Source: Eublepharis macularius (taxonomy: Eukaryota > Chordata > Lepidosauria > Squamata > Eublepharidae). From it: a DNA stretch of 64,000 bases. Position numbers and translations under genes: made by a program. The DNA lies in contig NC_072801.1 of the NCBI RefSeq assembly GCF_028583425.1, positions 59,535,766 to 59,599,765 on the forward strand, written 5' to 3'. A model generated the notes under the pieces. It saw only the letters and a list, made by a program, of their open reading frames with translations. It had not been told where the DNA came from and made no database searches. Below, in pieces: positions 1 through 64,000 of the stretch. Every line of letters begins with the position of its first letter. Positions within the stretch are counted from its first letter, which is position 1.

Positions 1-235
1 AGTGAGATGTGGTTAGAGGATTTGACTAGGTTCCAGGAGACCCATGTTCAAATCCCCACTCTTCCATGGACATTTGCTGGGTGATCTTAGGGCAGTCACA
101 CACTTTCAGCCTAACTTACCTCACAGAATTGTTATTGTGAAGATAAAATGGAGAAAAGGAGAAGTAAGTCAGTCCCTTTTGGTCCCTTCTGGGGAGAAAG
201 GCCAGGTATTAGTGAAGTCAGTGAATAAATTGTAA
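1..235 (+). mobile_element. Sauria-type tRNA-derived SINE in copy A intron 1
   Basis: tRNA-like head (GGTTAGAGGATTTGACTAGG), body (TGGGTGATCTTAGGGCAGTC, CACAGAATTGTTATTGTGAA) and tail near GGTCCCTTCTGGGGAGAAAG are typical of squamate SINEs. The same insertion is at 44100-44335 in the relic unit. Confidence 0.75.
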
Positions 236-379
236 GTCATTGTGAACAGAAATCAAACCAGCTGAAGAAAAATGTGGCTAGAACTATACTGGCCACCTCC
301 TTTTCGCTATCCAGACATTGCTATTTGCTGAACTCCATGGATGATCCGCTGTGAAAGCTTGACTTTTCCTCCCACTAGT

Positions 380-1316
380 AAACATGGGCATGAAATGGGG
401 AAAAACCGAAACAAGAGGTTTGTGTTTTGTCATTTTTCATGAATAGCAATCCACAGATTTTCACAAAATTGACCCGTTTCATGAAATGATTCGTTAGTTT
501 TGTGATTCGTCAAAACCAGGGGCATTTCAACGGTCCCCTTCACCCAGAGAGATGTCAAACAGGGAGACTTCAGCAGGTTCTCCTTCACCCACCCTCCAGT
601 TTGGCCAAGATTGCAATATGTTGACTGGGAGGCTAAGGCCTGAGACTAGGCTTGGTAGAGGAAAAAAAGGCACCCTCACCCAAAGACCTTCCCACAGCAA
701 GGCCAAGAGCTGGAAAAGAGGCTTCTCAGTCTCTTTTAAAGCAGCAGCACAATCCCAAATCCCCCCCCCTCTCTCACTACTCCAATCCCAGCAGCAACAG
801 CGAGTCCTCCTTCTTTCTCCTGGGACTGAAACACAAGGCAGAGAGAGAGGGGCATTTTATAGAAAAGACTGACATAGAGGAGAACAGGAGGTCTGTGGTT
901 GGCTGACAGACCTGTCTAACAGGGTTTGGAGGGGTGAGATTGGTGTGCCCATGGCTACAGAAGGCCCGCCTTCTGGTTGCCTAGGGGATTGACCACCAGC
1001 ACCTAGCTGTATAGGGCAGAATGGAAGCTCTCCAGATGGCTAGGAGAGCTGCTAATCAAGGGTAAGTGGGCTATGATTGGGGTTTCCAATGGCAACAAAA
1101 GGTCTGGGCCCATTGTTGCCTAGGGAATCAATGGATTGGCACCAGCCTTTCTGAAATTATGAAACATTCACAAAGTGAACAAAACAGGCCAAAAAAGCTG
1201 TGAATTCCATGAAAACTGTGAAAACCAAGGCACAATGAACTGCTACTTAGTGACACACGAAACAGCCAGTTTCATGGTGAAAAATTGCTTCGTATTTCAA
1301 TTTGTGCCCATGTCTA
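380..1316. mobile_element. Non-autonomous hAT-like element, 937 bp
   Basis: Flanked by CCCACTAGT at 371-379 and 1317-1325, fitting an 8-bp hAT target duplication. Ends carry imperfect inverted repeats around ACATGGGCA. The relic unit (about 44490) has the empty site. ORFs inside look fortuitous. Confidence 0.75.
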
Positions 1317-1810
1317 CCCACTAGTGTTGAGGCATTCTTGATGAGTGCTGATGAAAGATACTGTCCATCAGTCATGGGGTACTGGTGGTTGTCAGAGTAA
1401 AGAAGGAAGACACTTGTTTTTTTTTTTTTTAGGATAGAAACTCTAACTTTGAAGGATGTTGTTGGAGAACATTTATTTTACTGTATATGAAAGGCAATTT
1501 AAAAATAGAGCTGTGTATGTGCACTTAAAAAAAAAGTTAATCTCAGCGGCACCAAGAAAACTTGTTTACCCATTTATAATACGTATTAAGGATATTTGCA
1601 CTGATGATTGTTCAAGGTGGTGTTTTATTTCATCATAATGTTTACTTTGTACTCCAAACATTTTTTTTGGATAAATGCAGGGGAGGGGTGACATTACAGG
1701 TCACATCAGCTGGTTTCAAGTCTCATGGTTTAGCCCTGGACCATGTTCTTGCTTGCATGATTGCAAGAAGTCAGTTGACAGAACAATGAGGAAATGGAAA
1801 GTACCCCCCC

Positions 1811-1834
1811 CCACACACACACACATACACACAC
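1811..1834. repeat. (CA)n microsatellite
   Basis: Short CA run after a C run, in copy A intron 1. Confidence 0.9.
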
Positions 1835-2096
1835 CATAAAGGCTTTGGTGAGGCCCTTGTCTTCAATGGAGATAGTCTAGTGGTTTGGTTGTGGTGAGAA
1901 GATTTGCCTGTGGAAGGTTGCCCCTGCTGAGACTGAAAACAATTCTTCCACCTGCAAATTGCTTTTGAGTTTATTTGAAACTTAAATGGTGGGAAAGGCA
2001 GGAAGTGAGTCTTGTAAACAAACAAATAAATCTAGTGAGGTACATCTGTGTGTGCCAAGTCTCTGACCTGCGTTCCTTTGTCCGCTTGCCCTTCAG

Positions 2097-2141
2097 TTCG
2101 CCAAGGTGCCAATGTGGTCTTCTGTTCACGAGCACGTGGAG
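2097..2141 (+). CDS. HSD17B14: Copy A exon 2
   Basis: 45 nt after a pyrimidine tract ending CTTCAG, donor GTGAGT. Encodes VRQGANVVFCSRARG, the beta-2 strand and cofactor-selecting turn. Phase 1 at both ends, as in copies B and C. Confidence 0.88.
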
Positions 2142-5100
2142 GTGAGTCAAGAGCCACTTTCCTCTCCCCCCCATGACAAGTTCCCCTTATTTGCTTAAAA
2201 AATGCCACCTCTACAGTAAACCTCCTTGGGGCAGTTTACAAAGGAAAACTAAATAAAATCAAAAAGACACATAAAATTGTTAATTAAAAAAAAAATCCCT
2301 GAAGATTATTACAAAAATTTAAACCAAGGATTAGTTGCCTCAAATGATTTATTTATTTATTCATTTTTATAGTGCTTCTCTTAAGTCCTTAAGACTAGAA
2401 AGTGACTATAAAAACCATTTCCAAAGAACAACCCCTTGTTTTAATGTCCAAGTAAAAAGAAAGGATTTGGCCTGGTGAGGCTCAAGGGGAAAGGCCTTCC
2501 ACAGTACTAGTGGCCACCCACATCCTCCCTGCAGGCACAGAGAGCAAGGCTTCAGGAATCATCTTAACAGAGGGGGAGGGGGGGCTGGACAATATGGGAG
2601 GAGGTGGTCCTTCAAGGACCCCATTTATGGCCTTGGAGGTAAGAACCAACCCTCTGTATTGAATGTGAGATGATCCAGCCTGACACAGGAATGAGATGAT
2701 CCCTGTATCCAGCCTCTTACTCTCTCCTGCTTCAAATATGTATTAGGTTTGCTAATATAAAGACAATATGAGGTTAAGGGTAGTAGATACAGGGAGGAGA
2801 GTAAGCTGGAAAGATAAGATCTTGGCCAAAGTGGTAACTCCCATCTTCTGCTCCAAGAACTGCCAGAGAAATTTTAAGTTCCATTAATCGAGGACAGTGC
2901 TGCAAACATACCAAGAGAAATATGCAGATGATGGCAAGTATGATTGTCAGACCTTTACAGGCATCTGTATACTCATCATTAAGTTCATTCTGTCTCCCTG
3001 TTCCAGTAGGTAACAGGACACAGATCCTGCTTCCCCAAGGTGCTTTCCCCTTTCAAACGGACTGTATTTGTCTAATTTTGCAGCACTTCTAAACAGCCTT
3101 TCTCCAAATGGAGAAAACAACCAAGTGAGGGGACGAATAGTCTCAACACATTTAGCAAATGTGCTTGTGTGTCTTGGGAATTTGGGCACAGTTGGAAAAA
3201 CAGATCCAGGGATGAATCAAAGGCTATGCAAAAAAAGGAAGGGATTATAGACCATTTATTCTCCTAGCAACTGTTCTGTCTCCTTGCAGCGGAAAGGGGA
3301 CAAGAAATTCAGAGGGAGCTGCAGGATTCTGGTTGCCCAGGTGACGCGTTCTACCAAGTCTGTGATGTCCGCAATGAGGCAGACATTAAGGTAGGCTAAA
3401 ATGAGGTAAATAGTGGAGCTTCTTTGAGGGCTCTTCAGCATTTCCAAAAAACGTTCTTTTATGTCTGTACTACGAACCATTCTCCTTATTCAAATTCTCC
3501 TTTGTCTGAATGGGTAGTGACTGTTCTTCTAGGCCTTTCCTCTTGATTTATGCTGCTCTTTCAAACATTCTCTGTCACCTGCTGATTTACGTATCTCTCC
3601 TCTGTTGAAGTGCTTGTATATGGTCCCACATGATTCCTCCATCAACCTTAAACTTCTGGTTCTCACTGTCATAGCTTATCCTTCCCTTGGCTGGTGCAAG
3701 AGGTTTCTGGAGCCTGACAATGGGCAGGGCTCAGCATTAGAGCAAAGGCAGTGCCTCTTTTACTTTGGGCCCAGTCAGGTTGAAAGCAGCTCATGGTTCA
3801 GAGTTCCTCATCAAACAAATGCTTGAGCACCGTCTTTCCAGGTTGCAGCCGGCTTTGTCCCCCATCCTACATATATACCTTCTTCTACGGTCACTCCTCT
3901 TCTCTTTTCCCATTTGCTACCCATCCTTCTGCGGCTCCTAGGCTTTCTCCCAATGTTTCAAACAGGTTTAACCCAAAGTAGTTCTAACGGTGGCTGCTTG
4001 CAGCTCTGGAATCACAGGACTCTCGATTATCTTGTGCTGCCTTAGATCTCTCTTTGTCCTCTGTTCCTGCAGAGGCTGATTTTGGTAACTATAGAAAGTT
4101 ATGGACGCCTGGACTGCCTGGTGAACAATGCTGGAACGGGTGAGTGATTTTCAAACTGTTGGGCTCAGGGAAGAAATTGGGATGGATGCGTCTGGGTGTG
4201 AGTGTGTTCCTTGATTATTCCAAAGCCACAATTGACTTGTTTAACAAAGGGTTTAAGGAACAGTTTTTGGTTGTCTTTTGTGCCAGGAGGAAGAGATAAA
4301 GATCGTTTAGGGGGCAGCAAGCTCTAGTTAGACTGGACAGTAGGGAAATGTGTTCCTTATTTCTAAAGGAGTTTTTTTCCTTGTCTGTCTGCAGAATGGT
4401 AATTTTAGGCTTCCCACACTTCTGCTCAACTCAAAAGGCAGCAAGCTTTAGCTTTTCTCTTTGTATCCAGTTTGTTGATTTTCTATCCAATCTATTAATA
4501 GAACCAACAAAGCCCTTGTTACTTTTCATTGATTCAGTCTCCTGGCTGCTGCATAGGCACTCTGCCAATAGCAATTGCCCAGTGGTTTTCCTCCTTGCCT
4601 GTCAATTTCTGGCAATCGGCTGGAGGTGGCAAGCCCCCCAGAGATTACCTGTTACCGGCAGGCAATCCAGGAAAGCACACACTGGGCATGCTTCCGGTAG
4701 GGTGCAACAAAATCACTTCCTGAAGTGACATCATAGTGGCAGCCTCGGGTATACTCCTGTGATTTGCTAGGGCTAATTTTGTCCTCTAATGGGCCAGAAC
4801 TAGCCCTTTTGGAGACTAGCACGGGAGCACACCCGTGGCTAGTGTGATAATGTCAGTTTCTGGAAGTGATGTCATCATCAGCATGCTGGGTGTGCACACA
4901 TGAGAAGATAGACATGCTGAACGCACAAGGTAAGTGCTAGATCCCACACCTCCTGCTGGGAGGGTATAGGGACCTGGCAACCCAATTCCATGAGGCTCCA
5001 TGTCTCACACTAACCCTTTCTAAAGATTATCTTCTTTTAAAGAATGAATAATTTCCAGGATGTAGGGATGGCTATTAGTTCAATTGGAAAATTAGACTGA

Positions 5101-8100
5101 TTCATGGAGGATGGGTCCATCAATGCCGATTATCCATGATGATGAAACAAAAACTCCGTATTAGTTTTTTTAAAAAGTATTTCTTCACAAACAAACAAAC
5201 AAACAAACAAACAAACAAACAAACAAACAAACAAACAAACAAACAAACAAACAAACAAACAAAATGTTGTGAGGCTAGGAATCTGTCCTCTTGCTCTTTG
5301 TAGATCTCGTCTCTGTGAAACTCACTTCTCTTTTGTATCTACTTGTTCCTCTTGCAAACAGCTTATTTTGAAAATATAGATGATGTGACTGCCCAAGACT
5401 TCTGCAGCCTCATGGACCTCAACATTGTGAGCTATTTATTAGCATCAAAGGTGAGTGATTCTAATGTATTAGCACTTTTCCTCTTCCCTGGGGGCAGCTG
5501 GCTTCCTCCAGAGCTGTAAGTCAAATTGGAAAAAGACCCTGGTCTACATTTTAGAGGTGCAATACTTTTCCTGCACATGTCAGTTCTCTGGTGCCACAAT
5601 CAGAGTGATGGGGAAGGGCCATGGCTCTACAACTTTGGACCTACTTTGCACCCTAAGCATTCACCCTCACCATCTCCAAGTGCAAGAATTTCCCCTAGCT
5701 GTGCTGGAAAGCATCTCTGCCAATCAGCACTTCTAAAGTAGGAAGATTAATAGTTTGACTCCAATATACAGCCTCTTTTTCAGTTTCTCTTTTGAGATGA
5801 GGGATGCTGTTTCTCTTTATACTTTGTGTACAGTACGCACTGCCCTACTTACGGGAAACGAGAGGAAACATCATCAACATTGCCAGTATTGCTGGTGTTC
5901 TCGCGGCGAAGAATGGCGTTTCATATTGCACAAGCAAGGTAATCCTGACCCAAGGTCAGAATCAGTTGCTGATATATTTGTACTTTTCTGCTCTTGTGCC
6001 TTTAATAGAAGCTTGATTGGCAGATGAAGGTTTTCACAGCATGGAGGTTGATACTATCATGGGCCTTGAAAAGCTCCACCTGCTGGCTCTTGTAAATTAA
6101 GTTGCTACTAAAGGCACAGGAGGAGGCCAGGATGGTATTTTTCAAGTTAGTTGGTGATTCTCATACATGAGGCTAAACCCAGTCTGTAAAGCTTTTGTGG
6201 AAGGTACATGTGCCTTCTTTTCATTAACAGGATGAGAAAAGCTCAATTAAACCTTAAAGTGAAAACTTTCATGTTTTTTAACCCTTACCTGTGAACAGCA
6301 AGTCGGGTGGCTAATCACCTTGAGAAAAAAAACTCCTGACCCTTTAACAGAGGCTTAATTGGAATTTTATTTGCAAAGTGATGTCATTTACCTCTCAGCC
6401 ATACAAAGTTTGGCCCTGAAGTATTTCACCTCCCCCACCCTCATATAACTTGTCTAGAAGGAACAGAGCTTTGTGGGGATGGTGATGACAGGTGCTGAGA
6501 GTCAGTGCTGATGACTGAGGAGGTCTGGCCCTACACCCTGGATTGGGTCCTCAGTAGGGTTGCGAACAGGCCTTGAGTAACGTGTCCGGTCCCAAGAGAA
6601 GCTTAGTAGCCCCTTGGATTGTAGAGATGATCACAAGAAACTTCTTTATGCTCATCAGATTGTAGTCAAAGGCCTAAAAGAAGGCCAAACCATTCTCGGT
6701 CAATTGGCAACCCTACTTGTACCTTTATCTTGCAGGGTGCTGTGATCGCAATGACGAAAGCCCTGGCCATAGATGAGAGCAAATACGGAGTGCGAGTCAA
6801 CTGGTAAAACTTATTATCCATACAGAATCTCCTCAGCGCATATTGCAATTTGCAGAGAAATATCAGGAAAGATAGGCAGGTCCCCCAAATCCCAGTGCCA
6901 GAAGCTTAAGGTTATGGCTAAAATAAAAAAGAGACAATAGAAGGGGAAGATAAGGAATGGTAATGGGGAATTGGCATTCTCAGAGTGTAATATCCGGACA
7001 ATTGGGCTGGGATCACTTTCTAGAGAAGGTATAAGTATTACGAAGTCCTCACATTTTTTTGTCTTTCAAATATTGTTCCTTATGAGAAGAGAAACACAAG
7101 GAATAGATTCTGCACATTTTTTTCAACTTCTAGAATTACAGGTTAAGAAATGAATCCCATTGTTTTCAAACCCATTGGAATAACTTGGTGTCCAGAGATG
7201 GGGAGTCTGCCCCCCCTGGACTTTCCCGTCCAACTGACATGGGAGCAGGAGGTGAAGGTGATGATGGGGGAAGATCCCCAGCAGCTACAGGAACTGGCGG
7301 CAGAAATGCCAGCACAGAACCTGGCGACTGAGGCAGGAGCGATCCCAACGCGGACTGTCGGAACCACAAAGGGGATGCTGGGAGAGAGCGCACTGGGCAA
7401 GAATGAGCTCTCCAGCGTTCTGTGCAGCCCAGCCAGCCCCATCCTACAGGGACAATTGTACTCCACGGGACTACAGGCAGGAGGAAGGCAGGAACGGATG
7501 CTCTGGGGAACCCACAGTTGATCCAAAGGCCTTTTGCTTCAGGATGGGAGGAGAGCATGGGACAGAGCTTGGGGGAGTGTGGAGGGAGAGCAGAGAGAGA
7601 ACCTGAGGGACTGAGAGCAAGCGTAGCCTTGCTGGACCTGCCATCCAGGCAGGGATGAAAGGGCATGAGAGTGCTGTATACCTCCCTCTTCCCCAATTCT
7701 GAGACTTGCCTCATGACCCATCTGAGCCTTAGGGCAACCTGGAGGGTGAGCCCCGCCCCCCCAGGTTCCAACGTCCAGTATACCAAACCTGACACCTTGT
7801 TTTCCTTAAAGCTGGCCATAGGAAGTGTCTTTAAAGATAAATGTTCATAGTCTATGTGATATTGCCAAAACACTGATACTACTGCACTGACAGCTAGAGA
7901 AGGTAGAAGATGTCCACTTGTTAAGAAGGTCTCTCCCAGGTGTGCAGCTTTACAAATCCACGAAACAAAAAATATTAAACAGGGGTGGTAGTGGTGGAAT
8001 TCTAACTGCAATGACAGTCATAAGCAAATGATTTGTTAATTTCACATAGGCTGAGGTTTGCAATGGCTGTATTCCATTCTGTATTTTCCTGGGATGTATA

Positions 8101-9268
8101 AAATAAATAATCATGCATAGGGGTTTGTGGGGCGAATCAATTCAGATAGTGTGTTGAACTGTAAGTTGGATATTAATGTATTTCTAGAAATATGAAAGAC
8201 ACTTCTTCAAAACTCATTCATTTGGAAATTTATTTTTTGACATTTCATGATGCCCCTATCCTTCTTCCTTTAATTCTGAAATATATTATACTGCAGCATC
8301 TCACCAGGCTATATCTGGACTCCTTTGTGGGAAAAGTTGGCAAATCAGACACCGAATCCAGAGGCAGCAACGCGGGAAGCCAAAGGTCATCAGGCAAGTG
8401 TGTGGCAGGAAAAGTGGGGCCATTCTGCCATTCTTAGGGTGGGGTCTGAAGTTCTCCCAGAATGACAACTACAGAGATCAGTGCCCAGGAGAATATTGCA
8501 GCTTTGCATGTTCGGTGAGGCAGAAGTCCTAGAGGGGCTGGCTACAGAGGGTGAATGCTCTTGGACTTCTGTTTGCCCTATGGAAGAAGCATCCCTGCTG
8601 AGCTCCCTTCTCAGGCACTCTCTATGGATCTCCCAAACCAGAACCTACAACTTTAGGTCTACCATGGCCTCTATCTGGAGGCCCCAGACTAGGCCACTCT
8701 CAGAAGCTAAGGTGGGACAGTTCTGGTTTGTACTAGGATGGGAGATCACCAAGGGAATCTAGAGTTTCTACCCAGAGGCAGGCAATGGTGTCACCCTCTG
8801 AATATCTCTTTGAAAAACCTACAAGATCACCCTAAATCAGTCGTGACTTGTTAGCAAAAAAACAAACAAACCTTCTAACACATATAAGGTGCTCATAATA
8901 AGTGCCACTGTGAATTCACTGGTAGAAAAAATAATTGAAAGTCAGAATCCTGCACGAAGGAAATCTGAAATCTACTGTTAATAAAACCCACCGTGCTGAG
9001 ATTCAGCTCATAATCTAATCTCACATTAGATGAGTATAGGATTCTACCTTTCTCTTCTTTTGCATACTTACAGCTTCTGGGACGTCTTGGGACCCCAGAA
9101 GAGGTGGCCTTGGGCATCCTGTACCTGGCTGTTGATGGAACTTTCTGTACTGGTTTCAACCTCGTGCTCAGTGGTGGAGAGGAAGTTGGCTTTGGGAAGA
9201 AGAGTGAGGTGGATCCTGAGCCTGGCCCAAGTGCAAGTGGGAGCTCCCAGTTCTTCTCTAAGAAGTAA
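2097..9268 (+). CDS. HSD17B14: Copy A: HSD17B14-like short-chain dehydrogenase (exons 2-9, 5' part outside window)
   Basis: Classical SDR oxidoreductase. Exons joined by eye: 2097-2141, 3290-3390, 4073-4139, 5362-5450, 5834-5938, 6736-6803, 8297-8393, 9074-9268; all have AG acceptors, GT donors (GC for intron 8) and an open frame to TAA at 9266. With an exon 1 like copies B and C the protein would be 284 aa, against 270 aa for human HSD17B14 as I recall it. Visible motifs: LDCLVNNAG, catalytic Ser in NIASIAGV, catalytic YCTSK (YxxxK), YGVRVNCISPG and IWTPLWEKLA, which tracks the human ISPGNIWTPLWEEL. Human HSD17B14 is a cytosolic tetramer using NAD to oxidise 17-beta-hydroxysteroids; L-fucose dehydrogenase activity is also reported. 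Here the residues after strand beta-2 read VVFCSRA instead of the human VVICDKD, which in SDRs usually means NADP(H) preference (inference). This is the most canonical copy of the cluster. Confidence 0.9.
2344..2710 (-). repeat. Old interspersed repeat in intron 2 (copy A)
   Basis: Begins with an ATTTATTT tail and contains GCAGGCACAGAGAGCAAGGC and GGTCCTTCAAGGACCCCATT. The same block is in intron 2 of copies B (28160-28960) and C (56160-56500), so it predates the duplications. It looks like a LINE 3' end; family not assigned. Confidence 0.45.
3290..3390 (+). CDS. HSD17B14: Copy A exon 3
   Basis: 101 nt, acceptor CTTGCAG, donor GTAGGC. Begins AERGQEIQRELQDSG and ends CDVRNEADIK; the CDV aspartate is the usual adenine-pocket residue of SDRs. 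Confidence 0.88.
4073..4139 (+). CDS. HSD17B14: Copy A exon 4 with canonical NNAG
   Basis: 67 nt, acceptor CCTGCAG, donor GTGAGT. Encodes RLILVTIESYGRLDCLVNNA plus GT. The NNAG motif that closes the Rossmann core is intact here, unlike copies B and C. Confidence 0.88.
4600..5010. repeat. Copy A-specific insert in intron 4, unresolved
   Basis: Not alignable to intron 4 of copies B and C. Contains GAAGTGATGTCATCATCAGC and GGACCTGGCAACCC, motifs typical of squamate non-autonomous DNA repeats. Exact ends not found. Confidence 0.35.
5188..5264. repeat. (AAAC)n microsatellite
   Basis: About 19 perfect AAAC units in copy A intron 4. Copies B and C have only ACCAAACAAACC here, the likely seed. Confidence 0.97.
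5362..5450 (+). CDS. HSD17B14: Copy A exon 5
   Basis: 89 nt, acceptor AAACAG, donor GTGAGT. Encodes AYFENIDDVTAQDFCSLMDL then NIVSYLLASK, the helix alpha-E region. The VT pair is absent from copy B. Confidence 0.86.
5834..5938 (+). CDS. HSD17B14: Copy A exon 6 (catalytic Ser, Tyr, Lys)
   Basis: 105 nt, acceptor GTACAG, donor GTAATC. Contains YALPYLRETRGNIINIAS followed by IAGV and VSYCTSK, giving the catalytic serine and YxxxK pair at the human spacing. Confidence 0.92.
6736..6803 (+). CDS. HSD17B14: Copy A exon 7
   Basis: 68 nt, acceptor CTTGCAG, donor GTAAAA. Encodes GAVIAMTKALAIDESKYG then VRVN and two bases of a Cys codon. It differs from copy C at one synonymous base. Confidence 0.92.
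7184..7792. mobile_element. Copy A-specific insert in intron 7, family unknown
   Basis: Copies A and C align up to GGAATAAC and resume at TTTTCCTTAAAGCTG; between them copy A has about 600 bp of GC- and purine-richer DNA. Open frames exist on both strands (for example 7166-8011 minus, 7150-7521 plus), overlap each other and show no recognisable domain, so I treat them as chance. Possible short repeat of CTTGG/CCTTG at the ends, not convincing. Confidence 0.4.
8297..8393 (+). CDS. HSD17B14: Copy A exon 8, GC donor
   Basis: 97 nt, acceptor CTGCAG. Encodes ISPGYIWTPLWEKLANQ then TPNPEAATREAKGHQ, the substrate-loop region. The donor is CAG/GCAAGT; joining there keeps the human length between REGMLAQ and PLGRMG. 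Confidence 0.87.
8640..8860 (+). mobile_element. 5S-rRNA-derived SINE, intron 8 copy A
   Basis: CTCAGAAGCTAAGGTGGGAC and ACTAGGATGGGAGATCACC follow the internal promoter half of 5S rRNA; the body GATCACCCTAAATCAGTCGT and an A-rich tail follow. Same site in copies B and C. Confidence 0.7.
9074..9268 (+). CDS. HSD17B14: Copy A exon 9 (terminal coding exon)
   Basis: 195 nt, acceptor TTACAG, ends TAA. Begins LLGRLGTPEEVALGILYLAV, then DGTFCTGFNLVLSGGEEVGF and a Ser/Gly-rich tail ending FFSKK. The tail is about 14 residues longer than in human HSD17B14. Confidence 0.9.
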   Translation, partial: LLGRLGTPEEVALGILYLAVDGTFCTGFNLVLSGGEEVGFGKKSEVDPEPGPSASGSSQFFSKK

Positions 9269-10100
9269 TAGAGCTGCAAAGTAGGGTGGGGATAAGAGCT
9301 AAGAGTCCAGCTGTCCTTTATTCAAAGTCATCCTTCCAAGAAGAAGCGCTCCAAAAAGGAGTTGCATCATGATGCTGTAGCAAAAGGGGGTTAAAAAGTG
9401 AGAGACTCGAGAGTCAGTATGGTGTAGGTTGGTGTTGGATTAGGACCACTTAGAAATAAAATTCACACAATGATCTTGGGCCAGCCCCGGTTACTCAGGG
9501 ATGGTAGTAGGAAAGGAAAGGATAAAAATAATCCCTTACAAACACACCAGTTCAGATATGCCACCCTGACCAAGAAGGCTCTGGTATTTTAATTCTTGCA
9601 TGTAGGTTTGCTACTTTTTAAACTGGCCCCTTTAGTTGGTCCCTTTATTTTTGCTTTGTTCCACATCAAATTTCAGGTGATGTTATTCACTTCTATGCCT
9701 TGAAAAGCATCAACTGCCCATTTCTACTATATGAAGCCTCTATTAAAGTGACAGGATATTCTTTCCCAGGCCTGTTGGCAAACCAGCTTCCAGGTGTTCC
9801 TGGAAGCTGTAACAGGTGAGGGGCAAGAAGAAATTCAACAGGTGATATTTTCCCTGTCACTGCATCTCCATGTAGGGCAACTGTGCAGCTGAAAGCCTAG
9901 AAGCTTAGCCCAAACTCTGATACTGTAAGCAGAAGCTCAGCAGTGGAATGTCCCTTCTCTAATTAGGTTTTTGTTTGTCATATGGATGTATTCAAGGACA
10001 ATGAGACCATAATATCCTTGAACTTTAATAAATGCTTCCTGTGGATGTTTCCTGATTAATTCCCTTGACCAACAACTGTGCATCTGAAATCCCTTCATCC

Positions 10101-10106
10101 AATAAA
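10101..10106 (+). promoter_or_regulatory. Candidate poly(A) signal, copy A
   Basis: AATAAA in a block (ATCCAATAAAGACATGG) conserved downstream of all three copies. It lies about 830 bp past the stop, implying a 3' UTR of that size. Cleavage site not seen. Confidence 0.55.
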
Positions 10107-10861
10107 GACATGGCTCAATGAAAAGAGATTCCAGAAATATGTTTTTGCTGTTTGGTATATTAGCTTGCATCAAGACTTACCATAATTGCTGTGTTGGATT
10201 TGGTGTCCTCTCAGCTTCCTTTCTCTTTAGCTCTGGTCTCTGCCTGGATTAGTTTGCTTCTTCCCTTTCACTACCTTTCAGATTGTTTTTAGGCAAATTA
10301 TGCTTACTTGCTGATGAAGGAACGGCAATTTTGTACATCCTTCAAAAGTCAGGCTTCTTCTGACCAAAGCAAAGGCAGAGTTGGTGTATATCTCCTCATC
10401 CTGGGATACCTCTAAGCACTTCAGCTGTTGAACCAATGATGAAAAAGTCATCCAACGTTTTTAAATGCAACCATCAAAATATGTACTGTCTGAACTTTCA
10501 GGGAAGAACTTAGACAGTCCGGAAGATTTCCTCAGAAATCCTACAGAAAGTCTGAGGATCCAAAAACATGATTATCTGTCCCTCAAAACAGCTGTCTTTC
10601 CCTCATGCCTGTCTCCCCACCTTGGTGGACATAGCAACTGGAGTCCCCCGTTAGCTTAAATTCTTGAAAGAGGGACTGAAAACTGAATTTAAAAAACAGT
10701 TCACTACAAATAGAATTTTTGATGATTTAGCAAAGCATATGAGAGGAGTGGAGATGGCAACGGTAACATTAGAAGGAAAGCCGTGTAAAAATCTGTCAAG
10801 TATGCTGAGAAAATACAAGCTGTTTTTCAAGAATGAGGGAGCTCAAAGTAGAGGAGCTTGC

Positions 10862-11379
10862 CAGGGCCGGATCTAGGGTTGCCCACGCCCGGGTCAACCC
10901 AAGCTCCCCGCACTGTGTGATGACATCACTTTTCCAATGTCATCATGCGGGACCCCCTGAAAAAGCATGCCACCCCACTGCTGCTGGAGGGAAGGGAGCT
11001 CATGGCAAGCCGGCCACCCCGGCACACGGTGCGCCACGGACCTGGAGGTGGCTGCACAGGCGGCCGAATGGAGGGCTGGAAGGCCGTGCCATTCGCCTGC
11101 ACCACTGACGGGGCAGCCAGCTTGCCGCTCGCTCCCTTCCCTCCAGTGGTAGGTAGCGCAGGCAGCATGCTTCTGGGGGGCACCCCGCGCTGCTGCCAGC
11201 CACCCCATCAGCGGGACAGGTGAATGGTGCGGGTGGCGTTCCAGCCCTCCATTCAGCTGCCCACGCGGCCGCTGCCAGCTCCGCAGCGTGCGTTCCTGGC
11301 TGGCAGCCGTGCCGGCCGCCCCCTCTTTGGCGGTGCCCGGGGCAGGGTAACTTCCCTGCCTCCCCTCGATCTGGCCCTG
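10862..11379. mobile_element. GC-rich hAT-like element, 518 bp
   Basis: Target duplication GAGCTTGC at 10854-10861 and 11380-11387; ends CAGGGCCGGATCTAGGG and its complement (GATCTGGCCCTG). The empty site is at about 51805 in the paralogous segment. Long GC-rich ORFs inside are chance. Confidence 0.8.
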
Positions 11380-11627
11380 GAGCTTGCAAACATGGGATGG
11401 AGGGTAAACACCGATTTTGAAGGTATCCCTCAGTTTTGGAGAGGGGATAACATGGAAAACATTATGTCAGGATTGGTTGCTTTACAAATGAAGAGATGGC
11501 AAAAGAATCCTATGTCATAATTGTGCAATTCATTGCAATTCTGTAATTAGAATGACAATTCTCTCTTCTTCCAATTCAACAATGCCCCATTTTATCAAAG
11601 CCTTTCTACATAAGCCTTAAAGCAGCG

Positions 11628-11855
11628 GTGCCCAACCTTTTTGAGTACGAGACACCTTTTTAACCTCAACAAATTTCATTGTCCTCCCACCTGGTGGTAG
11701 TGAACACTTGTATTAATATACACTGATTCAGAAAAGCAGTGACAAAAAGATGAAAACGACAGTTCTTAGTGCACATATAGATTTACCAACCCCTTGCAAC
11801 AACTCCATAACTCCTCAGGTGTCTGTAGTCCACAGGTTGGGAACCATGTCCTTAA
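11628..11855. mobile_element. hAT-type MITE fragment
   Basis: Starts GCGGTGCCCAACCTTTTTGA and ends CCACAGGTTGGGAACCATGT, the terminal motif of hAT-derived MITEs. Confidence 0.5.
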
Positions 11856-11997
11856 AAAAGAACGCCTTGTCAGACATTTGATCCATATGTGGTTCTTTTT
11901 TCAGTGCCTTTTTAATAATAGGACTTTGCTGATGTGATTCACATCTTTAAAGAAAGCTTTAGAATAATCATCACTGTCTCACTGTGTTTCCTAGCAC

Positions 11998-12407
11998 CAG
12001 GGCTTTTTTTCAGCTAGAATGCGGTGGAATGGAGTTCCGGAACGTCTTGAAAATGGTCACATGGCCAGTGGCCCCACCCCCTGATCTCCAGACAGAGGGG
12101 AGTTTAGATTGCCCTCCGTGCCACTGGAGGGCTGGAGCAGCGCGGAGGGCAATCTAAACTCCCCTCTGTCTGGAGATCAGGGGGTGGGGCCACTGGCCAT
12201 GTGACCATTTTTGCCAAGGGAGATTTAAACTTTTAAAAACTCCCCCCTTGTTCCAGCTGACCCAAACTGACGTCATTGGCCCTGGGAGCATGTGTGCACT
12301 TTGCGCGCGCACATGTGGTACCAGGGGCAACACCTCCCACCAAGAGTTGCCCCCTGTGCTGGCAACCCACTGAGTTCCACCACCTCTTTTCCCAGAAAAA
12401 AGCCCTG
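11998..12407. mobile_element. Palindromic hAT-like element, 410 bp
   Basis: Target duplication CCTAGCAC at 11990-11997 and 12408-12415; terminal repeats CAGGGCTTTTTTTC and GAAAAAAGCCCTG. Contains a perfect 68-bp inverted repeat (12051-12118 against 12143-12210) around a 24-nt loop. Confidence 0.88.
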
Positions 12408-12415
12408 CCTAGCAC

Positions 12416-13160
12416 CCATTTCCTTTGTCTCCAAATAAGAAGTCAGTCTTGTTTTTTCTCCAGCTCACTGAAGCAGGAGAGGCCTCAGGAAACTGAGACA
12501 ACACTCAAAACCTCATTTGCACAATGGGGATCAGGTCCTGGACAGGGTGCACCCTGGGAGCTCCAGGTATGGGCAATGCAGACCCTGTGGCACCCTTCCG
12601 GAATCATACAAATGCACTTTCAGAAGAGAATTTCCTGTCACCTGTCCAGCAGTTCAATGGGGAAAAGCTACAGAGGGGGGAAACTGCTGGACTAATGAGA
12701 TGTTATTTTCCTCCATGTGATGAAAACCTTCAGCTGCTCATTTTTGCACATTAAGCCTCTATTAAAGGGTTAGGATGTTTTTCTCCAGGTTTGTTGGCAA
12801 CATCAGAAAAAGCATCCATGGCTACGAAATATTCAGTTCTTCCTATCTTCCAAGTGAACTCTATTAGATTATGATCTGCTAAAATGTTGGGAGGAATCTC
12901 TGCTTTTTTAACTTTTGTGAATAGGGACAATGGGGCAGATGTTCTCCTAGAGAGTTCAGCCTACAGTCATCCAGCTTAAGGGGGAAAGTGTTGTGATCAG
13001 GCTTTTAGATATCAAATCAGCCTCGGATTTGCCTTGTCATAACCAAGGTCTGAATTAGCCCGGAAAGCCAGGAAGAGCAGGGCAACTGAAATGCCATTTG
13101 CTCAACTGGAACTGGAACCGCAAGTGCTTCAGTCGCCCCTGCAGGAAAACAAAGCCAGGA
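12416..13160. other. Intergenic stretch, no gene seen
   Basis: Includes a short repeat with GCCTCTATTAAAGG and GGTTTGTTGGCAACATCAG (12750-12815) that recurs near 9710-9790, 39080-39145 and 54660-54740. The remainder is unassigned. Confidence 0.4.
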
Positions 13161-13162
13161 GA

Positions 13163-13430
13163 ACTCATAACAACAACAACAACAACATTGATTTATATAC
13201 CACCCTTCAGAATGACTTAACACGCTCAGAGTGGTTTACAAAGTATGCTATTATTATCCCTGCAACAAAACACCCTGTGAGGTGGGTGGGGCTGAGAGAG
13301 CTCCTAGAAGCTGTGACTGACCCAAGGTCACCCGGCTGGCTTCAAGTGGAGGAGTGGGGAATCAAACCCCGTTCTCCAGATTAGAGTCCCGCGCTCTTAA
13401 CCACTACACCAAACTGGCTCATGAGCCAGC
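13163..13430 (-). mobile_element. tRNA-derived SINE, minus strand
   Basis: On the minus strand: head GGTGTAGTGGTTAAGAGCGC, body with CACAGGGTGTTTTGTTGC, and a (GTT)n tail seen as AACAACAAC at the left end. A related copy is at 61575-61760. Confidence 0.75.
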
Positions 13431-13448
13431 TCTACAAGACATAAAATA

Positions 13449-13788
13449 ACCAAAGGGGAGGAACCTCCTATGGAGACTGAATAGCAACATCAAAGTAACT
13501 CGTGCAATTTTTTATCCCAAAATGCAAGTGCTCTAAGGGCAAGTAACAAAGTACATGGGACAATAAAGCTTCTCGACATGTAACAACAATCATGAAATAT
13601 ATTACGTATTAGTAGCTCGTCTTTTTCATTAGGGGAGTCAGCCCGGTTTCTCTAAATAGTCATTTTCTGCCCAACCCAATGCAAGGTAAGTATACGGTAA
13701 GTATAATACTTGCACTTTTGGATAAAAAACTGCATGAGTTACTTTGATGTTGCTGTTCAGGCTCCATAGGAGGTTCCTCCCCTTTGGT
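13449..13788. mobile_element. TIR element with TA flanks, 340 bp
   Basis: Ends ACCAAAGGGGAGGAACCTCC and its complement, flanked by TA on both sides; the arms continue about 90 bp with minor mismatches. Fits a Tc1/mariner-like MITE (inference from the TA duplication). Confidence 0.7.
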
Positions 13789-14950
13789 TATTCCTTCTGA
13801 GCTTTTAGCTCTACAAGACAGGCAGGCTCAGCCCAATGCTTCTCCCTCCAGTACTGGCAAGGTGTGGACTTTAAGAGGAAGCAGAAGTTGGTTCCCAGTT
13901 CCTTATTCACAGTTCCTAGTCCTTTATTTGCAAATCCAAACACAAATATCGGGGAAAATCTAAAAGCTCTATACCCCAAAATAAATTTTGGAAGAACACA
14001 TATCATATATGTCAATGTTCAGGAGACTCTGTACTCCAAGTGGACCTATGCTGGGTCCTGCTACAAAACCCAGTTCTTGAGTTAACTGCTTCAAAGTAGG
14101 ATACACCTAGGACAAAGGTACAAGCAGAAAGGAGGGGGAAGCTGCACCCCCTAACAATGCCAATCCAAATACTGGTTCTGGAGCTAAGAGCTCCTATATG
14201 GACTGCCTCCCAGAAGCTTGTATTGGGACAAGATGTGAATAAGGAACTGGCACCACTACATGCCCTCTGCACCCCAAAACAATGGTCAAATCCACATTAT
14301 GCTGTTTCTGAATCAAATCTGGTAGTTTGAAAAATCATTTTGGGGTGAATCCATCCTCAGAACGGACTTGCAAAACTTCCTTTTTAACTGTTTTTTATTT
14401 TTTTTATTTTATATTACTGTAATATTGAAATTATGAAATATCGAAATAATGACACTCCAAGGAAGTGAAACTTCAGTAAAATTCAGGCACTGAACTGTCC
14501 TGCATAGGAAATGCCCACGAAAGCTTCCCACATGCTTCCAAATTTCCAAAAAAGAAACGGGAGAGAGCCATCAGTGCTGTCAGTGGGGGAAAGAGAGGCA
14601 TCAACTTCAATTATGTTTCTTTACAAGGCAAGATCGAAATAACGGAAAAGTGCGCTCAAAAAATTTTTAAAAAATGGGCAGGAAAAAAAGGTCCCGCCCC
14701 AAAAAGCGGTTTTCGAGCAGCCGTGTGACCGGAGGGACGCGCGAGAAAGACGGATTGGAAGCAGGAATGTGAACGAAGAGGAAAAAATCGTGGATTGGAG
14801 GCAAACGGAAGATATCCGATAAACATGCGGGTAATGGGTGAATGTGGATTTGACCAATCTTTGGATCACCCCAAATCACACATCCGTGCATACCAGAGGC
14901 CATTCTCTACAAGACGACATGCACTGATGCCAATTCAAACATGGCTGCTG
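13789..14950. repeat. Intergenic repeat patchwork, family unresolved
   Basis: 13990-14290 shares blocks such as CTACAAAACCCAGTTCTTGA and CCAAATACTGGTTCTGGAGC with 41130-41480, so at least part is one dispersed family. No gene found. Confidence 0.4.
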
Positions 14951-16430
14951 GAGCTAACAGCTTGTCAGGCTATGGAAGACAGGCTATGGTAGATCGACCC
15001 CTGTACCCATACATCAAGAAATCCAGGTTCTTTGTTAAAAGGTTTTATTCAGGAATCAAATCATTTCCACAGATATGTCCGTTTGATTACTCAGAAGCAA
15101 TGAAAGCAGCTAAGCATGAAACAATTCATTGACAGGAATGCCAGCTGACACGAATCCCTCACTCTTAAGCACAGTTACTCCTTTCCCCCTCCCAACAGTA
15201 AACATGATTTTGGTGGGCCGAAATCACATGAGAAGACGCTGTTATCGCACAAGAAGACATGATAACAGCATCTTCTCGTGTGATTTCGAGCGAGATTTTG
15301 CTATTTTCCACAACAAGGTAAGCTGTGTGGAAACGGCCCAGTTATTCTTGCCAACAACAGAACATAGTAGCCAAGGCCTTCCCACAATGTTGCCTCCTGG
15401 CTCTGGTATTCAAAGGTTGCCTGCCTCTGAATAAGGAAGTTTCCTCTCTGTGGCTAGTGGCTGCTGATAGACATATCCTCCATGAACCGGTCTAATTGTC
15501 GTGGTTTGAGTATGCTACACAGGCCTCAGTGGCAGAGTTCAAGAGAAGACACAACACACCAAGCTTCAGTACAAATGGTGTATTATACAATTTACAGGTG
15601 GATACATTTACATACTTTATTACGTTGGCTGACAAAGTGCTTCGCCAGCAACCCGCAGAGCTGGAGCTCTTTACAGTAAAAGACTCTGTATTCTTATGTC
15701 AGACTATGGAATCCCTGTTATCTAGAGTTCATCTCCCCCTTCTGCAAGAAGCACAATTTTTTGATTTCAAAAGGTTTATTGAAAGACTAGGCTCTGACAC
15801 AAGTATCCATATTCCAAGGCCTAGAAAGGATCTTGGCTGAACACATACATTGTTGAGAATGAGAGAAGAAAACGAAACTGGTGATACTACATCAAACCCT
15901 GTACTCCCAGCCTCCCCCCCATCCTCCAGGGCGATGGGAACTTTGCTGTGGGAAGGCTCGGCCCGTCAAGGTCTCTGGCTGTAGAAACAGATAAGAGTAT
16001 TCTCTCCCATGGAAAGCACAGTCAAAATAACACCTGGACCTGGAGGGAGAAAAAGGCTAGCAACTACAGATTAACCATAGCGTAACTCTGACCAAGAAAC
16101 CCACCATGTATTAGATCCTGACATTACTCAGTAGCCTATCCCAACACAGTGCTGACTCACTGTGCCAGCCCAGGTGTCCTTGACATTTACAGAGAAGTAC
16201 ATCACCTGGCTGGTATCACATGATAGCTACCTGTCATCACTTTGTTACTACTGATGACTCTGATCAGTCACTGCTAGCTGCCTCATCTCATTGTTTATTT
16301 TATTATCTTTACACTAATCCCCCTTTATAGATGTCTGTACAGTTGCACATAGCTGATCCATATGAAACACAAGGCATAGCATTAAGCATGTTGCTAACCC
16401 AATATCTAAATCTTAATATATTATTTGGCG
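14951..16430. other. Intergenic, unresolved
   Basis: Holds a hairpin at 15221-15286 and a plus-strand open frame at 15496-15840 (114 aa) with no recognised domain. It may be part of an old mobile element; no ends identified. Confidence 0.3.
15221..15286. repeat. 26-bp hairpin
   Basis: Arms AAATCACATGAGAAGACGCT (continuing GTTATC) and GATAACAGCATCTTCTCGTG (continuing TGATTT) pair with two mismatches around a 14-nt loop. Confidence 0.75.
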
Positions 16431-16885
16431 CCAGTGTGGTGTAGTGGTTAGAGTGTATGAACAGGGTCTGGGAGACCCAGGTTCAGATCTTCACTCTGCT
16501 GTGGAACCTTGCCAAGTGACCTTGGGCCAGTCACACACTCTCAGAGGCTTTCCAGCCTCCAGGTGGGGCCGGGAGACCTCCCAGAATTACAATTGATCTC
16601 CACATGACAGAGATCAGTTGCCAAGGAGACAATGGCTGCTTTGGAGGGTGGATTCTATTGTGTTATAGCCTGCTGATTTCCCTCCCCTCCCCAAACCCCA
16701 CCTTCCCCAGGCTATACCCTCAAAATCTCCAGGAATTTCCTAGCCCGAAGTCGGCAGCCCTAAACTCTCATAGTGACTTACGTCGCAGGGTTGTTGTAAG
16801 GACAAAATGGAGGGGAGAAGAATGATGTATGATGCTTTGGGTCACCATTGGAGAGAAAGGTGGGGTATAAAAGAAATAAAAATGT
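16431..16885 (+). mobile_element. Sauria-type SINE with nested insertion
   Basis: Head GCCAGTGTGGTGTAGTGGTT, body TGACCTTGGGCCAGTCACAC, end GAGAGAAAGGTGGGGTATAA with an AAATAAAAAT tail. A roughly 215-bp repeat interrupts it at 16548-16764. Confidence 0.88.
16548..16764. mobile_element. Repeat nested in SINE
   Basis: Contains GGAGACCTCCCAGAATTACA, AATGGCTGCTTTGGAGGGTG and GGCAGCCCTAA, a very common squamate repeat body. Flanks ACTCTCAG and ACTCTCAT look like an 8-bp target duplication. Confidence 0.65.
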
Positions 16886-16984
16886 TTTATTTTACATTTA
16901 ACTAAAAAATCTGGACGTTTTTTTTTCTTCCTCTTAAAGTCAAAAGAAAAAAAATTGAGAATGAAACTTATCCTCAGAGCGTCC

Positions 16985-17510
16985 ATTGAGGTGGGTCCAG
17001 CAGCCACCTTGAGCGCTGAGGCACTGGAGGGGGCGCTGGGGGTGGGGGCGTGCACTGTGGAGCTGGCAGTGGCAGCTCTGACAGCTGAGTGGAAGGGCTG
17101 GGAAGCCGCCCGCATGCCACCCCAGCCACCTGCCACACCTGGTCTGCACGCCACCCCTGCGCCTGCTCAGGAGTGTGTGCTGGCAGCGGCAGCATGGGGC
17201 AGTCTGAGCAGGCAGCCTCCCAGCACTTCTGCTCAGTTGCCCTGTGCTGCCGCTGCCTGCACACAGCTGTGGGCCCAGCGCAGCAGGCGGCTAGGGCAGC
17301 GTGGGGCAACTGAGTGGGAGGGCTGAGAGGCCACCTGTGCACTGTCTCAGCTGCCTGCCATGCCAAGGGGGCCAGCTTGCAGTGGCATGCTGTGTGATGA
17401 CATCACACGCAGTGATGTCATTGCGCAGTCTGGGTGCGAGCACGCACGGGAGTGTGTGTGGCAACAGCCCTGAAGCTGCCCCTGGCCTCAGGCACTGGCC
17501 CTGCTAATCC
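16985..17510. repeat. GC-rich repeat related to the 10862 and 40380 elements
   Basis: Shares the style and the TGATGACATCAC block of the GC-rich hAT-like elements. Exact ends not found; long ORFs here are GC artefacts. Confidence 0.45.
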
Positions 17511-17967
17511 TTGTCTGGTGTCAACCTTTTTGAAGTCAGTAGTGCAGCTGTACAGGTAATTTAAAGCCCAAACCATTTTGCCACTGACATGTGAATTACA
17601 ACACTATGCATCAAAGCAGGTATAGATAAGGGGCTATGTAGCATTTGTTCAGAGTTTCTAGCTCCTGACACCTTTCCAGGAATTAATCAGAACCAGGTAA
17701 TACTAGATTAAAAAAACATACTAGTGATCAAAATATAATGTTAACATTTTTAATCATGAAAAGGACCTAGCAGCTTTCACAATAATATATAGTTTTGCAA
17801 AAAGCAATAAATAAGGTTAATACTAAGCTGAGGAAGGTGCTGGTCCAATGTTTATATACAGGAAAATGGAATCCATTAATCTGGGTGCTTCACAGGTTAT
17901 TTTGGGGTGCCAGAACTATTGTTTGGACCTATGCAGCTTCCTGCTTCAAAGCAGCTTCCTGCTCTTG

Positions 17968-18076
17968 CTGGGTGACCTCGGGCCAGTCACACATGCTCGA
18001 TCTAAGCTACTTCATAGGGTTGCCGTGAGTATAAAATGGAGGGCAAGTGAACAATGTAAGCTGCTTTTGGTAGAAT
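17968..18076 (+). mobile_element. SINE 3' fragment
   Basis: TGGGTGACCTCGGGCCAGTC through CATAGGGTTGCCGTGAGTAT and GTAAGCTGCTTTTGG, without the tRNA head. Confidence 0.65.
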
Positions 18077-18105
18077 GTGTTAATGGTGATTAATTCAGGG
18101 ACTCA

Positions 18106-18223
18106 GGGCCAAGCTACACATGACGAATGACACTTGAATGGCAAGTGTATTTCTCCCTGTTCACTTGCCCTCCACTCAATCCACTTGCCGTTCAAGTGTC
18201 ATTCGTCATGTGTAGCTTGGCCC
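18106..18223. mobile_element. 118-bp palindromic MITE
   Basis: Near-complete palindrome starting GGGCCAAGCTAC and ending with its complement, flanked by TCA on both sides. Same family as 45074-45202 and 60773-60890. Confidence 0.85.
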
Positions 18224-18226
18224 TCA

Positions 18227-19171
18227 GAGAAGACCGTATTGTCTTAGGATCCTTGCACATCTCCAGGGCATGGGGGCTGAGAGATGGCCTCAGCTGACAG
18301 CTCTCATGCTAATAACATTCAGCCTTCCTTCTGGGATCTAACTTCCATATTTCTGCTTGCTTGGGCAGTATTTTATGTTTGAAATGCATGCAGAGAAGGA
18401 GCTTATTGAATAAGCCTCCTTAATGTTGTGAGTGCAAGTCTGACCAATAACATAGTACTACAGTTAAGGCAAAGGAGTCTTCCCCCTTCACTCTAAAGGT
18501 GAACCTTCATGACTTTTCTTGTCAGACACTGTAATCCTCTCAGAAACCGACTGACTGCTTTCAGACTGGCTCTAATTGATCAATCAGAGAAAAGGAAGCA
18601 GCTCACACTCAAGCGCTCCATTCTAGGGAATAGTTAACCCTTCCCAGCACTCTTATTTTACTGCACTGTGGAAACCTGCTGTTAAGTGCAGTCTGTCACA
18701 GAAAACTTCCCCAAACAGACTTCACAAGGGCGATGAGCCTTCAAGTGAGTAAGAAATTGCTCAAAATCATAGCAGGGGAAGATTCTGCTCAATATGGCAA
18801 CTACGCTCAGTTCAGAAATAAAGCTGCAGTGTGTTTCTGGCTCTTCCCTGAGCTGGCAAATGAAACGAGACCAAGGAGAAGCCTGGGGATACTTCGTAGT
18901 TCATGCAAGAGGCCTCCTCAAGAAGTGGCTGGTGGGCAAATGCTACCGGGATCTGGACTCTATTGTTAATGTGCTTGTATGGGAGAAATTGTATGGTGTT
19001 CTACCAAACTCTTTGAGGGTGGAGGCCAAAAATTCTCAGGATGTGTTGGCTACCTCAAAGCTTGGGTGACCAGATACAGATGAGAATTTAAAAAAAATGG
19101 TGACTGTTACACATTATGTTATAATGATAGAAAGTTGAAGGATTTTACCAAATCACTTAATGCTTCCCATC
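18227..19171. other. Intergenic flank, partly paralogous to 42300-42440
   Basis: The last 160 bp align with the relic unit. Nothing gene-like in the rest. Confidence 0.5.
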
Positions 19172-20099
19172 AATTTTCTTTCATTGAGGACTTCCGGTTT
19201 GGGATTCATGGAGGTCTAACGCAGCTCCATTTGCGGAGCTGACCGGACTGCCGTTTTAACCGGCCGGAGGGGTGAAAATAACCCGCGGCCGACTGCTCTC
19301 AGGCGGGGAGCAGGCAAAGAACGCTCAAGACCCTAGGGTGAGCTAGATCTCGGATGAGGGGGGGGCTCTACTCAAGGAGTCTCCCCCCCAATCCTTGAGG
19401 TCCCACCTTGCGACGGGTCGGCTATAATCTCTGCGGCAGTTCTGGGGCCAATTCGGCTGGCATAAGACCTACATACCCAAGCTTCGATCGGGGAGGGAAG
19501 TCGAGAGGAGAATTTAAGATCGAAACAGCGATTACAACCCGAGAAAGTTGAAGAGAAGGTAAAGATCGCTATCTCTTGAAACGGGATGGATTGATAAAAA
19601 CAGAGAGGAAAGAAAGTAGATTTTTAAACTGCAACAGACTAGTGAAAAGGAGGTGAAGACTCGGCAGGAGTTGTATTTTAAAAGAGACTAAATTTAAAGA
19701 AGTTATTGCAAAAATCGGACTATTGTTTTGAATACCTGTGGTTTTGGAGCTGTGGGAAAAAGACACCATCGCGAGACCTGCTGTGGGAAGACGGGAGACA
19801 GGAAGTGCGTAACAACAATAGAGTGGCTGGAGGGAAGCGGCCCTTGCCGACGGACAGGAAGTAGGGAATCGCCATTTTTGAAAAGGGAAGGGTCGCGGCT
19901 TCAGCGGAAGAGGAAGTAGGCCATCTTGGATTACAATAACATAGAGAAACCATAGAGAAAAGACGCCCGACATTTTGGATACAAAAAATTAATTTTGGCA
20001 AAGATTGGGACATTTGAAAAAAAGGAAAACGTTTAAACATACGCCACGGAGCTAAGGAAGAGAGCAGATTCGTGGGAGCGAGCTAAAGCAAGCCCCACG

Positions 20100-20882
20100 A
20101 TGTCGAAAAAAGAGTGGCAATCGGCAATAGAAAATTTGGACAAAAAGCTTATAGACATGATGAAAGAACTTAAGGACACGAAATTGGAGCTTATTAAAGA
20201 GGTCAAAGAAGTTACACAGACAGTAAAGTCGGAGCTGTCAGAAGTGAAAAAAGGCGTGGAAACGATTAGTAGTGAATTACAAGGAACGCAGCAGAGAGTT
20301 AAAACAGTAGAAGACGCGATGGAGAATTTAATAGAAACGCAACAAACAGAGATGAGACTGGTGAAGGGGAGGATGTCAGTTGCAGAAACTAAACACATGG
20401 AGAAGCAGCTTCGTTTTCGTGGTCTGCCAGAAGTGGAAGGGAAGTCAGCGCAAGAACAGATGACTGAGGTGTTGGCTGATTACCTGGGGAAGGAGGAGGA
20501 GGAAATTGTGGCTATCCTAGATGTGGCGTACCGTGTGAACTCGAGAATTGCAACCCAGAGGAAACTACCAAGGGATGTGATTGTGCAGTTTACAACTAGA
20601 AACATGAAAGAGAGGATTGTGACAAAACAATTTCAAGACCCATTGGAGATTGATGGCAAGACGATTATCATAATGAAGGAACTGCCCAGATCAGTGTTAC
20701 TGGACAGGAAAAAATATAGAGTGCTAATTCAAACTTTGAAGGACATGAATATCAGATACAGATGGGAGTTACCGGAAGGAGTGTCCTTTGAGTTTGGAGG
20801 GGCAAAAAAACGCATCAGATCTGAGCGGGAGATGGAGAGATTTATCAAGGACAATGAAAAAGACTTACCAACAAAACCATGA
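20100..20882 (+). CDS. L1 ORF1 protein (RNA-binding chaperone)
   Basis: 260 aa. Residues 1-105 are a charged heptad-like coiled coil (MSKKEWQSAIENLDKKLIDM onward), followed by an RRM and C-terminal domain (KQLRFRGLPEVEGKS, then VIVQFTTRNMKERIV and SFEFGGAKKRIRS). In L1 this trimerises and coats the element RNA. Stop overlaps the ORF2 start as ATGA. It is slightly shorter than human ORF1p (338 aa), usual for non-mammalian L1. Confidence 0.93.
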   Translation: MSKKEWQSAIENLDKKLIDMMKELKDTKLELIKEVKEVTQTVKSELSEVKKGVETISSELQGTQQRVKTVEDAMENLIETQQTEMRLVKGRMSVAETKHMEKQLRFRGLPEVEGKSAQEQMTEVLADYLGKEEEEIVAILDVAYRVNSRIATQRKLPRDVIVQFTTRNMKERIVTKQFQDPLEIDGKTIIIMKELPRSVLLDRKKYRVLIQTLKDMNIRYRWELPEGVSFEFGGAKKRIRSEREMERFIKDNEKDLPTKP

Positions 20883-23800
20883 ATATGGAGTGTAATGTAT
20901 TATCTTGGAATGTAAATGGACTAAACTCACCGAATAAGAGGAAAAATATTTTTCATTGGCTACTAAAACAAAAATGTGATATTGTTTGTTTGCAGGAGAC
21001 CCATATTAGAAAACAGGATGTAAAATATTTAAAATCTGGAAAATTGGGCAAAGAATTTGTAGCGGCCTCTAACAAGAAAAAAAGAGGAGTGGTGTTGTAT
21101 ATAAAAGAGGAGCTGCAGCCAAAATTTGTTATGAGAGATGTGGAAGCTAGATTTGTAGCGGTGGAATGTAATTGGAATTTAAAGAGAGTGTTGGTAGTCG
21201 GACTTTATGCACCTAACGGTGCAAAGGAAAGCTTCTTTGAGGATTTAAGGAAGCATTTAGACGATCTTGTATATGACCAGATAATTCTTGCTGGAGATTT
21301 CAATGGAGTGACAGATTTGGAACTAGATAAAAAGACTACAACAGCACAAAAGAAAAGAGGACTATTGCCAAAGCTTTTTTTTGAGTTGATTCAACAAGAG
21401 ACTCTCGAAGATGTATGGAGGAGAGAATATCCTAAAACCAAACAGTTTACTTTTTATTCTGCAAGGCATCTTACATTATCAAGAATTGATATGATCTGGG
21501 CCTCAAAGGACTTAGCGTTATGGACTAAGGAGGTAGAAATAATGCCGATGGTAGGCTCAGATCACAATCCAATTATGTGGAAATTTGGAAAAAGGAGAAA
21601 AAGGAAAGCCTGGAGAATAAATGAGGACTTGCTACAGGAAAGTGAAAATATGGAAATATTGAGAAGAGAGACAAAGTTTTTTATACAATATAACGTGAAT
21701 AAAGAAGTACCAACCAGTAAAGTTTGGGACGCGTACAAGGCGGTTGTAAGGGGCATACTAATGGACTTAAATGGCAGAGCAAGGAAAAAGAAAGAGGAGA
21801 AAAGACAAGAGATTGAGGAGAAAATAAAGGCCAAAGAAATACAGTTAAAAAAGAGACCAGGGAAAAAGAAAATACATCAGGAAATTAAAATTCTTCAAGA
21901 ACAGTTAACAGCAATGAGTAATAAAGAATTGGAGTGGAACCTTAAAAGACTGAATCAAAAAGCTTTTGAGGGTGCTAATAAACCTGGGAAATATTTGGCA
22001 TGGCAATTGAAGAAGAAAAGGGAAAAGAAAATAATAAATAAAATCTGTGAAGAAAATAAAACGTACCTGGAGCAGACTACCATTAGTAGAGCCTTTTATA
22101 AATTTTATGCTAAGCTGTATAATAAAAAAGAAGTAACCAAAGAATCAATAGCATCATATTTGGAGAAAACCAAACTTCCAGAGATCTCGGAAGCTTGGAG
22201 AAATAAGTTGAATAGTGAAGTAACTGATGAGGAAATAAGTAAGGCAATACAATCCGCAAATCTAGGAAAGGCGCCAGGGCCAGATGGACTTACGGCTAAA
22301 TTTTATAAGACAATGGCCAACGAACTGGCACCATTCCTAAAAGAGGTGATGAACGGAGTTTTTAGGGATCAAAGAATTCCAGACACTTGGAGCGAAGCGA
22401 ATATATCATTGATCCCAAAAGAGGGCCAAGATCTGACTAACGTGAAAAATTACAGACCTATATCACTACTTAACAATGATTATAAAATTTTTACGAAGAT
22501 ATTGGCGGAGAGACTGAAGGGGTGGCTCTCGGAAGTCATAGAGGAGGAACAAGCAGGCTTTTTGCCAGACAGACAAATAAGAGACAATTTAAGGACAGTG
22601 ATCAATGCTATTGAATATTATGACAAGCGTTGTGACAAAGATGTTGGTTTCTTCTTTGTAGACGCTGAAAAAGCGTTTGACAATTTAAACTGGGATTTTT
22701 TGTTTGCCACTATGGAAAAGCTACAATTGGGAGAAAGATTCATCAGAGCAATTAAAGAAATTTATAGAGACCAGACTGCAGCAATTGTAGTGAATGATGA
22801 ACTGACCAAGAAATTGACGATTAGTAAAGGAACAAGACAAGGTTGCCCGTTATCTCCATTGTTGTTCATTTTAGTATTGGAGATTCTGATGATACAAATA
22901 CGACAAGACGAGGAAATACGAGGAATAAAAATAAAGGACTATTCATACAAGGTTAGAGCATTTGCAGATGACATAATGTTAATTGTAGAAGATCCATTGG
23001 AGAACATGCCAAAAGTGATAGACAAGATTAAGGAGTTTGGTGACTTGGCAGGTTTCTTCATTAACAAAAAGAAGTCAAAGATATTATGTAAAAACATGAC
23101 TAAGCAGAAACAACAATTGTTAATGGAAACAACGGACTGTGAAGTAACTAGTAAGGTGAAATATTTGGGAGTTGAGCTGACTGCAAAAAATATAGATTTG
23201 TTCAAGAATAATTATGAAAAATTATGGACTCAGATAGAGAGAGACTTGATCAAATGGAATAGACTGAATTTGTCATGGTTGGGCAGGATTGCAGCAGTTA
23301 AGATGAATGTGTTACCAAGAGTAATGTTTTTGCTACAGACAATACCAATCATCAGAGACTCTAAACAATTTGAAAAATGGCAGAGGAAAATATCAGATTT
23401 TGTTTGGGCAGGCAAGAAGCCTCGAGTGAAAGTAAAAGTTCTACAAGATGCAAAGGAAAGAGGCGGAATGCAACTGCCCAACCTGAGACTTTACCATGAT
23501 GCAATCTGCCTAGTTTGGTTAAAAGAGTGGATGACATTAAAGAATAAGAAACTATTAGCCCTAGAGGGATATAAAAAAATTTTTGGATGGCACGCATACC
23601 TATGGCATGACAAAGTAAAGGTCAACTCGATGTTCCTGCATCATTTTGTAAGGAGAAGTTTATATACAATCTGGAAGAAGTACAGAATTTACCTACAAGA
23701 AGGAACCCCTTTGTGGGTGGTTCCATACGAGGTGATAGATCCGAGAGCTGTTGATAATGAACAACAATGTTTAACGTACAAAGAAATAACTAAAACTGAA

Positions 23801-24640
23801 GTGTCTAAACTTAGAATAAAGACGCAAGAGGAACTATCACCGAACTACGATTGGTTCCAGTATAGACAGATCAGAGATTTGTATAACTCGGATTCTGTAA
23901 AGGGAGGTATACGAACAGAGAATTCGGAACTAGAGCAGACCCTTTTTAAAGAGGACAAGAAAAGAATATCCAAGGTATACCAAGTACTGTTGAAATGGTA
24001 TACCGAGGATGAGACAGTTAAAACACAAATGGTGAAATGGGCTATAAATTTTAATAAAGAAATAACAATGGAGGCATGGGAATACTTGTGGAAAACTACA
24101 ATGAAGACAACGACATGTATTAATATTACAGAGAACATTTTCAAAATGATTTATCGTTGGTACATGACACCAAAGAAGATTGCGCTAGGAAACTTGAACA
24201 CTTCTAATAAATGCTGGAAATGTAGAAAGCATGAGGGCTCCCTCTATCATATGTGGTGGTCGTGTGAGGTAGCTAGGCAGTTCTGGGGGGAAATAATAAG
24301 AGAAATGAGTGAAATTTTACAGTTTCAAATAAATAAGAACCCAGAACTCCTGCTGCTAAACTTGGGAATGGAGGGAATCCCAGCCCACCATAGGACGTTG
24401 ATATTTTATATGACTGCAGCAGCTAGACTTTTGTATGCGCAGAAATGGAAAGTACAAGAAGTGCCAACTATTGAAGATTGGATCTACAAATTGCTGTATA
24501 TGGCTGAAATGGACAAGATGACAAGAAAACTGAGAGATCTGGACTCAGGGCAGTTTAACACAGACTGGGAGAAGCTGAAACAATATCTGGAGAAGAAGTG
24601 GGAGGTGGGAGGAAAACTGTGGCAGTTTGAGAACTACTGA
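20879..24640 (+). CDS. L1 ORF2 protein (endonuclease-reverse transcriptase)
   Basis: 1253 aa, open. N-terminal apurinic-type endonuclease: SWNVNGLNS (Asn11), LQETHI (Glu40), LAGDFNGV, SRIDMIW and SDHNPI. Reverse transcriptase: KAPGPDGLTAKFYK, NYRPISLLN, EQAGFLPDRQIRDN, FFVDAEKAFDN, GTRQGCPLSPLLF and FADD at residues 695-698. C-terminal zinc knuckle CWKCRKHEGSLYHMWWSC with Cys1112, Cys1115, His1124, Cys1129. All catalytic residues I can place are present. Performs target-primed reverse transcription. Confidence 0.95.
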   Translation: MNMECNVLSWNVNGLNSPNKRKNIFHWLLKQKCDIVCLQETHIRKQDVKYLKSGKLGKEFVAASNKKKRGVVLYIKEELQPKFVMRDVEARFVAVECNWNLKRVLVVGLYAPNGAKESFFEDLRKHLDDLVYDQIILAGDFNGVTDLELDKKTTTAQKKRGLLPKLFFELIQQETLEDVWRREYPKTKQFTFYSARHLTLSRIDMIWASKDLALWTKEVEIMPMVGSDHNPIMWKFGKRRKRKAWRINEDLLQESENMEILRRETKFFIQYNVNKEVPTSKVWDAYKAVVRGILMDLNGRARKKKEEKRQEIEEKIKAKEIQLKKRPGKKKIHQEIKILQEQLTAMSNKELEWNLKRLNQKAFEGANKPGKYLAWQLKKKREKKIINKICEENKTYLEQTTISRAFYKFYAKLYNKKEVTKESIASYLEKTKLPEISEAWRNKLNSEVTDEEISKAIQSANLGKAPGPDGLTAKFYKTMANELAPFLKEVMNGVFRDQRIPDTWSEANISLIPKEGQDLTNVKNYRPISLLNNDYKIFTKILAERLKGWLSEVIEEEQAGFLPDRQIRDNLRTVINAIEYYDKRCDKDVGFFFVDAEKAFDNLNWDFLFATMEKLQLGERFIRAIKEIYRDQTAAIVVNDELTKKLTISKGTRQGCPLSPLLFILVLEILMIQIRQDEEIRGIKIKDYSYKVRAFADDIMLIVEDPLENMPKVIDKIKEFGDLAGFFINKKKSKILCKNMTKQKQQLLMETTDCEVTSKVKYLGVELTAKNIDLFKNNYEKLWTQIERDLIKWNRLNLSWLGRIAAVKMNVLPRVMFLLQTIPIIRDSKQFEKWQRKISDFVWAGKKPRVKVKVLQDAKERGGMQLPNLRLYHDAICLVWLKEWMTLKNKKLLALEGYKKIFGWHAYLWHDKVKVNSMFLHHFVRRSLYTIWKKYRIYLQEGTPLWVVPYEVIDPRAVDNEQQCLTYKEITKTEVSKLRIKTQEELSPNYDWFQYRQIRDLYNSDSVKGGIRTENSELEQTLFKEDKKRISKVYQVLLKWYTEDETVKTQMVKWAINFNKEITMEAWEYLWKTTMKTTTCINITENIFKMIYRWYMTPKKIALGNLNTSNKCWKCRKHEGSLYHMWWSCEVARQFWGEIIREMSEILQFQINKNPELLLLNLGMEGIPAHHRTLIFYMTAAARLLYAQKWKVQEVPTIEDWIYKLLYMAEMDKMTRKLRDLDSGQFNTDWEKLKQYLEKKWEVGGKLWQFENY

Positions 24641-25320
24641 AGTACAATAAAAGTATAAAAGAGAGGGGTGACTTTACCGGGGGAGGAAGAGAAATGTGAA
24701 TTTATAAGCAGTTAGATTAATTAATTGATTGAGATATATATAGATATGTAAAGGTTAATTGATAGAATATTGATAGAGAATAATTAACGGTTTAAACATG
24801 AGGATTGAGTAATTAACAATATTTTTTTTTACTTGATAAGACTTATATGCACCAAACTGAATGTATAGAAGAGTTAAAATGACTGACTATGTGATGAGTT
24901 ATATAGAAATACTATAAAAAGAAGAAATGATTAATATAGAGAGAACAAATCAAATTGCTTGATTTAAATGTGGGAAATTTTTATGGTTTATGATATACAG
25001 AAATATTCAAAATTGGAAAATGGGATAAATTGTTTATCTAAAGAAGTATAGTTTGGATGTATAGTAAGTAAAAGAGGTAAAGATGTACTGCTTAATATAA
25101 TGGAGAATATATATTTGTTTTAGATAGAGGAAATTAATAGAAGTAAGGGAAAAGGGACAGAGGGTGGGAAAGCTGTTGGAAGTCAACAAAAGGGGGGGAA
25201 AGGGAGGGGGTTAGAAACGAAAAATTAGGGGATAATTGAATGCAATGTAATGTAAAAATATCAATGTTCTAACCCAATAAAAATTTTACAAAAAAAAAAA
25301 AAAAATTTTCTTTCATTGAG

Positions 25321-25870
25321 TTTCCTCAAGAGTAGTCATGAAATAAAACAGCACTCCTTTATTTTGCATTTCTTCTGGGCCATTTAAAAATTCCTCCAGG
25401 ACATGGAGTGTGGTGTTTTCAAACACAGGGAACAGTGCATTGCAATAAACTTCTCTCCTGAGGAACTGTGAAAACCTTCCAAATGTATATTTGCATTTGA
25501 ATTAATGTTTTATTTAATTTACAGTAAAAAATGAGATGCTGTAACAATAAAAAAGAATATGCAAACTAGACTTAATGGAAAGCTTTTTACAGATACGTCC
25601 TTGTGCATTTTCAAATGCAAAGATGGAGACAGTCAATAAAATATGATTATATCATAAAAGGTGTAAAGGGGTGGGGGAGTAGGCAGCTGTTCCAGGGAAA
25701 GGCTATCATCTTTCCAACATATCTCTGGAGAGATGGACTACATCTCCCAGCATGCTCTGAGACTATGGGTGTGCTCACTGTGGGAAACCTCATGTTGTGC
25801 TGCTGCATCTACTTAATCAAACGCTCAAATGGCTTTTAGTCATTAAGAGAAACTGAGGCAAACGGCTAGC
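25321..25870 (+). promoter_or_regulatory. Copy B 5' flank, conserved with copy C and relic unit
   Basis: Alignable with 52430-52883 and, for its first part, with 42465-42700. Includes the block TTTAATTTACAGTAAAAAA and, next to the ATG, AGAGAAACTGAGGCAAACGG, shared with copy C. No TATA box seen. Confidence 0.5.
25737..25755 (+). promoter_or_regulatory. ZNF143/Staf-type motif in copy B promoter
   Basis: ACTACATCTCCCAGCATGC, about 115 bp upstream of the ATG, matches the known ZNF143/Staf consensus (ACTACAwyTCCCAGmATGC). Such sites usually sit just upstream of TATA-less vertebrate promoters. The aligned copy C position is degenerate. Confidence 0.7.
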
Positions 25871-25958
25871 ATGGCAACTTATCTACGTTACCCAGGCAAG
25901 GTGGCAATAGTTACTGGCGGCACCAGTGGCATCGGCCTGGCCATCGTGAGAGAATTGG
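25871..25958 (+). CDS. HSD17B14: Copy B exon 1 with start codon
   Basis: 88 nt from ATG (context GCTAGCATGG) to donor GTGAGT. Encodes MATYLRYPGKVAIVTGG, then TSGIGLAIVREL. Start chosen because it matches the human MATGTRYAGKV and is shared with copy C. Confidence 0.92.
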
Positions 25959-28900
25959 GTGAGTATGGAGAGAAATGGTTATGGATGGAGGAGTGGGAAA
26001 TTTCTTTAAATAGGTGCCACGGTCAAGCCTGCTAAGAAGTCTAAGAAGGCTAGCTCCCTAAATATCCAATCCAGGGTGGAGCGAAAATGTGAGGGAGATA
26101 AATGCGCTCTTCATATCCTCAGAGGCATGTGTCTGTCCTGGGAACACACAAGGACTTATGTGATATAGAAATTATTTGTTAGCCTTTAACATACTTGATG
26201 TTAAAACTATAATTTACTTTGAATATGTTCCAGAATTGATTCCTTGCACTGAAAATAGGTTACAAGAACTATCCCTATCAGCTGTGGTTCAAATTCTGGG
26301 AAGGGCAGGGGGGAGCATGATGGCAGCATAGTTTCTGTTTTAATAGCAAATGAAACTACACCTGCTGAATTTCATCCTGTTGTAAAGCTCTTGAAGCCCA
26401 GGCGGCCAGAAGGCAAAGCGGTCATTGTACTTCTGGATCCACTGCCTGACACTAGGACTGTGAACCTGTGGCTGGAGACCGTGGGTGTCCGTATTTCATG
26501 AGTAAGAGTGGCAGTGTCTCAGTGCTGAGGTAGGCTTAACTTTTTGAATGGCTGCTAGTGAGGCCGCAAGTAATTTTCAGGATGGGGGAATGGCAGCCAT
26601 TAAATATGATGTGCAGATGCAGAGGAAGACCCAACTGCTTTGCTTTTAAACTGTGTAGGAGAGGGTTCCCCACCACCAAGGTGCAGGGAAGGAGATATAT
26701 TACCCTTATGCCCGCTTTGGGTGTTCCAGGGGATATATGTTGGGCCGGTGAAAGAAAGAGGATGCTAACCTGGATGGCCCTTTAGAGAGAAGTAACAGGG
26801 CTCTGTTTCAGTTATACCCACTTTTTCTCCCAAATTGGGACCTAAAGCAGTTTATGACATTCTCCCCTTCTTCTTTTTACTCTTACAACACCAACCCTGT
26901 GAGGTTGATGAGCGTTTGTGGCTGTCCCAAGTCACCTAACCAACTTCTGAAGCAGAGTGGGAATTTGAGTCCAGGGTCTTGCAGATCCCAGTCTACCCAT
27001 TACCCCATGCTAGGTTATGTTCTGTGGGGCTCACTGAAGCTTTGGGTCCCATTGACTGGGAAAAAGCAAGATAGAAATCTTTCAAATCAATAATGCTTTG
27101 CAAAAAATGTCATAATCTGTACTGTCATCATCAGTTTTTCTAGAAACACATCTCTCATCTCAGATCAATCACTGGGCGTACACAGTTTATGTGTAAAGTA
27201 AAGGGAAAGATAGAAGGGAACACAGCAATAGTTCTATATCACATCTGTCTTAACCAGTACATGCATTAATTCTGCCCCCAAGCCCCATGAACAGAGGAGA
27301 ATTTCGGTTGTGTTTCCAATCAAGTTCGTGGTTCTTCAGCCGTTCTTAGTTCATTGTTATGACCAGACTTGGGAATTTTAATTTCCTTCTAACGATCTTG
27401 ACAAGAGCAGAAATTTCCAGTGGAATTGGCCTCACCTAAGGAAAACTTAATACTCAGCACAAAGAAAACTTCTTTGCCCTTGTATAATACAAATTAAGGA
27501 TATTTCCAATGATGATTCTGCACGGTGGTTTTACTTCACTATAATGAAGTTTACTTTATACGCCCAAATTTTTTTCTGATAAATGGGGGAGAGGAGTGAC
27601 TTTACAGGTCACTCCAGCCTGTTTCTAGTCACAAGGTTTAGGCCTGGACCTTGTTCCTGGTTGCATTATTAAAAGAAGTCAGCTGACAGAACACTGAGGA
27701 AATGGAATGCACCCCCTACACAAGCAACAGGGCTTTGGGAGCTCTTCATTGGTGACAGTCTGGAAGTTTGTTTGTGATGAGAAGATTTGCCTGTGGAAGG
27801 TTGCCCCTCCTGAGACTCACTTAAAAGGTGGGAAAGTGAGTCCTGTAAACAAACAAATGAATCATCTGATGTACATCTTTCCTTGTTTGCCAAGCCTCTG
27901 AGTTTTGTCTTATGTTCCTTCTTCCATTGCCCTTCAGTTCGTCAAGGTGCCAAAGTGGTCTTCTGTTCCCGAGCATCTGGAGGTAAGTCAAGAGTGGCTT
28001 ACTCACCCCCCTGACAGGTTCCCCTTTTTTGCTTAAAAAATGCTACCTCTACAGTAAACCCCTTTGAGGAAGCATGCAAAGGAAAACTAATTAAATCTGA
28101 AAGACCCATAAAGCTGTTAATTAAAAAAAAATATTAAACCCTGCAAGATCATTACAAAAACATAAAAGAAGGGTTCGATGATTTATTTATTCTCTTCAGT
28201 TAAGATCTAAATTAAGGCTCGGGTTAGAAGCCGACTATAATAACAATTTCCAAAGAAAAGGAAGCTTGATGACTCACCGGTAGGCTGGGTTGGCACCGGG
28301 TGCAGTGGAGGTGGGGCCAGCCTTGAAGAGGAGGAGCTTCCATCCTACTCCGGGTCAACTGCGTGGTCAGCACCATTCCTAGCTGAGTATTCGCAGGAGC
28401 AGCAAGTTCCCCTCCCGCCTTCCGTTGATTATGGACTAATGGGGGGCACTGTCACAACTTTATGGGTTTGGCAGTTTTGAGGCATTGGGCCAGATCCCAA
28501 CAGGGTGAGTGGGCCTTTGGGACTGCTCACCCCGACAGATCTGGAAGCAAGGGTTGCCAGGCAGGGCCGGCGACAGAACGTGTGCTGAGGTGTGCCAGCA
28601 GGAGGCTAGCGGGAGATGCATCGGTCCTTGTTGAACCTTGTTTCAACCCCTTGTTGAAAAGTCCATGTAAAAAGAAATGTTTTGACCTGGTGAGGCTCAA
28701 AATGAAAGGCATTCCACAGGTCTGGTGGCCACCCACATTATTTATGCAGGCACAGAGAGCAAGGCTTCAGAAGAGCATCTTAATGGGGCGGGGTGGGGGG
28801 GGACATGCTGGACAATATGGGAGCAGGTGGCCCTTCAAGGATCCCATTTATGGTCTTGGAGGCAAGAGCCAACATTCTGTATCGATTGTGGCCAGGAATA

Positions 28901-31900
28901 GATGGGCAGCTGGAAACAGCTTTGGGCACAATAGTGCTATGATCCCTCATCTAGCCACTTACTCTCTTCTGCTTCCAATATATATTAGGTTAGCAAATAT
29001 AAAGAAAATATGAGGTTAAGGGTAGTAGATACAGGGAGGAGAGTGAGCTGGAATGGTAAGATCTTGGCCAAAGTGGTAACTCCCATCTTCTGCTTCAAGC
29101 ACTGCCAGAGAAAAAAATACTGGTAAGAAATATTAAGTTCCATTCATTGAGGAGTGTTGCAAACATAAAAATGTAAATGTAGTCCCCTGTGCAAGCACCA
29201 AGTCATTACTGATCCATGGGGGAGGGGGGGACATGGCATCACAATGTTTTCTTGGCAGACTTTTGTTACGGGGTGGTTTGCCATTGCCTTCCCCAGTCAT
29301 CTACACTTTACCCCCATTTTACCGACTTCGGAAGGATGGAAGGCTGAGCTGGCTACCTGAACCTGCTTCCCCAAGGAGCTTCAAACAGACTGTATTTATT
29401 TAACTTTGCAGCATTTTTAGCCTACCTTTTTTCAAACAGAGAAAACAACCAAGTATTTTAAGTTTGGGCACAGTTGGAAAAACAGATACAGGGATAAATT
29501 GAAGACTATGCAAAAAAAAAAAAGAAAGGGATTGAAGATTTATTCCACTAGTAACTGTTCTGTCCTAACCCCTTGCAGCGGAAAGGGGACAAGCAATCCA
29601 GAAGGAGCTGCAGGATTCTGGGTTCCCAGGCGAGGCGTTCTACCAAGTCTGTGATGTCACCAATGAGGCAGACATTAAGGTAGGTTAAAACTGGGTAAAT
29701 AGTGGTGCTTCCCAGGAAAGTTCTTTCATGTCTGTACCCAATCCATTCTCTTTATTCTAAATGGGTAATGACACTGTTCTTCCGGGCCTTTCCTCTTGAT
29801 TTATGCTCCTGTGTCATACATTCTCTGTCACCTGCTGAGTCACATCTCTCTCCTCTGCTGAAGTGCTTGCATTGAGTCCCACTTTATTCCTCCATCAACT
29901 TGAAACTTCTAGTCCTCACTGTCATTTCATACCCTTCCCTTGGCTGGTGCAAGAGCTTTCTGGAATCTGACATTTGGCAGGGCTTAGTGGTTGAGCACAA
30001 ACATTGCCTCATTGACTGTGGGCCCATTAGGTTGGAGGCTCCTTACACAGTTCCTCATCAACCAAATGCCTGAGCATTTTCTTCCCAAACTGTAGCTTGA
30101 TTTATCCCGTCTGAATATTTACCCTTTTCTTTCATTCTTGGGGTACTGCTCACAGCCTCCCCCCCAACCTCCACCTGCATTCACCTGGCAGGCAGAGAGA
30201 AAAGCATCAGGAATGGCCTCTGGAGCTCCAGAGCTCTTCCATAATGTGCAGGGAATGATGTCATTCCTAGCACAAGGAAGAGATCTGGAGCACATGGATG
30301 CTTTGTGTGCATGAGGTATGTTCCCCCAGTGTTCTCCTCTACGACCCCCCTCCCATCCCCAGGTTTGGTTTCCAGGGTATCTGGCAACCCTATTGGTTGC
30401 TCCTCTTCCTATTTGCTATCCATCCTTTCTGTCTCCCAGACTTCAAACAGGTTTGGCCCAGGGTAGTAAATTGCACCTGAATCACAGGAGTCTTAATTCT
30501 TTTTTTTTTTTATAAATTTTTTTATTTTTCATAACTATAAAACACTACACCAGACTATCACAAGGAAAGGGGAGAGGGAAGGGACAAAGGGGGGTGGACT
30601 TTTTTTTTTATATATATATTTTTTTTACAGGAGTCTTAATTCTGTTGTTATCCTTGTCCTGATCTCCCTTCATCCTCTGTTCCTGCAGAGGTTGATTTTG
30701 GTAACTATTGAACGTTATGGATGCCTGGACTGCCTAGTGAACAATGTTGGATATGGTGAGTGATTTTCAAAATACTGGGATCAGAGAAGAATCCGGGGTG
30801 GAAACATCTGGATGAGACCGTGTTCCTTGTTTATTCAAAAGCCAGAATTGATTTAACAATGGGGTCGAGGAACAGTTGTTGGATGTATTTTCTGCAAAAA
30901 GAGAGAGAAGAGGATCCTGCAGGGGGCAGAAAGCACTAGCTAGGCTGGGCAGTAGGGGCGTGAGTACCTTCTTTCTTAAGGGGTTTTTCCTTAACTTTTT
31001 GTAGAATGCTATTTTTTAGGCTTTTCTTCTAGAACTCAGCACACTCTTGTTCAATTCACAGGGAGCAAACTAGGGGTGTGCGCTTTGGGTTCCTGGTTCA
31101 GAAAAAAACCTGAACCGGGCCCGATTCGTAAAGATTTGGTATATCCGAATCGGGGCCAGTATGATGGCCCCAATCCAGAAATACCGAATCAAAGCTTCCC
31201 GAAGTGATTCAGATCGCTTCGGGAAGCTTCAGGGCCTTTTTAAAGGGCTCCCTTCCATCACCACCCCACTTACCTGGGACCTCCTGGCAGCGGTGGAAGT
31301 AGTGGCGTGGGTGGTGGAGGTGGTGGCTGCAGCCTTCCCCGCCGCCCTGCTGGCTGTTGTGGTGGCCGAAGTGGTGGCACGGGTGGTGGATGTGCTGGTT
31401 GCAACCTTAGGGAACCTTCAGTAAGTGGGGTTGGGGTGGGGGAAGGGGGGCTCAGGGCGGAGGTGGGGGTCTCACTTTGGTATGCTTCGAATCATTTCAA
31501 AGCATACCAAAGCAATTTCCGATAACGGATTTTGGGTTATTCCGAATCTTTTCCCCCAGTGCATATCCTGAGAGCAAACTTTAGCTCTTCTCTTTGTATC
31601 CAGTTTGTTAATGTCCTTTCCAGTTTATGAATTTTCTATTCAGTCTATAAATGGAGCCAATAAAACTTTTGTTAGTTTTCATTGGTTCAGTGTCCTGGCT
31701 GCAGCATAGGCACTCTGGCAATAGTAATAACTTTTCTGGTGGCTGTTTACAAAGAAACTACACACAGCAGCAGCAACCTTTATTGGCATAAATAATACAG
31801 ACGAAACAGGAGAAATGTTGTGGAATAAATTCATAGGGCAGCACAATCGTGTCCCCAGACAGCAAAATTATCTCAGGGTACAGCACAGTCATAGGGGGCT

Positions 31901-34900
31901 TTATAAAATGTTACCCTTGACTTCCACACATAAGCCAGGAATTCAGCAACGGATAGAGTTATTGCTGGACTCTTGTCTGCTAAGAAAAATTTTAGATCCT
32001 TATCCAAAAAATCCCTCTGCACAGGAAAAAGAGGACGAATCAATAAACTGCGCATAACAGAATATTTGGGGCAGAAAGAAACTAAAGAAATCGCAGTATC
32101 CTAATAATAAAAAGTATTTCTATGAAGGTCTTAGAACTCCCTTCCCTGAGGCAACATGTTTCCCATTTTAACCCTTTCTAAAGAAAATAACTTATTTTAA
32201 AGAAGAATTAAGTGGTGGATGTTGCTTTTCCAGGATGTGATTATGGCCATAGGTTAATTGGAAGATTCAATAGATGGTCCAAAACAAAACTTCCATGTTG
32301 CTTTTTTTTTTTAAGTATTACTTACCAAACAAACCAAAATTCAAACCATCAGTATATTGTCGGGTTTGGGATTTGTTGACATGCTATTTGGGGATCTTGC
32401 CTGTGGGAAACTCATTTCCCTTTTCTATTCACTGGTTCCTCTTGCAAACAGCTTATTCTGAAAAGATAGATGGTGCCCAAGACTTCCGCAACCTCATGGA
32501 ACTCAACATTGTGAGCTGTTTGTTAGCCTCAAAGGTGAGTAATTCTAATATATAAGCACTTTTCCTCTTCCCTGATGGCAGCTGGTTTTCTCCAGAGCTG
32601 AAAGTCAAATAGAAAAAATCCTGGAAATGGTATACATTAACCTGCCTGCGCTGCCCTGGATAGCCCAAGTGAGCCTGATCTCTTCAGCTCTCAGAAGCTA
32701 AGCAGCATTGGCCTTGGTTGGTAACTGGATGGGAGACTTCCATCGAAGACCAGGGTTGCAGAGGCAGGCAATGGCAAACCACCTCTGTTAGTTTCTTCCC
32801 ATGAAAACCCCACCAAGGGTCGCCATAAATCAGCTATGACTTGAGGGCACCACACAATCACAGTTCACCTGCATATGTCAGTTCTCTGGTGTCCAAATCA
32901 GAGTGACAGGGGAAAGGCCATGGCTCTACAACTGAGGATCTGCTTTGTACCCTAAACTTTCACCTTTACCATCTCCAGTTCCAAAAACTTCCTATAGCTG
33001 TACTGGAACGGGTCTCTGCCAATCAGTACTTCTAAAGTAGGAGGATTAATGGTATGACTCCGATATATGGCATCTTTGTCAGTTTCTCTTTTGAGATCAG
33101 GCATACTGTTTCTTCTGTTTTGTGTACAGTATGCACTGCCCTACTTACGTGAAACAAGAGGAAATATCATCAACATTTCCAGTATCGCCGGCGTTATTGG
33201 GTTGAGGAATCTTGTGTCATATTGCACGAGCAAGGTAAACCTGAGCTAAGGACAAAATCATTTGCTGATATTTTTGAACATTCCTGCTCTTGCATCTTTA
33301 ATAACAGCTTGATTAGCAGATGAATGTTTTCACAACATTGAGGTAGACACTATCATGAGCTTTGAAAAGGTCCACCTGCTGACTTTTGTAAATTAAGTTG
33401 CTATGAAGAGCATCAGAGGAGACCAGGTGGATATTTTTCAAGTAAGTTGGCAATTATATTGTCTAAGGTTTTCACAGCCGGAGAACGATGGTTGTTGTGG
33501 ATTTTCCGAGCTGTATCACCGTGGTCTTGGCATTGTAGTTCCTGATATTTCGCCAGCAGCTGTGACTGGCATCTTCAGAGGTGTAGCACCGAAAGAGGTG
33601 AAGGGGTCTCTACTGTCTTTTGCTGATCGTAACATCTGTTGTATTTTTCTGGTGGGTCTGATTACTGTTTGTAGGTTGTGCTTTTTCATAAGCTTTCCAA
33701 TCTGATCAGTGATTCCTTTGATATATGGCAAAAACACTTTTCCTGTGGGAGATTAATTTCCTCGTTGAGAAAGTGTGGTCCACATATCCGTCTTGCACAG
33801 TCTACTAATGTTTTTATTGTGCCTCTTTTCTGTTGAGGGTAGTGATTGGAGTTTTTGTGTAAGTACTGATCCATGTGAGTTGGTTTCCTGTAGACGTTGT
33901 GACCTAACTGAAAGTTTGCTTTGCGGATGACCAAGGTATCTAGAAATGGGAGTTTACCCTCGATTTCTTTTTCTATGGTGAATTGTATGTTCAGGTGGAT
34001 ATTGTTGAGGTGGTTTAAAAACTCCCTCAATTCTTCCTCACCATGGCTCCAAATTATAAAGGTATCATCCATGAACCGGAACCAGACTGTAGGTTTGTGG
34101 GGTGCTGATTCTAGAGCTGTTTTTTCAAAATGTTCCATGTAGAAGTTTGCTATAACTGGGCTGAGAGGGCTTCCCATGGCCACCCCATCCATATGATCAT
34201 AGAATTCGTTATCCCATTGGAAGTAACTGGTTGTCAGACAATGGTGGAATAAGGCTGTTACATCCTCTGGAAAAATCTGATTAATAAGTGCGATTGTGTC
34301 TTTTACTGGAACCTTAGTAAACAGGGATACAACATCAAAACTGACAAGTATGTCCTGTGGATTGAGTTTCAGAGAACTGATTTTGTTGATGAAATGTGCT
34401 GAATCTTTGATGTAAGACGTGGTTTTTCTGATGTGGTCCTGTAGAAGATTGGCCAGATGTTTAGCTAATTCATATGTTGGTGAACCAATGGCACTCAGGA
34501 TGGGTCGGAGTGGGACTGAATCCTTTAACCAAGGATAAATCAAACAACTAAGGAAAAACAGTCTCCCACAGAAAAAGTGTTTTTGCCATATATCAAAGGA
34601 ATCACTGATCAGATTGGAAAACTTATGAAAAAGCACAACCTACAAACAGTATTCAGACCCACCAGAAAAATACAACAGATACTACGATCAGCAAAACACA
34701 GTAGAGACCCCCTCACCTCTGCAGGAGTATACCGCATACCCTGCAGCTGTGGACAAGTTTACATAGGGACCACACAACGTAGCATCCAGACAAGAATAAA
34801 AGAACATGAAAGACACTGCAGACTTGGCCAACCTGAAAAATCAGCAGTGGCTGAACATAGCCTAACTCAAACAGGACACAGTATCTTATTCCAGGACACT

Positions 34901-37900
34901 AAAATTCTGGACAACACTTCCAACTACTTTGTCAGATTGCACAGGGAAGCCATTGAAATTCGTAAGCATAAGCACAATTTAAACAGGAAAGAAAAATAAG
35001 AATGAATAGAGCATGGTTTCCAGTTCTGAAAAACACCAGGGTAACAAAATACTCTTACAATAGCCCTGCAGATAAGATTAGCATATCAAGCACCAATCCA
35101 TATGCAAAAGAACTTCCTTGGGATACAGTGAAGCATTAGCTTTCCATTAGCATTTCACACCCTGGGAAACTCTTACAGGATGACTCAATGCAAACCCACC
35201 TTCCTGAGTAAGTATAAGTTACCTGCTAACATCTTCTCCACAGTTTGACACTGAGAGATCTCTATCTTTCGGTGCTACACCTCTGAAGATGCCAGTCACA
35301 GTTGCTGGTGAAACGTCAGGAACTACAATGCCAAGACCACGGCAATATAGCCTGGAAAATCCACAACAACCAAGTTGGCAATTTTCATACATGAGTCTAA
35401 ACCCAATCTATAAACAATAAATAAAGGTCCTACACCCTCAATTGTGCCCTCAATAGAGTTGCCAAAAAAAAAAGCCTTGATAAAAGTGTCCTGTCCCAAG
35501 AGAAGTGTTATAGCTGCTTGGATAGTAGACATTATCAGAAAACTTCTTTATACTCATCAGACTCTTGTTAATGGCATAAAAGAAGGCCAAGCCATTTCTG
35601 GTCAGTTGGCAACCCTCCTTGTGCCTTTATCTTGCAGGGTGCTGTGATCGCAATGACCAAAGCCCTGGCCATAGACGAAAGCAAATACGGAGTACGAGTC
35701 AACAGGTAAAATTTATTCTCCATACAGACTCCCCTCAGTGCACATTGCAATTTCCAGAGGAATATCAGGAAAGAAAGGCAGGTCCTCTATACTTCAGTGC
35801 CTGAAGCTTAAGATCCAGGTTTTTTGCTAAACCGAAAACAGGGAGAATAGAAGGAGAAGATAAGGAATGGCAATAGGGAATTGGCATTCTCAGAGTGTAA
35901 TATCCGGACAATTGGGCTGGGATCACTTTCTAGAGAAGGTATAAGTAGTACAAAGTCCAGATTTTTTTTCTCTTGTTCCATATGAGAAGAAAAAGACCAT
36001 GTATTCACATACTAAGAGGTGTCTCCCAGGTATGCAGAAAAGTATCTCTCTGGAAATCACTAAAATAAAAATAAGAAATGGGGTGGGGCAGATTCCAGCT
36101 TTAATGAGAGCCAAATCTGCTCCAGGAAGCCCAGAATGTATAAATCAACTGAGAGTTAGTTAAAGGAGAAATAGGGGTGGGGGGAGAAATCAACCTGCCT
36201 AACAGCTTACAGGATCCCGGAGGAGGAGATTTGGTGAAGCAGATAACAGCACTCCAGTGATTCCTTGAGCCATGCAGCTTTGCTAACCAAGTATCTTTTC
36301 CTTTTAAAAATTGATTTAAGTTATTGCTACTGCTTTTTCTTGTACCATAAACTTATGATTTGTTCATTCCACATGGGCTGAGATTGCAGAGGCTGCGTTC
36401 CATTCCTGGGATGTATAAATGAATAATCAGGCATTGGGTGAAGCAATTCATATAGTGTGTTAAACTCTAAGATGGAAGTTAATTTCTTTCTAGAATTATG
36501 AAAGACACTTTTTCAAAACTCCTTCATTTGGAAATATATTTCTTGATATTTCATGATGTCCCTGCCCTTCTTAATTTAATTCTGAAGCATTTTGAATTCT
36601 AGCATCTCACCAGGAAATATCAGGACTTTAAGGAGGGAAAAGTTTTTAAATCAGTCACCGGATCCAGAGGCAGCAATCCAGGAAGCCAAAGATCATCAGG
36701 CACGTGTGTTGCAGGAAAACAAGAATGGCAGTGCTGCCCATCTGGCTCTGCCATCCTTAAGGTGGGAAAAAAAGAGAGAGTAAAGAGTGGTCTTAACGAA
36801 GGAGGTATAGCAGCAATGAGCACGTACTAGCCTTGCTAACAGTCACAATGTATTTATTAATACAATACATAAACTCAGTACACAGTAAAATGCATGTACA
36901 ATGAACAATTATCAATACAATTAACAATACAATTAATTCTACACTTCACATGTGGAAAACCATTCATACAATTGCTAAAATACAGGTACCTCAAGATGAT
37001 AAAGTGCTGGTGCTACCAATTGCTACATAAATTCATTGCACATATAACTATTAAAGTGCAAGTGCATAGTAACAACCCAGCATATTTCTATTCCACAGGT
37101 CCTGGATAGCAAAAGTCCAATTCGTGAGTGAGAATGTCCAATAAAACAACTTCAGTCCTTATTGTGTATACTTGCTGTTAATTGTTCATTGTACATGCAT
37201 TTTACTGTGTATTGAGTTTATGTATTGTATTAGTAAATACATTGTGACTGTTAGCAAGGCTAGTACGTGGTCATTGCTGCTATCCTTAAGGTGGGGCCTG
37301 AAGTTCTCCTGGAATGACAAGTACAGAGATCAGGGCCTGGGTGGATATCACTGCACTGCATGTTCTGGGAAGCAGAAGTCCTAGCGTGGCTAGTGGCAGA
37401 GGGCGGATGCTCTTGGACTTCTCTTGGTCCTATGGAAGAAGCTTCCTTGCTGAGCTCCCTCCCCCCAAGCACTGTCTCCTGATCTCCCAAATCCGAACTG
37501 GCAACCCTAGCTCTACCATGCCCTGGCCCAGATGGCCCAGACTAGGCCAATGGCCGTCGTCACACGGGCATCTCTTCCGTTAAATTTACAGCATATAGCG
37601 CCCTACCTGTTATCGGCACAGTAACGTTTCTTTGGGTCACCTAACGGCTCTTCGCGCCACCAGCTGTCCACACCGAAGCACTCTGTTCTGTTCTCTCTAA
37701 CCGCGCAGAAGCAGCTCCTCCCTCCTTTTTTTTATTATTCTGGCGTTTAATTCCGCTATAACGGAATAACAGCATATAAACATTCCGTTAGAGCAAAACC
37801 TTACGACCCTTTTGTTTTTCCAACTTTGAAATTATATAAATAGCCCTTTGCCCGCAGAAAACTCCCTGTCTGACATGATCCCCATCGCTGAAGACTCTGC

Positions 37901-38575
37901 CATGGCGATTGAGTCATTTTTACTTCAGCAGAAAGTTTGCATTGTGTTATGTTGTTATGGTGTTATAAGGACATAATAAAATAAAAAAAAGGGGAGTCGC
38001 AGGAAGAAATGGATTCTGGGATTGAAGGGAGGGCATAGGACGTTGCGAGGCGAAATACATCGATGTGAGGCATTCACACTGAGGCACAAAATAGCGCGAC
38101 TATCAAGCACAAAGCAGAAGAGAGAAAATCGCTACAGTGTTGGAATAAGGTGGGTGTTTGCCGGGAAATAGCGCCATTTTAGCGCTAAATAAAAGCCCGT
38201 GTGACGACGGCCAATCTCAGAAACTAAGCTGAGACAGCTCTGGTTTGTATTAGGATGGGAGACCAGCATGTAAGATGTTCAAAATAAGTACGGCTGTGAA
38301 TACACTGGTAGAAAAAAACAGAAAGTCAGAATTCTGCAACAAGGGAGTTGCTAATAAATCCTACCCTGCCGAGACCCAGCTCATGATCTAATCTCACATG
38401 AGATAAGTAAAGAATTCTACATTTCTCTTCTTTTGTACATTTATAGCTTGTGGGACGTTTTGGGACCCCAGAAGAGGTGGCCTTGGGCGTCCTGTACCTT
38501 GCTGCTGATGGAACTTTCTGTACTGGTTTTAACCTCATACTGTGGAGCAGAAGTTGGCTTTGGGAAGAAGAGTGA
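25871..38575 (+). CDS. HSD17B14: Copy B: HSD17B14-like SDR with frameshifted C-terminus
   Basis: Nine exons: 25871-25958, 27938-27982, 29579-29679, 30689-30755, 32452-32534, 33130-33234, 35638-35705, 36603-36699, 38447-38575. The start ATG gives MATYLRYPGKVAIVTGGTSG with the TGxxxGxG cofactor loop. Catalytic Ser (NISSIAGV) and YCTSK remain. Oddities: NNVG replaces NNAG; exon 5 lacks two codons; the human-like IWTPL is IRTLR; the exon 7/8 junction codon is Ser rather than Cys; in exon 9 the bases after ACCTCATACT lack 5 nt relative to copy C, so the conserved SGGxEV segment and tail are replaced by WSRSWLWEEE and a stop at 38573, giving about 260 aa. It is probably a decaying copy, or a truncated diverged enzyme if transcribed. 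The region also carries copy-specific insertions in introns 2-6 and 8. Confidence 0.82.
25959..27937 (+). other. Copy B intron 1
   Basis: Mostly alignable with copy C intron 1 (for example TTAGCCTTTAACATACTTGA). Contains a minus-strand SINE at 26808-27030. No other gene seen. Confidence 0.6.
26808..27030 (-). mobile_element. Sauria-type SINE, minus strand
   Basis: Reads TTATACCCACTTTTTCTCCC, ACCAACCCTGTGAGGTTGAT and GTGGGAATTTGAGTCCAGGG, the reverse complement of the SINE body and head. Confidence 0.7.
27938..27982 (+). CDS. HSD17B14: Copy B exon 2
   Basis: 45 nt, acceptor CTTCAG, donor GTAAGT. Encodes VRQGAKVVFCSRASG; the Ser-Arg pair after beta-2 is retained. Confidence 0.88.
28262..28645. 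mobile_element. Copy B-specific insert in intron 2
   Basis: Interrupts the old intron 2 repeat shared with copies A and C. GC-rich, with no recognised ends or domain. Confidence 0.4.
29168..29375. mobile_element. Copy B-specific SINE-like repeat, intron 2
   Basis: GCAAGCACCAAGTCATTACT, GGGGTGGTTTGCCATTGCCT and GACTTCGGAAGGATGGAAGG mark a common squamate tRNA-SINE-like repeat. Absent from intron 2 of copies A and C. Confidence 0.55.
29579..29679 (+). CDS. HSD17B14: Copy B exon 3
   Basis: 101 nt, acceptor CTTGCAG, donor GTAGGT. Begins AERGQAIQKELQDSG and ends CDVTNEADIK; no lesion. Confidence 0.88.
30150..30400. repeat. Intron 3 repeat shared by copies B and C
   Basis: GAGCTCCAGAGCTCTTCC, ATGATGTCATTCCTAG and CATGAGGTATGTTCCC recur at 57590-57790 in copy C but not in copy A intron 3 (about 3860). 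Confidence 0.6.
30501..30626 (-). mobile_element. Short LINE 3' end, minus strand
   Basis: Starts with a poly(T) run and is flanked by a 17-bp duplication, ACAGGAGTCTTAATTCT, at 30484-30500 and 30627-30643. On the minus strand it ends AATAAAAAAATTTATAAAAA, like an L1 tail. Lies 62 bp before exon 4 of copy B. Confidence 0.8.
30689..30755 (+). CDS. HSD17B14: Copy B exon 4, NNVG variant
   Basis: 67 nt, acceptor CCTGCAG, donor GTGAGT. Encodes RLILVTIERYGCLDCLVNNV plus GY; Ala of NNAG is Val. Confidence 0.87.
31072..31571. mobile_element. hAT-like element, about 500 bp, intron 4 copy B
   Basis: Flanked by GAGCAAACT at 31063-31071 and 31572-31580. Ends AGGGGTGTGCGC and its imperfect complement; interior with TTCGGGAAGCTTCAGGGCC. 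Absent from copies A and C. Confidence 0.78.
31761..32074 (-). mobile_element. LINE 3' fragment, intron 4 copy B
   Basis: Flanked by AAAGAAACTA at 31751-31760 and 32075-32084; copy C (about 58715) shows the empty site. The left end CAGCAACCTTTATTGGCATA is the complement of a LINE tail. Family not assigned. Confidence 0.75.
32452..32534 (+). CDS. HSD17B14: Copy B exon 5, two codons shorter
   Basis: 83 nt, acceptor AAACAG, donor GTGAGT. Encodes AYSEKIDGAQDFRNLMEL then NIVSCLLASK; in-frame 6-nt loss relative to copies A and C. Confidence 0.86.
32644..32872 (+). mobile_element. 5S-rRNA-derived SINE, intron 5 copy B
   Basis: TCAGCTCTCAGAAGCTAAGC and AACTGGATGGGAGAC match the 5S internal promoter; body ends GGTCGCCATAAATCAGCTAT. 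Absent from intron 5 of copies A and C. Confidence 0.82.
33130..33234 (+). CDS. HSD17B14: Copy B exon 6 (catalytic)
   Basis: 105 nt, acceptor GTACAG, donor GTAAAC. Contains YALPYLRETRGNIINISS, then IAGVIG and VSYCTSK; catalytic Ser, Tyr and Lys intact. Confidence 0.92.
33740..34550 (-). CDS. Penelope-like reverse transcriptase, partial
   Basis: Minus-strand frame with FDVVSLFTKVPV, GVAMGSPLSPVIANFYMEHF, WFRFMDDTFIIW and GHNVYRKPTHMDQYL, all hallmarks of Penelope RT (related to telomerase RT). N-terminal part missing; open over the seen domain. Confidence 0.88.
34577..34999 (+). CDS. Penelope-like GIY-YIG endonuclease domain
   Basis: 140-aa frame with GVYRIPCSCGQVYIGTTQRS, IQTRIKEHERHCRLGQPEKS and AVAEHSLTQTGHSI: the GIY-YIG type nuclease with Cys and His ligands that normally follows RT in the same protein. 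Here it is on the opposite strand to the RT. Confidence 0.88.
   Translation: MFLPYIKGITDQIGKLMKKHNLQTVFRPTRKIQQILRSAKHSRDPLTSAGVYRIPCSCGQVYIGTTQRSIQTRIKEHERHCRLGQPEKSAVAEHSLTQTGHSILFQDTKILDNTSNYFVRLHREAIEIRKHKHNLNRKEK
35638..35705 (+). CDS. HSD17B14: Copy B exon 7
   Basis: 68 nt, acceptor CTTGCAG, donor GTAAAA. Same peptide as copies A and C up to VRVN, but ends AG, making the junction codon Ser instead of Cys. Confidence 0.9.
36603..36699 (+). CDS. HSD17B14: Copy B exon 8, weak GC donor
   Basis: 97 nt, acceptor TTCTAG. Encodes ISPGNIRTLRREKFLNQ, then SPDPEAAIQEAKDHQ. Donor CAG/GCACGT, weaker than GCAAGT in copies A and C. Confidence 0.82.
36767..37281. mobile_element. Foldback-like insertion, 515 bp, intron 8 copy B
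   Basis: Flanked by 14-bp direct repeats ATCCTTAAGGTGGG at 36753-36766 and 37282-37295. Two inverted arms of about 103 bp, 36808-36910 and 37180-37282, differ at only three positions. No ORF of note. Confidence 0.8.
37497..38270 (+). mobile_element. 5S-type SINE split by a TIR element, intron 8 copy B
   Basis: CAGATGGCCCAGACTAGGCC on the left and AACTAAGCTGAGACAGCTCT on the right match the continuous SINE in copies A (8640) and C (62460). Confidence 0.72.
37552..38212. mobile_element. 661-bp TIR element nested in SINE
   Basis: Terminal repeats GGCCGTCGTCACACGGGC and the exact complement, flanked by AAT on both sides (37549-37551, 38213-38215). Low-similarity interior, no transposase ORF. 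The 3-bp duplication suggests PIF/Harbinger-like mobilisation (inference). Confidence 0.82.
38447..38575 (+). CDS. HSD17B14: Copy B exon 9, frameshifted
   Basis: Acceptor TTATAG. LVGRFGTPEEVALGVLYLAA continues through DGTFCTGFNLIL, then a 5-nt loss relative to copy C shifts the frame to WSRSWLWEEE and TGA. Nucleotide similarity to the old tail continues to the former stop near 38634. Confidence 0.85.
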   Translation, partial: LVGRFGTPEEVALGVLYLAADGTFCTGFNLILWSRSWLWEEE

Positions 38576-39051
38576 GGTGGATCCTCAGCATGGCCCAAGT
38601 GTGAGTGGGAGCTCTCAGGACTCCTCCAGGAAGTAATGGAGGTGCAAAATGAGGTGGGAGTAAGAGCTCAGAGTCCAGCTATCATTTATTCAAAGCCATA
38701 CTTTCAAGAAAAACTGTTCCAAAAAGGTTTTGCATCATGAAGCTGTAGCAAAAGGGAATAAAAAGAATCAGTGTGGTGTAGAGGTTAGTGTCAGACTAGG
38801 AAGGTCCAGAATGAAAGATGGCAGTCCCATCTTGGATTCAGCCCCACCTGGCCTAGATTCTGATACTGTAAGCTGGAGCTCAGTTGTGGAATGTCCCTTT
38901 CCTAATTAGGCTTCAGTTTGTCAGATGTATGCGCCCAAGAACAATGGGACCACTAAACTGTTGAACTTCATTAAATGCTTCCTGTTCGTGTTTTCTGTTG
39001 AATTCCTTTGACCGACAACTATACATGTTCTTATCCCAAATCCCATCATTC

Positions 39052-39057
39052 AGTAAA
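39052..39057 (+). promoter_or_regulatory. Altered poly(A) signal, copy B
   Basis: At the position of AATAAA in copies A and C this copy reads AGTAAA in an otherwise conserved block, a weaker variant. Confidence 0.45.
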
Positions 39058-39310
39058 GACATGCGATGGAAACTTTCAGCTGCTCTTTTCTGCACATTAA
39101 GCCTCTATTAAAGGATGTTGTTCTTCAGGCTTGTTGGCAACCTTAGAAAAAGAACTGATGGCTTCCTCATGACATCATCATCTGGTTGTCCTTTTTCTGG
39201 CTGCTTTGGTGAAAATATGGAGGGGGAAGTATGGATTTCTGCACTCCCCACCCACAGCCAGTGCTATTTCCCACCCTACTTCATGGCAGGCTTTTTAAAA
39301 AGTCTTGGTT

Positions 39311-39637
39311 TTTTTTTACAACTTTAACTTTTAATTAACAATGCCAACTGTTTACTTACATTTTTAAAATTACAATAAAATCAAATATTCTCCTTATCCC
39401 TTATTACCCCTTCTGCTTCCACAAGAATCCTCTCTTGCACTTCCTCAAAAGTAGAAATTTGGATACTAAGAGAGTGTAATTCTTTTTTTGTTGATCTATT
39501 GTCTAGTCACTTATACAATTCTCCATATGATTATTTGGCATAACTTCTAGTTGTTGTTTAATCTGAAAGCTGACTGTTAATGTACAAATTGTTATTGTTT
39601 ACTTGTTGTAGTTACATATGGCAACAGATTAAATAAT
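39311..39637 (-). mobile_element. LINE 3' end, minus strand
   Basis: Poly(T) at the left, flanked by near-identical copies of TTTTTAAAAAGTCTTGGTT (about 39292-39310 and 39638-39657). Confidence 0.65.
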
Positions 39638-39659
39638 TTTTTTAAAAAAGTCTTGGTTG

Positions 39660-40379
39660 TAGTATAGTGCTATAGCATTTGTTATGGACCAGGTGTGTGT
39701 GTGTTTATTCTTTTCTTCCTCCCCTCTCTGATCCTCAGTTTCTCTAGTAGCACCACCACTACCCGAACTGAAACAGTCTTTTCCCTTCACCAGCTCTTGG
39801 GCCAAGCTGGTGAGCCTCTGAGCATGTACAGAGTTTTAGCACCTGCCTGAGCAGTTGTCACACAGGTGAGGCCTGACACAACTTATTTTAACCAAGAAAG
39901 GTTTTTATTGAACTACAGGGGCCTACAGAATACAGGGAGTACACAATATGGAAGAAATAGAATTGGCAGAAGGTTTGCAGCCACACACAAAAAAAGAAGT
40001 TGCTATAGTCTGGCTACCACATTATTGTTTACCACAGAGTACCTTGTTCATCCCCTTCTTGGGCTGGGCTTCTAGTGCCTGAAGGGGAAAGCACGCCCAC
40101 CAGATTCTCTGATTCTAGAACCTCAGCCTCTCCTCCCAAGGTGGGGGGAGGAGCAATTCCCTTCTCTAAATCCAGCTCCTCTCATAGTCGCCACGACTAT
40201 CTGGCTCTCATATCATGTTCTCCTTGTCCCTCAGGTCTCTGGTTTATGACAGTACAAAAAGGCTAGAGCAACACACAATTATTTATCCCAAGTTGTCAGT
40301 TACCCAAACATCCGAAGGAGAAGTATCATGTTGACAAAGCTGAAGCTCTGCATCCCAACATAAAGTTTGTAGGGCCAAA
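39660..40379. other. Intergenic, unresolved repeat-like DNA
   Basis: No gene seen. AAAGGTTTTTATTGAACTAC near 39898 hints at an element end, not proven. Confidence 0.3.
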
Positions 40380-41116
40380 CAGCGCTGGATCTAGGGTTAC
40401 CGGCACCTGGGGCAGCCCTAGGCCGACCAATTCGCTCGCGTAGAGCGTGCGCGCACTCCCCGCGCTGCTTGATGACATCACTTCGGTGACATCATCATGC
40501 AGGGCGGAATGGCGGAGGCAGCGTGTGGGGCTGGGAAGCCGCCTGCGCCATTAGCCTCCCTGCAGGCGAATGGCGCAGACAGCCTCGCAGCCTCCCGCAC
40601 TGCTTTTGCCTGCATTGCAGGACGGGGGGGGGGGCAGCTTGCCGTGTACCCCCTGCCCTGCAGGGCAGGCAAAAGGCAGCGTGGCCACCCATGCCATTCG
40701 CCTGCCCCGCAGGGCAGGGGGCGGCCGGCTGCCCCCTGTCCTGCGGGGCAGGTGAATGGTGTGGGTGGCCCCGCAGCCCCCCACACTGCCTTTTGCCTGC
40801 CCCACAGGACAGGGGGCGGCCAGCTTGCTGCGCACCCCCTGCCCTGCAGGGCAGGCAAAAGGCAGCACGGCCACCCACGCCGTTCGCCTGCCCCGCAGGA
40901 CAGGGGGCGGCCGCCCGCCCCCTGTCCTACGGGGCAGGCGAATGGTGTGGGTGGCCCCACAGCATCCCGCAAGCTGGCCACCCCCTGTCTGCCCAGGCCG
41001 CAAGGCTGCCCACACTGCTGCCTGCACCCTCTGGCAGCTGGCAGCTGCTCCCGGCGCCCCCTCCCTGGTGGCGCCGGGGGCAGACTGCCCCCCCTGCCCC
41101 CCTCGATCCGGCCCTG
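40380..41116. mobile_element. GC-rich hAT-like element with internal palindromic repeats, 737 bp
   Basis: Target duplication GGGCCAAA at 40372-40379 and 41117-41124; ends CAGCGCTGGATCTAGGG and GATCCGGCCCTG. Interior has repeated units with CCGCAGGGCAGGGGGCGGCC and its complement. Long frames on both strands are GC artefacts. Confidence 0.82.
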
Positions 41117-41124
41117 GGGCCAAA

Positions 41125-41625
41125 AATCATACACCTCCATATTCAGCAGACTCTGCTTTCTATGTGGACCTGTACTGGGTCATCCTACAAAGCCCAGTTC
41201 TTGAGTTAACATTAACAGCTTAAAAGTAGGGTGCCCCCAGAACAAATCAATAAGCAGAAAGGGGGGCAGTGGGGGAAAAAACCTTTGAATCACCCCAAAT
41301 CACCCAGCACTGTACTCCAGAGACTGAACCCTACATGAGGACATGTGTTGGCGCTGATCCAAATATTGGTTCTGGAGCTAAGATTTCCTATTTGGCCTGC
41401 CTCCCAAAACCTTGTATTGGGAATAGCTGTCAATAAGGAACTGGGAAAGATAAACGCCATCTGCACCCCAAAACAGTCTTTGGATCACCTCAGATCATAC
41501 AGCCCTGAAAAGAGTCCAGTAGCACCTATAAGACTAACAAAAAATTAATGGTAAGGTGTGACCTTTCTTGAGCTACGTGCGTCCATCTGTCCTTATATCT
41601 GGAAGAGTGAAAAACACACACACAC

Positions 41626-41686
<61 letters not shown>

Positions 41687-42299
41687 GGAGCCCGATGACA
41701 AGGTGTAATGTTCCCTGGGACAAGCTGACGTCTCTGCACCAAAACAGTGACTTAATGATCGTTTCTGTAGGTGGTCAAGGGAGTTGGGAGAGGTTTCATA
41801 AGTTGGATTATAGGAGTGAAAGGTGCTTGAGGACAGTTTGAGCACCAGCTAGGAAAAGCTACCAGGTTTGCTGAATAGCTTGGGTATTGCTTTCTTGGCA
41901 CCTCATCATTTGAAGTAATGCATGGAGAGGGCCATTGGTCAGCAAGCTGCTCTGATGCACTTGGTAATTTTCCAGGCTCCTGTCCAATTGGCATCCATTC
42001 TGCCTTGGCCCAGCCAATGCCTTGTGCCTCTGGAATATGAGGAAGGTGATATTCCATTAATAAAGTGAACTCTCAGCATGAGGATGGGTGTGACTGCTAA
42101 CAAGTCCCCCTCCCCATCGAAGGAAATACATTGTAGGCATATGACTTTATTGCATTTATACAGAGAGGGAAGCAGGCTGGAGGTCCCAAGGAGGAGGAAG
42201 AAGGGAGAGAGGATGAGAAGTATAAGGAAAGAGGAATAGGGAAAGGGTCTGACTTCTAACAATATAGGAGAAATTTTATGATATTTTCCCAATTTTTTT
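41125..42299. other. Intergenic repeats, no gene
   Basis: 41130-41480 is the dispersed repeat also at 13990-14290; a microsatellite follows. 41740-42299 unassigned. Confidence 0.4.
41614..41684. repeat. (CA)n(CT)n compound microsatellite
   Basis: Eight CA units then about 27 perfect CT units. Confidence 0.97.
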
Positions 42300-42868
42300 G
42301 AGGGAGAGGGTGGAAGCCTCAGCATGTGTTGGCCACATTGAAGCTGGGTGACTGGATAGAGATGAGAATAAGAAACATGGTGATTGTTAGATAGTGTGAT
42401 GTGATGATACAAAGCTGAAATATTTTTCAAAATCTCTTAATGTTTCTCATCAATTCTCTTTCATGAAGTTTCCTTGAGAATATTCACCAAATAAAACAGC
42501 ACTCCTTTATTTTGCATTTGTGCTGGGAAATGTAAAAATTCCTCCAGGACACAGAATGTGCTGCTTTTCAAACAGAGGGAAAAGTGCATTACAATAAATT
42601 TCTCTCCCAAGGAACGCTAAATGCATTCCAAATCGGTATTTGCATTTGAATAAATGTTCCATTTAATTTATAGTAAAAAATGTGATGGTAGGAAATACAG
42701 CAACAGGTACACATATCAGGTTTCATAACCAGTACATGTCTTTAAAACAGTGTCCATGTGAGAAAACAGTTCATTCCCTCTCCCCTCCCCAGTAACAAAA
42801 GAGAAACCTGTTGCCTTGCAAATCAAGTTGGTTGCTCTTCAGCCAGCCTCATTGGGGATTTTCATTTC

Positions 42869-43864
42869 CAACTGGAACAGCTCCTTGCCCTCCTCCAAAT
42901 GACAGCCTTTCAAATATTTAAAGAGAGCAATCACGTCCCCCCCTCAATCTCCTCTACGCCCCCCCTCAATCTCCTCTTCTCCAAACTAAACATTCTCAGG
43001 ACCCTCAGCCTTTCCTCGTAGGGCTCAGTCTCCAGACCCCTGATCATGCTCATTGCTCTCTTCTGCACCCTCTTGATTTTGTCCACATCCTTTTTGAAGT
43101 GGGGCCTCCAGAACTGCACACAGTACTCCAGGTGTGGCCTGACCAAGGCAGTATAGAGAGGGGCTATGACCTCCTGCGATTTCAGTACAATGGCCTTTTT
43201 GATACAACCCAAGACTGCCTTTTTTGTCACATCACACTGACTGCTCATATTTAGTTTACAGTCCACTCTTACCCCAAGATTTCTTTCACATACACTACTA
43301 CCCAGAAGTGTATCCCCATCCAGTATTTGTGCTTCACATTTTTGTGGCCGAGATGTAATACTGTGCACTTACCTACGTTGAATTGCATCCTGTTCACAAC
43401 CACACACTTCTCCAGAGTGTTCAGGTCTTGCTTTAACTCTATCTTCTTGGGTGTTTTTCACTCCTCCCAATTTGGTATCATCAGCAAATTTAATGAGTAG
43501 CCCATTTACCCCTTCAGATCATTGAGAAAAATATTGAAAAGTTCCGGGCCCAAAACCGAACCCTGCAGCACCTCACTGGACACCTCCCTCCAATCTGATG
43601 AAATGCCATTGACCACCACTCTTTGGATGCGGTCCTCTAACCAGTTCCCTATCTACTGAACTATCCTATAGTCCAGTCAATAGTCTTCCAGTTTACTCAT
43701 TAGAATGTCGTGGGGAACCTTATCAAAATCTTTGCTGAAATCCAGGTAAATCATGTCGACAGAGTTCCCACGATCTAGTAAGCTCAACACTCGATCAAAG
43801 AAGGAAACCAGGTTGGTCTGACAAGATCTGTTGGGAACAAAAGCATGTTGACTTCCCCAGATCC
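42869..43864 (-). mobile_element. CR1 LINE fragment, minus strand
   Basis: Minus-strand frame at 42931-43368 with NLGVRVDCKLNMSSQ, LYTALVRPHLEYCVQFW and DVDKIKRVQKRAMSMIRG, the C-terminal RT region of CR1. Splits relic intron 1 that is continuous in copy C (54880-55020). Confidence 0.9.
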
Positions 43865-44099
43865 CAGAGTTATCTAAGATGGCTAAACTGTGGGCATGCT
43901 TGCTGAGTGGCTAAAATATCTTCAAAGGATTAGGCTAAGTCTCAGATCCATAATTTTTGTTGACTGGGACATCAAGGGATCATTCACATGAAAGAATGGA
44001 CCATCACAAATTTAACATGGAAGACAGTATTTTCCCATCTCTTCCCATCATTCGATAGACAATACATTTAAATGGACAGTTCAATAATTCAACTGAGAG

Positions 44100-44335
44100 C
44101 CAGTGAGATGCGGTTAGAGAGTTTGACTAGGTTCGAGGAGACGCACATTCCAAGCCTCACTCTTCCATGGAAGTTTGCTGGGTGATCTTGGGGTAGTCAC
44201 ACTCTTTCAGCCTAATCTACCTCACAGAGTTGTTATTGTGAAGATGAAATAGAGAAAAGGATGTGAGTCGCTTTGGTTCCCTCCTGAGGAGACAGGCCAG
44301 CTATTAATGAAGTAAATGAATAAACTGTAAGTCAT
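44100..44335 (+). mobile_element. Sauria-type SINE in relic unit
   Basis: Same insertion as 1-235, alignable throughout and at the same place relative to following intron 1 sequence. Confidence 0.78.
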
Positions 44336-45073
44336 TGTCTACAGAAAACAAACCAACTGAAGAAAAAAATGGCTAGAAGTATTCTGGCCTCCTGCTTTTC
44401 ACTATCCAGACATTACTATTTGCTTAACTCTCAGGATGGTTTGCTGTGTACGTGTGTGCATGCATGCATGCTTGGCTTTTCTTCCTACCAGTCTTGAGGC
44501 ATAGTTGATGAGTACTGATGAAAGATCCTGTCCCTCAGGCATGGTTTTGGGGCAGTTGTCAGGGCAAAGGAAGGAAGACTCTTAATTTCTTTTTTCTACG
44601 ATAGAAGTTCTACTTGGGGAGGATGGTGTTGGAGAACATTCATTCAACTGTATAGAAAAGGCAATTTAAAAAGCAGAGCTCTGTATGAGTGCTTAAAAAA
44701 AAGTTCATACCACCAAGAAGACTTGTTTACCTGTGTATAGTACAAATTAAAGATATTTGCACTGATGATTCTGCAAGGAGGTGTTTTATTTCACCGTAAT
44801 GAAGTTTACTTTGTACTTACCACATTTTTTTGATAAATGCAGGGCAGGGATGACTTTGCAGGTTACTCCAGCCTCTTTCTATTCTCAGGATTTAGCCCTG
44901 GAGCGTGTTCTTGGTTGCATGACTGAAAGAAGTCAGCTGACAGAACAATGAGGAAATGGAATGGACCCCCACAAAGGCAAGAGGGCTTTGGGGAGGGCCT
45001 TCTTTTCATGGGAGACACTCTGGTGGATGGTTTGTGGTGAGAAGATCTGTCTGTGGAAGATTGCCCCTTCTGA

Positions 45074-45202
45074 GGGCCAAACTACAAGTGATGAATGACA
45101 CTTGAACAGCAAGTGTATTCCTCCCTGTTCACTTGCCCTCCACTTGCTCTCCACTCGATCTACTTGCCGTTCAAGTGTCATTTGTCACTTGTAGCTTGGC
45201 CC
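45074..45202. mobile_element. 129-bp palindromic MITE
   Basis: GGGCCAAACTACAAGTGATG to its complement, flanked by TGA (45071-45073, 45203-45205). Copies A and C show the empty site CCTGAGACTGAAAAC. Confidence 0.88.
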
Positions 45203-45343
45203 TGAGACTGAAAACAACTCTTCCACTTACAAAGTATTTGTGAATTTATTTGAAGACTTAAATGGTGGGAAAGGCAGGAAGTCAGTCTTGTAGACAAATA
45301 AATCTAGTGATGTACATCTCTCTTTGTGAGTCAAGCCTCTGAG

Positions 45344-45595
45344 AGCCAAGCTACAACTGATGAATTACACTTGCCTGGCAAGTGAACAGACTCACATGTA
45401 TTCCTCCCTGTTCACTTGCCTTTGGGGTGGGGAAGGTTTTCCCCACCACTGCACTTTGTTAATTTGTTTTATTATTTGTATATTGATTTTAGTTTTTGTT
45501 TTTATCGATTTTAACTGTTCACCTCCCAGAGCCCATGGGATGGGCGGTATATAAATTGAATAAATAAATAAATAAATTCACTTGCAGGAATGCAG
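45344..45595. repeat. MITE half plus LINE-like tail at the relic breakpoint
   Basis: AGCCAAGCTACAACTGATGA without its partner arm, then CCCATGGGATGGGCGGTATA with an (AATA)n tail. This junction replaces the expected exon 2. Confidence 0.55.
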
Positions 45596-45599
45596 TTCC

Positions 45600-45984
45600 A
45601 GCAGTTCCCCAAAGAGGTCACATGTCAGGTGGCTCTGCCCACTTGACTCTCGGCCATTTTGGGCCCGTTTCAGCCTGGATTGGGGCCGAAATGGCCCAGA
45701 TCGGGCCTCTGACAGGTGGTAGATCACTCTCCCACTCAGCAGCAGCCCGATCATGACCATTTTGAGCCCCTTTTTGGCCATTTTCAGCCCCTTTTGCCAT
45801 TTGGGGCCCAATTTCAGCCCTGAATGGCCAGGATTGGGTCCAAAACAGCCAGGATAGGTGATGTCAGGGGTGTGGCATATGCAGATCAGTTATGCTAATG
45901 ACACACTTCTGGTGATGATAAGGGGCATGGCATACGCTGATGAGTTATGCTAATGAGTTATGCTAATGAGTTCCTCCAGCTCTT
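45600..45984. repeat. Interspersed DNA repeat with ATGCTAATGA motifs
   Basis: Four GTTATGCTAATGA motifs at 45888-45970, then CTCCAGCTCTTTTTCTACGA, a recognisable squamate repeat end. Confidence 0.5.
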
Positions 45985-48900
45985 TTTCTACGAAATGACC
46001 CCTGGTCAGCAGAAAGCGCTTTTCTTCCAGAATTCTGCACACAGTCGCTTTTATATTCAATAACCAATCTTGTAGTTTAGGATGAAGTGTTTTTTTGTTT
46101 CCATTGTCTGGCAAAAACCATTCTGGCAGCTGCAATCATATGTAGGGTGATTAACTGCTGATCTTTAGGTAAATTAGGTAAATAGTTCAGCATCAGCAGT
46201 AATATCCCTGGTTTTTGAAGGATTTGTACCTCCAATCAGATTGATATAATTTTTGCTACTTGCTGCCAGAAGCTGAAGACCACCACACATGAAGCAAATC
46301 TGCTTTGTCTCCATTACAGAACCAGCATGCGTCTGTATTGGTCGTATACATCGTTGCTAGCCTTAGAGGGGTTAAATGCCACATATAAATCATTTTCAAC
46401 AAGTTTTATCTAAAAGAGAGACAAACTGTGAAGGTAGTGCTTTGTCTGAAAATAAATTTCCATGCTGAATCATCTAGGATGTTCTCTATATTTTTTAACC
46501 ATCTGCTTCAAAAGGTTTGATCAGGTTTGAGCATTATTCTTAATAAGCAAGAATACATACGAGAGGTGATGCCCTTATCATTTGTTAAAAGCAATTCTTC
46601 AAACTCTGTTTGAGGCCTCAATATGATTCTTTTTTGTATCAGTTCACATAGATACCCTCTAACCTTGAGATATTCAAATATTTATTTATGTATTTATTTA
46701 CATCATTTATAGTCCGCTTTCTCACTGAAACTCAAGGCGGATTACACAGTATGAGATTAGTACAATCAGTGACAAGTACATTTCAATACAGTGTCAAGGA
46801 CATTTCCATAAACAATGCCACTGGGTAAATAGATACAAGTTTAAAAGACATGGTATTAGCAAGAATCCACTGAAATATTAGGGCTCAAAATATCTTTAAT
46901 ATCATTATATGGTATCACTTGGATATTAATTAACAGGTTTCTATATTCTTTTATCATGTCACTAATGACAGATGTTAGTGGGGAAAGTCCTGGAGACAGT
47001 TTACTTTTAACATGGTCCCAAACATTAAGTATTACATTTACAAAGGTTGTAATCTTTCTGTTTTCTTTCTTTACCCAGGGCCAGCTTTTCAAGGGTACCT
47101 TTACAAAGGATTGATCAATAAAGGCTGGAGTATTTTCTACTGTATCTAGAAACCAGTCTTTCAGCCAACCAAGTCTAGAGGCTTGGTAATACAGTTTGAG
47201 GTTAAGTACCTCCAAACCACCCTTTAATTTCCTTTCATACATATTATTACAACGTATCTTGGGGTTTTTATTCCAAATAAAAGCATTTATTAATTGCTGC
47301 CATTCATCCTATTTTTTTTTGGTCTTTCTTTGGACATTACCAAATAAAACATTTAATTTAGGAAGAATCATCATTTTTATCGTATTTATACGTCCAAGGA
47401 GAGATAAATTCAAGTTTTCCCTGAGTAGAAACTGCTTTTTAATTTCCGCTATTACTGGTTCAAATTGGTTTTTAAAATGCTCTAATTATTCTTGTTTAAC
47501 CAGTTACCTAGGTACTTGACTCAGCCACTGACCTTAATTTTCCAGATCCAGTTGTCTTTTTTACATTTATTTAACTTTGAATTAAAACATATAACTTCTG
47601 ATTTAACCTGGTTCAATTTATATCACATACTGCATAATAACATTTCCTAAACTATTACTAGATTGTTCAATATCTGTTAAAAAGATGACAAAATCATCTG
47701 CATATACACTTATATTGTGTTGCTCCTATTTTAATACTGTGAATTTTTGGCTCTTCTCTTACAGAGATAGTCAATGATTCCAGGGAGAGCACAAAAAGGA
47801 GTGCAGAAAGAGGGCAACCTTGATGTACACCTCTAGTAATATTAATTTGTGATGATAAAAACCCATTTATGCTTACCTTAGTGAAACACTGTGAGTAAAT
47901 CAAATTTGCTGATTTTTTAAAGTTATTTCTAAAACCAAATGCATTAAGAGATTATATCAAAAAAACTATGTTCCACTCTATCAAATGCTTTTTCAGCATC
48001 TAAAAATAGGAAGGCTGATCTAATTTTGTCTTTCTTAATGACATCTAAAAGATTTACAATTTTATGTATATTGGCAGTGATATGATGACCAGGTATAAAG
48101 CTGGTTTGATCTGGTGATATATAATTACCAGTTATATCTTTAAGTCAATTCACTAAAATTGATGTCAAGATTTTATGTTCAATAAGGTGACTGTTTAGAT
48201 AGAATATGTGTTTCCTGTAAAAAGATCAAATCATCTTTTTCTTTAAAGAGTTTATGAGTGATACATTGCCATTTATATGGTTCATTAATGTTGGAATATA
48301 TATGTTGCAAGATCTGACATTCAGTCATTATGGGTTTAATGTGTTTACTTACCTTGCTATTGTTTAGATTGACCTGGAAGAGGACCTGGCACAGAGCCAA
48401 TAGCCTGGAAGCCCAGGAAACTGAAGTATGTTTGTAAACTGTTATTGGTCAACAGGTCAGGAGATTTTCTTTCAAGAAGACAGAGGAAGAATCTCCATTC
48501 TTGCTTATCTCTTTGTACTCTTGATCAGTAAAGATGTAGCTCTTATTGTTTTGTAGCAATCCTGTGTACCTTTTTCCTTTAGAAGTAAATGCTTTTAAAA
48601 GCAAACATGTTTTCACTCTTTATTGATTCAAGATCCATTGCACCTCTGATTTTAAACTATTTTAACCCTTTTCTCTCAACAATTAAGACTGTTAACATTT
48701 AATGATATAATTTTAAGAGAGCCTTCTTAAGCCATTGTTCAAGCAAATGTCAGTAAAGTAAACTTTATGATATCATCTCCAGATCTCTTTCATTATCTCT
48801 AAATAAACAAAGGTTTTTAGACGGATGAATTATCACATTAGAAACAAGTGGATTTATCTGTGTTGCATTTTCTGTCTCAGTTTCAGGTTCATCTGAAAAA

Positions 48901-49770
48901 CCAGTAATCTCTTGTGAGCTGTTCATCTTCTTTGGTGTTCCAAAAGAGGGTTGATTTTTCATCATTGCTGATGTGGTACAGCAGGGGCTTTCTACTTTAT
49001 TCACAGCCAGTAGTTCCTCTCATATCCTATCCAGTCTTTCTATGACTGCTGCTTGCTTATCTGGTGGTAGTTTAATGCATGAAGTGGTCACATTCTCTTC
49101 AAAAAGAATTTTTTCTGTTGCTTTTATGTGAGGAGGAAGCTGAGAAAAGAGTTTCCATTTGATTTCCTTGGGTCAATTTAGGGGATAGACATAAACATAA
49201 AATTAAAGGTTTAAGAGTCTTATCCACAAAAACTTTCTGTACATGTATTCCATAATTGTTTAAAACATCTCTTCTTCTATTAATGACGGAGGGGATTCTG
49301 TCAGAGTCAAAACTCAACACTAGCCATCTTTCATAACTTCTGTTTGGAAGTGAATCTTACTCATGTCAAAATTCTTTAGTGGTATCTGTAGAATATAGTT
49401 CAAATGTGACCTCTGTATGGAAAAACAGTCAAGGCAATTTGGTTACATTGAAGTGTATGTTTAATCATAGTATTCAGATTTAGGTCTTTGCCCAGTTTTC
49501 CTTGAATGCTGCTGTCTTGATTAACATTCTTTTTTATATGGAGCTTCTTTTTTGAGTCTTCTTGCACAAGAGATGTTAAGGAGTCTAATTTATTTAAAAT
49601 TGTGTTAAGCTGGACATAAATCTGATTCAATGAGTCAGCAATTAAGAGGCATTGATCAACAAGCACTTGGCAATTTGTCTTTTCCAGATCTTTTTCAGCA
49701 TAATTGCTGGGAGTCGTTTGCTTAATGGCGGGTTTACCAAAAGACTTCTCCTCCAAAGACAAATAACTCT
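45985..49770 (-). mobile_element. Decayed L1-like LINE, minus strand
   Basis: In minus-strand order: coiled-coil ORF1-like pieces (49400-49762, 49099-49320), an endonuclease start (48179-48400, with LIFLQETHIL), RT motif GVHQGCPLSALLF (47694-47903) and a C-terminal ORF2 piece (46856-47242). Many stops and frameshifts; interrupted at 46690-46855 by another repeat tail. Old and inactive. Confidence 0.85.
46680..46855 (-). repeat. LINE/SINE tail nested in old L1
   Basis: TTTATTTATGTATTTATTTA, then TATAGTCCGCTTTCTCACTG and CAAGGCGGATTACACAGTAT, a common squamate repeat 3' end. Confidence 0.6.
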
Positions 49771-50356
49771 ATGCAGAGGTTCTAGAGGGGGCAGATACAT
49801 TAGAATCTAAACACACATATCTATTGTTACATTTATCCAAACAACCCACAGTTCACATCTTCAACCAAGAGTATAAAGCTTTGGTTTTTGCTTGCTTCTC
49901 AGGGGGGTGGGAAGCATTTGTTCTCTGAGAGATGCGATGATGTTTCTTCCCCATTGTGGAATAATAAACACATATGCAACAAGCAAACAAACAATGGGTC
50001 TCTCCTCTGGTTCCTCTTGAGTAAGAAAATAGACAAAATCAAAAAGAATCTGTCTGTTCTTTGGTACTTTATAAACAAGCTCAAAGCAAAGGTACTTTAA
50101 TCTCCCAGCATTTAAGTTGAACAAGTTAATTATGTTGACTGGATTGGCAAGCTACCCAGCCACCTAGATGTTTACTTAAGCTAAGATTAGCTAAAATTAA
50201 CTTGTCAGTGGGCTAGAGAAAAATTAAAAGTTGTTTTAAAAATCTTAAAAGCTTTGGCATCCTTGGAGAAGCTGCCTTGAAGGAACAGCAATTTTGCATG
50301 TTCTTCAAAACTATGACTTCTGAGAAGAATGGTTGTAGAATTGGTGTGCATTCCAT
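49771..50356. other. Intergenic, probable L1 5' sequence then unit flank
   Basis: No clear domain to 50250; 50278-50356 aligns with 10319-10396 downstream of copy A. Confidence 0.4.
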
Positions 50357-50367
50357 CATCCTGGGAT

Positions 50368-51346
50368 GTGTTTGTAACACATTCCATCAAATTGCTTCCA
50401 ACTTACAGCAATCTTATGAAAGAAAGACCTCCAAAATGTCCTATCATGAACAGGCTTGCTCAGATCTTGTAAGCTGGAAGATGTGGCTTCTTTTATTGAA
50501 TCAAGCCATCTCCTTTTGGGTCTTCCTTTTTTCCTACCACCTACAACTCTTTTCCAAGTACTAATCATATTTCCAAAGAATTGTGTCTTCTCATGTTGTG
50601 ACCAAAATATAATAGTGTGAGTTTTGTCATTTTAACTGCTAGGGAGAATTCAGGCTTTAAATTCAGCCCCCTACCCAGCTTTTATCATATACAAATACAG
50701 GAGTAAAGCCAGCAGTTTCAAAAGACATGAATAGTGCTAGTGAAGCATTATACCAAGATGTTTGCTTTTTGAATGGTATTATTTATGTTTAGTTTGAGTT
50801 CTGCTAGTTGATCTGCCAAAGGTTTAATCAAAAGGGACATTTTTTGTAGAATATTTTGCTTCATAGAGTGTATTGAGTCTGCTAATATGGGATCAGCCAC
50901 CATTTTAGCTGTGTTGTTTTCCCTCACAGCCTGAGTGACCAGTGTGTTACTTGTTGAAAAGAAGTCCTGCAGGCTTCTTGTTGCTTTCAAATGGTTTCTT
51001 TTTTCTTGTTAAGATCTTGTTTGCCCATAATCCAGCCAATTTATAATTTGTTCTGGTGATGATTTGTGAGGTTTTAGGTTCAAGGTGGGTTAGAGCTCAC
51101 CCTTTAGGCATCCAGTTTCCTTGGTGCCTAAACAACACCCTGAGAATTCAGGCGTGATTTCATCTAGAACCCACTTTGTTGTCCTTTTGGCTGTCTGTGG
51201 TATCTGCAAAACGCTCCTCCAGCACCACATTTCAAATTAATCCATTTTCTTCCTGTCAGCTTTCTTCACTGTCCAACTGTCACATCCATTCATCGTAATG
51301 GTGAATACCATAGTGTGGATTATCTTGATCTTGGTTCCTGGAGTGA
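50368..51346 (-). mobile_element. BovB/RTE LINE fragment with nested L1 piece
   Basis: Flanked by CATCCTGGGAT at 50357-50367 and 51347-51357; copy A flank has one copy at 10397-10407. The minus strand reads GRPKRRWLDSIKEATSSSLQ and DRTFWRSFFHKIAVSWKQFD, a BovB/RTE C-terminus. 50650-51180 is an L1 ORF1-like insertion inside it. Confidence 0.78.
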
Positions 51347-51357
51347 CATCCTGGGAT

Positions 51358-52040
51358 ACTACCAAGCACTTCAGATGTCAAACCAAGGCTGAAAAAGCCA
51401 TCCAAGTTTTTCAAATGCCACCATCAAAATATGTACTGACTGAATTTCCAGGGAAGAACTTAGGCACTTTGAAAGATTTCCTCAGAAACCCTACAGAAAG
51501 TGTGAAATTCCAAAATTATGGAATTCCTGGAAACAGCTTTCATTCCTTCCTGCCTGTTTCCTCACTTTGGTGGACTTAGCAACTAAAGTCCTCAGTCAGC
51601 TTAAATCCCGCCAAGAGGTACCAAAAACTGAATTTTAAAAACAGTTCCCTGAAACTAGGACTTCTTTTGATGATTTAGCAAAGCATATGAGAGGAGTGGA
51701 GATGGCAACATAACAGCAGAAGGAAAAGAGTGGAAAAATCTGTCAAGAATGCTGAGAAAATGCAAGTTCTTTGTCAAAAAAGAGGGAGCTCAAAGTAGAA
51801 GAGCTTGTAAATAGAGGAAGGAGGGTAAATGCTCATTTTCAAGGTATCCCTCAGTTCTGGGGAGGGGATAACATGGAAAACATTATGTTAAGATGGGTTA
51901 CCCTACCAATGAAGAGATAGCAAAAGAATCCGGTGACATGATGGTGCGATTGATTGCAATTCCGTAATTAGAATGTTAATTCTCTCTTCTTGCAATTCAA
52001 GAATGTCCAAGCTTATCAAAATCTTTCTCTAGAAGCCTGA
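51358..52040 (+). repeat. Segment paralogous to copy A downstream flank
   Basis: Aligns with 10408-11620 apart from the 518-bp GC-rich element there; shows that the repeat unit includes more than 2 kb past the gene. Confidence 0.75.
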
Positions 52041-52049
52041 AAGGAGCAG

Positions 52050-52345
52050 TGCCCATAGCAGTATCGAGAAAGTTTTGCTTACTAAATACAGACTTGGATC
52101 TCAAATATTTAAACTTGGAGTTATTTAATATAAAGGAGCATCCAGATTCCTCAAAGGTCCATCACCTCCTGAATGACTCCCTGCCTAAAGTCACCGAGAG
52201 GGTAGCCATGTTTCTCTATATGGCTATAAAATTGCATCAGGAAAGTTCCCAGAAATAATCTGTGTTTTATGTTTTTCTATTTTGCTGTGTGTTTATTGTG
52301 CCAACTAATGCCAATAATGGTTAACTGACTGACTGACAGTTCTAC
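52050..52345 (+). mobile_element. LINE 3' end
   Basis: A-rich LINE-like sequence ending TAATGGTTAACTGACTGACT repeats. Related tails, reversed, at 31761 and 61083. Family not assigned. Confidence 0.5.
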
Positions 52346-52504
52346 TACTATCCACTGATTGAGAAAATCAGAGAAAAAAAGATGAAAGTGACAGTTTATA
52401 GTGCCTTAGAAAAAGAAGACACTATATTGCATTGAAATAAACTTCTCTCCTGAGGAACGGTGAATGCCTTCCAGATCAATGTTTGCAATGTTTAATTTAA
52501 TGTT

Positions 52505-52583
52505 TAGTTTAATTTACAGTAAAAAAGAATCTGCAAACTAGACGTAGTTTAATTTACAGTAAAAAAGAATCTGCAAACTAGAC
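52505..52583 (+). repeat. 40-bp tandem duplication in copy C promoter flank
   Basis: Two adjacent near-identical units starting TAGTTTAATTTACAGTAAAA and ending GCAAACTAGAC. Copy B has one unit (about 25512-25570), so this is a local duplication in C. Confidence 0.85.
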
Positions 52584-52748
52584 ACTCTGGAAAGCTTTTC
52601 ACAAATATTTCCTTTTGCGTTTTCAAATGCATAGATAGAGACAGCAAATAGAAGATGGTTATCTCATTAAAGGTGCATAGGGTGGAGAGCAGGCAGCTGT
52701 GTCAGGGAAAATGTATTATTATTCCAATAGATCTCTGGAGAGAGAAGG

Positions 52749-52767
52749 ACTACATCTCTCAGCAGTC
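52749..52767 (+). promoter_or_regulatory. Degenerate ZNF143-type site, copy C
   Basis: ACTACATCTCTCAGCAGTC aligns with the intact copy B motif but has lost the CCCAGCATGC core. Confidence 0.45.
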
Positions 52768-52883
52768 TATAAGGCGCATGGGAGTGCTCACTGGGGGAAA
52801 CCACGTGCTGTGCTGTTGGTGTTCCTTAATAAAAAGCTCAGTTTGCTTTTACCCATTAAGAGAAACTGAGGCAAACGGCTAGC

Positions 52884-52971
52884 ATGGCAACTTATCTGTG
52901 TTACCTGGGCAAGGTGACAATAGTGACTGGTGGCACCAGTGGCATCGGCTTAGCCATCGTAAGAGAATTTG
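52884..52971 (+). CDS. HSD17B14: Copy C exon 1 with start codon
   Basis: 88 nt, same GCTAGCATGG start context as copy B, donor GTGAGC. Encodes MATYLCYLGKVTIVTGG then TSGIGLAIVREF. Confidence 0.92.
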
Positions 52972-55900
52972 GTGAGCATGGAGCGCACTGGATAGGGATG
53001 GAGGAGTGGGCAATTTCTGCCTACAGGAGGTGGGGTGAAGCCAGCCAGGAAGACTAGGAAGGCTAGCTCTCTAAATATTCAATTGGGTGGAGAGGAAATG
53101 GGAGGGAGGGGACTATGCTCTTTATATCCTCATAGGCACATGTCTTTTTTGTGAACACAAGAAAGACATTGTGGTGTAAGGTCTCGTGGTGCAGAGACTG
53201 TGGTCCCTTTTTCCACTTATGGTTTAAACTGCCATTCATGAGCATTTTATTCAGTCACAATGGCTTTGGCATGTCACTTCCACATTCCACATTGTTCGAG
53301 GCTGTTTTGACTTGGCATCTTCTTTTTCATTTTAGACAGGCTTTGAAGCCTCGGTGCACTTTTGGGCTTTCAGGGCTTTTCAATTCACGTCACACTTTTT
53401 TAAAAAAACTTTGAGCATGCGTAGTAATGTTGCAATGTTGGAACCCATCTCCCACCCCCTGTATTTGCTGATTGGGCTGTCCCCTGCAGAATGGAGAGGC
53501 AATTGGTGACAGAGTTCTGAGGAAAACATGTACTTTTCATGCTCGTTCCACTCTCATTTATTTTTTTAAAGCCAAGCCAGGAAAGGGTTAAAATGCTGCT
53601 GCTTCATTTCCTTCTGGCAGCTTCCCTGCCTCTTTGTTTTTATTCTTTGGCATTAGCAGAAGATACCTGGAAGGAGGGAAAAGCAGCCATTTAACCCTTC
53701 CCTGGCTTTTAAAGCCAGCAGAAAATAAGCAGCAAAGTTAGGAATTGTTCCTGGCTTTGAAAAAAAAATAAGAGAGTGCTTGCATTCCTGGGAAGAAGGA
53801 GGCCAATGGAGAAGCAGCCGGGGAAAGAAGAGGGGAAAGAAGAGAAACAGACGGGGAGTATAGAGTTCACACTGACATTAATCAGGCCGGATGTGACTCG
53901 GCAGCAGCTTCAAAATAAATCTCAGTATGCCTGAAGGGGAAAAATCGGGGATACCGCAGACAAAAATCAGTTCTGCATCCCATTACTACCCTGCAAGTGT
54001 GGAACATGGGAAGCAGAACAGATACTGAAATGCTTTAAAGTGACAGTCTGAAAAGTACCTGTTTGTTAGCCTTTGACATACTTGATGTAAAAGCTATAAT
54101 TTAGTTTGCATATATTTCAGGTAACCAAACATCCAAAGGAGGAGTGCCCTGTTGAGCAAATGGCATTTCATTGGCCTGCTCTTCCTGGCTCTCCGGGCTA
54201 ATTCAGATCCTGATCATGAAAAGGAGAATCAGAGGGTGGTTTGGTGTTCAACATCCTCCCCCTTAAACTGGATGACTGTAGGCGGAATTTGCTGGGAGTA
54301 TTTCTGCCCCATTGTCCAACTTAAGGGGAGGATGTTGTGATCAGTTGGTTTAATATGAAACCAGCCTCTGATCCGCCATTGAGACCCATTGACTGGGAGA
54401 AAAGCAGGATAGAAATCTTTTAAATCAATAAAGTTGAGCAAAAAATGTTATCATCTGTACTGCCATTAATAGTTTCTCCAGAAATGTATCTCTCATCACA
54501 GATGAATTACTGGGAGTGAATAGTCTACGTGTGAAGTGCAAGGAAAATAGTCAGGGTACTATTGCTCCAGCCTTCTGCCTGGACTAAATAATACACAATC
54601 TCTTTAATATCAGCTGCATGGATGCTATTTACCAGGTGATGTTACTCACCTCCATCCCATGAAAAGCTTTTGTTGCCCATTTTTACATATTAAGCTTCTG
54701 TTAAAGATACTGGACATTTTTCTCCAGCCTTGTTGCCTACCCTAAATGGGACAAAATACAACGGTTATACATCGCATGTGTCTTAACTAGTACATTCATT
54801 GGAAATGTTGAGCATTTGAGAAAACTAATTCCCCCTCCCCTCCTCAGGAACAAGGGGGAACTGTTGTGTTTCCAATCAAGCAGGTGGCTCTTCTGCCAGT
54901 CCTCCTCAGTTCATTGTTATGACCTGACTTGGGGATTTTCATTTCCTTTCCTTTTCATGATCCTGATTACTCTCACCAGCAGATGATCTTATTTCCAGGG
55001 AAACTGGTCTCACCTGGAGTTATCCAAGATGGCTAAACAGTGGGCAGGCTGAATGGATAAAACATCTTCAAAGGATTGGGCTAAGTCTCAGATCCATAAA
55101 GAATTCTTGTTGACTGGAACATCAAGCAATGGTTCAGGCGAAGGAACGGGTCATCACAAATTTAACACGGAAGACAGTATTTTTCAGTCTCTTCCCTTCA
55201 TTCGATGCACAATACATTTAAATGGACAGTTCATAAATTCTACTGAGGGCCAAGCTACAAGTGACGCCTGGGGAAGATGGTGTTGGAGAGCATTCATTCT
55301 ACTGCATATGAAAGGCAATTTAAAAAGTAGAGCTCTGTATGAGCACTTAAAAGAAAAAAGCTAATGCTTACCGCTAAGAAGACTTGTTTACCTGTATATA
55401 GTACAAATTAAAGATATTTGCATTAATGATTCTGCAAGGAGGTGTTTTATTTCACTGTAATGAAGTTTACTTTGTATTCCCAACATTTTTTTGATAAATG
55501 CAGGGGTGGGGTGACTTGACTGGTTACTCTGGACTCTTTCTAGTCTCAGAGTTTAGCCCTAGAGTATGTTCTTGATTGCATTATTGAATGAAGTCAGCTG
55601 ACAGAACAATGAGGAAGTGGAATGCACCCCCACAGAGGCAACAGGGCTTTTGGGAAGGGCCTTCTCTTCATTGGAGACAGTCTGGTGGATTGTTTGTGGG
55701 GAGAAGATCTGTCTCTGGAAGATTGCCCCTCCTGAGACTGAAAACAACTCTTCCACTTGCAAAGTATTTGTGAGTTTATTTGAAAACTTAAATGGTGGGA
55801 AAGGCAGGAAATGAGTCTTGTAGACAAACAAATGTAGCGATGTACATCGCTCTTTGTGTGTCAAGCCTCTGAGTTGTGTCTTCCGCTTTTTTCTCCCCTT

Positions 55901-58900
55901 GCTCTTCAGTTCGCCAAGGTGCCAAGGTGGTCTTCTGTTCCCTAGCATCTGAAGGTGAGTCAAGAGCCACTTTCTTAATCCCCTTGACAAATGCCCAATT
56001 TTTGCTTAAAAATGCCACATTTACAGTGAAACTCCTTGAGGCAGCTGACAAATGAAAATTAGATAACATCAGAAAGGCCCATAAAACTGTTAATTAAACT
56101 AAACATTAAAAACCCTTCAGGATCATTACAAATACATAAAACAAGATTTAGTTGCCTACAATGATTTATTTATTCTCTTCAGTAAAGGTCTAAGTTAAGT
56201 CCTCAGGCTAGAGGCTGACTATAATAACAATTTTCAAAGAAGGACTCCTGGTTGAAAAGTTCAGGCAAAAAGAAATGTTTCGTGGGGAAAGGCATTCCAC
56301 AGTCCTAGTGGCCAGGCCACATCCTCCCTGCAGGCACAGAGAGCAAGGCTTCAGCAATATGGGCGAGGTGGTCCTTCAAGGACCCTATTTATGGCCTTGG
56401 AGGTAAGAACCAACCCTCTGTATTGAATGTGGTCAGGATTCAGGAACACATTGGCAGCTAGTAGAGCGCTCCTGGCACAGGAGTGAGATGATCCATGTAT
56501 CCAGGCCTTTACTCTCTCCTTCTTCCAATATATATTAGGTTAGCAAATATAAAGAAATATGAGGTTGAGAGTAGTAGATGCAGGGAGGAGACAGATAAAA
56601 TCATGGTCAATGGGGAATGCCATCTTCTGCTTAAAGCACTGCCAGAGAAAGAATACCGGAAAGAGATTTTAAGTTCCATTCATTGCGGAGAGTTTAGCAA
56701 ACACACCAAAAGAAATATACAGAAGATGGAAAGTAGCATTGTCAAACCTTTTCTTGTATCTGTATGCTTATCAGTCATTAAATCCATTATTTCCCCCTGT
56801 TCCAGTAGGATACAAGAGTCAGAACCTGCTTCCCCGAGGAGCTGCCCCCTTCCCAACAGACTGCATTTGTTTAATTGCGAAGCACTTCTAGCCTACCTTT
56901 CTCCAAATGGAGAAAACAACCAAGTTGGTGGGGGGAGAAATACTTGCAAGACGTTTTGGAAAATATATTTGGTACTGGGGCACAGTTGGAAAAACAGATC
57001 CAGGGATAAGTCAAAGGCTATATAAAAAGGAAAAGGAATGAAGATTTATTCCACTGGCAACTGTTCTGTACTATCCCCTTGCAGCAAAAAAGGGACAGGC
57101 AATTCAGAGGGAGCTGCAGGATTCTGGGTGCCCAGGCGAGGCGTATTTCCAAGTCTGTGATGTCCGCCAGGAGACAGACATCAAGGTAGGCTAAAACTGG
57201 CTGAATAGTGATCCTTCTTTGGTGGTTCTTCAGCATTTCCCTGAAATGTCCTTTCATGTCTGTACCCAAAACCGTTCTCCTTATTCTAATTCTCAGTTGT
57301 CTGAATGTGTCATCGTGACTCGTGAGTTGTGACAGTGTTCTGCTGTGCCTTTCCTCTTGATTTATTGCTGCTCTTTCATACATTCTCTGGTACCTAATAA
57401 ATCATGTTCACGGGTTCCTACTTGATTCCCTTATCAGCCTTAAACTTCTAGTCCTCACTGTCATTGAATATTCTTACTTTGGCTGCTGCAAGAGATTTCT
57501 GAAGTCTGACAATGGGCACAGCTCTGGTACATTTGTACCCTCTTCTTTGGTCAATCCCAACCTCTGTCCCCACTCCCACCAACATTCACCAGGCTGATGG
57601 GAGGAGAAAGCACAGAGAATGAGCTCAGGACTCGGAGCTCAGCAGCTCTTTCTTGTCACGCTAGGAATAATATCATTCCTGGAGTGACAAGAAAGAGCTC
57701 TTTAGCGCTCGCATGGTTTGCGCTCTCATGAGGTATGTTCCCTCCAAATGCCTCCCCATGACCCCCCCCATTCCCCAAGTTTGGGTTTCAAGGAACCTAG
57801 AAACCCTATTTGATCGCTACACTCCTCTTTTCTCAGTTGCTACCCATCCTTCTTTGTCTTCTAGGCTTTCTCCCAGTGCTTCCAACAGGTTGTGCCAAGG
57901 GAAGTTCTAATTGTTTCTTGCACCCGAATCACAGGACTCTCAGTTCTGTTGTTTTTCTGCTCTAATCTCTCTTTATCCTCTGTTCCTCCAGAGGCTGATT
58001 TTGGTAACTATAGAACGTTATGGATGCCTGGACTGCCTGGTGAACAATGTTGCAGATTGTGAGTTATTTTCAAACTCTTGGAGTTATTTATTTATTTATT
58101 TAGTCACATTTCTAGACCGCCCTCCCCGTCAGACGGGCTCAGGGTGGTTTAACAACAGCTTAAAACAGTAAAAGCATTATAAAAACATTAAAATATATCA
58201 AAACAATTAAAATTGGCGGGTATAAAATATTAAAATACAGCATTTTCCTGCATGGGTGGTGGGAGGTCTTCAGTGGTATGGCCGACGAGAGAACAGCCTA
58301 GCCCCCACCAAATGCATGGCGGAACATCTCCGTCTTGCAGGCCTGGCGGTTAGGGAAGAATTTGGGATAGATTTTAGAAACAGTTGTTGGATGTCTTTTG
58401 TACAAAGAGGAAGAGAAAAAGATCCTTCAGGGGGTAGCAAATTCTAGTTAAACTGTAGTACCTTCTTTCTAAAGGAGATTTTCCTTGTCTGTCTGCAGAA
58501 TGCTATTTTTATGTCTTTCTTCCAGAATTCTGCACACTCTCACTTAATCCACAAGCCAGCAAGCTTTATCTCTTACCTTTGTAACCAATTTGTTGATTTT
58601 CTATCCAGTCCATAAATGGAACCAAAAAAGCTTTTGTTAATAATCATTGGTTCAGTGTCCTGGCTGTAGCATAGGCACTCTGGCAATAGCAATAACTTTG
58701 GAGGTGGTTGTTTATAAAGAAACTAAAGAAATCGTAGTATCCTAACGATACAAAAAATTTATATAAAGCTTTTGGAACTCCCTTCACTGAGGCCCCTTGT
58801 CTCCCACACTAAACCTTTCTAAAGAAAATGGTATCTTCTTTTAAGGAATAATTAACTTGTGGATGTTGCTGTTCCAAGATGTAATGGTGACCATAAGTCA

Positions 58901-61900
58901 ATTGGAGGATAAGACCAATACATGGAGGATGTGTCCATCAGTGCCGATTAGGCATAATGATGAAACAAAAACTCCATATTACTTTTTTAAAAAGCATTTA
59001 TTTACCAAACAAACCAGCATGAAAAACATCATCATATTATGGGGCTGGGGAATCTGTTATCTTGATTTTTATGGATCTTGCCTCTGTGAAACTCACTTCT
59101 CTTTTATTTCCACTTGATCCTCTTGCCAACAGATTATTCTACCAAGATAGATGATGTGAGTTCCAAAGACTTCTGCAGCCTCATGGACCTCAATGTTGTG
59201 AGCTGTTTGTTAGCATCAAAGGTGAGTGATTACAATGTATAAGCACTTTTCCTTTTCCCTGGGGGCAGCTGGCCTCCTCCCCAGCTGAAAGTCAAATAGA
59301 AAAAACTCTGTGGAGTGGTATATGTTTTAAAGGTGCAATGCTTTAGCACTTGACCTGTGTATGTCAGTCCTCTGGAGTCCTAATTAGAGCGACAGGGAAA
59401 AGGCCATGGCTCTACAACTGTGGACCTGCTTTGCACCCTAAGCATTCACCTTTACCATCTCCAGTTGCAAGAATTTCCTCTGTCTGTGCTGGGAAGGGTC
59501 TGTGCCAGTCAGCAATTGTAAAGGAGGAGGATTAAACGTCCGACTCTAGAATACAACATTTTTGTCAGTTTCTCTTTTGAGATCAGGCATACCCTTTATC
59601 CTTATATTATTTGTACAGTACTCACTGCCCTACTTACGAGAAACGAGAGGAAACATCATCAACATTGCCAGTATTGCCAGTGTTATCGGGGCGAAGAATG
59701 TTGTTTCATATTGCGCAAGCAAGGTAATCCTGACCCAAGAGCAGAATCAGTTGCTGATGTTTTTGAATGTATCTGCTCTTGTGCCTTTAATATCAATTTA
59801 ATTGGCTGATGAATGTTTTCACAGCATGGAGGTAGACACTCTCATGGGCTTTGAAAAGCTCCACCTGCTGGCTTTTGTAAATTAAGTTGCTATTAAAGGA
59901 ACCAGAGGAGGCCAGGTTGGTATTTTTTCAAGTTTTCTGGCAGTTCTCATACATGAGTCTAAATCCGGTCTGTAAACAGTCAAGGCTTTATGGAATGTAT
60001 ATATGTCTTCTTTTCATTTACAGGCTGAGAAAGCTCAATTAAATCTCAAAAGTGAAAACATCCTACACATTTTCAGCCTTACCTTTGAACCACAAGTAGG
60101 GTTGCAAACCACATTGAGGGAAAAAAATGACGTCACTTTTAATAGAGGTTTAATAGGAATGGTATTTACAAGATGAGATAATTTACCTCAATACTATAAA
60201 AGTTTGGCCGCTTGAATATATCAGCTCCCCCCCCCCATTTAACTTATCTAGATGGAACAGAGCTTTGTGGGGATGATGAGGGCCAGTAGTGAAAGTCAGT
60301 GCTATCAGATGAGGAGGTCTGGGCCTACACCCTGGATTGGGTCCTCAGTAGGGTTGCCAACAGGCCTTGAGAAAATGTCCTGTCCCAAGAGAAGCTTAGT
60401 AGCAACTTGGATTGTAGACATTATCAGAAGAAACTCCTTTTATGTTAATCAGATTGTAATCAAAGGCATAAAAGAAAGCCATGCCATTTCTGGTCATTTG
60501 GCAACCATAATTGTCCTTTTATCTTTCAGGGTGCTGTGATCGCAATGACCAAAGCCCTGGCCATAGATGAGAGCAAATACGGAGTGCGAGTCAACTGGTA
60601 AAAATTATTCTTTATACAGAATCCCCTCAGTGCACATTGCAATTTGCTGAGGAATATCAGGAAAGAAAGGCAGGCCCTCCATATCCCAATGCCAGAAGCG
60701 TAAGAACTAGATTTTTTGCCGAGATAATAGAAGGAGAAGATAAGGAATCGTAATGGGGAATTGACATTCTCGGGGCCAAGCTACAAGTGACGAATGACAC
60801 TTGAACAGCAAGTGGATTAAGTGGAGGGCAAGTGAACAGGGAGAAATACACTTGCCGTTCAAGTGTCATTCGTCACTTGTAGCTTTGCCCTCAGAGTGTA
60901 ATATCTGGACAATTGGAATAGGATCACTTTCTAGAGAAGGTATAATTAGTATGAAGTTCACAATTTTTTTTTTGTTCCTTATGAGATGAGAAAGACAAAG
61001 AATAGATTCAGCACAAAATATGATAAACTTCTACAATTCTGCATCCCATTGTTTTCAAACCCAGGGGAATAACCTGGTTTTCCAGTTCAGTTCAGTTAAC
61101 CTTTATTGGCATCAGTTGGCACAATATTCACAATACAAGAAACAGAAAAACAAAGTTACTTCTGGTTCCTGGTTTTCCTTAAAGCTGTGCATAGGAAGTG
61201 TGTTCAAAGATGAGTGTTCATATCCATTTGTATGAGATCACCAAAGCACTGAAACTACTGAACTGACAGAGAAGGTGGGAGGCATCTACTTACTAAGGGG
61301 GTCTCTCTAAGGTGTGCAGAAAAGTACAGCTTTGTAAATCAACTAAAAGAAAAATAAGAACCAGGGGGTGGAGTGGGGGAGGAATTCCAACTTCAATGAG
61401 AGCATATCTTCTCCAGTGAGCTTAGAATGTAAAAAGCAGCTGGGAGTCAAAGGAGAAAAAGACTTGGGGGGGTGGGGGAGAAATCAACCTGCCTAAGAAC
61501 TTACAGAATTCTGAAGGAGGTGATTTGGTGAAGCAAAAACAGCTGTCCAGTGATTCTTTCTAGGCCTGCTGCTTATAACAGCAACAACAACATTCAATTT
61601 ATATATTGCCCTTCAGGATGACTTAAGACCTACGTATGTCATTATTATCTCCACAACAAAACACCCTGTGAGGTGCGTAGGGCTGAGAGAGCTCCTAGAA
61701 GCTGTGACTAACCCAAGGTCACCTAGCTGGCTTCAAGTGGAGGAATGGGTAACCAACTATCTATACATACCTTTTAAAATTTGTATTTATGTTATTGCTA
61801 CTGCTTTTGCGGGGGGGGGGGCATAAACAAGTGATTTTTAAAATTCCTCATGGGCTGAGATAGCAGTCTACATTCCTTTCTGTATGTTTCTGTGATGTAT

Positions 61901-63266
61901 AATAGAATAATCATGCATCGGCTTGTAAGGGTTAATCAGTTCATATAGTAAGGTGTAAGTTAATGTCTATCTAGAAAGAGGAAAGAAACTTCTTCAAAAC
62001 ACATTCCTTTGGGAATATATTTCTTGATACTTCATGATGCCCCTGCCCTTCTTTTTAATTCAAAAACATTTTGTTTTCAAGCATCTCACCAGCTTGTATC
62101 TGGACTCCTTTGTTGAGAAGCGTTATAAGTCTGTCACCAGATCGACAGGCGGCAATCCAGGAAAGGAAAGATCATCAGGCAAGTGTGTTGCAGGACAAGA
62201 GGAGCAGTGAGCCTGCCCATCTGGCTCTGCCATCCTTTGGATGGGAACTAAAGTTCTCCCTGAATTAATGACAACTACAGGGATCAGTGTCCAGGAAAAT
62301 ATCACAGATCTGCATGTTAAGGGAAGCAGAAGTCCTAGAGTGGCTGGGTACAGAGGGTGGATGCTCTTGGACTTCTGTTTGTCCTATAAAAGATGCATCC
62401 TTGCTGAGCTCCCTCCCCAGGTACTGTCTCCTGATCTCCCAAATCCGAACTGGCAACCCTCACTCTACCATGCCCTCTATCCAGATGGCCCAAACCAGGC
62501 CACTCTCAGAAGCTAAGCTGGGAAAGCCCAGTTTGTACTAGGATGGGAAATCAAGGAAACCTAGAGTTGCTACCAAGCATGCCCCTCTGAACATTTCTTT
62601 CCTTGAAAACCTTACAAGGTCACCCTAAGTCAGTTGTGACTTGATAGGAAAAAAAGTTCTACCATGTCTGGGAGCCAAACTACAAGTGACGCCTGACACA
62701 AGATGGACACTTGTCAGGTTCCCTCAAGTTTCGTTGGGAAACGTAGGCATCTTGGTCTTGCAGCTTGGCTCTCCAACTGCTGTCCAATGGACTTTTCAAC
62801 TGTCACTTGTCCAACATTCCATCAAGCTGCCTACATTTCCCATCAAAACTTGAAGGAAGCTGACAAGTGTCCAACTAGTGTCAGGTGTCACTTGTAGTAG
62901 GTAGGGCTGTGAATAGACTGGTAGAAAAAATAATGAAAGTCAGAATTCTGCACCAAAGAAACCTGCATTCTACTGATCAAAAAATCCGCTGTGCCGAGAT
63001 TCAGCTCATGATCTAATCTCATATAAGATGAGTAAAGAATTTTACATTTCTCTTCTTTTGCAGATTTATAGCTTCTGGGACGCTTTGGGACCCCTGAAGA
63101 GGTAGCCTTGGGTGTCCTGTACCTGGCTGCTGATGGAACTTTCTGTACTGGTTTCAACCTCATACTCAGTGGTGGAACGGAAGTCAGCTTTGGGAAGAAG
63201 AGTGAGGTGGATCCTCAGCGTGGTCCAAGTGTGAGTGGGAGCTCTCAGGACTCCTCTCAGAAGTAA
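52884..63266 (+). CDS. HSD17B14: Copy C: HSD17B14-like SDR, full-length 284 aa
   Basis: Nine exons: 52884-52971, 55910-55954, 57085-57185, 57992-58058, 59133-59221, 59619-59723, 60530-60597, 62082-62178, 63072-63266, open to TAA at 63264. TGGTSGIG cofactor loop, catalytic Ser in NIASIASV and YCASK are present. It is the most diverged copy at functional sites: CSLA after beta-2 (Arg of CSRA lost), NNVAD instead of NNAGT, IASV instead of IAGV, and substrate loop ISPACIWTPLLRSVISLS. Exon 7 is almost identical to copy A. All splice signals are plausible, with GC at intron 8. It is probably expressed protein-coding DNA, but loss of the NNAG glycine makes retained activity uncertain. The alternative is a young pseudogene that has not yet acquired a stop. 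Confidence 0.87.
53168..54058. mobile_element. Copy C-specific insert of about 890 bp in intron 1
   Basis: Copies B and C align on both sides (GAACACA before, TGTTAGCCTTTGACATACTT after) but only C has this block. Imperfect complementary pieces TTCCACATTCCACATTGTTC and AAGTGTGGAACATGGG suggest a DNA element. No protein domain. Confidence 0.5.
55910..55954 (+). CDS. HSD17B14: Copy C exon 2, Arg lost after beta-2
   Basis: 45 nt, acceptor CTTCAG, donor GTGAGT. Encodes VRQGAKVVFCSLASE; the Ser-Arg pair of copies A and B is Ser-Leu here. Confidence 0.88.
57085..57185 (+). CDS. HSD17B14: Copy C exon 3
   Basis: 101 nt, acceptor CTTGCAG, donor GTAGGC. Begins AKKGQAIQRELQDSG, ends CDVRQETDIK. Confidence 0.88.
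57992..58058 (+). CDS. HSD17B14: Copy C exon 4, NNVA variant
   Basis: 67 nt, acceptor CCTCCAG, donor GTGAGT. Encodes RLILVTIERYGCLDCLVNNV plus AD; both Ala and Gly of NNAG are replaced. Confidence 0.87.
58083..58250. mobile_element. Retroposon tail in copy C intron 4
   Basis: (TTTA)n, then TCTAGACCGCCCTCCCCGTC and GGGCTCAGGGTGGTTTAACA, a common squamate repeat 3' end. Absent from copies A and B. Confidence 0.6.
59133..59221 (+). CDS. HSD17B14: Copy C exon 5
   Basis: 89 nt, acceptor CAACAG, donor GTGAGT. Encodes YYSTKIDDVSSKDFCSLMDL then NVVSCLLASK, full length. Confidence 0.87.
59619..59723 (+). CDS. HSD17B14: Copy C exon 6 (catalytic)
   Basis: 105 nt, acceptor GTACAG, donor GTAATC. YSLPYLRETRGNIINIAS, then IASVIG and VSYCASK; catalytic residues kept, a conserved Gly after the Ser changed to Ser. 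Confidence 0.92.
60530..60597 (+). CDS. HSD17B14: Copy C exon 7
   Basis: 68 nt, acceptor TTTCAG, donor GTAAAA. Peptide GAVIAMTKALAIDESKYG then VRVN and Cys, identical to copy A. Confidence 0.92.
60773..60890. mobile_element. 118-bp palindromic MITE in copy C intron 7
   Basis: GGGCCAAGCTACAAGTGACG to near complement, flanked by TCG and TCA. Copies A and B show the empty site GGCATTCTCAGAGTGTAAT. Confidence 0.88.
61083..61165 (-). mobile_element. LINE tail in copy C intron 7
   Basis: GTTAACCTTTATTGGCATCA near the left end is the complement of a LINE 3' tail like that at 31761. Confidence 0.5.
61575..61760 (-). mobile_element. tRNA-SINE fragment, minus strand, copy C intron 7
   Basis: AACAACAAC tail, CCCTTCAGGATGACTTAAG and GAGAGCTCCTAGAAGCTGTG match 13163-13430 but lack the tRNA head. 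Confidence 0.72.
62082..62178 (+). CDS. HSD17B14: Copy C exon 8, GC donor, diverged loop
   Basis: 97 nt, acceptor TTTTCAAG, donor GCAAGT. Encodes ISPACIWTPLLRSVISLS then PDRQAAIQERKDHQ. Same length as copies A and B but many changes in the middle. Confidence 0.85.
62455..62660 (+). mobile_element. 5S-type SINE, intron 8 copy C
   Basis: CACTCTCAGAAGCTAAGCTG and TACTAGGATGGGAAATC; same locus as in copies A and B. Confidence 0.68.
62672..62902. mobile_element. Palindromic MITE, longer relative
   Basis: Left CTACAAGTGACGCCTGACAC and right GTGTCAGGTGTCACTTGTAG arms; inner arms around GGGAAACGTAGGCA and TGCCTACATTTCCC. Copy C only. Confidence 0.7.
63072..63266 (+). CDS. HSD17B14: Copy C exon 9
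   Basis: 195 nt, acceptor TTATAG, TAA at 63264. LLGRFGTPEEVALGVLYLAA, then TFCTGFNLILSGGTEVSFGK and a Ser-rich tail ending DSSQK. Confidence 0.9.
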   Translation, partial: LLGRFGTPEEVALGVLYLAADGTFCTGFNLILSGGTEVSFGKKSEVDPQRGPSVSGSSQDSSQK

Positions 63267-63544
63267 TAGAGCTGTGAAGTTGGGTAGGGATAAGAGCTAA
63301 GAGTCCAACTGTCATTTACTCAAAGTCACCCATCCAAGAAGCACTCCAGAAAGGTTTTGCATCATGAAACTGTAGCAAAAGGGGATAAAAAATGAGAGAC
63401 TTGTGAGTTAGTGCAGTGTAGAGATTAGTGTCCAGAAAGAAAAGATGGCAGCCCCATCTTGGATTCAGCTTCACCTGCCCTAGGCTCTGATACTGTAAGC
63501 AGGAGCTCAGCCATGAAACTTCACCTCTAATCAGGCTTTAGGTT

Positions 63545-63755
63545 AACAACAACAACAACAATAACTGCATTTTTATACTGCCCTTCTAGACACATTAGTG
63601 CCTCACCCAGAGCAGTGAACAAGTTAGTGTTATTATTATCCCCACAATACAGCTGGGGAGCTGGGGCTGAGAGGAGTGGCTTACCCAAGGCCCCCTGCTG
63701 TGCTCATGGCAGAATGCTGATTCATTGCCGAACCACTTAACCACAGTGCTACAGC
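63545..63755 (-). mobile_element. SINE-like repeat, minus strand, in copy C 3' UTR
   Basis: AACAACAACAACAATAACTG at the left, ATTATCCCCACAATACAGCT and a tRNA-like head near ACCACTTAACCACAGTGCTA. Lies before the poly(A) signal. Confidence 0.6.
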
Positions 63756-63895
63756 AGCATTTTGTTAGATGCGTGCACCCAAGGACATCAGAATCATGAT
63801 ATCATTGAACTTCGTTAAATGTTTCCTGTTAATGTTTACTGTTGAATTCCTTTGACTAACAACTATGAATGTTCTTATCCCAAATCCCATTATTC

Positions 63896-63901
63896 AATAA
63901 A
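63896..63901 (+). promoter_or_regulatory. Candidate poly(A) signal, copy C
   Basis: AATAAA in the block ATTCAATAAAGACATGG, about 630 bp past the stop, conserved with copy A. Confidence 0.55.
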
Positions 63902-64000
63902 GACATGGCTCAAAAAAAGAAGTGCCATAAATACACTTTTGCTTTGTGGCTTTGATGCTTAAACATGAGTTTTCATCAGTATCTACCCTCCCTGGTTGTG

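What the first reader, a model, noticed from the sequence alone, without database searches (positions are those of the whole stretch)
2097..63266. Head-to-tail array of three HSD17B14-like genes plus a relic
Three copies share all exon lengths (except 6 nt in B exon 5 and the shifted B exon 9), phases and even old intronic repeats, so they arose by tandem duplication of a unit of roughly 27 kb. Human, as I recall it, has one HSD17B14. A local expansion of a steroid or sugar dehydrogenase in a squamate would be of interest for hormone or pheromone metabolism (inference).
Basis: partly seen in the sequence, partly recalled or inferred. Interest (0 to 1): 0.75.

Follow-up and report, generated by a model that had tools for sequence, protein, structure and literature searches.

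The report
Large HSD17B14-like enzyme gene array
The three duplicated dehydrogenase genes seen here are part of a run of about 21 tandem copies of one enzyme gene, and the copies differ most in the parts that grip the substrate, as if one enzyme had been turned into a kit of many.

Summary
Confirmed, and larger than reported. The window holds three head-to-tail nine-exon HSD17B14-like genes (A, exon 1 upstream of the window; B; C) and a non-coding relic. They sit in a ~516 kb array on contig C12: at least 25 exon-9 and 21 same-strand exon-1 matches, read as about 21 genes plus relics. The neighbourhood is that of HSD17B14: a BCAT2-like exon 24 kb past the last gene, Tub-family exons ~115 kb and glycogen-synthase exons ~0.66 Mb before the first. 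The gene nearest BCAT2 (P) is the most human-like over the exons compared. Of 10 genes modelled in full, 9 are open; B is frameshifted in exon 9. Pairwise dS (0.19-0.38) rules out false duplication. Site models find positive selection (M2a over M1a 2dlnL 28-56; 0 of 100 null simulations as high) at sites in exons 6 and 8, which carry the active site and substrate contacts; exons 1, 3, 7 show none. Three of 20 copies lost the catalytic Tyr. Best reading: the ancestral sugar dehydrogenase gene was kept while tandem copies diversified in substrate. Substrates are unknown; a pheromone role is unsupported.

The parts
2097..9268 (+). Copy A, exons 2-9: 2097-2141, 3290-3390, 4073-4139, 5362-5450, 5834-5938, 6736-6803, 8297-8393, 9074-9268 (exon 1 lies upstream, window -2704..-2617); open 284-aa frame
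   Evidence: splice model; PDB match to human HSD17B14
25871..38575 (+). Copy B, exons 25871-25958, 27938-27982, 29579-29679, 30689-30755, 32452-32534, 33130-33234, 35638-35705, 36603-36699, 38447-38575; 6-nt deletion in exon 5; 5-nt deletion shifts exon 9 so that the usual C-terminus is replaced by a short tail: probable pseudogene or altered product
52884..63266 (+). Copy C, exons 52884-52971, 55910-55954, 57085-57185, 57992-58058, 59133-59221, 59619-59723, 60530-60597, 62082-62178, 63072-63266; open 284-aa frame
42452..45343 (+). Relic of a further unit: 5' flank and intron-1 fragments, no coding exon
   Evidence: alignments to A, B and C
10397..11634 (+). Two blocks (10397-10860, 11380-11634) repeating the 5' flank of copy C (51347-52055), between A and B
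   Evidence: self-comparison

Best explanation
The window is the middle of a ~516 kb tandem array of about 21 genes derived from HSD17B14 at its ancestral locus beside BCAT2 (shown). The gene next to BCAT2 (called P) keeps human-like pocket residues and probably the ancestral sugar dehydrogenase role (inferred). The other copies formed by repeated tandem duplication (shown by the collinear introns; unequal exchange inferred) into two old groups, type I (n0, c1, c3) and type II (the rest). Most of those read in full still encode complete classical SDR enzymes: exons 1, 3 and 7 are under purifying selection, while sites in exon 6 (between catalytic Ser141 and Lys158) and exon 8 (which carries contacts Trp192 and Leu195) changed under positive selection (shown by site models): human positions 143, 151, 155, 156, 186, 195, 199, 205 and, more weakly, 148. 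Most likely mechanism (inferred): each copy is an NAD(P)-dependent oxidoreductase with its own small-molecule specificity, a substrate-diversified battery for dietary, foreign or endogenous carbonyls, alcohols and sugars, not extra dose of one hormone enzyme. Copies F, n13 and n14 lost the catalytic Tyr and are probably inactive as dehydrogenases (inferred from Y154F in the rabbit enzyme, PMC11293516).
For: Family. Extent: 25 exon-9 and 21 plus-strand exon-1 matches between C12:59414845 and 59931007; 264 kb of it read through. Locus; BCAT2 and HSD17B14 are adjacent in human and other mammals (PMC11293516, section 4). P: identical to human at 73 of 115 shared sites of exons 6, 8, 9, other copies 42-53% (three of them, n0, B and n14, on fewer sites); P stands apart in the tree. 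Intactness: 9 of 10 full models open. Selection: omega 0.26, 0.28, 0.17 in exons 1, 3, 7 against 1.43 and 1.07 in exons 5 and 8; M2a over M1a 2dlnL 55.7 for 20 copies, 28.1 for 9 full-length, 28.0 for 7 type II, 31.7 for exon 6 and 8.5 for exon 8 on their own trees, 0.00 for exons 1+3+7; parametric null for the 9-copy set 0 of 100 reach the observed grid value 31.6, maximum 7.84. Pocket: contacts of estrone/estradiol named in PMC8787064 are His93, Gln148, Trp192, Leu195; Q148 is kept in 1 of 20 copies read (P), W192 in 14 of 20, L195 in 4 of 20.
Against: No expression or enzyme data. That the selected sites line the pocket is inferred from sequence position; no structure of a copy was made, and for 205 and 113 I know no pocket role. 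Gln148 reaches posterior 0.90 only in the exon-6 set and is not listed in the others. Omegas near 1 in exons 4, 5 and 8 also fit relaxed constraint; only the site models argue for more. Gene conversion can inflate site tests; own-tree tests of exons 6 and 8 lessen this, and exon 8 alone gives only p=0.014. The site models are my own script, not PAML; a single-start fit gave 18.7 instead of 28.1 for the 9-copy set. B is broken, n18 stops about six codons early, three copies lack the catalytic Tyr. Eleven of 21 genes were read only in part. Many nodes inside type II have support under 50.
Confidence: 0.7

Rival explanations
1. A decaying array: tandem duplicates under relaxed constraint, with only P functional.
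For: B frameshifted; n16 and several one- or two-exon fragments are relics; catalytic Tyr lost in F, n13, n14; overall omega 0.52 (type II, counting) to 0.61 (M0); exons 4, 5, 8 not distinguishable from omega 1.
Against: 9 of 10 full models open with all splice sites at pairwise dS of 0.19-0.38; omega 0.17-0.28 in exons 1, 3, 7, significantly under 1; a class above 1 in the site models.
Confidence: 0.16
2. Hormone or pheromone enzyme expansion: copies convert sex steroids or skin semiochemicals.
For: Family name and weak steroid activity of the human enzyme (PMC11293516, passages and section 8 read); the substrate-binding exon is what changes.
Against: The human enzyme prefers L-fucose over estradiol ~360-fold (PMC11293516); Gln148, an estrone/estradiol contact, is replaced in 19 of 19 non-P copies read; no expression evidence was available.
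Confidence: 0.08
3. Dose array: many copies of the same activity, for instance L-fucose or related sugar oxidation.
For: The mammalian enzyme is a sugar dehydrogenase (PMC11293516); catalytic triad complete in 17 of 20 copies read.
Against: The copies do not share pocket residues: positions 143, 148, 151, 186, 195 vary widely, most of them with support for positive selection.
Confidence: 0.05
4. Assembly artefact: false or haplotypic duplication.
For: Tandem repeats are a usual site of misassembly (general knowledge).
Against: Aligned intron and flank blocks differ by about 11-24% and dS is 0.19-0.38, far above allelic difference; the 264 kb read contain no N; spacing is irregular.
Confidence: 0.01

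Closest known systems
Human HSD17B14 (DHRS10, retSDR3), PDB 1yde / 5hs6; L-fucose dehydrogenase in human and rabbit (PMC11293516)
   Same: Best match over the full length; S-Y-K triad in 17 of 20 copies read; BCAT2-like gene next to the array, Tub-family and glycogen-synthase genes upstream
   Different: About 21 genes here, one in human (recalled); Gln148 only in P; no Asp just after the second beta strand in 12 of 12 copies read; different C-terminal tail
dhrs11 tandem arrays in cichlid fish (8-14 copies; PMC8073704, passages read)
   Same: Local tandem expansion of a classical SDR gene in a vertebrate
   Different: Another SDR gene, fewer copies; hsd17b14 is not among the tandem duplicates named in the passages I read
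Detoxification gene arrays (CYP, UGT, GST; recalled)
   Same: One conserved member beside fast-changing tandem copies with selection at the substrate site
   Different: Other enzyme family; here no function has been tested

Membership tests
HSD17B14 | Full-length sequence match better than to any other SDR of known structure | tested here: met
   (copy A): the 9 best PDB sequences are HSD17B14 (259.7-265.1 bits), next 143.4 bits
HSD17B14 | Conserved gene neighbourhood: BCAT2 adjacent (PMC11293516); TULP2 and GYS1 nearby (recalled) | tested here: met
   (exon 72 bits to mitochondrial, 65 to cytosolic BCAT); that the Tub and glycogen-synthase genes are TULP2 and GYS1 is inferred from place; PLEKHA4 and PPP1R15A not sought
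HSD17B14 | Catalytic triad Ser141-Tyr154-Lys158 | tested here: met
   Ser 18 of 20, Tyr 17 of 20, Lys 20 of 20 copies read; not met by F and n14 (Ser, Tyr) and n13 (Tyr)
HSD17B14 | Substrate-contact residues Gln148, Trp192, Leu195 | tested here: not met
   met by P; over 20 copies read Gln148 in 1, Trp192 in 14, Leu195 in 4; so the others are HSD17B14-derived paralogues not presumed to share its activity. His93 not tested
HSD17B14 | Acidic NAD determinant after beta strand 2 | tested here: inconclusive
   No Asp at the aligned place in 12 of 12 copies read; a two-residue length difference makes the alignment uncertain
HSD17B14 | NAD-dependent L-fucose dehydrogenase activity | not testable with these tools
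   needs protein
Classical SDR | SDR domain | tested here: met
   PF00106 175.9 bits, PF13561 174.6 bits for copy A, the one copy scanned

The most novel reading that the evidence does not exclude
A lizard turned a single-copy sugar dehydrogenase gene into an old, 20-gene, substrate-diversified enzyme array under positive selection at the pocket, comparable to CYP or UGT detoxification arrays, with a possible coenzyme shift towards NADP(H) and with catalytically dead members kept as open frames (new binding or regulatory proteins).
Probability: 0.35. Interest if true: 0.75.

Novelty: new variant of a known kind. Interest (0 to 1): 0.6.

Why it matters
The physiological substrate of HSD17B14 was only recently proposed to be L-fucose. 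A natural set of about 20 paralogues whose substrate-binding parts were varied by selection, with the ancestral residues kept in one gene beside BCAT2, gives a ready experiment on which residues set substrate choice, and points to an unrecognised chemical task in this animal. It also shows that a view limited to one window can undercount an array by a factor of seven.

Tried and rejected
Search for RNA genes and tRNAs in the window: none. Exon 2 of P was sought in 2.2 kb and then 1.8 kb without success and found in a third stretch. Idea that loss of the NAD-type Asp is special to the array: rejected, P lacks it too. Structure prediction was not tried: the spliced proteins are not letter-for-letter translations of contiguous DNA, which the tool asks for. 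Copy number in other vertebrates was not tested: the sequence collections here are prokaryotic, viral and plasmid. Literature: of ten searches six bear on an expansion and none of their listings shows a paper on a reptile HSD17B14 expansion; the other four were on the gecko genome or the human structure. The library lacks most subscription journals. The leopard gecko genome paper is not held; passages of PMC13148402 and PMC12265721 gave no assembly size to compare.

Full report
Observation. A self-comparison of the window shows three collinear units whose aligned intron and flank blocks are about 76-89% identical. Exon models give nine coding exons per gene. Copy A has its exon 1 upstream of the window, at -2704..-2617; B is 25871-38575 and C 52884-63266. 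Exon lengths agree except for a 6-nt loss in B exon 5 and a 5-nt deletion in B exon 9 that shifts the frame. Internal splice sites are AG/GT except for a GC donor at intron 8 in 10 of 10 full models. The relic at 42452-45343 holds 5' flank and intron-1 pieces and no coding exon.

Identity. Copy A matches human HSD17B14 structures at up to 265 bits; the next SDR scores 143. Pfam gives the classical SDR domain.

Extent. Reading 100 kb on either side and searching the genome shows that the three genes are the middle of an array from about C12:59414845 to 59931007, 516 kb. (140 of 207 candidates scored, so a lower bound) lists 25 exon-9 matches and 21 exon-1 matches on the plus strand plus one inverted exon 1. 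Pairing them gives about 21 genes: n0, c1-c4, A-F, n11-n15, n17-n20 and P. Relics: an exon 8+9 pair (59436128, 59437741), n16 (59810854), exon-9 fragments at 59892588, 59915617 and just upstream of A, an exon-1 remnant between c2 and c3, and an inverted exon 1 with a weak exon-2 match after F. Ten genes were modelled in full: nine are open (284-295 aa), B is not. Of the other eleven I read only some exons; none of those exons has an internal stop except a stop about six codons before the usual end in n18; the end of P was not determined.

Locus. The only Aminotran_4 (BCAT) match over threshold (4 candidates scored; a second BCAT gene was therefore missed or too split to score) lies at C12:59954850, 24 kb past the last gene; its exon is nearer to mitochondrial (72 bits) than cytosolic (65 bits) BCAT. 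Tub-family exons lie at C12:59292228-59299619 and glycogen synthase exons at C12:58.74-58.76 Mb; both families also have members on other contigs. This is as around human HSD17B14 (TULP2 and GYS1 recalled; BCAT2 adjacency stated in PMC11293516, section 4). The strongest match outside the array, C8:41020079-41020545, fuses exons 3-5 without introns but keeps the start of intron 6: a partly processed retrocopy of type I.

Which copy is the parent. Over the shared sites of exons 6, 8 and 9, P (nearest BCAT2) is identical to human at 73 of 115 (63.5%); the others are at 42-53%, n0, B and n14 on fewer sites. P keeps Gln148, Trp192 and Leu195. The tree separates P, type I (n0, c1, c3; support 100 for the split) and type II (all others; 99); support within type II is mostly low.

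Selection. Pairwise dS among the full type II copies is 0.19-0.38 (B aside). By exon, omega is 0.26, 0.45, 0.28, 1.06, 1.43, 0.70, 0.17, 1.07 and 0.54 for exons 1 to 9; exons 1, 3, 7 are below and exons 5 and 8 above the overall value with p under 0.004, but exons 4, 5 and 8 do not differ from 1. My own implementation of the site models gives M2a over M1a by 2dlnL 55.7 with 20 copies (B left out, 11 of the 20 partial), with 5% of codons at omega 3.3; 28.1 with the 9 full-length copies, 28.0 with the 7 full type II copies, 31.7 and 8.5 for exons 6 and 8 on their own trees, and 0.00 for the control exons 1, 3 and 7. M8 over M8a is significant in the same four sets and not in the control. In 100 simulations under M1a on the 9-copy tree with its gaps none reached the observed 31.6 (maximum 7.84). 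A single-start fit gave 18.7. Sites listed in at least one set map to human 113, 143, 148, 151, 155, 156, 186, 195, 199 and 205. 113 rests on the 7-copy set alone, 148 on the exon-6 set alone (0.90). PMC8787064 (passages read) names His93, Gln148, Trp192 and Leu195 as contacts of estrone and estradiol: Leu195 is among the well-supported sites, Gln148 among the weak ones, Trp192 is not listed though it varies in 6 of 20 copies, and His93 could not be tested because it falls at an exon junction with length variation. That the other sites line the pocket is inferred from their place next to Ser141, Tyr154, Trp192 and Leu195 in sequence.

Catalysis and coenzyme. Ser141, Tyr154 and Lys158 (triad as in PMC11293516) are kept in 18, 17 and 20 of 20 copies read. 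F and n14 have Cys and Asn, n13 has Asn for Tyr. Rabbit Y154F is inactive (PMC11293516, section 8), so these three are probably not dehydrogenases. None of 12 copies with exon 2 read, P included, has an Asp just after the second strand; a shift towards NADP(H) is possible, inferred only.

Function. The mammalian enzyme is an L-fucose dehydrogenase with ~360-fold preference over estradiol for the human enzyme (PMC11293516; passages and sections 4 and 8 read). I therefore take the ancestral role as sugar oxidation, kept by P, and the array as a set of diversified oxidoreductases. The pheromone idea is open but has no support here. Tandem growth of SDR genes is known (dhrs11, 8-14 copies in cichlids, PMC8073704, passages read), so the kind of event is known; the family, the size and the selection at the substrate-binding exons are what is new to me. 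Six literature searches on this listed no report of it.

Organism. Not established. 2.237 Gb in 72 contigs with C1 at 255 Mb, C12 at 81 Mb and C19 at 26.8 Mb fits the leopard gecko with 19 chromosome pairs as I recall it.

Noticed in passing
window 20037-24637 (+): A LINE-like element between A and B: an unbroken 281-aa frame followed by a 1260-aa frame with endonuclease and reverse transcriptase domains, probably a recent L1-type insertion; it coincides with the strong purine skew of 19.5-25.5 kb.
   Followed up: partly
window 33489-35372: Inverted repeats (108 and 159 bp, 92-96% alike) with a reverse-transcriptase fragment on the minus strand (33689-34639) inside intron 6 of copy B.
   Followed up: partly
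intron 8, e.g. window 8394, 36700, 62179: GC instead of GT donor in 10 of 10 full models and in 9 of 10 further genes with exon 8 read; n19 (L061) has GT.
   Followed up: partly
L033 (C8:41018579-41021857): Partly processed retrocopy of a type I gene: exons 3-5 fused, start of intron 6 kept.
   Followed up: partly
window 40582-40963: GC-rich tandem repeat, period 186 (2.1 copies), with strong self-complementarity, between B and the relic.
   Followed up: no
window 12050-12211: 162-bp palindrome (92.6% self-complementary) between A and B.
   Followed up: no
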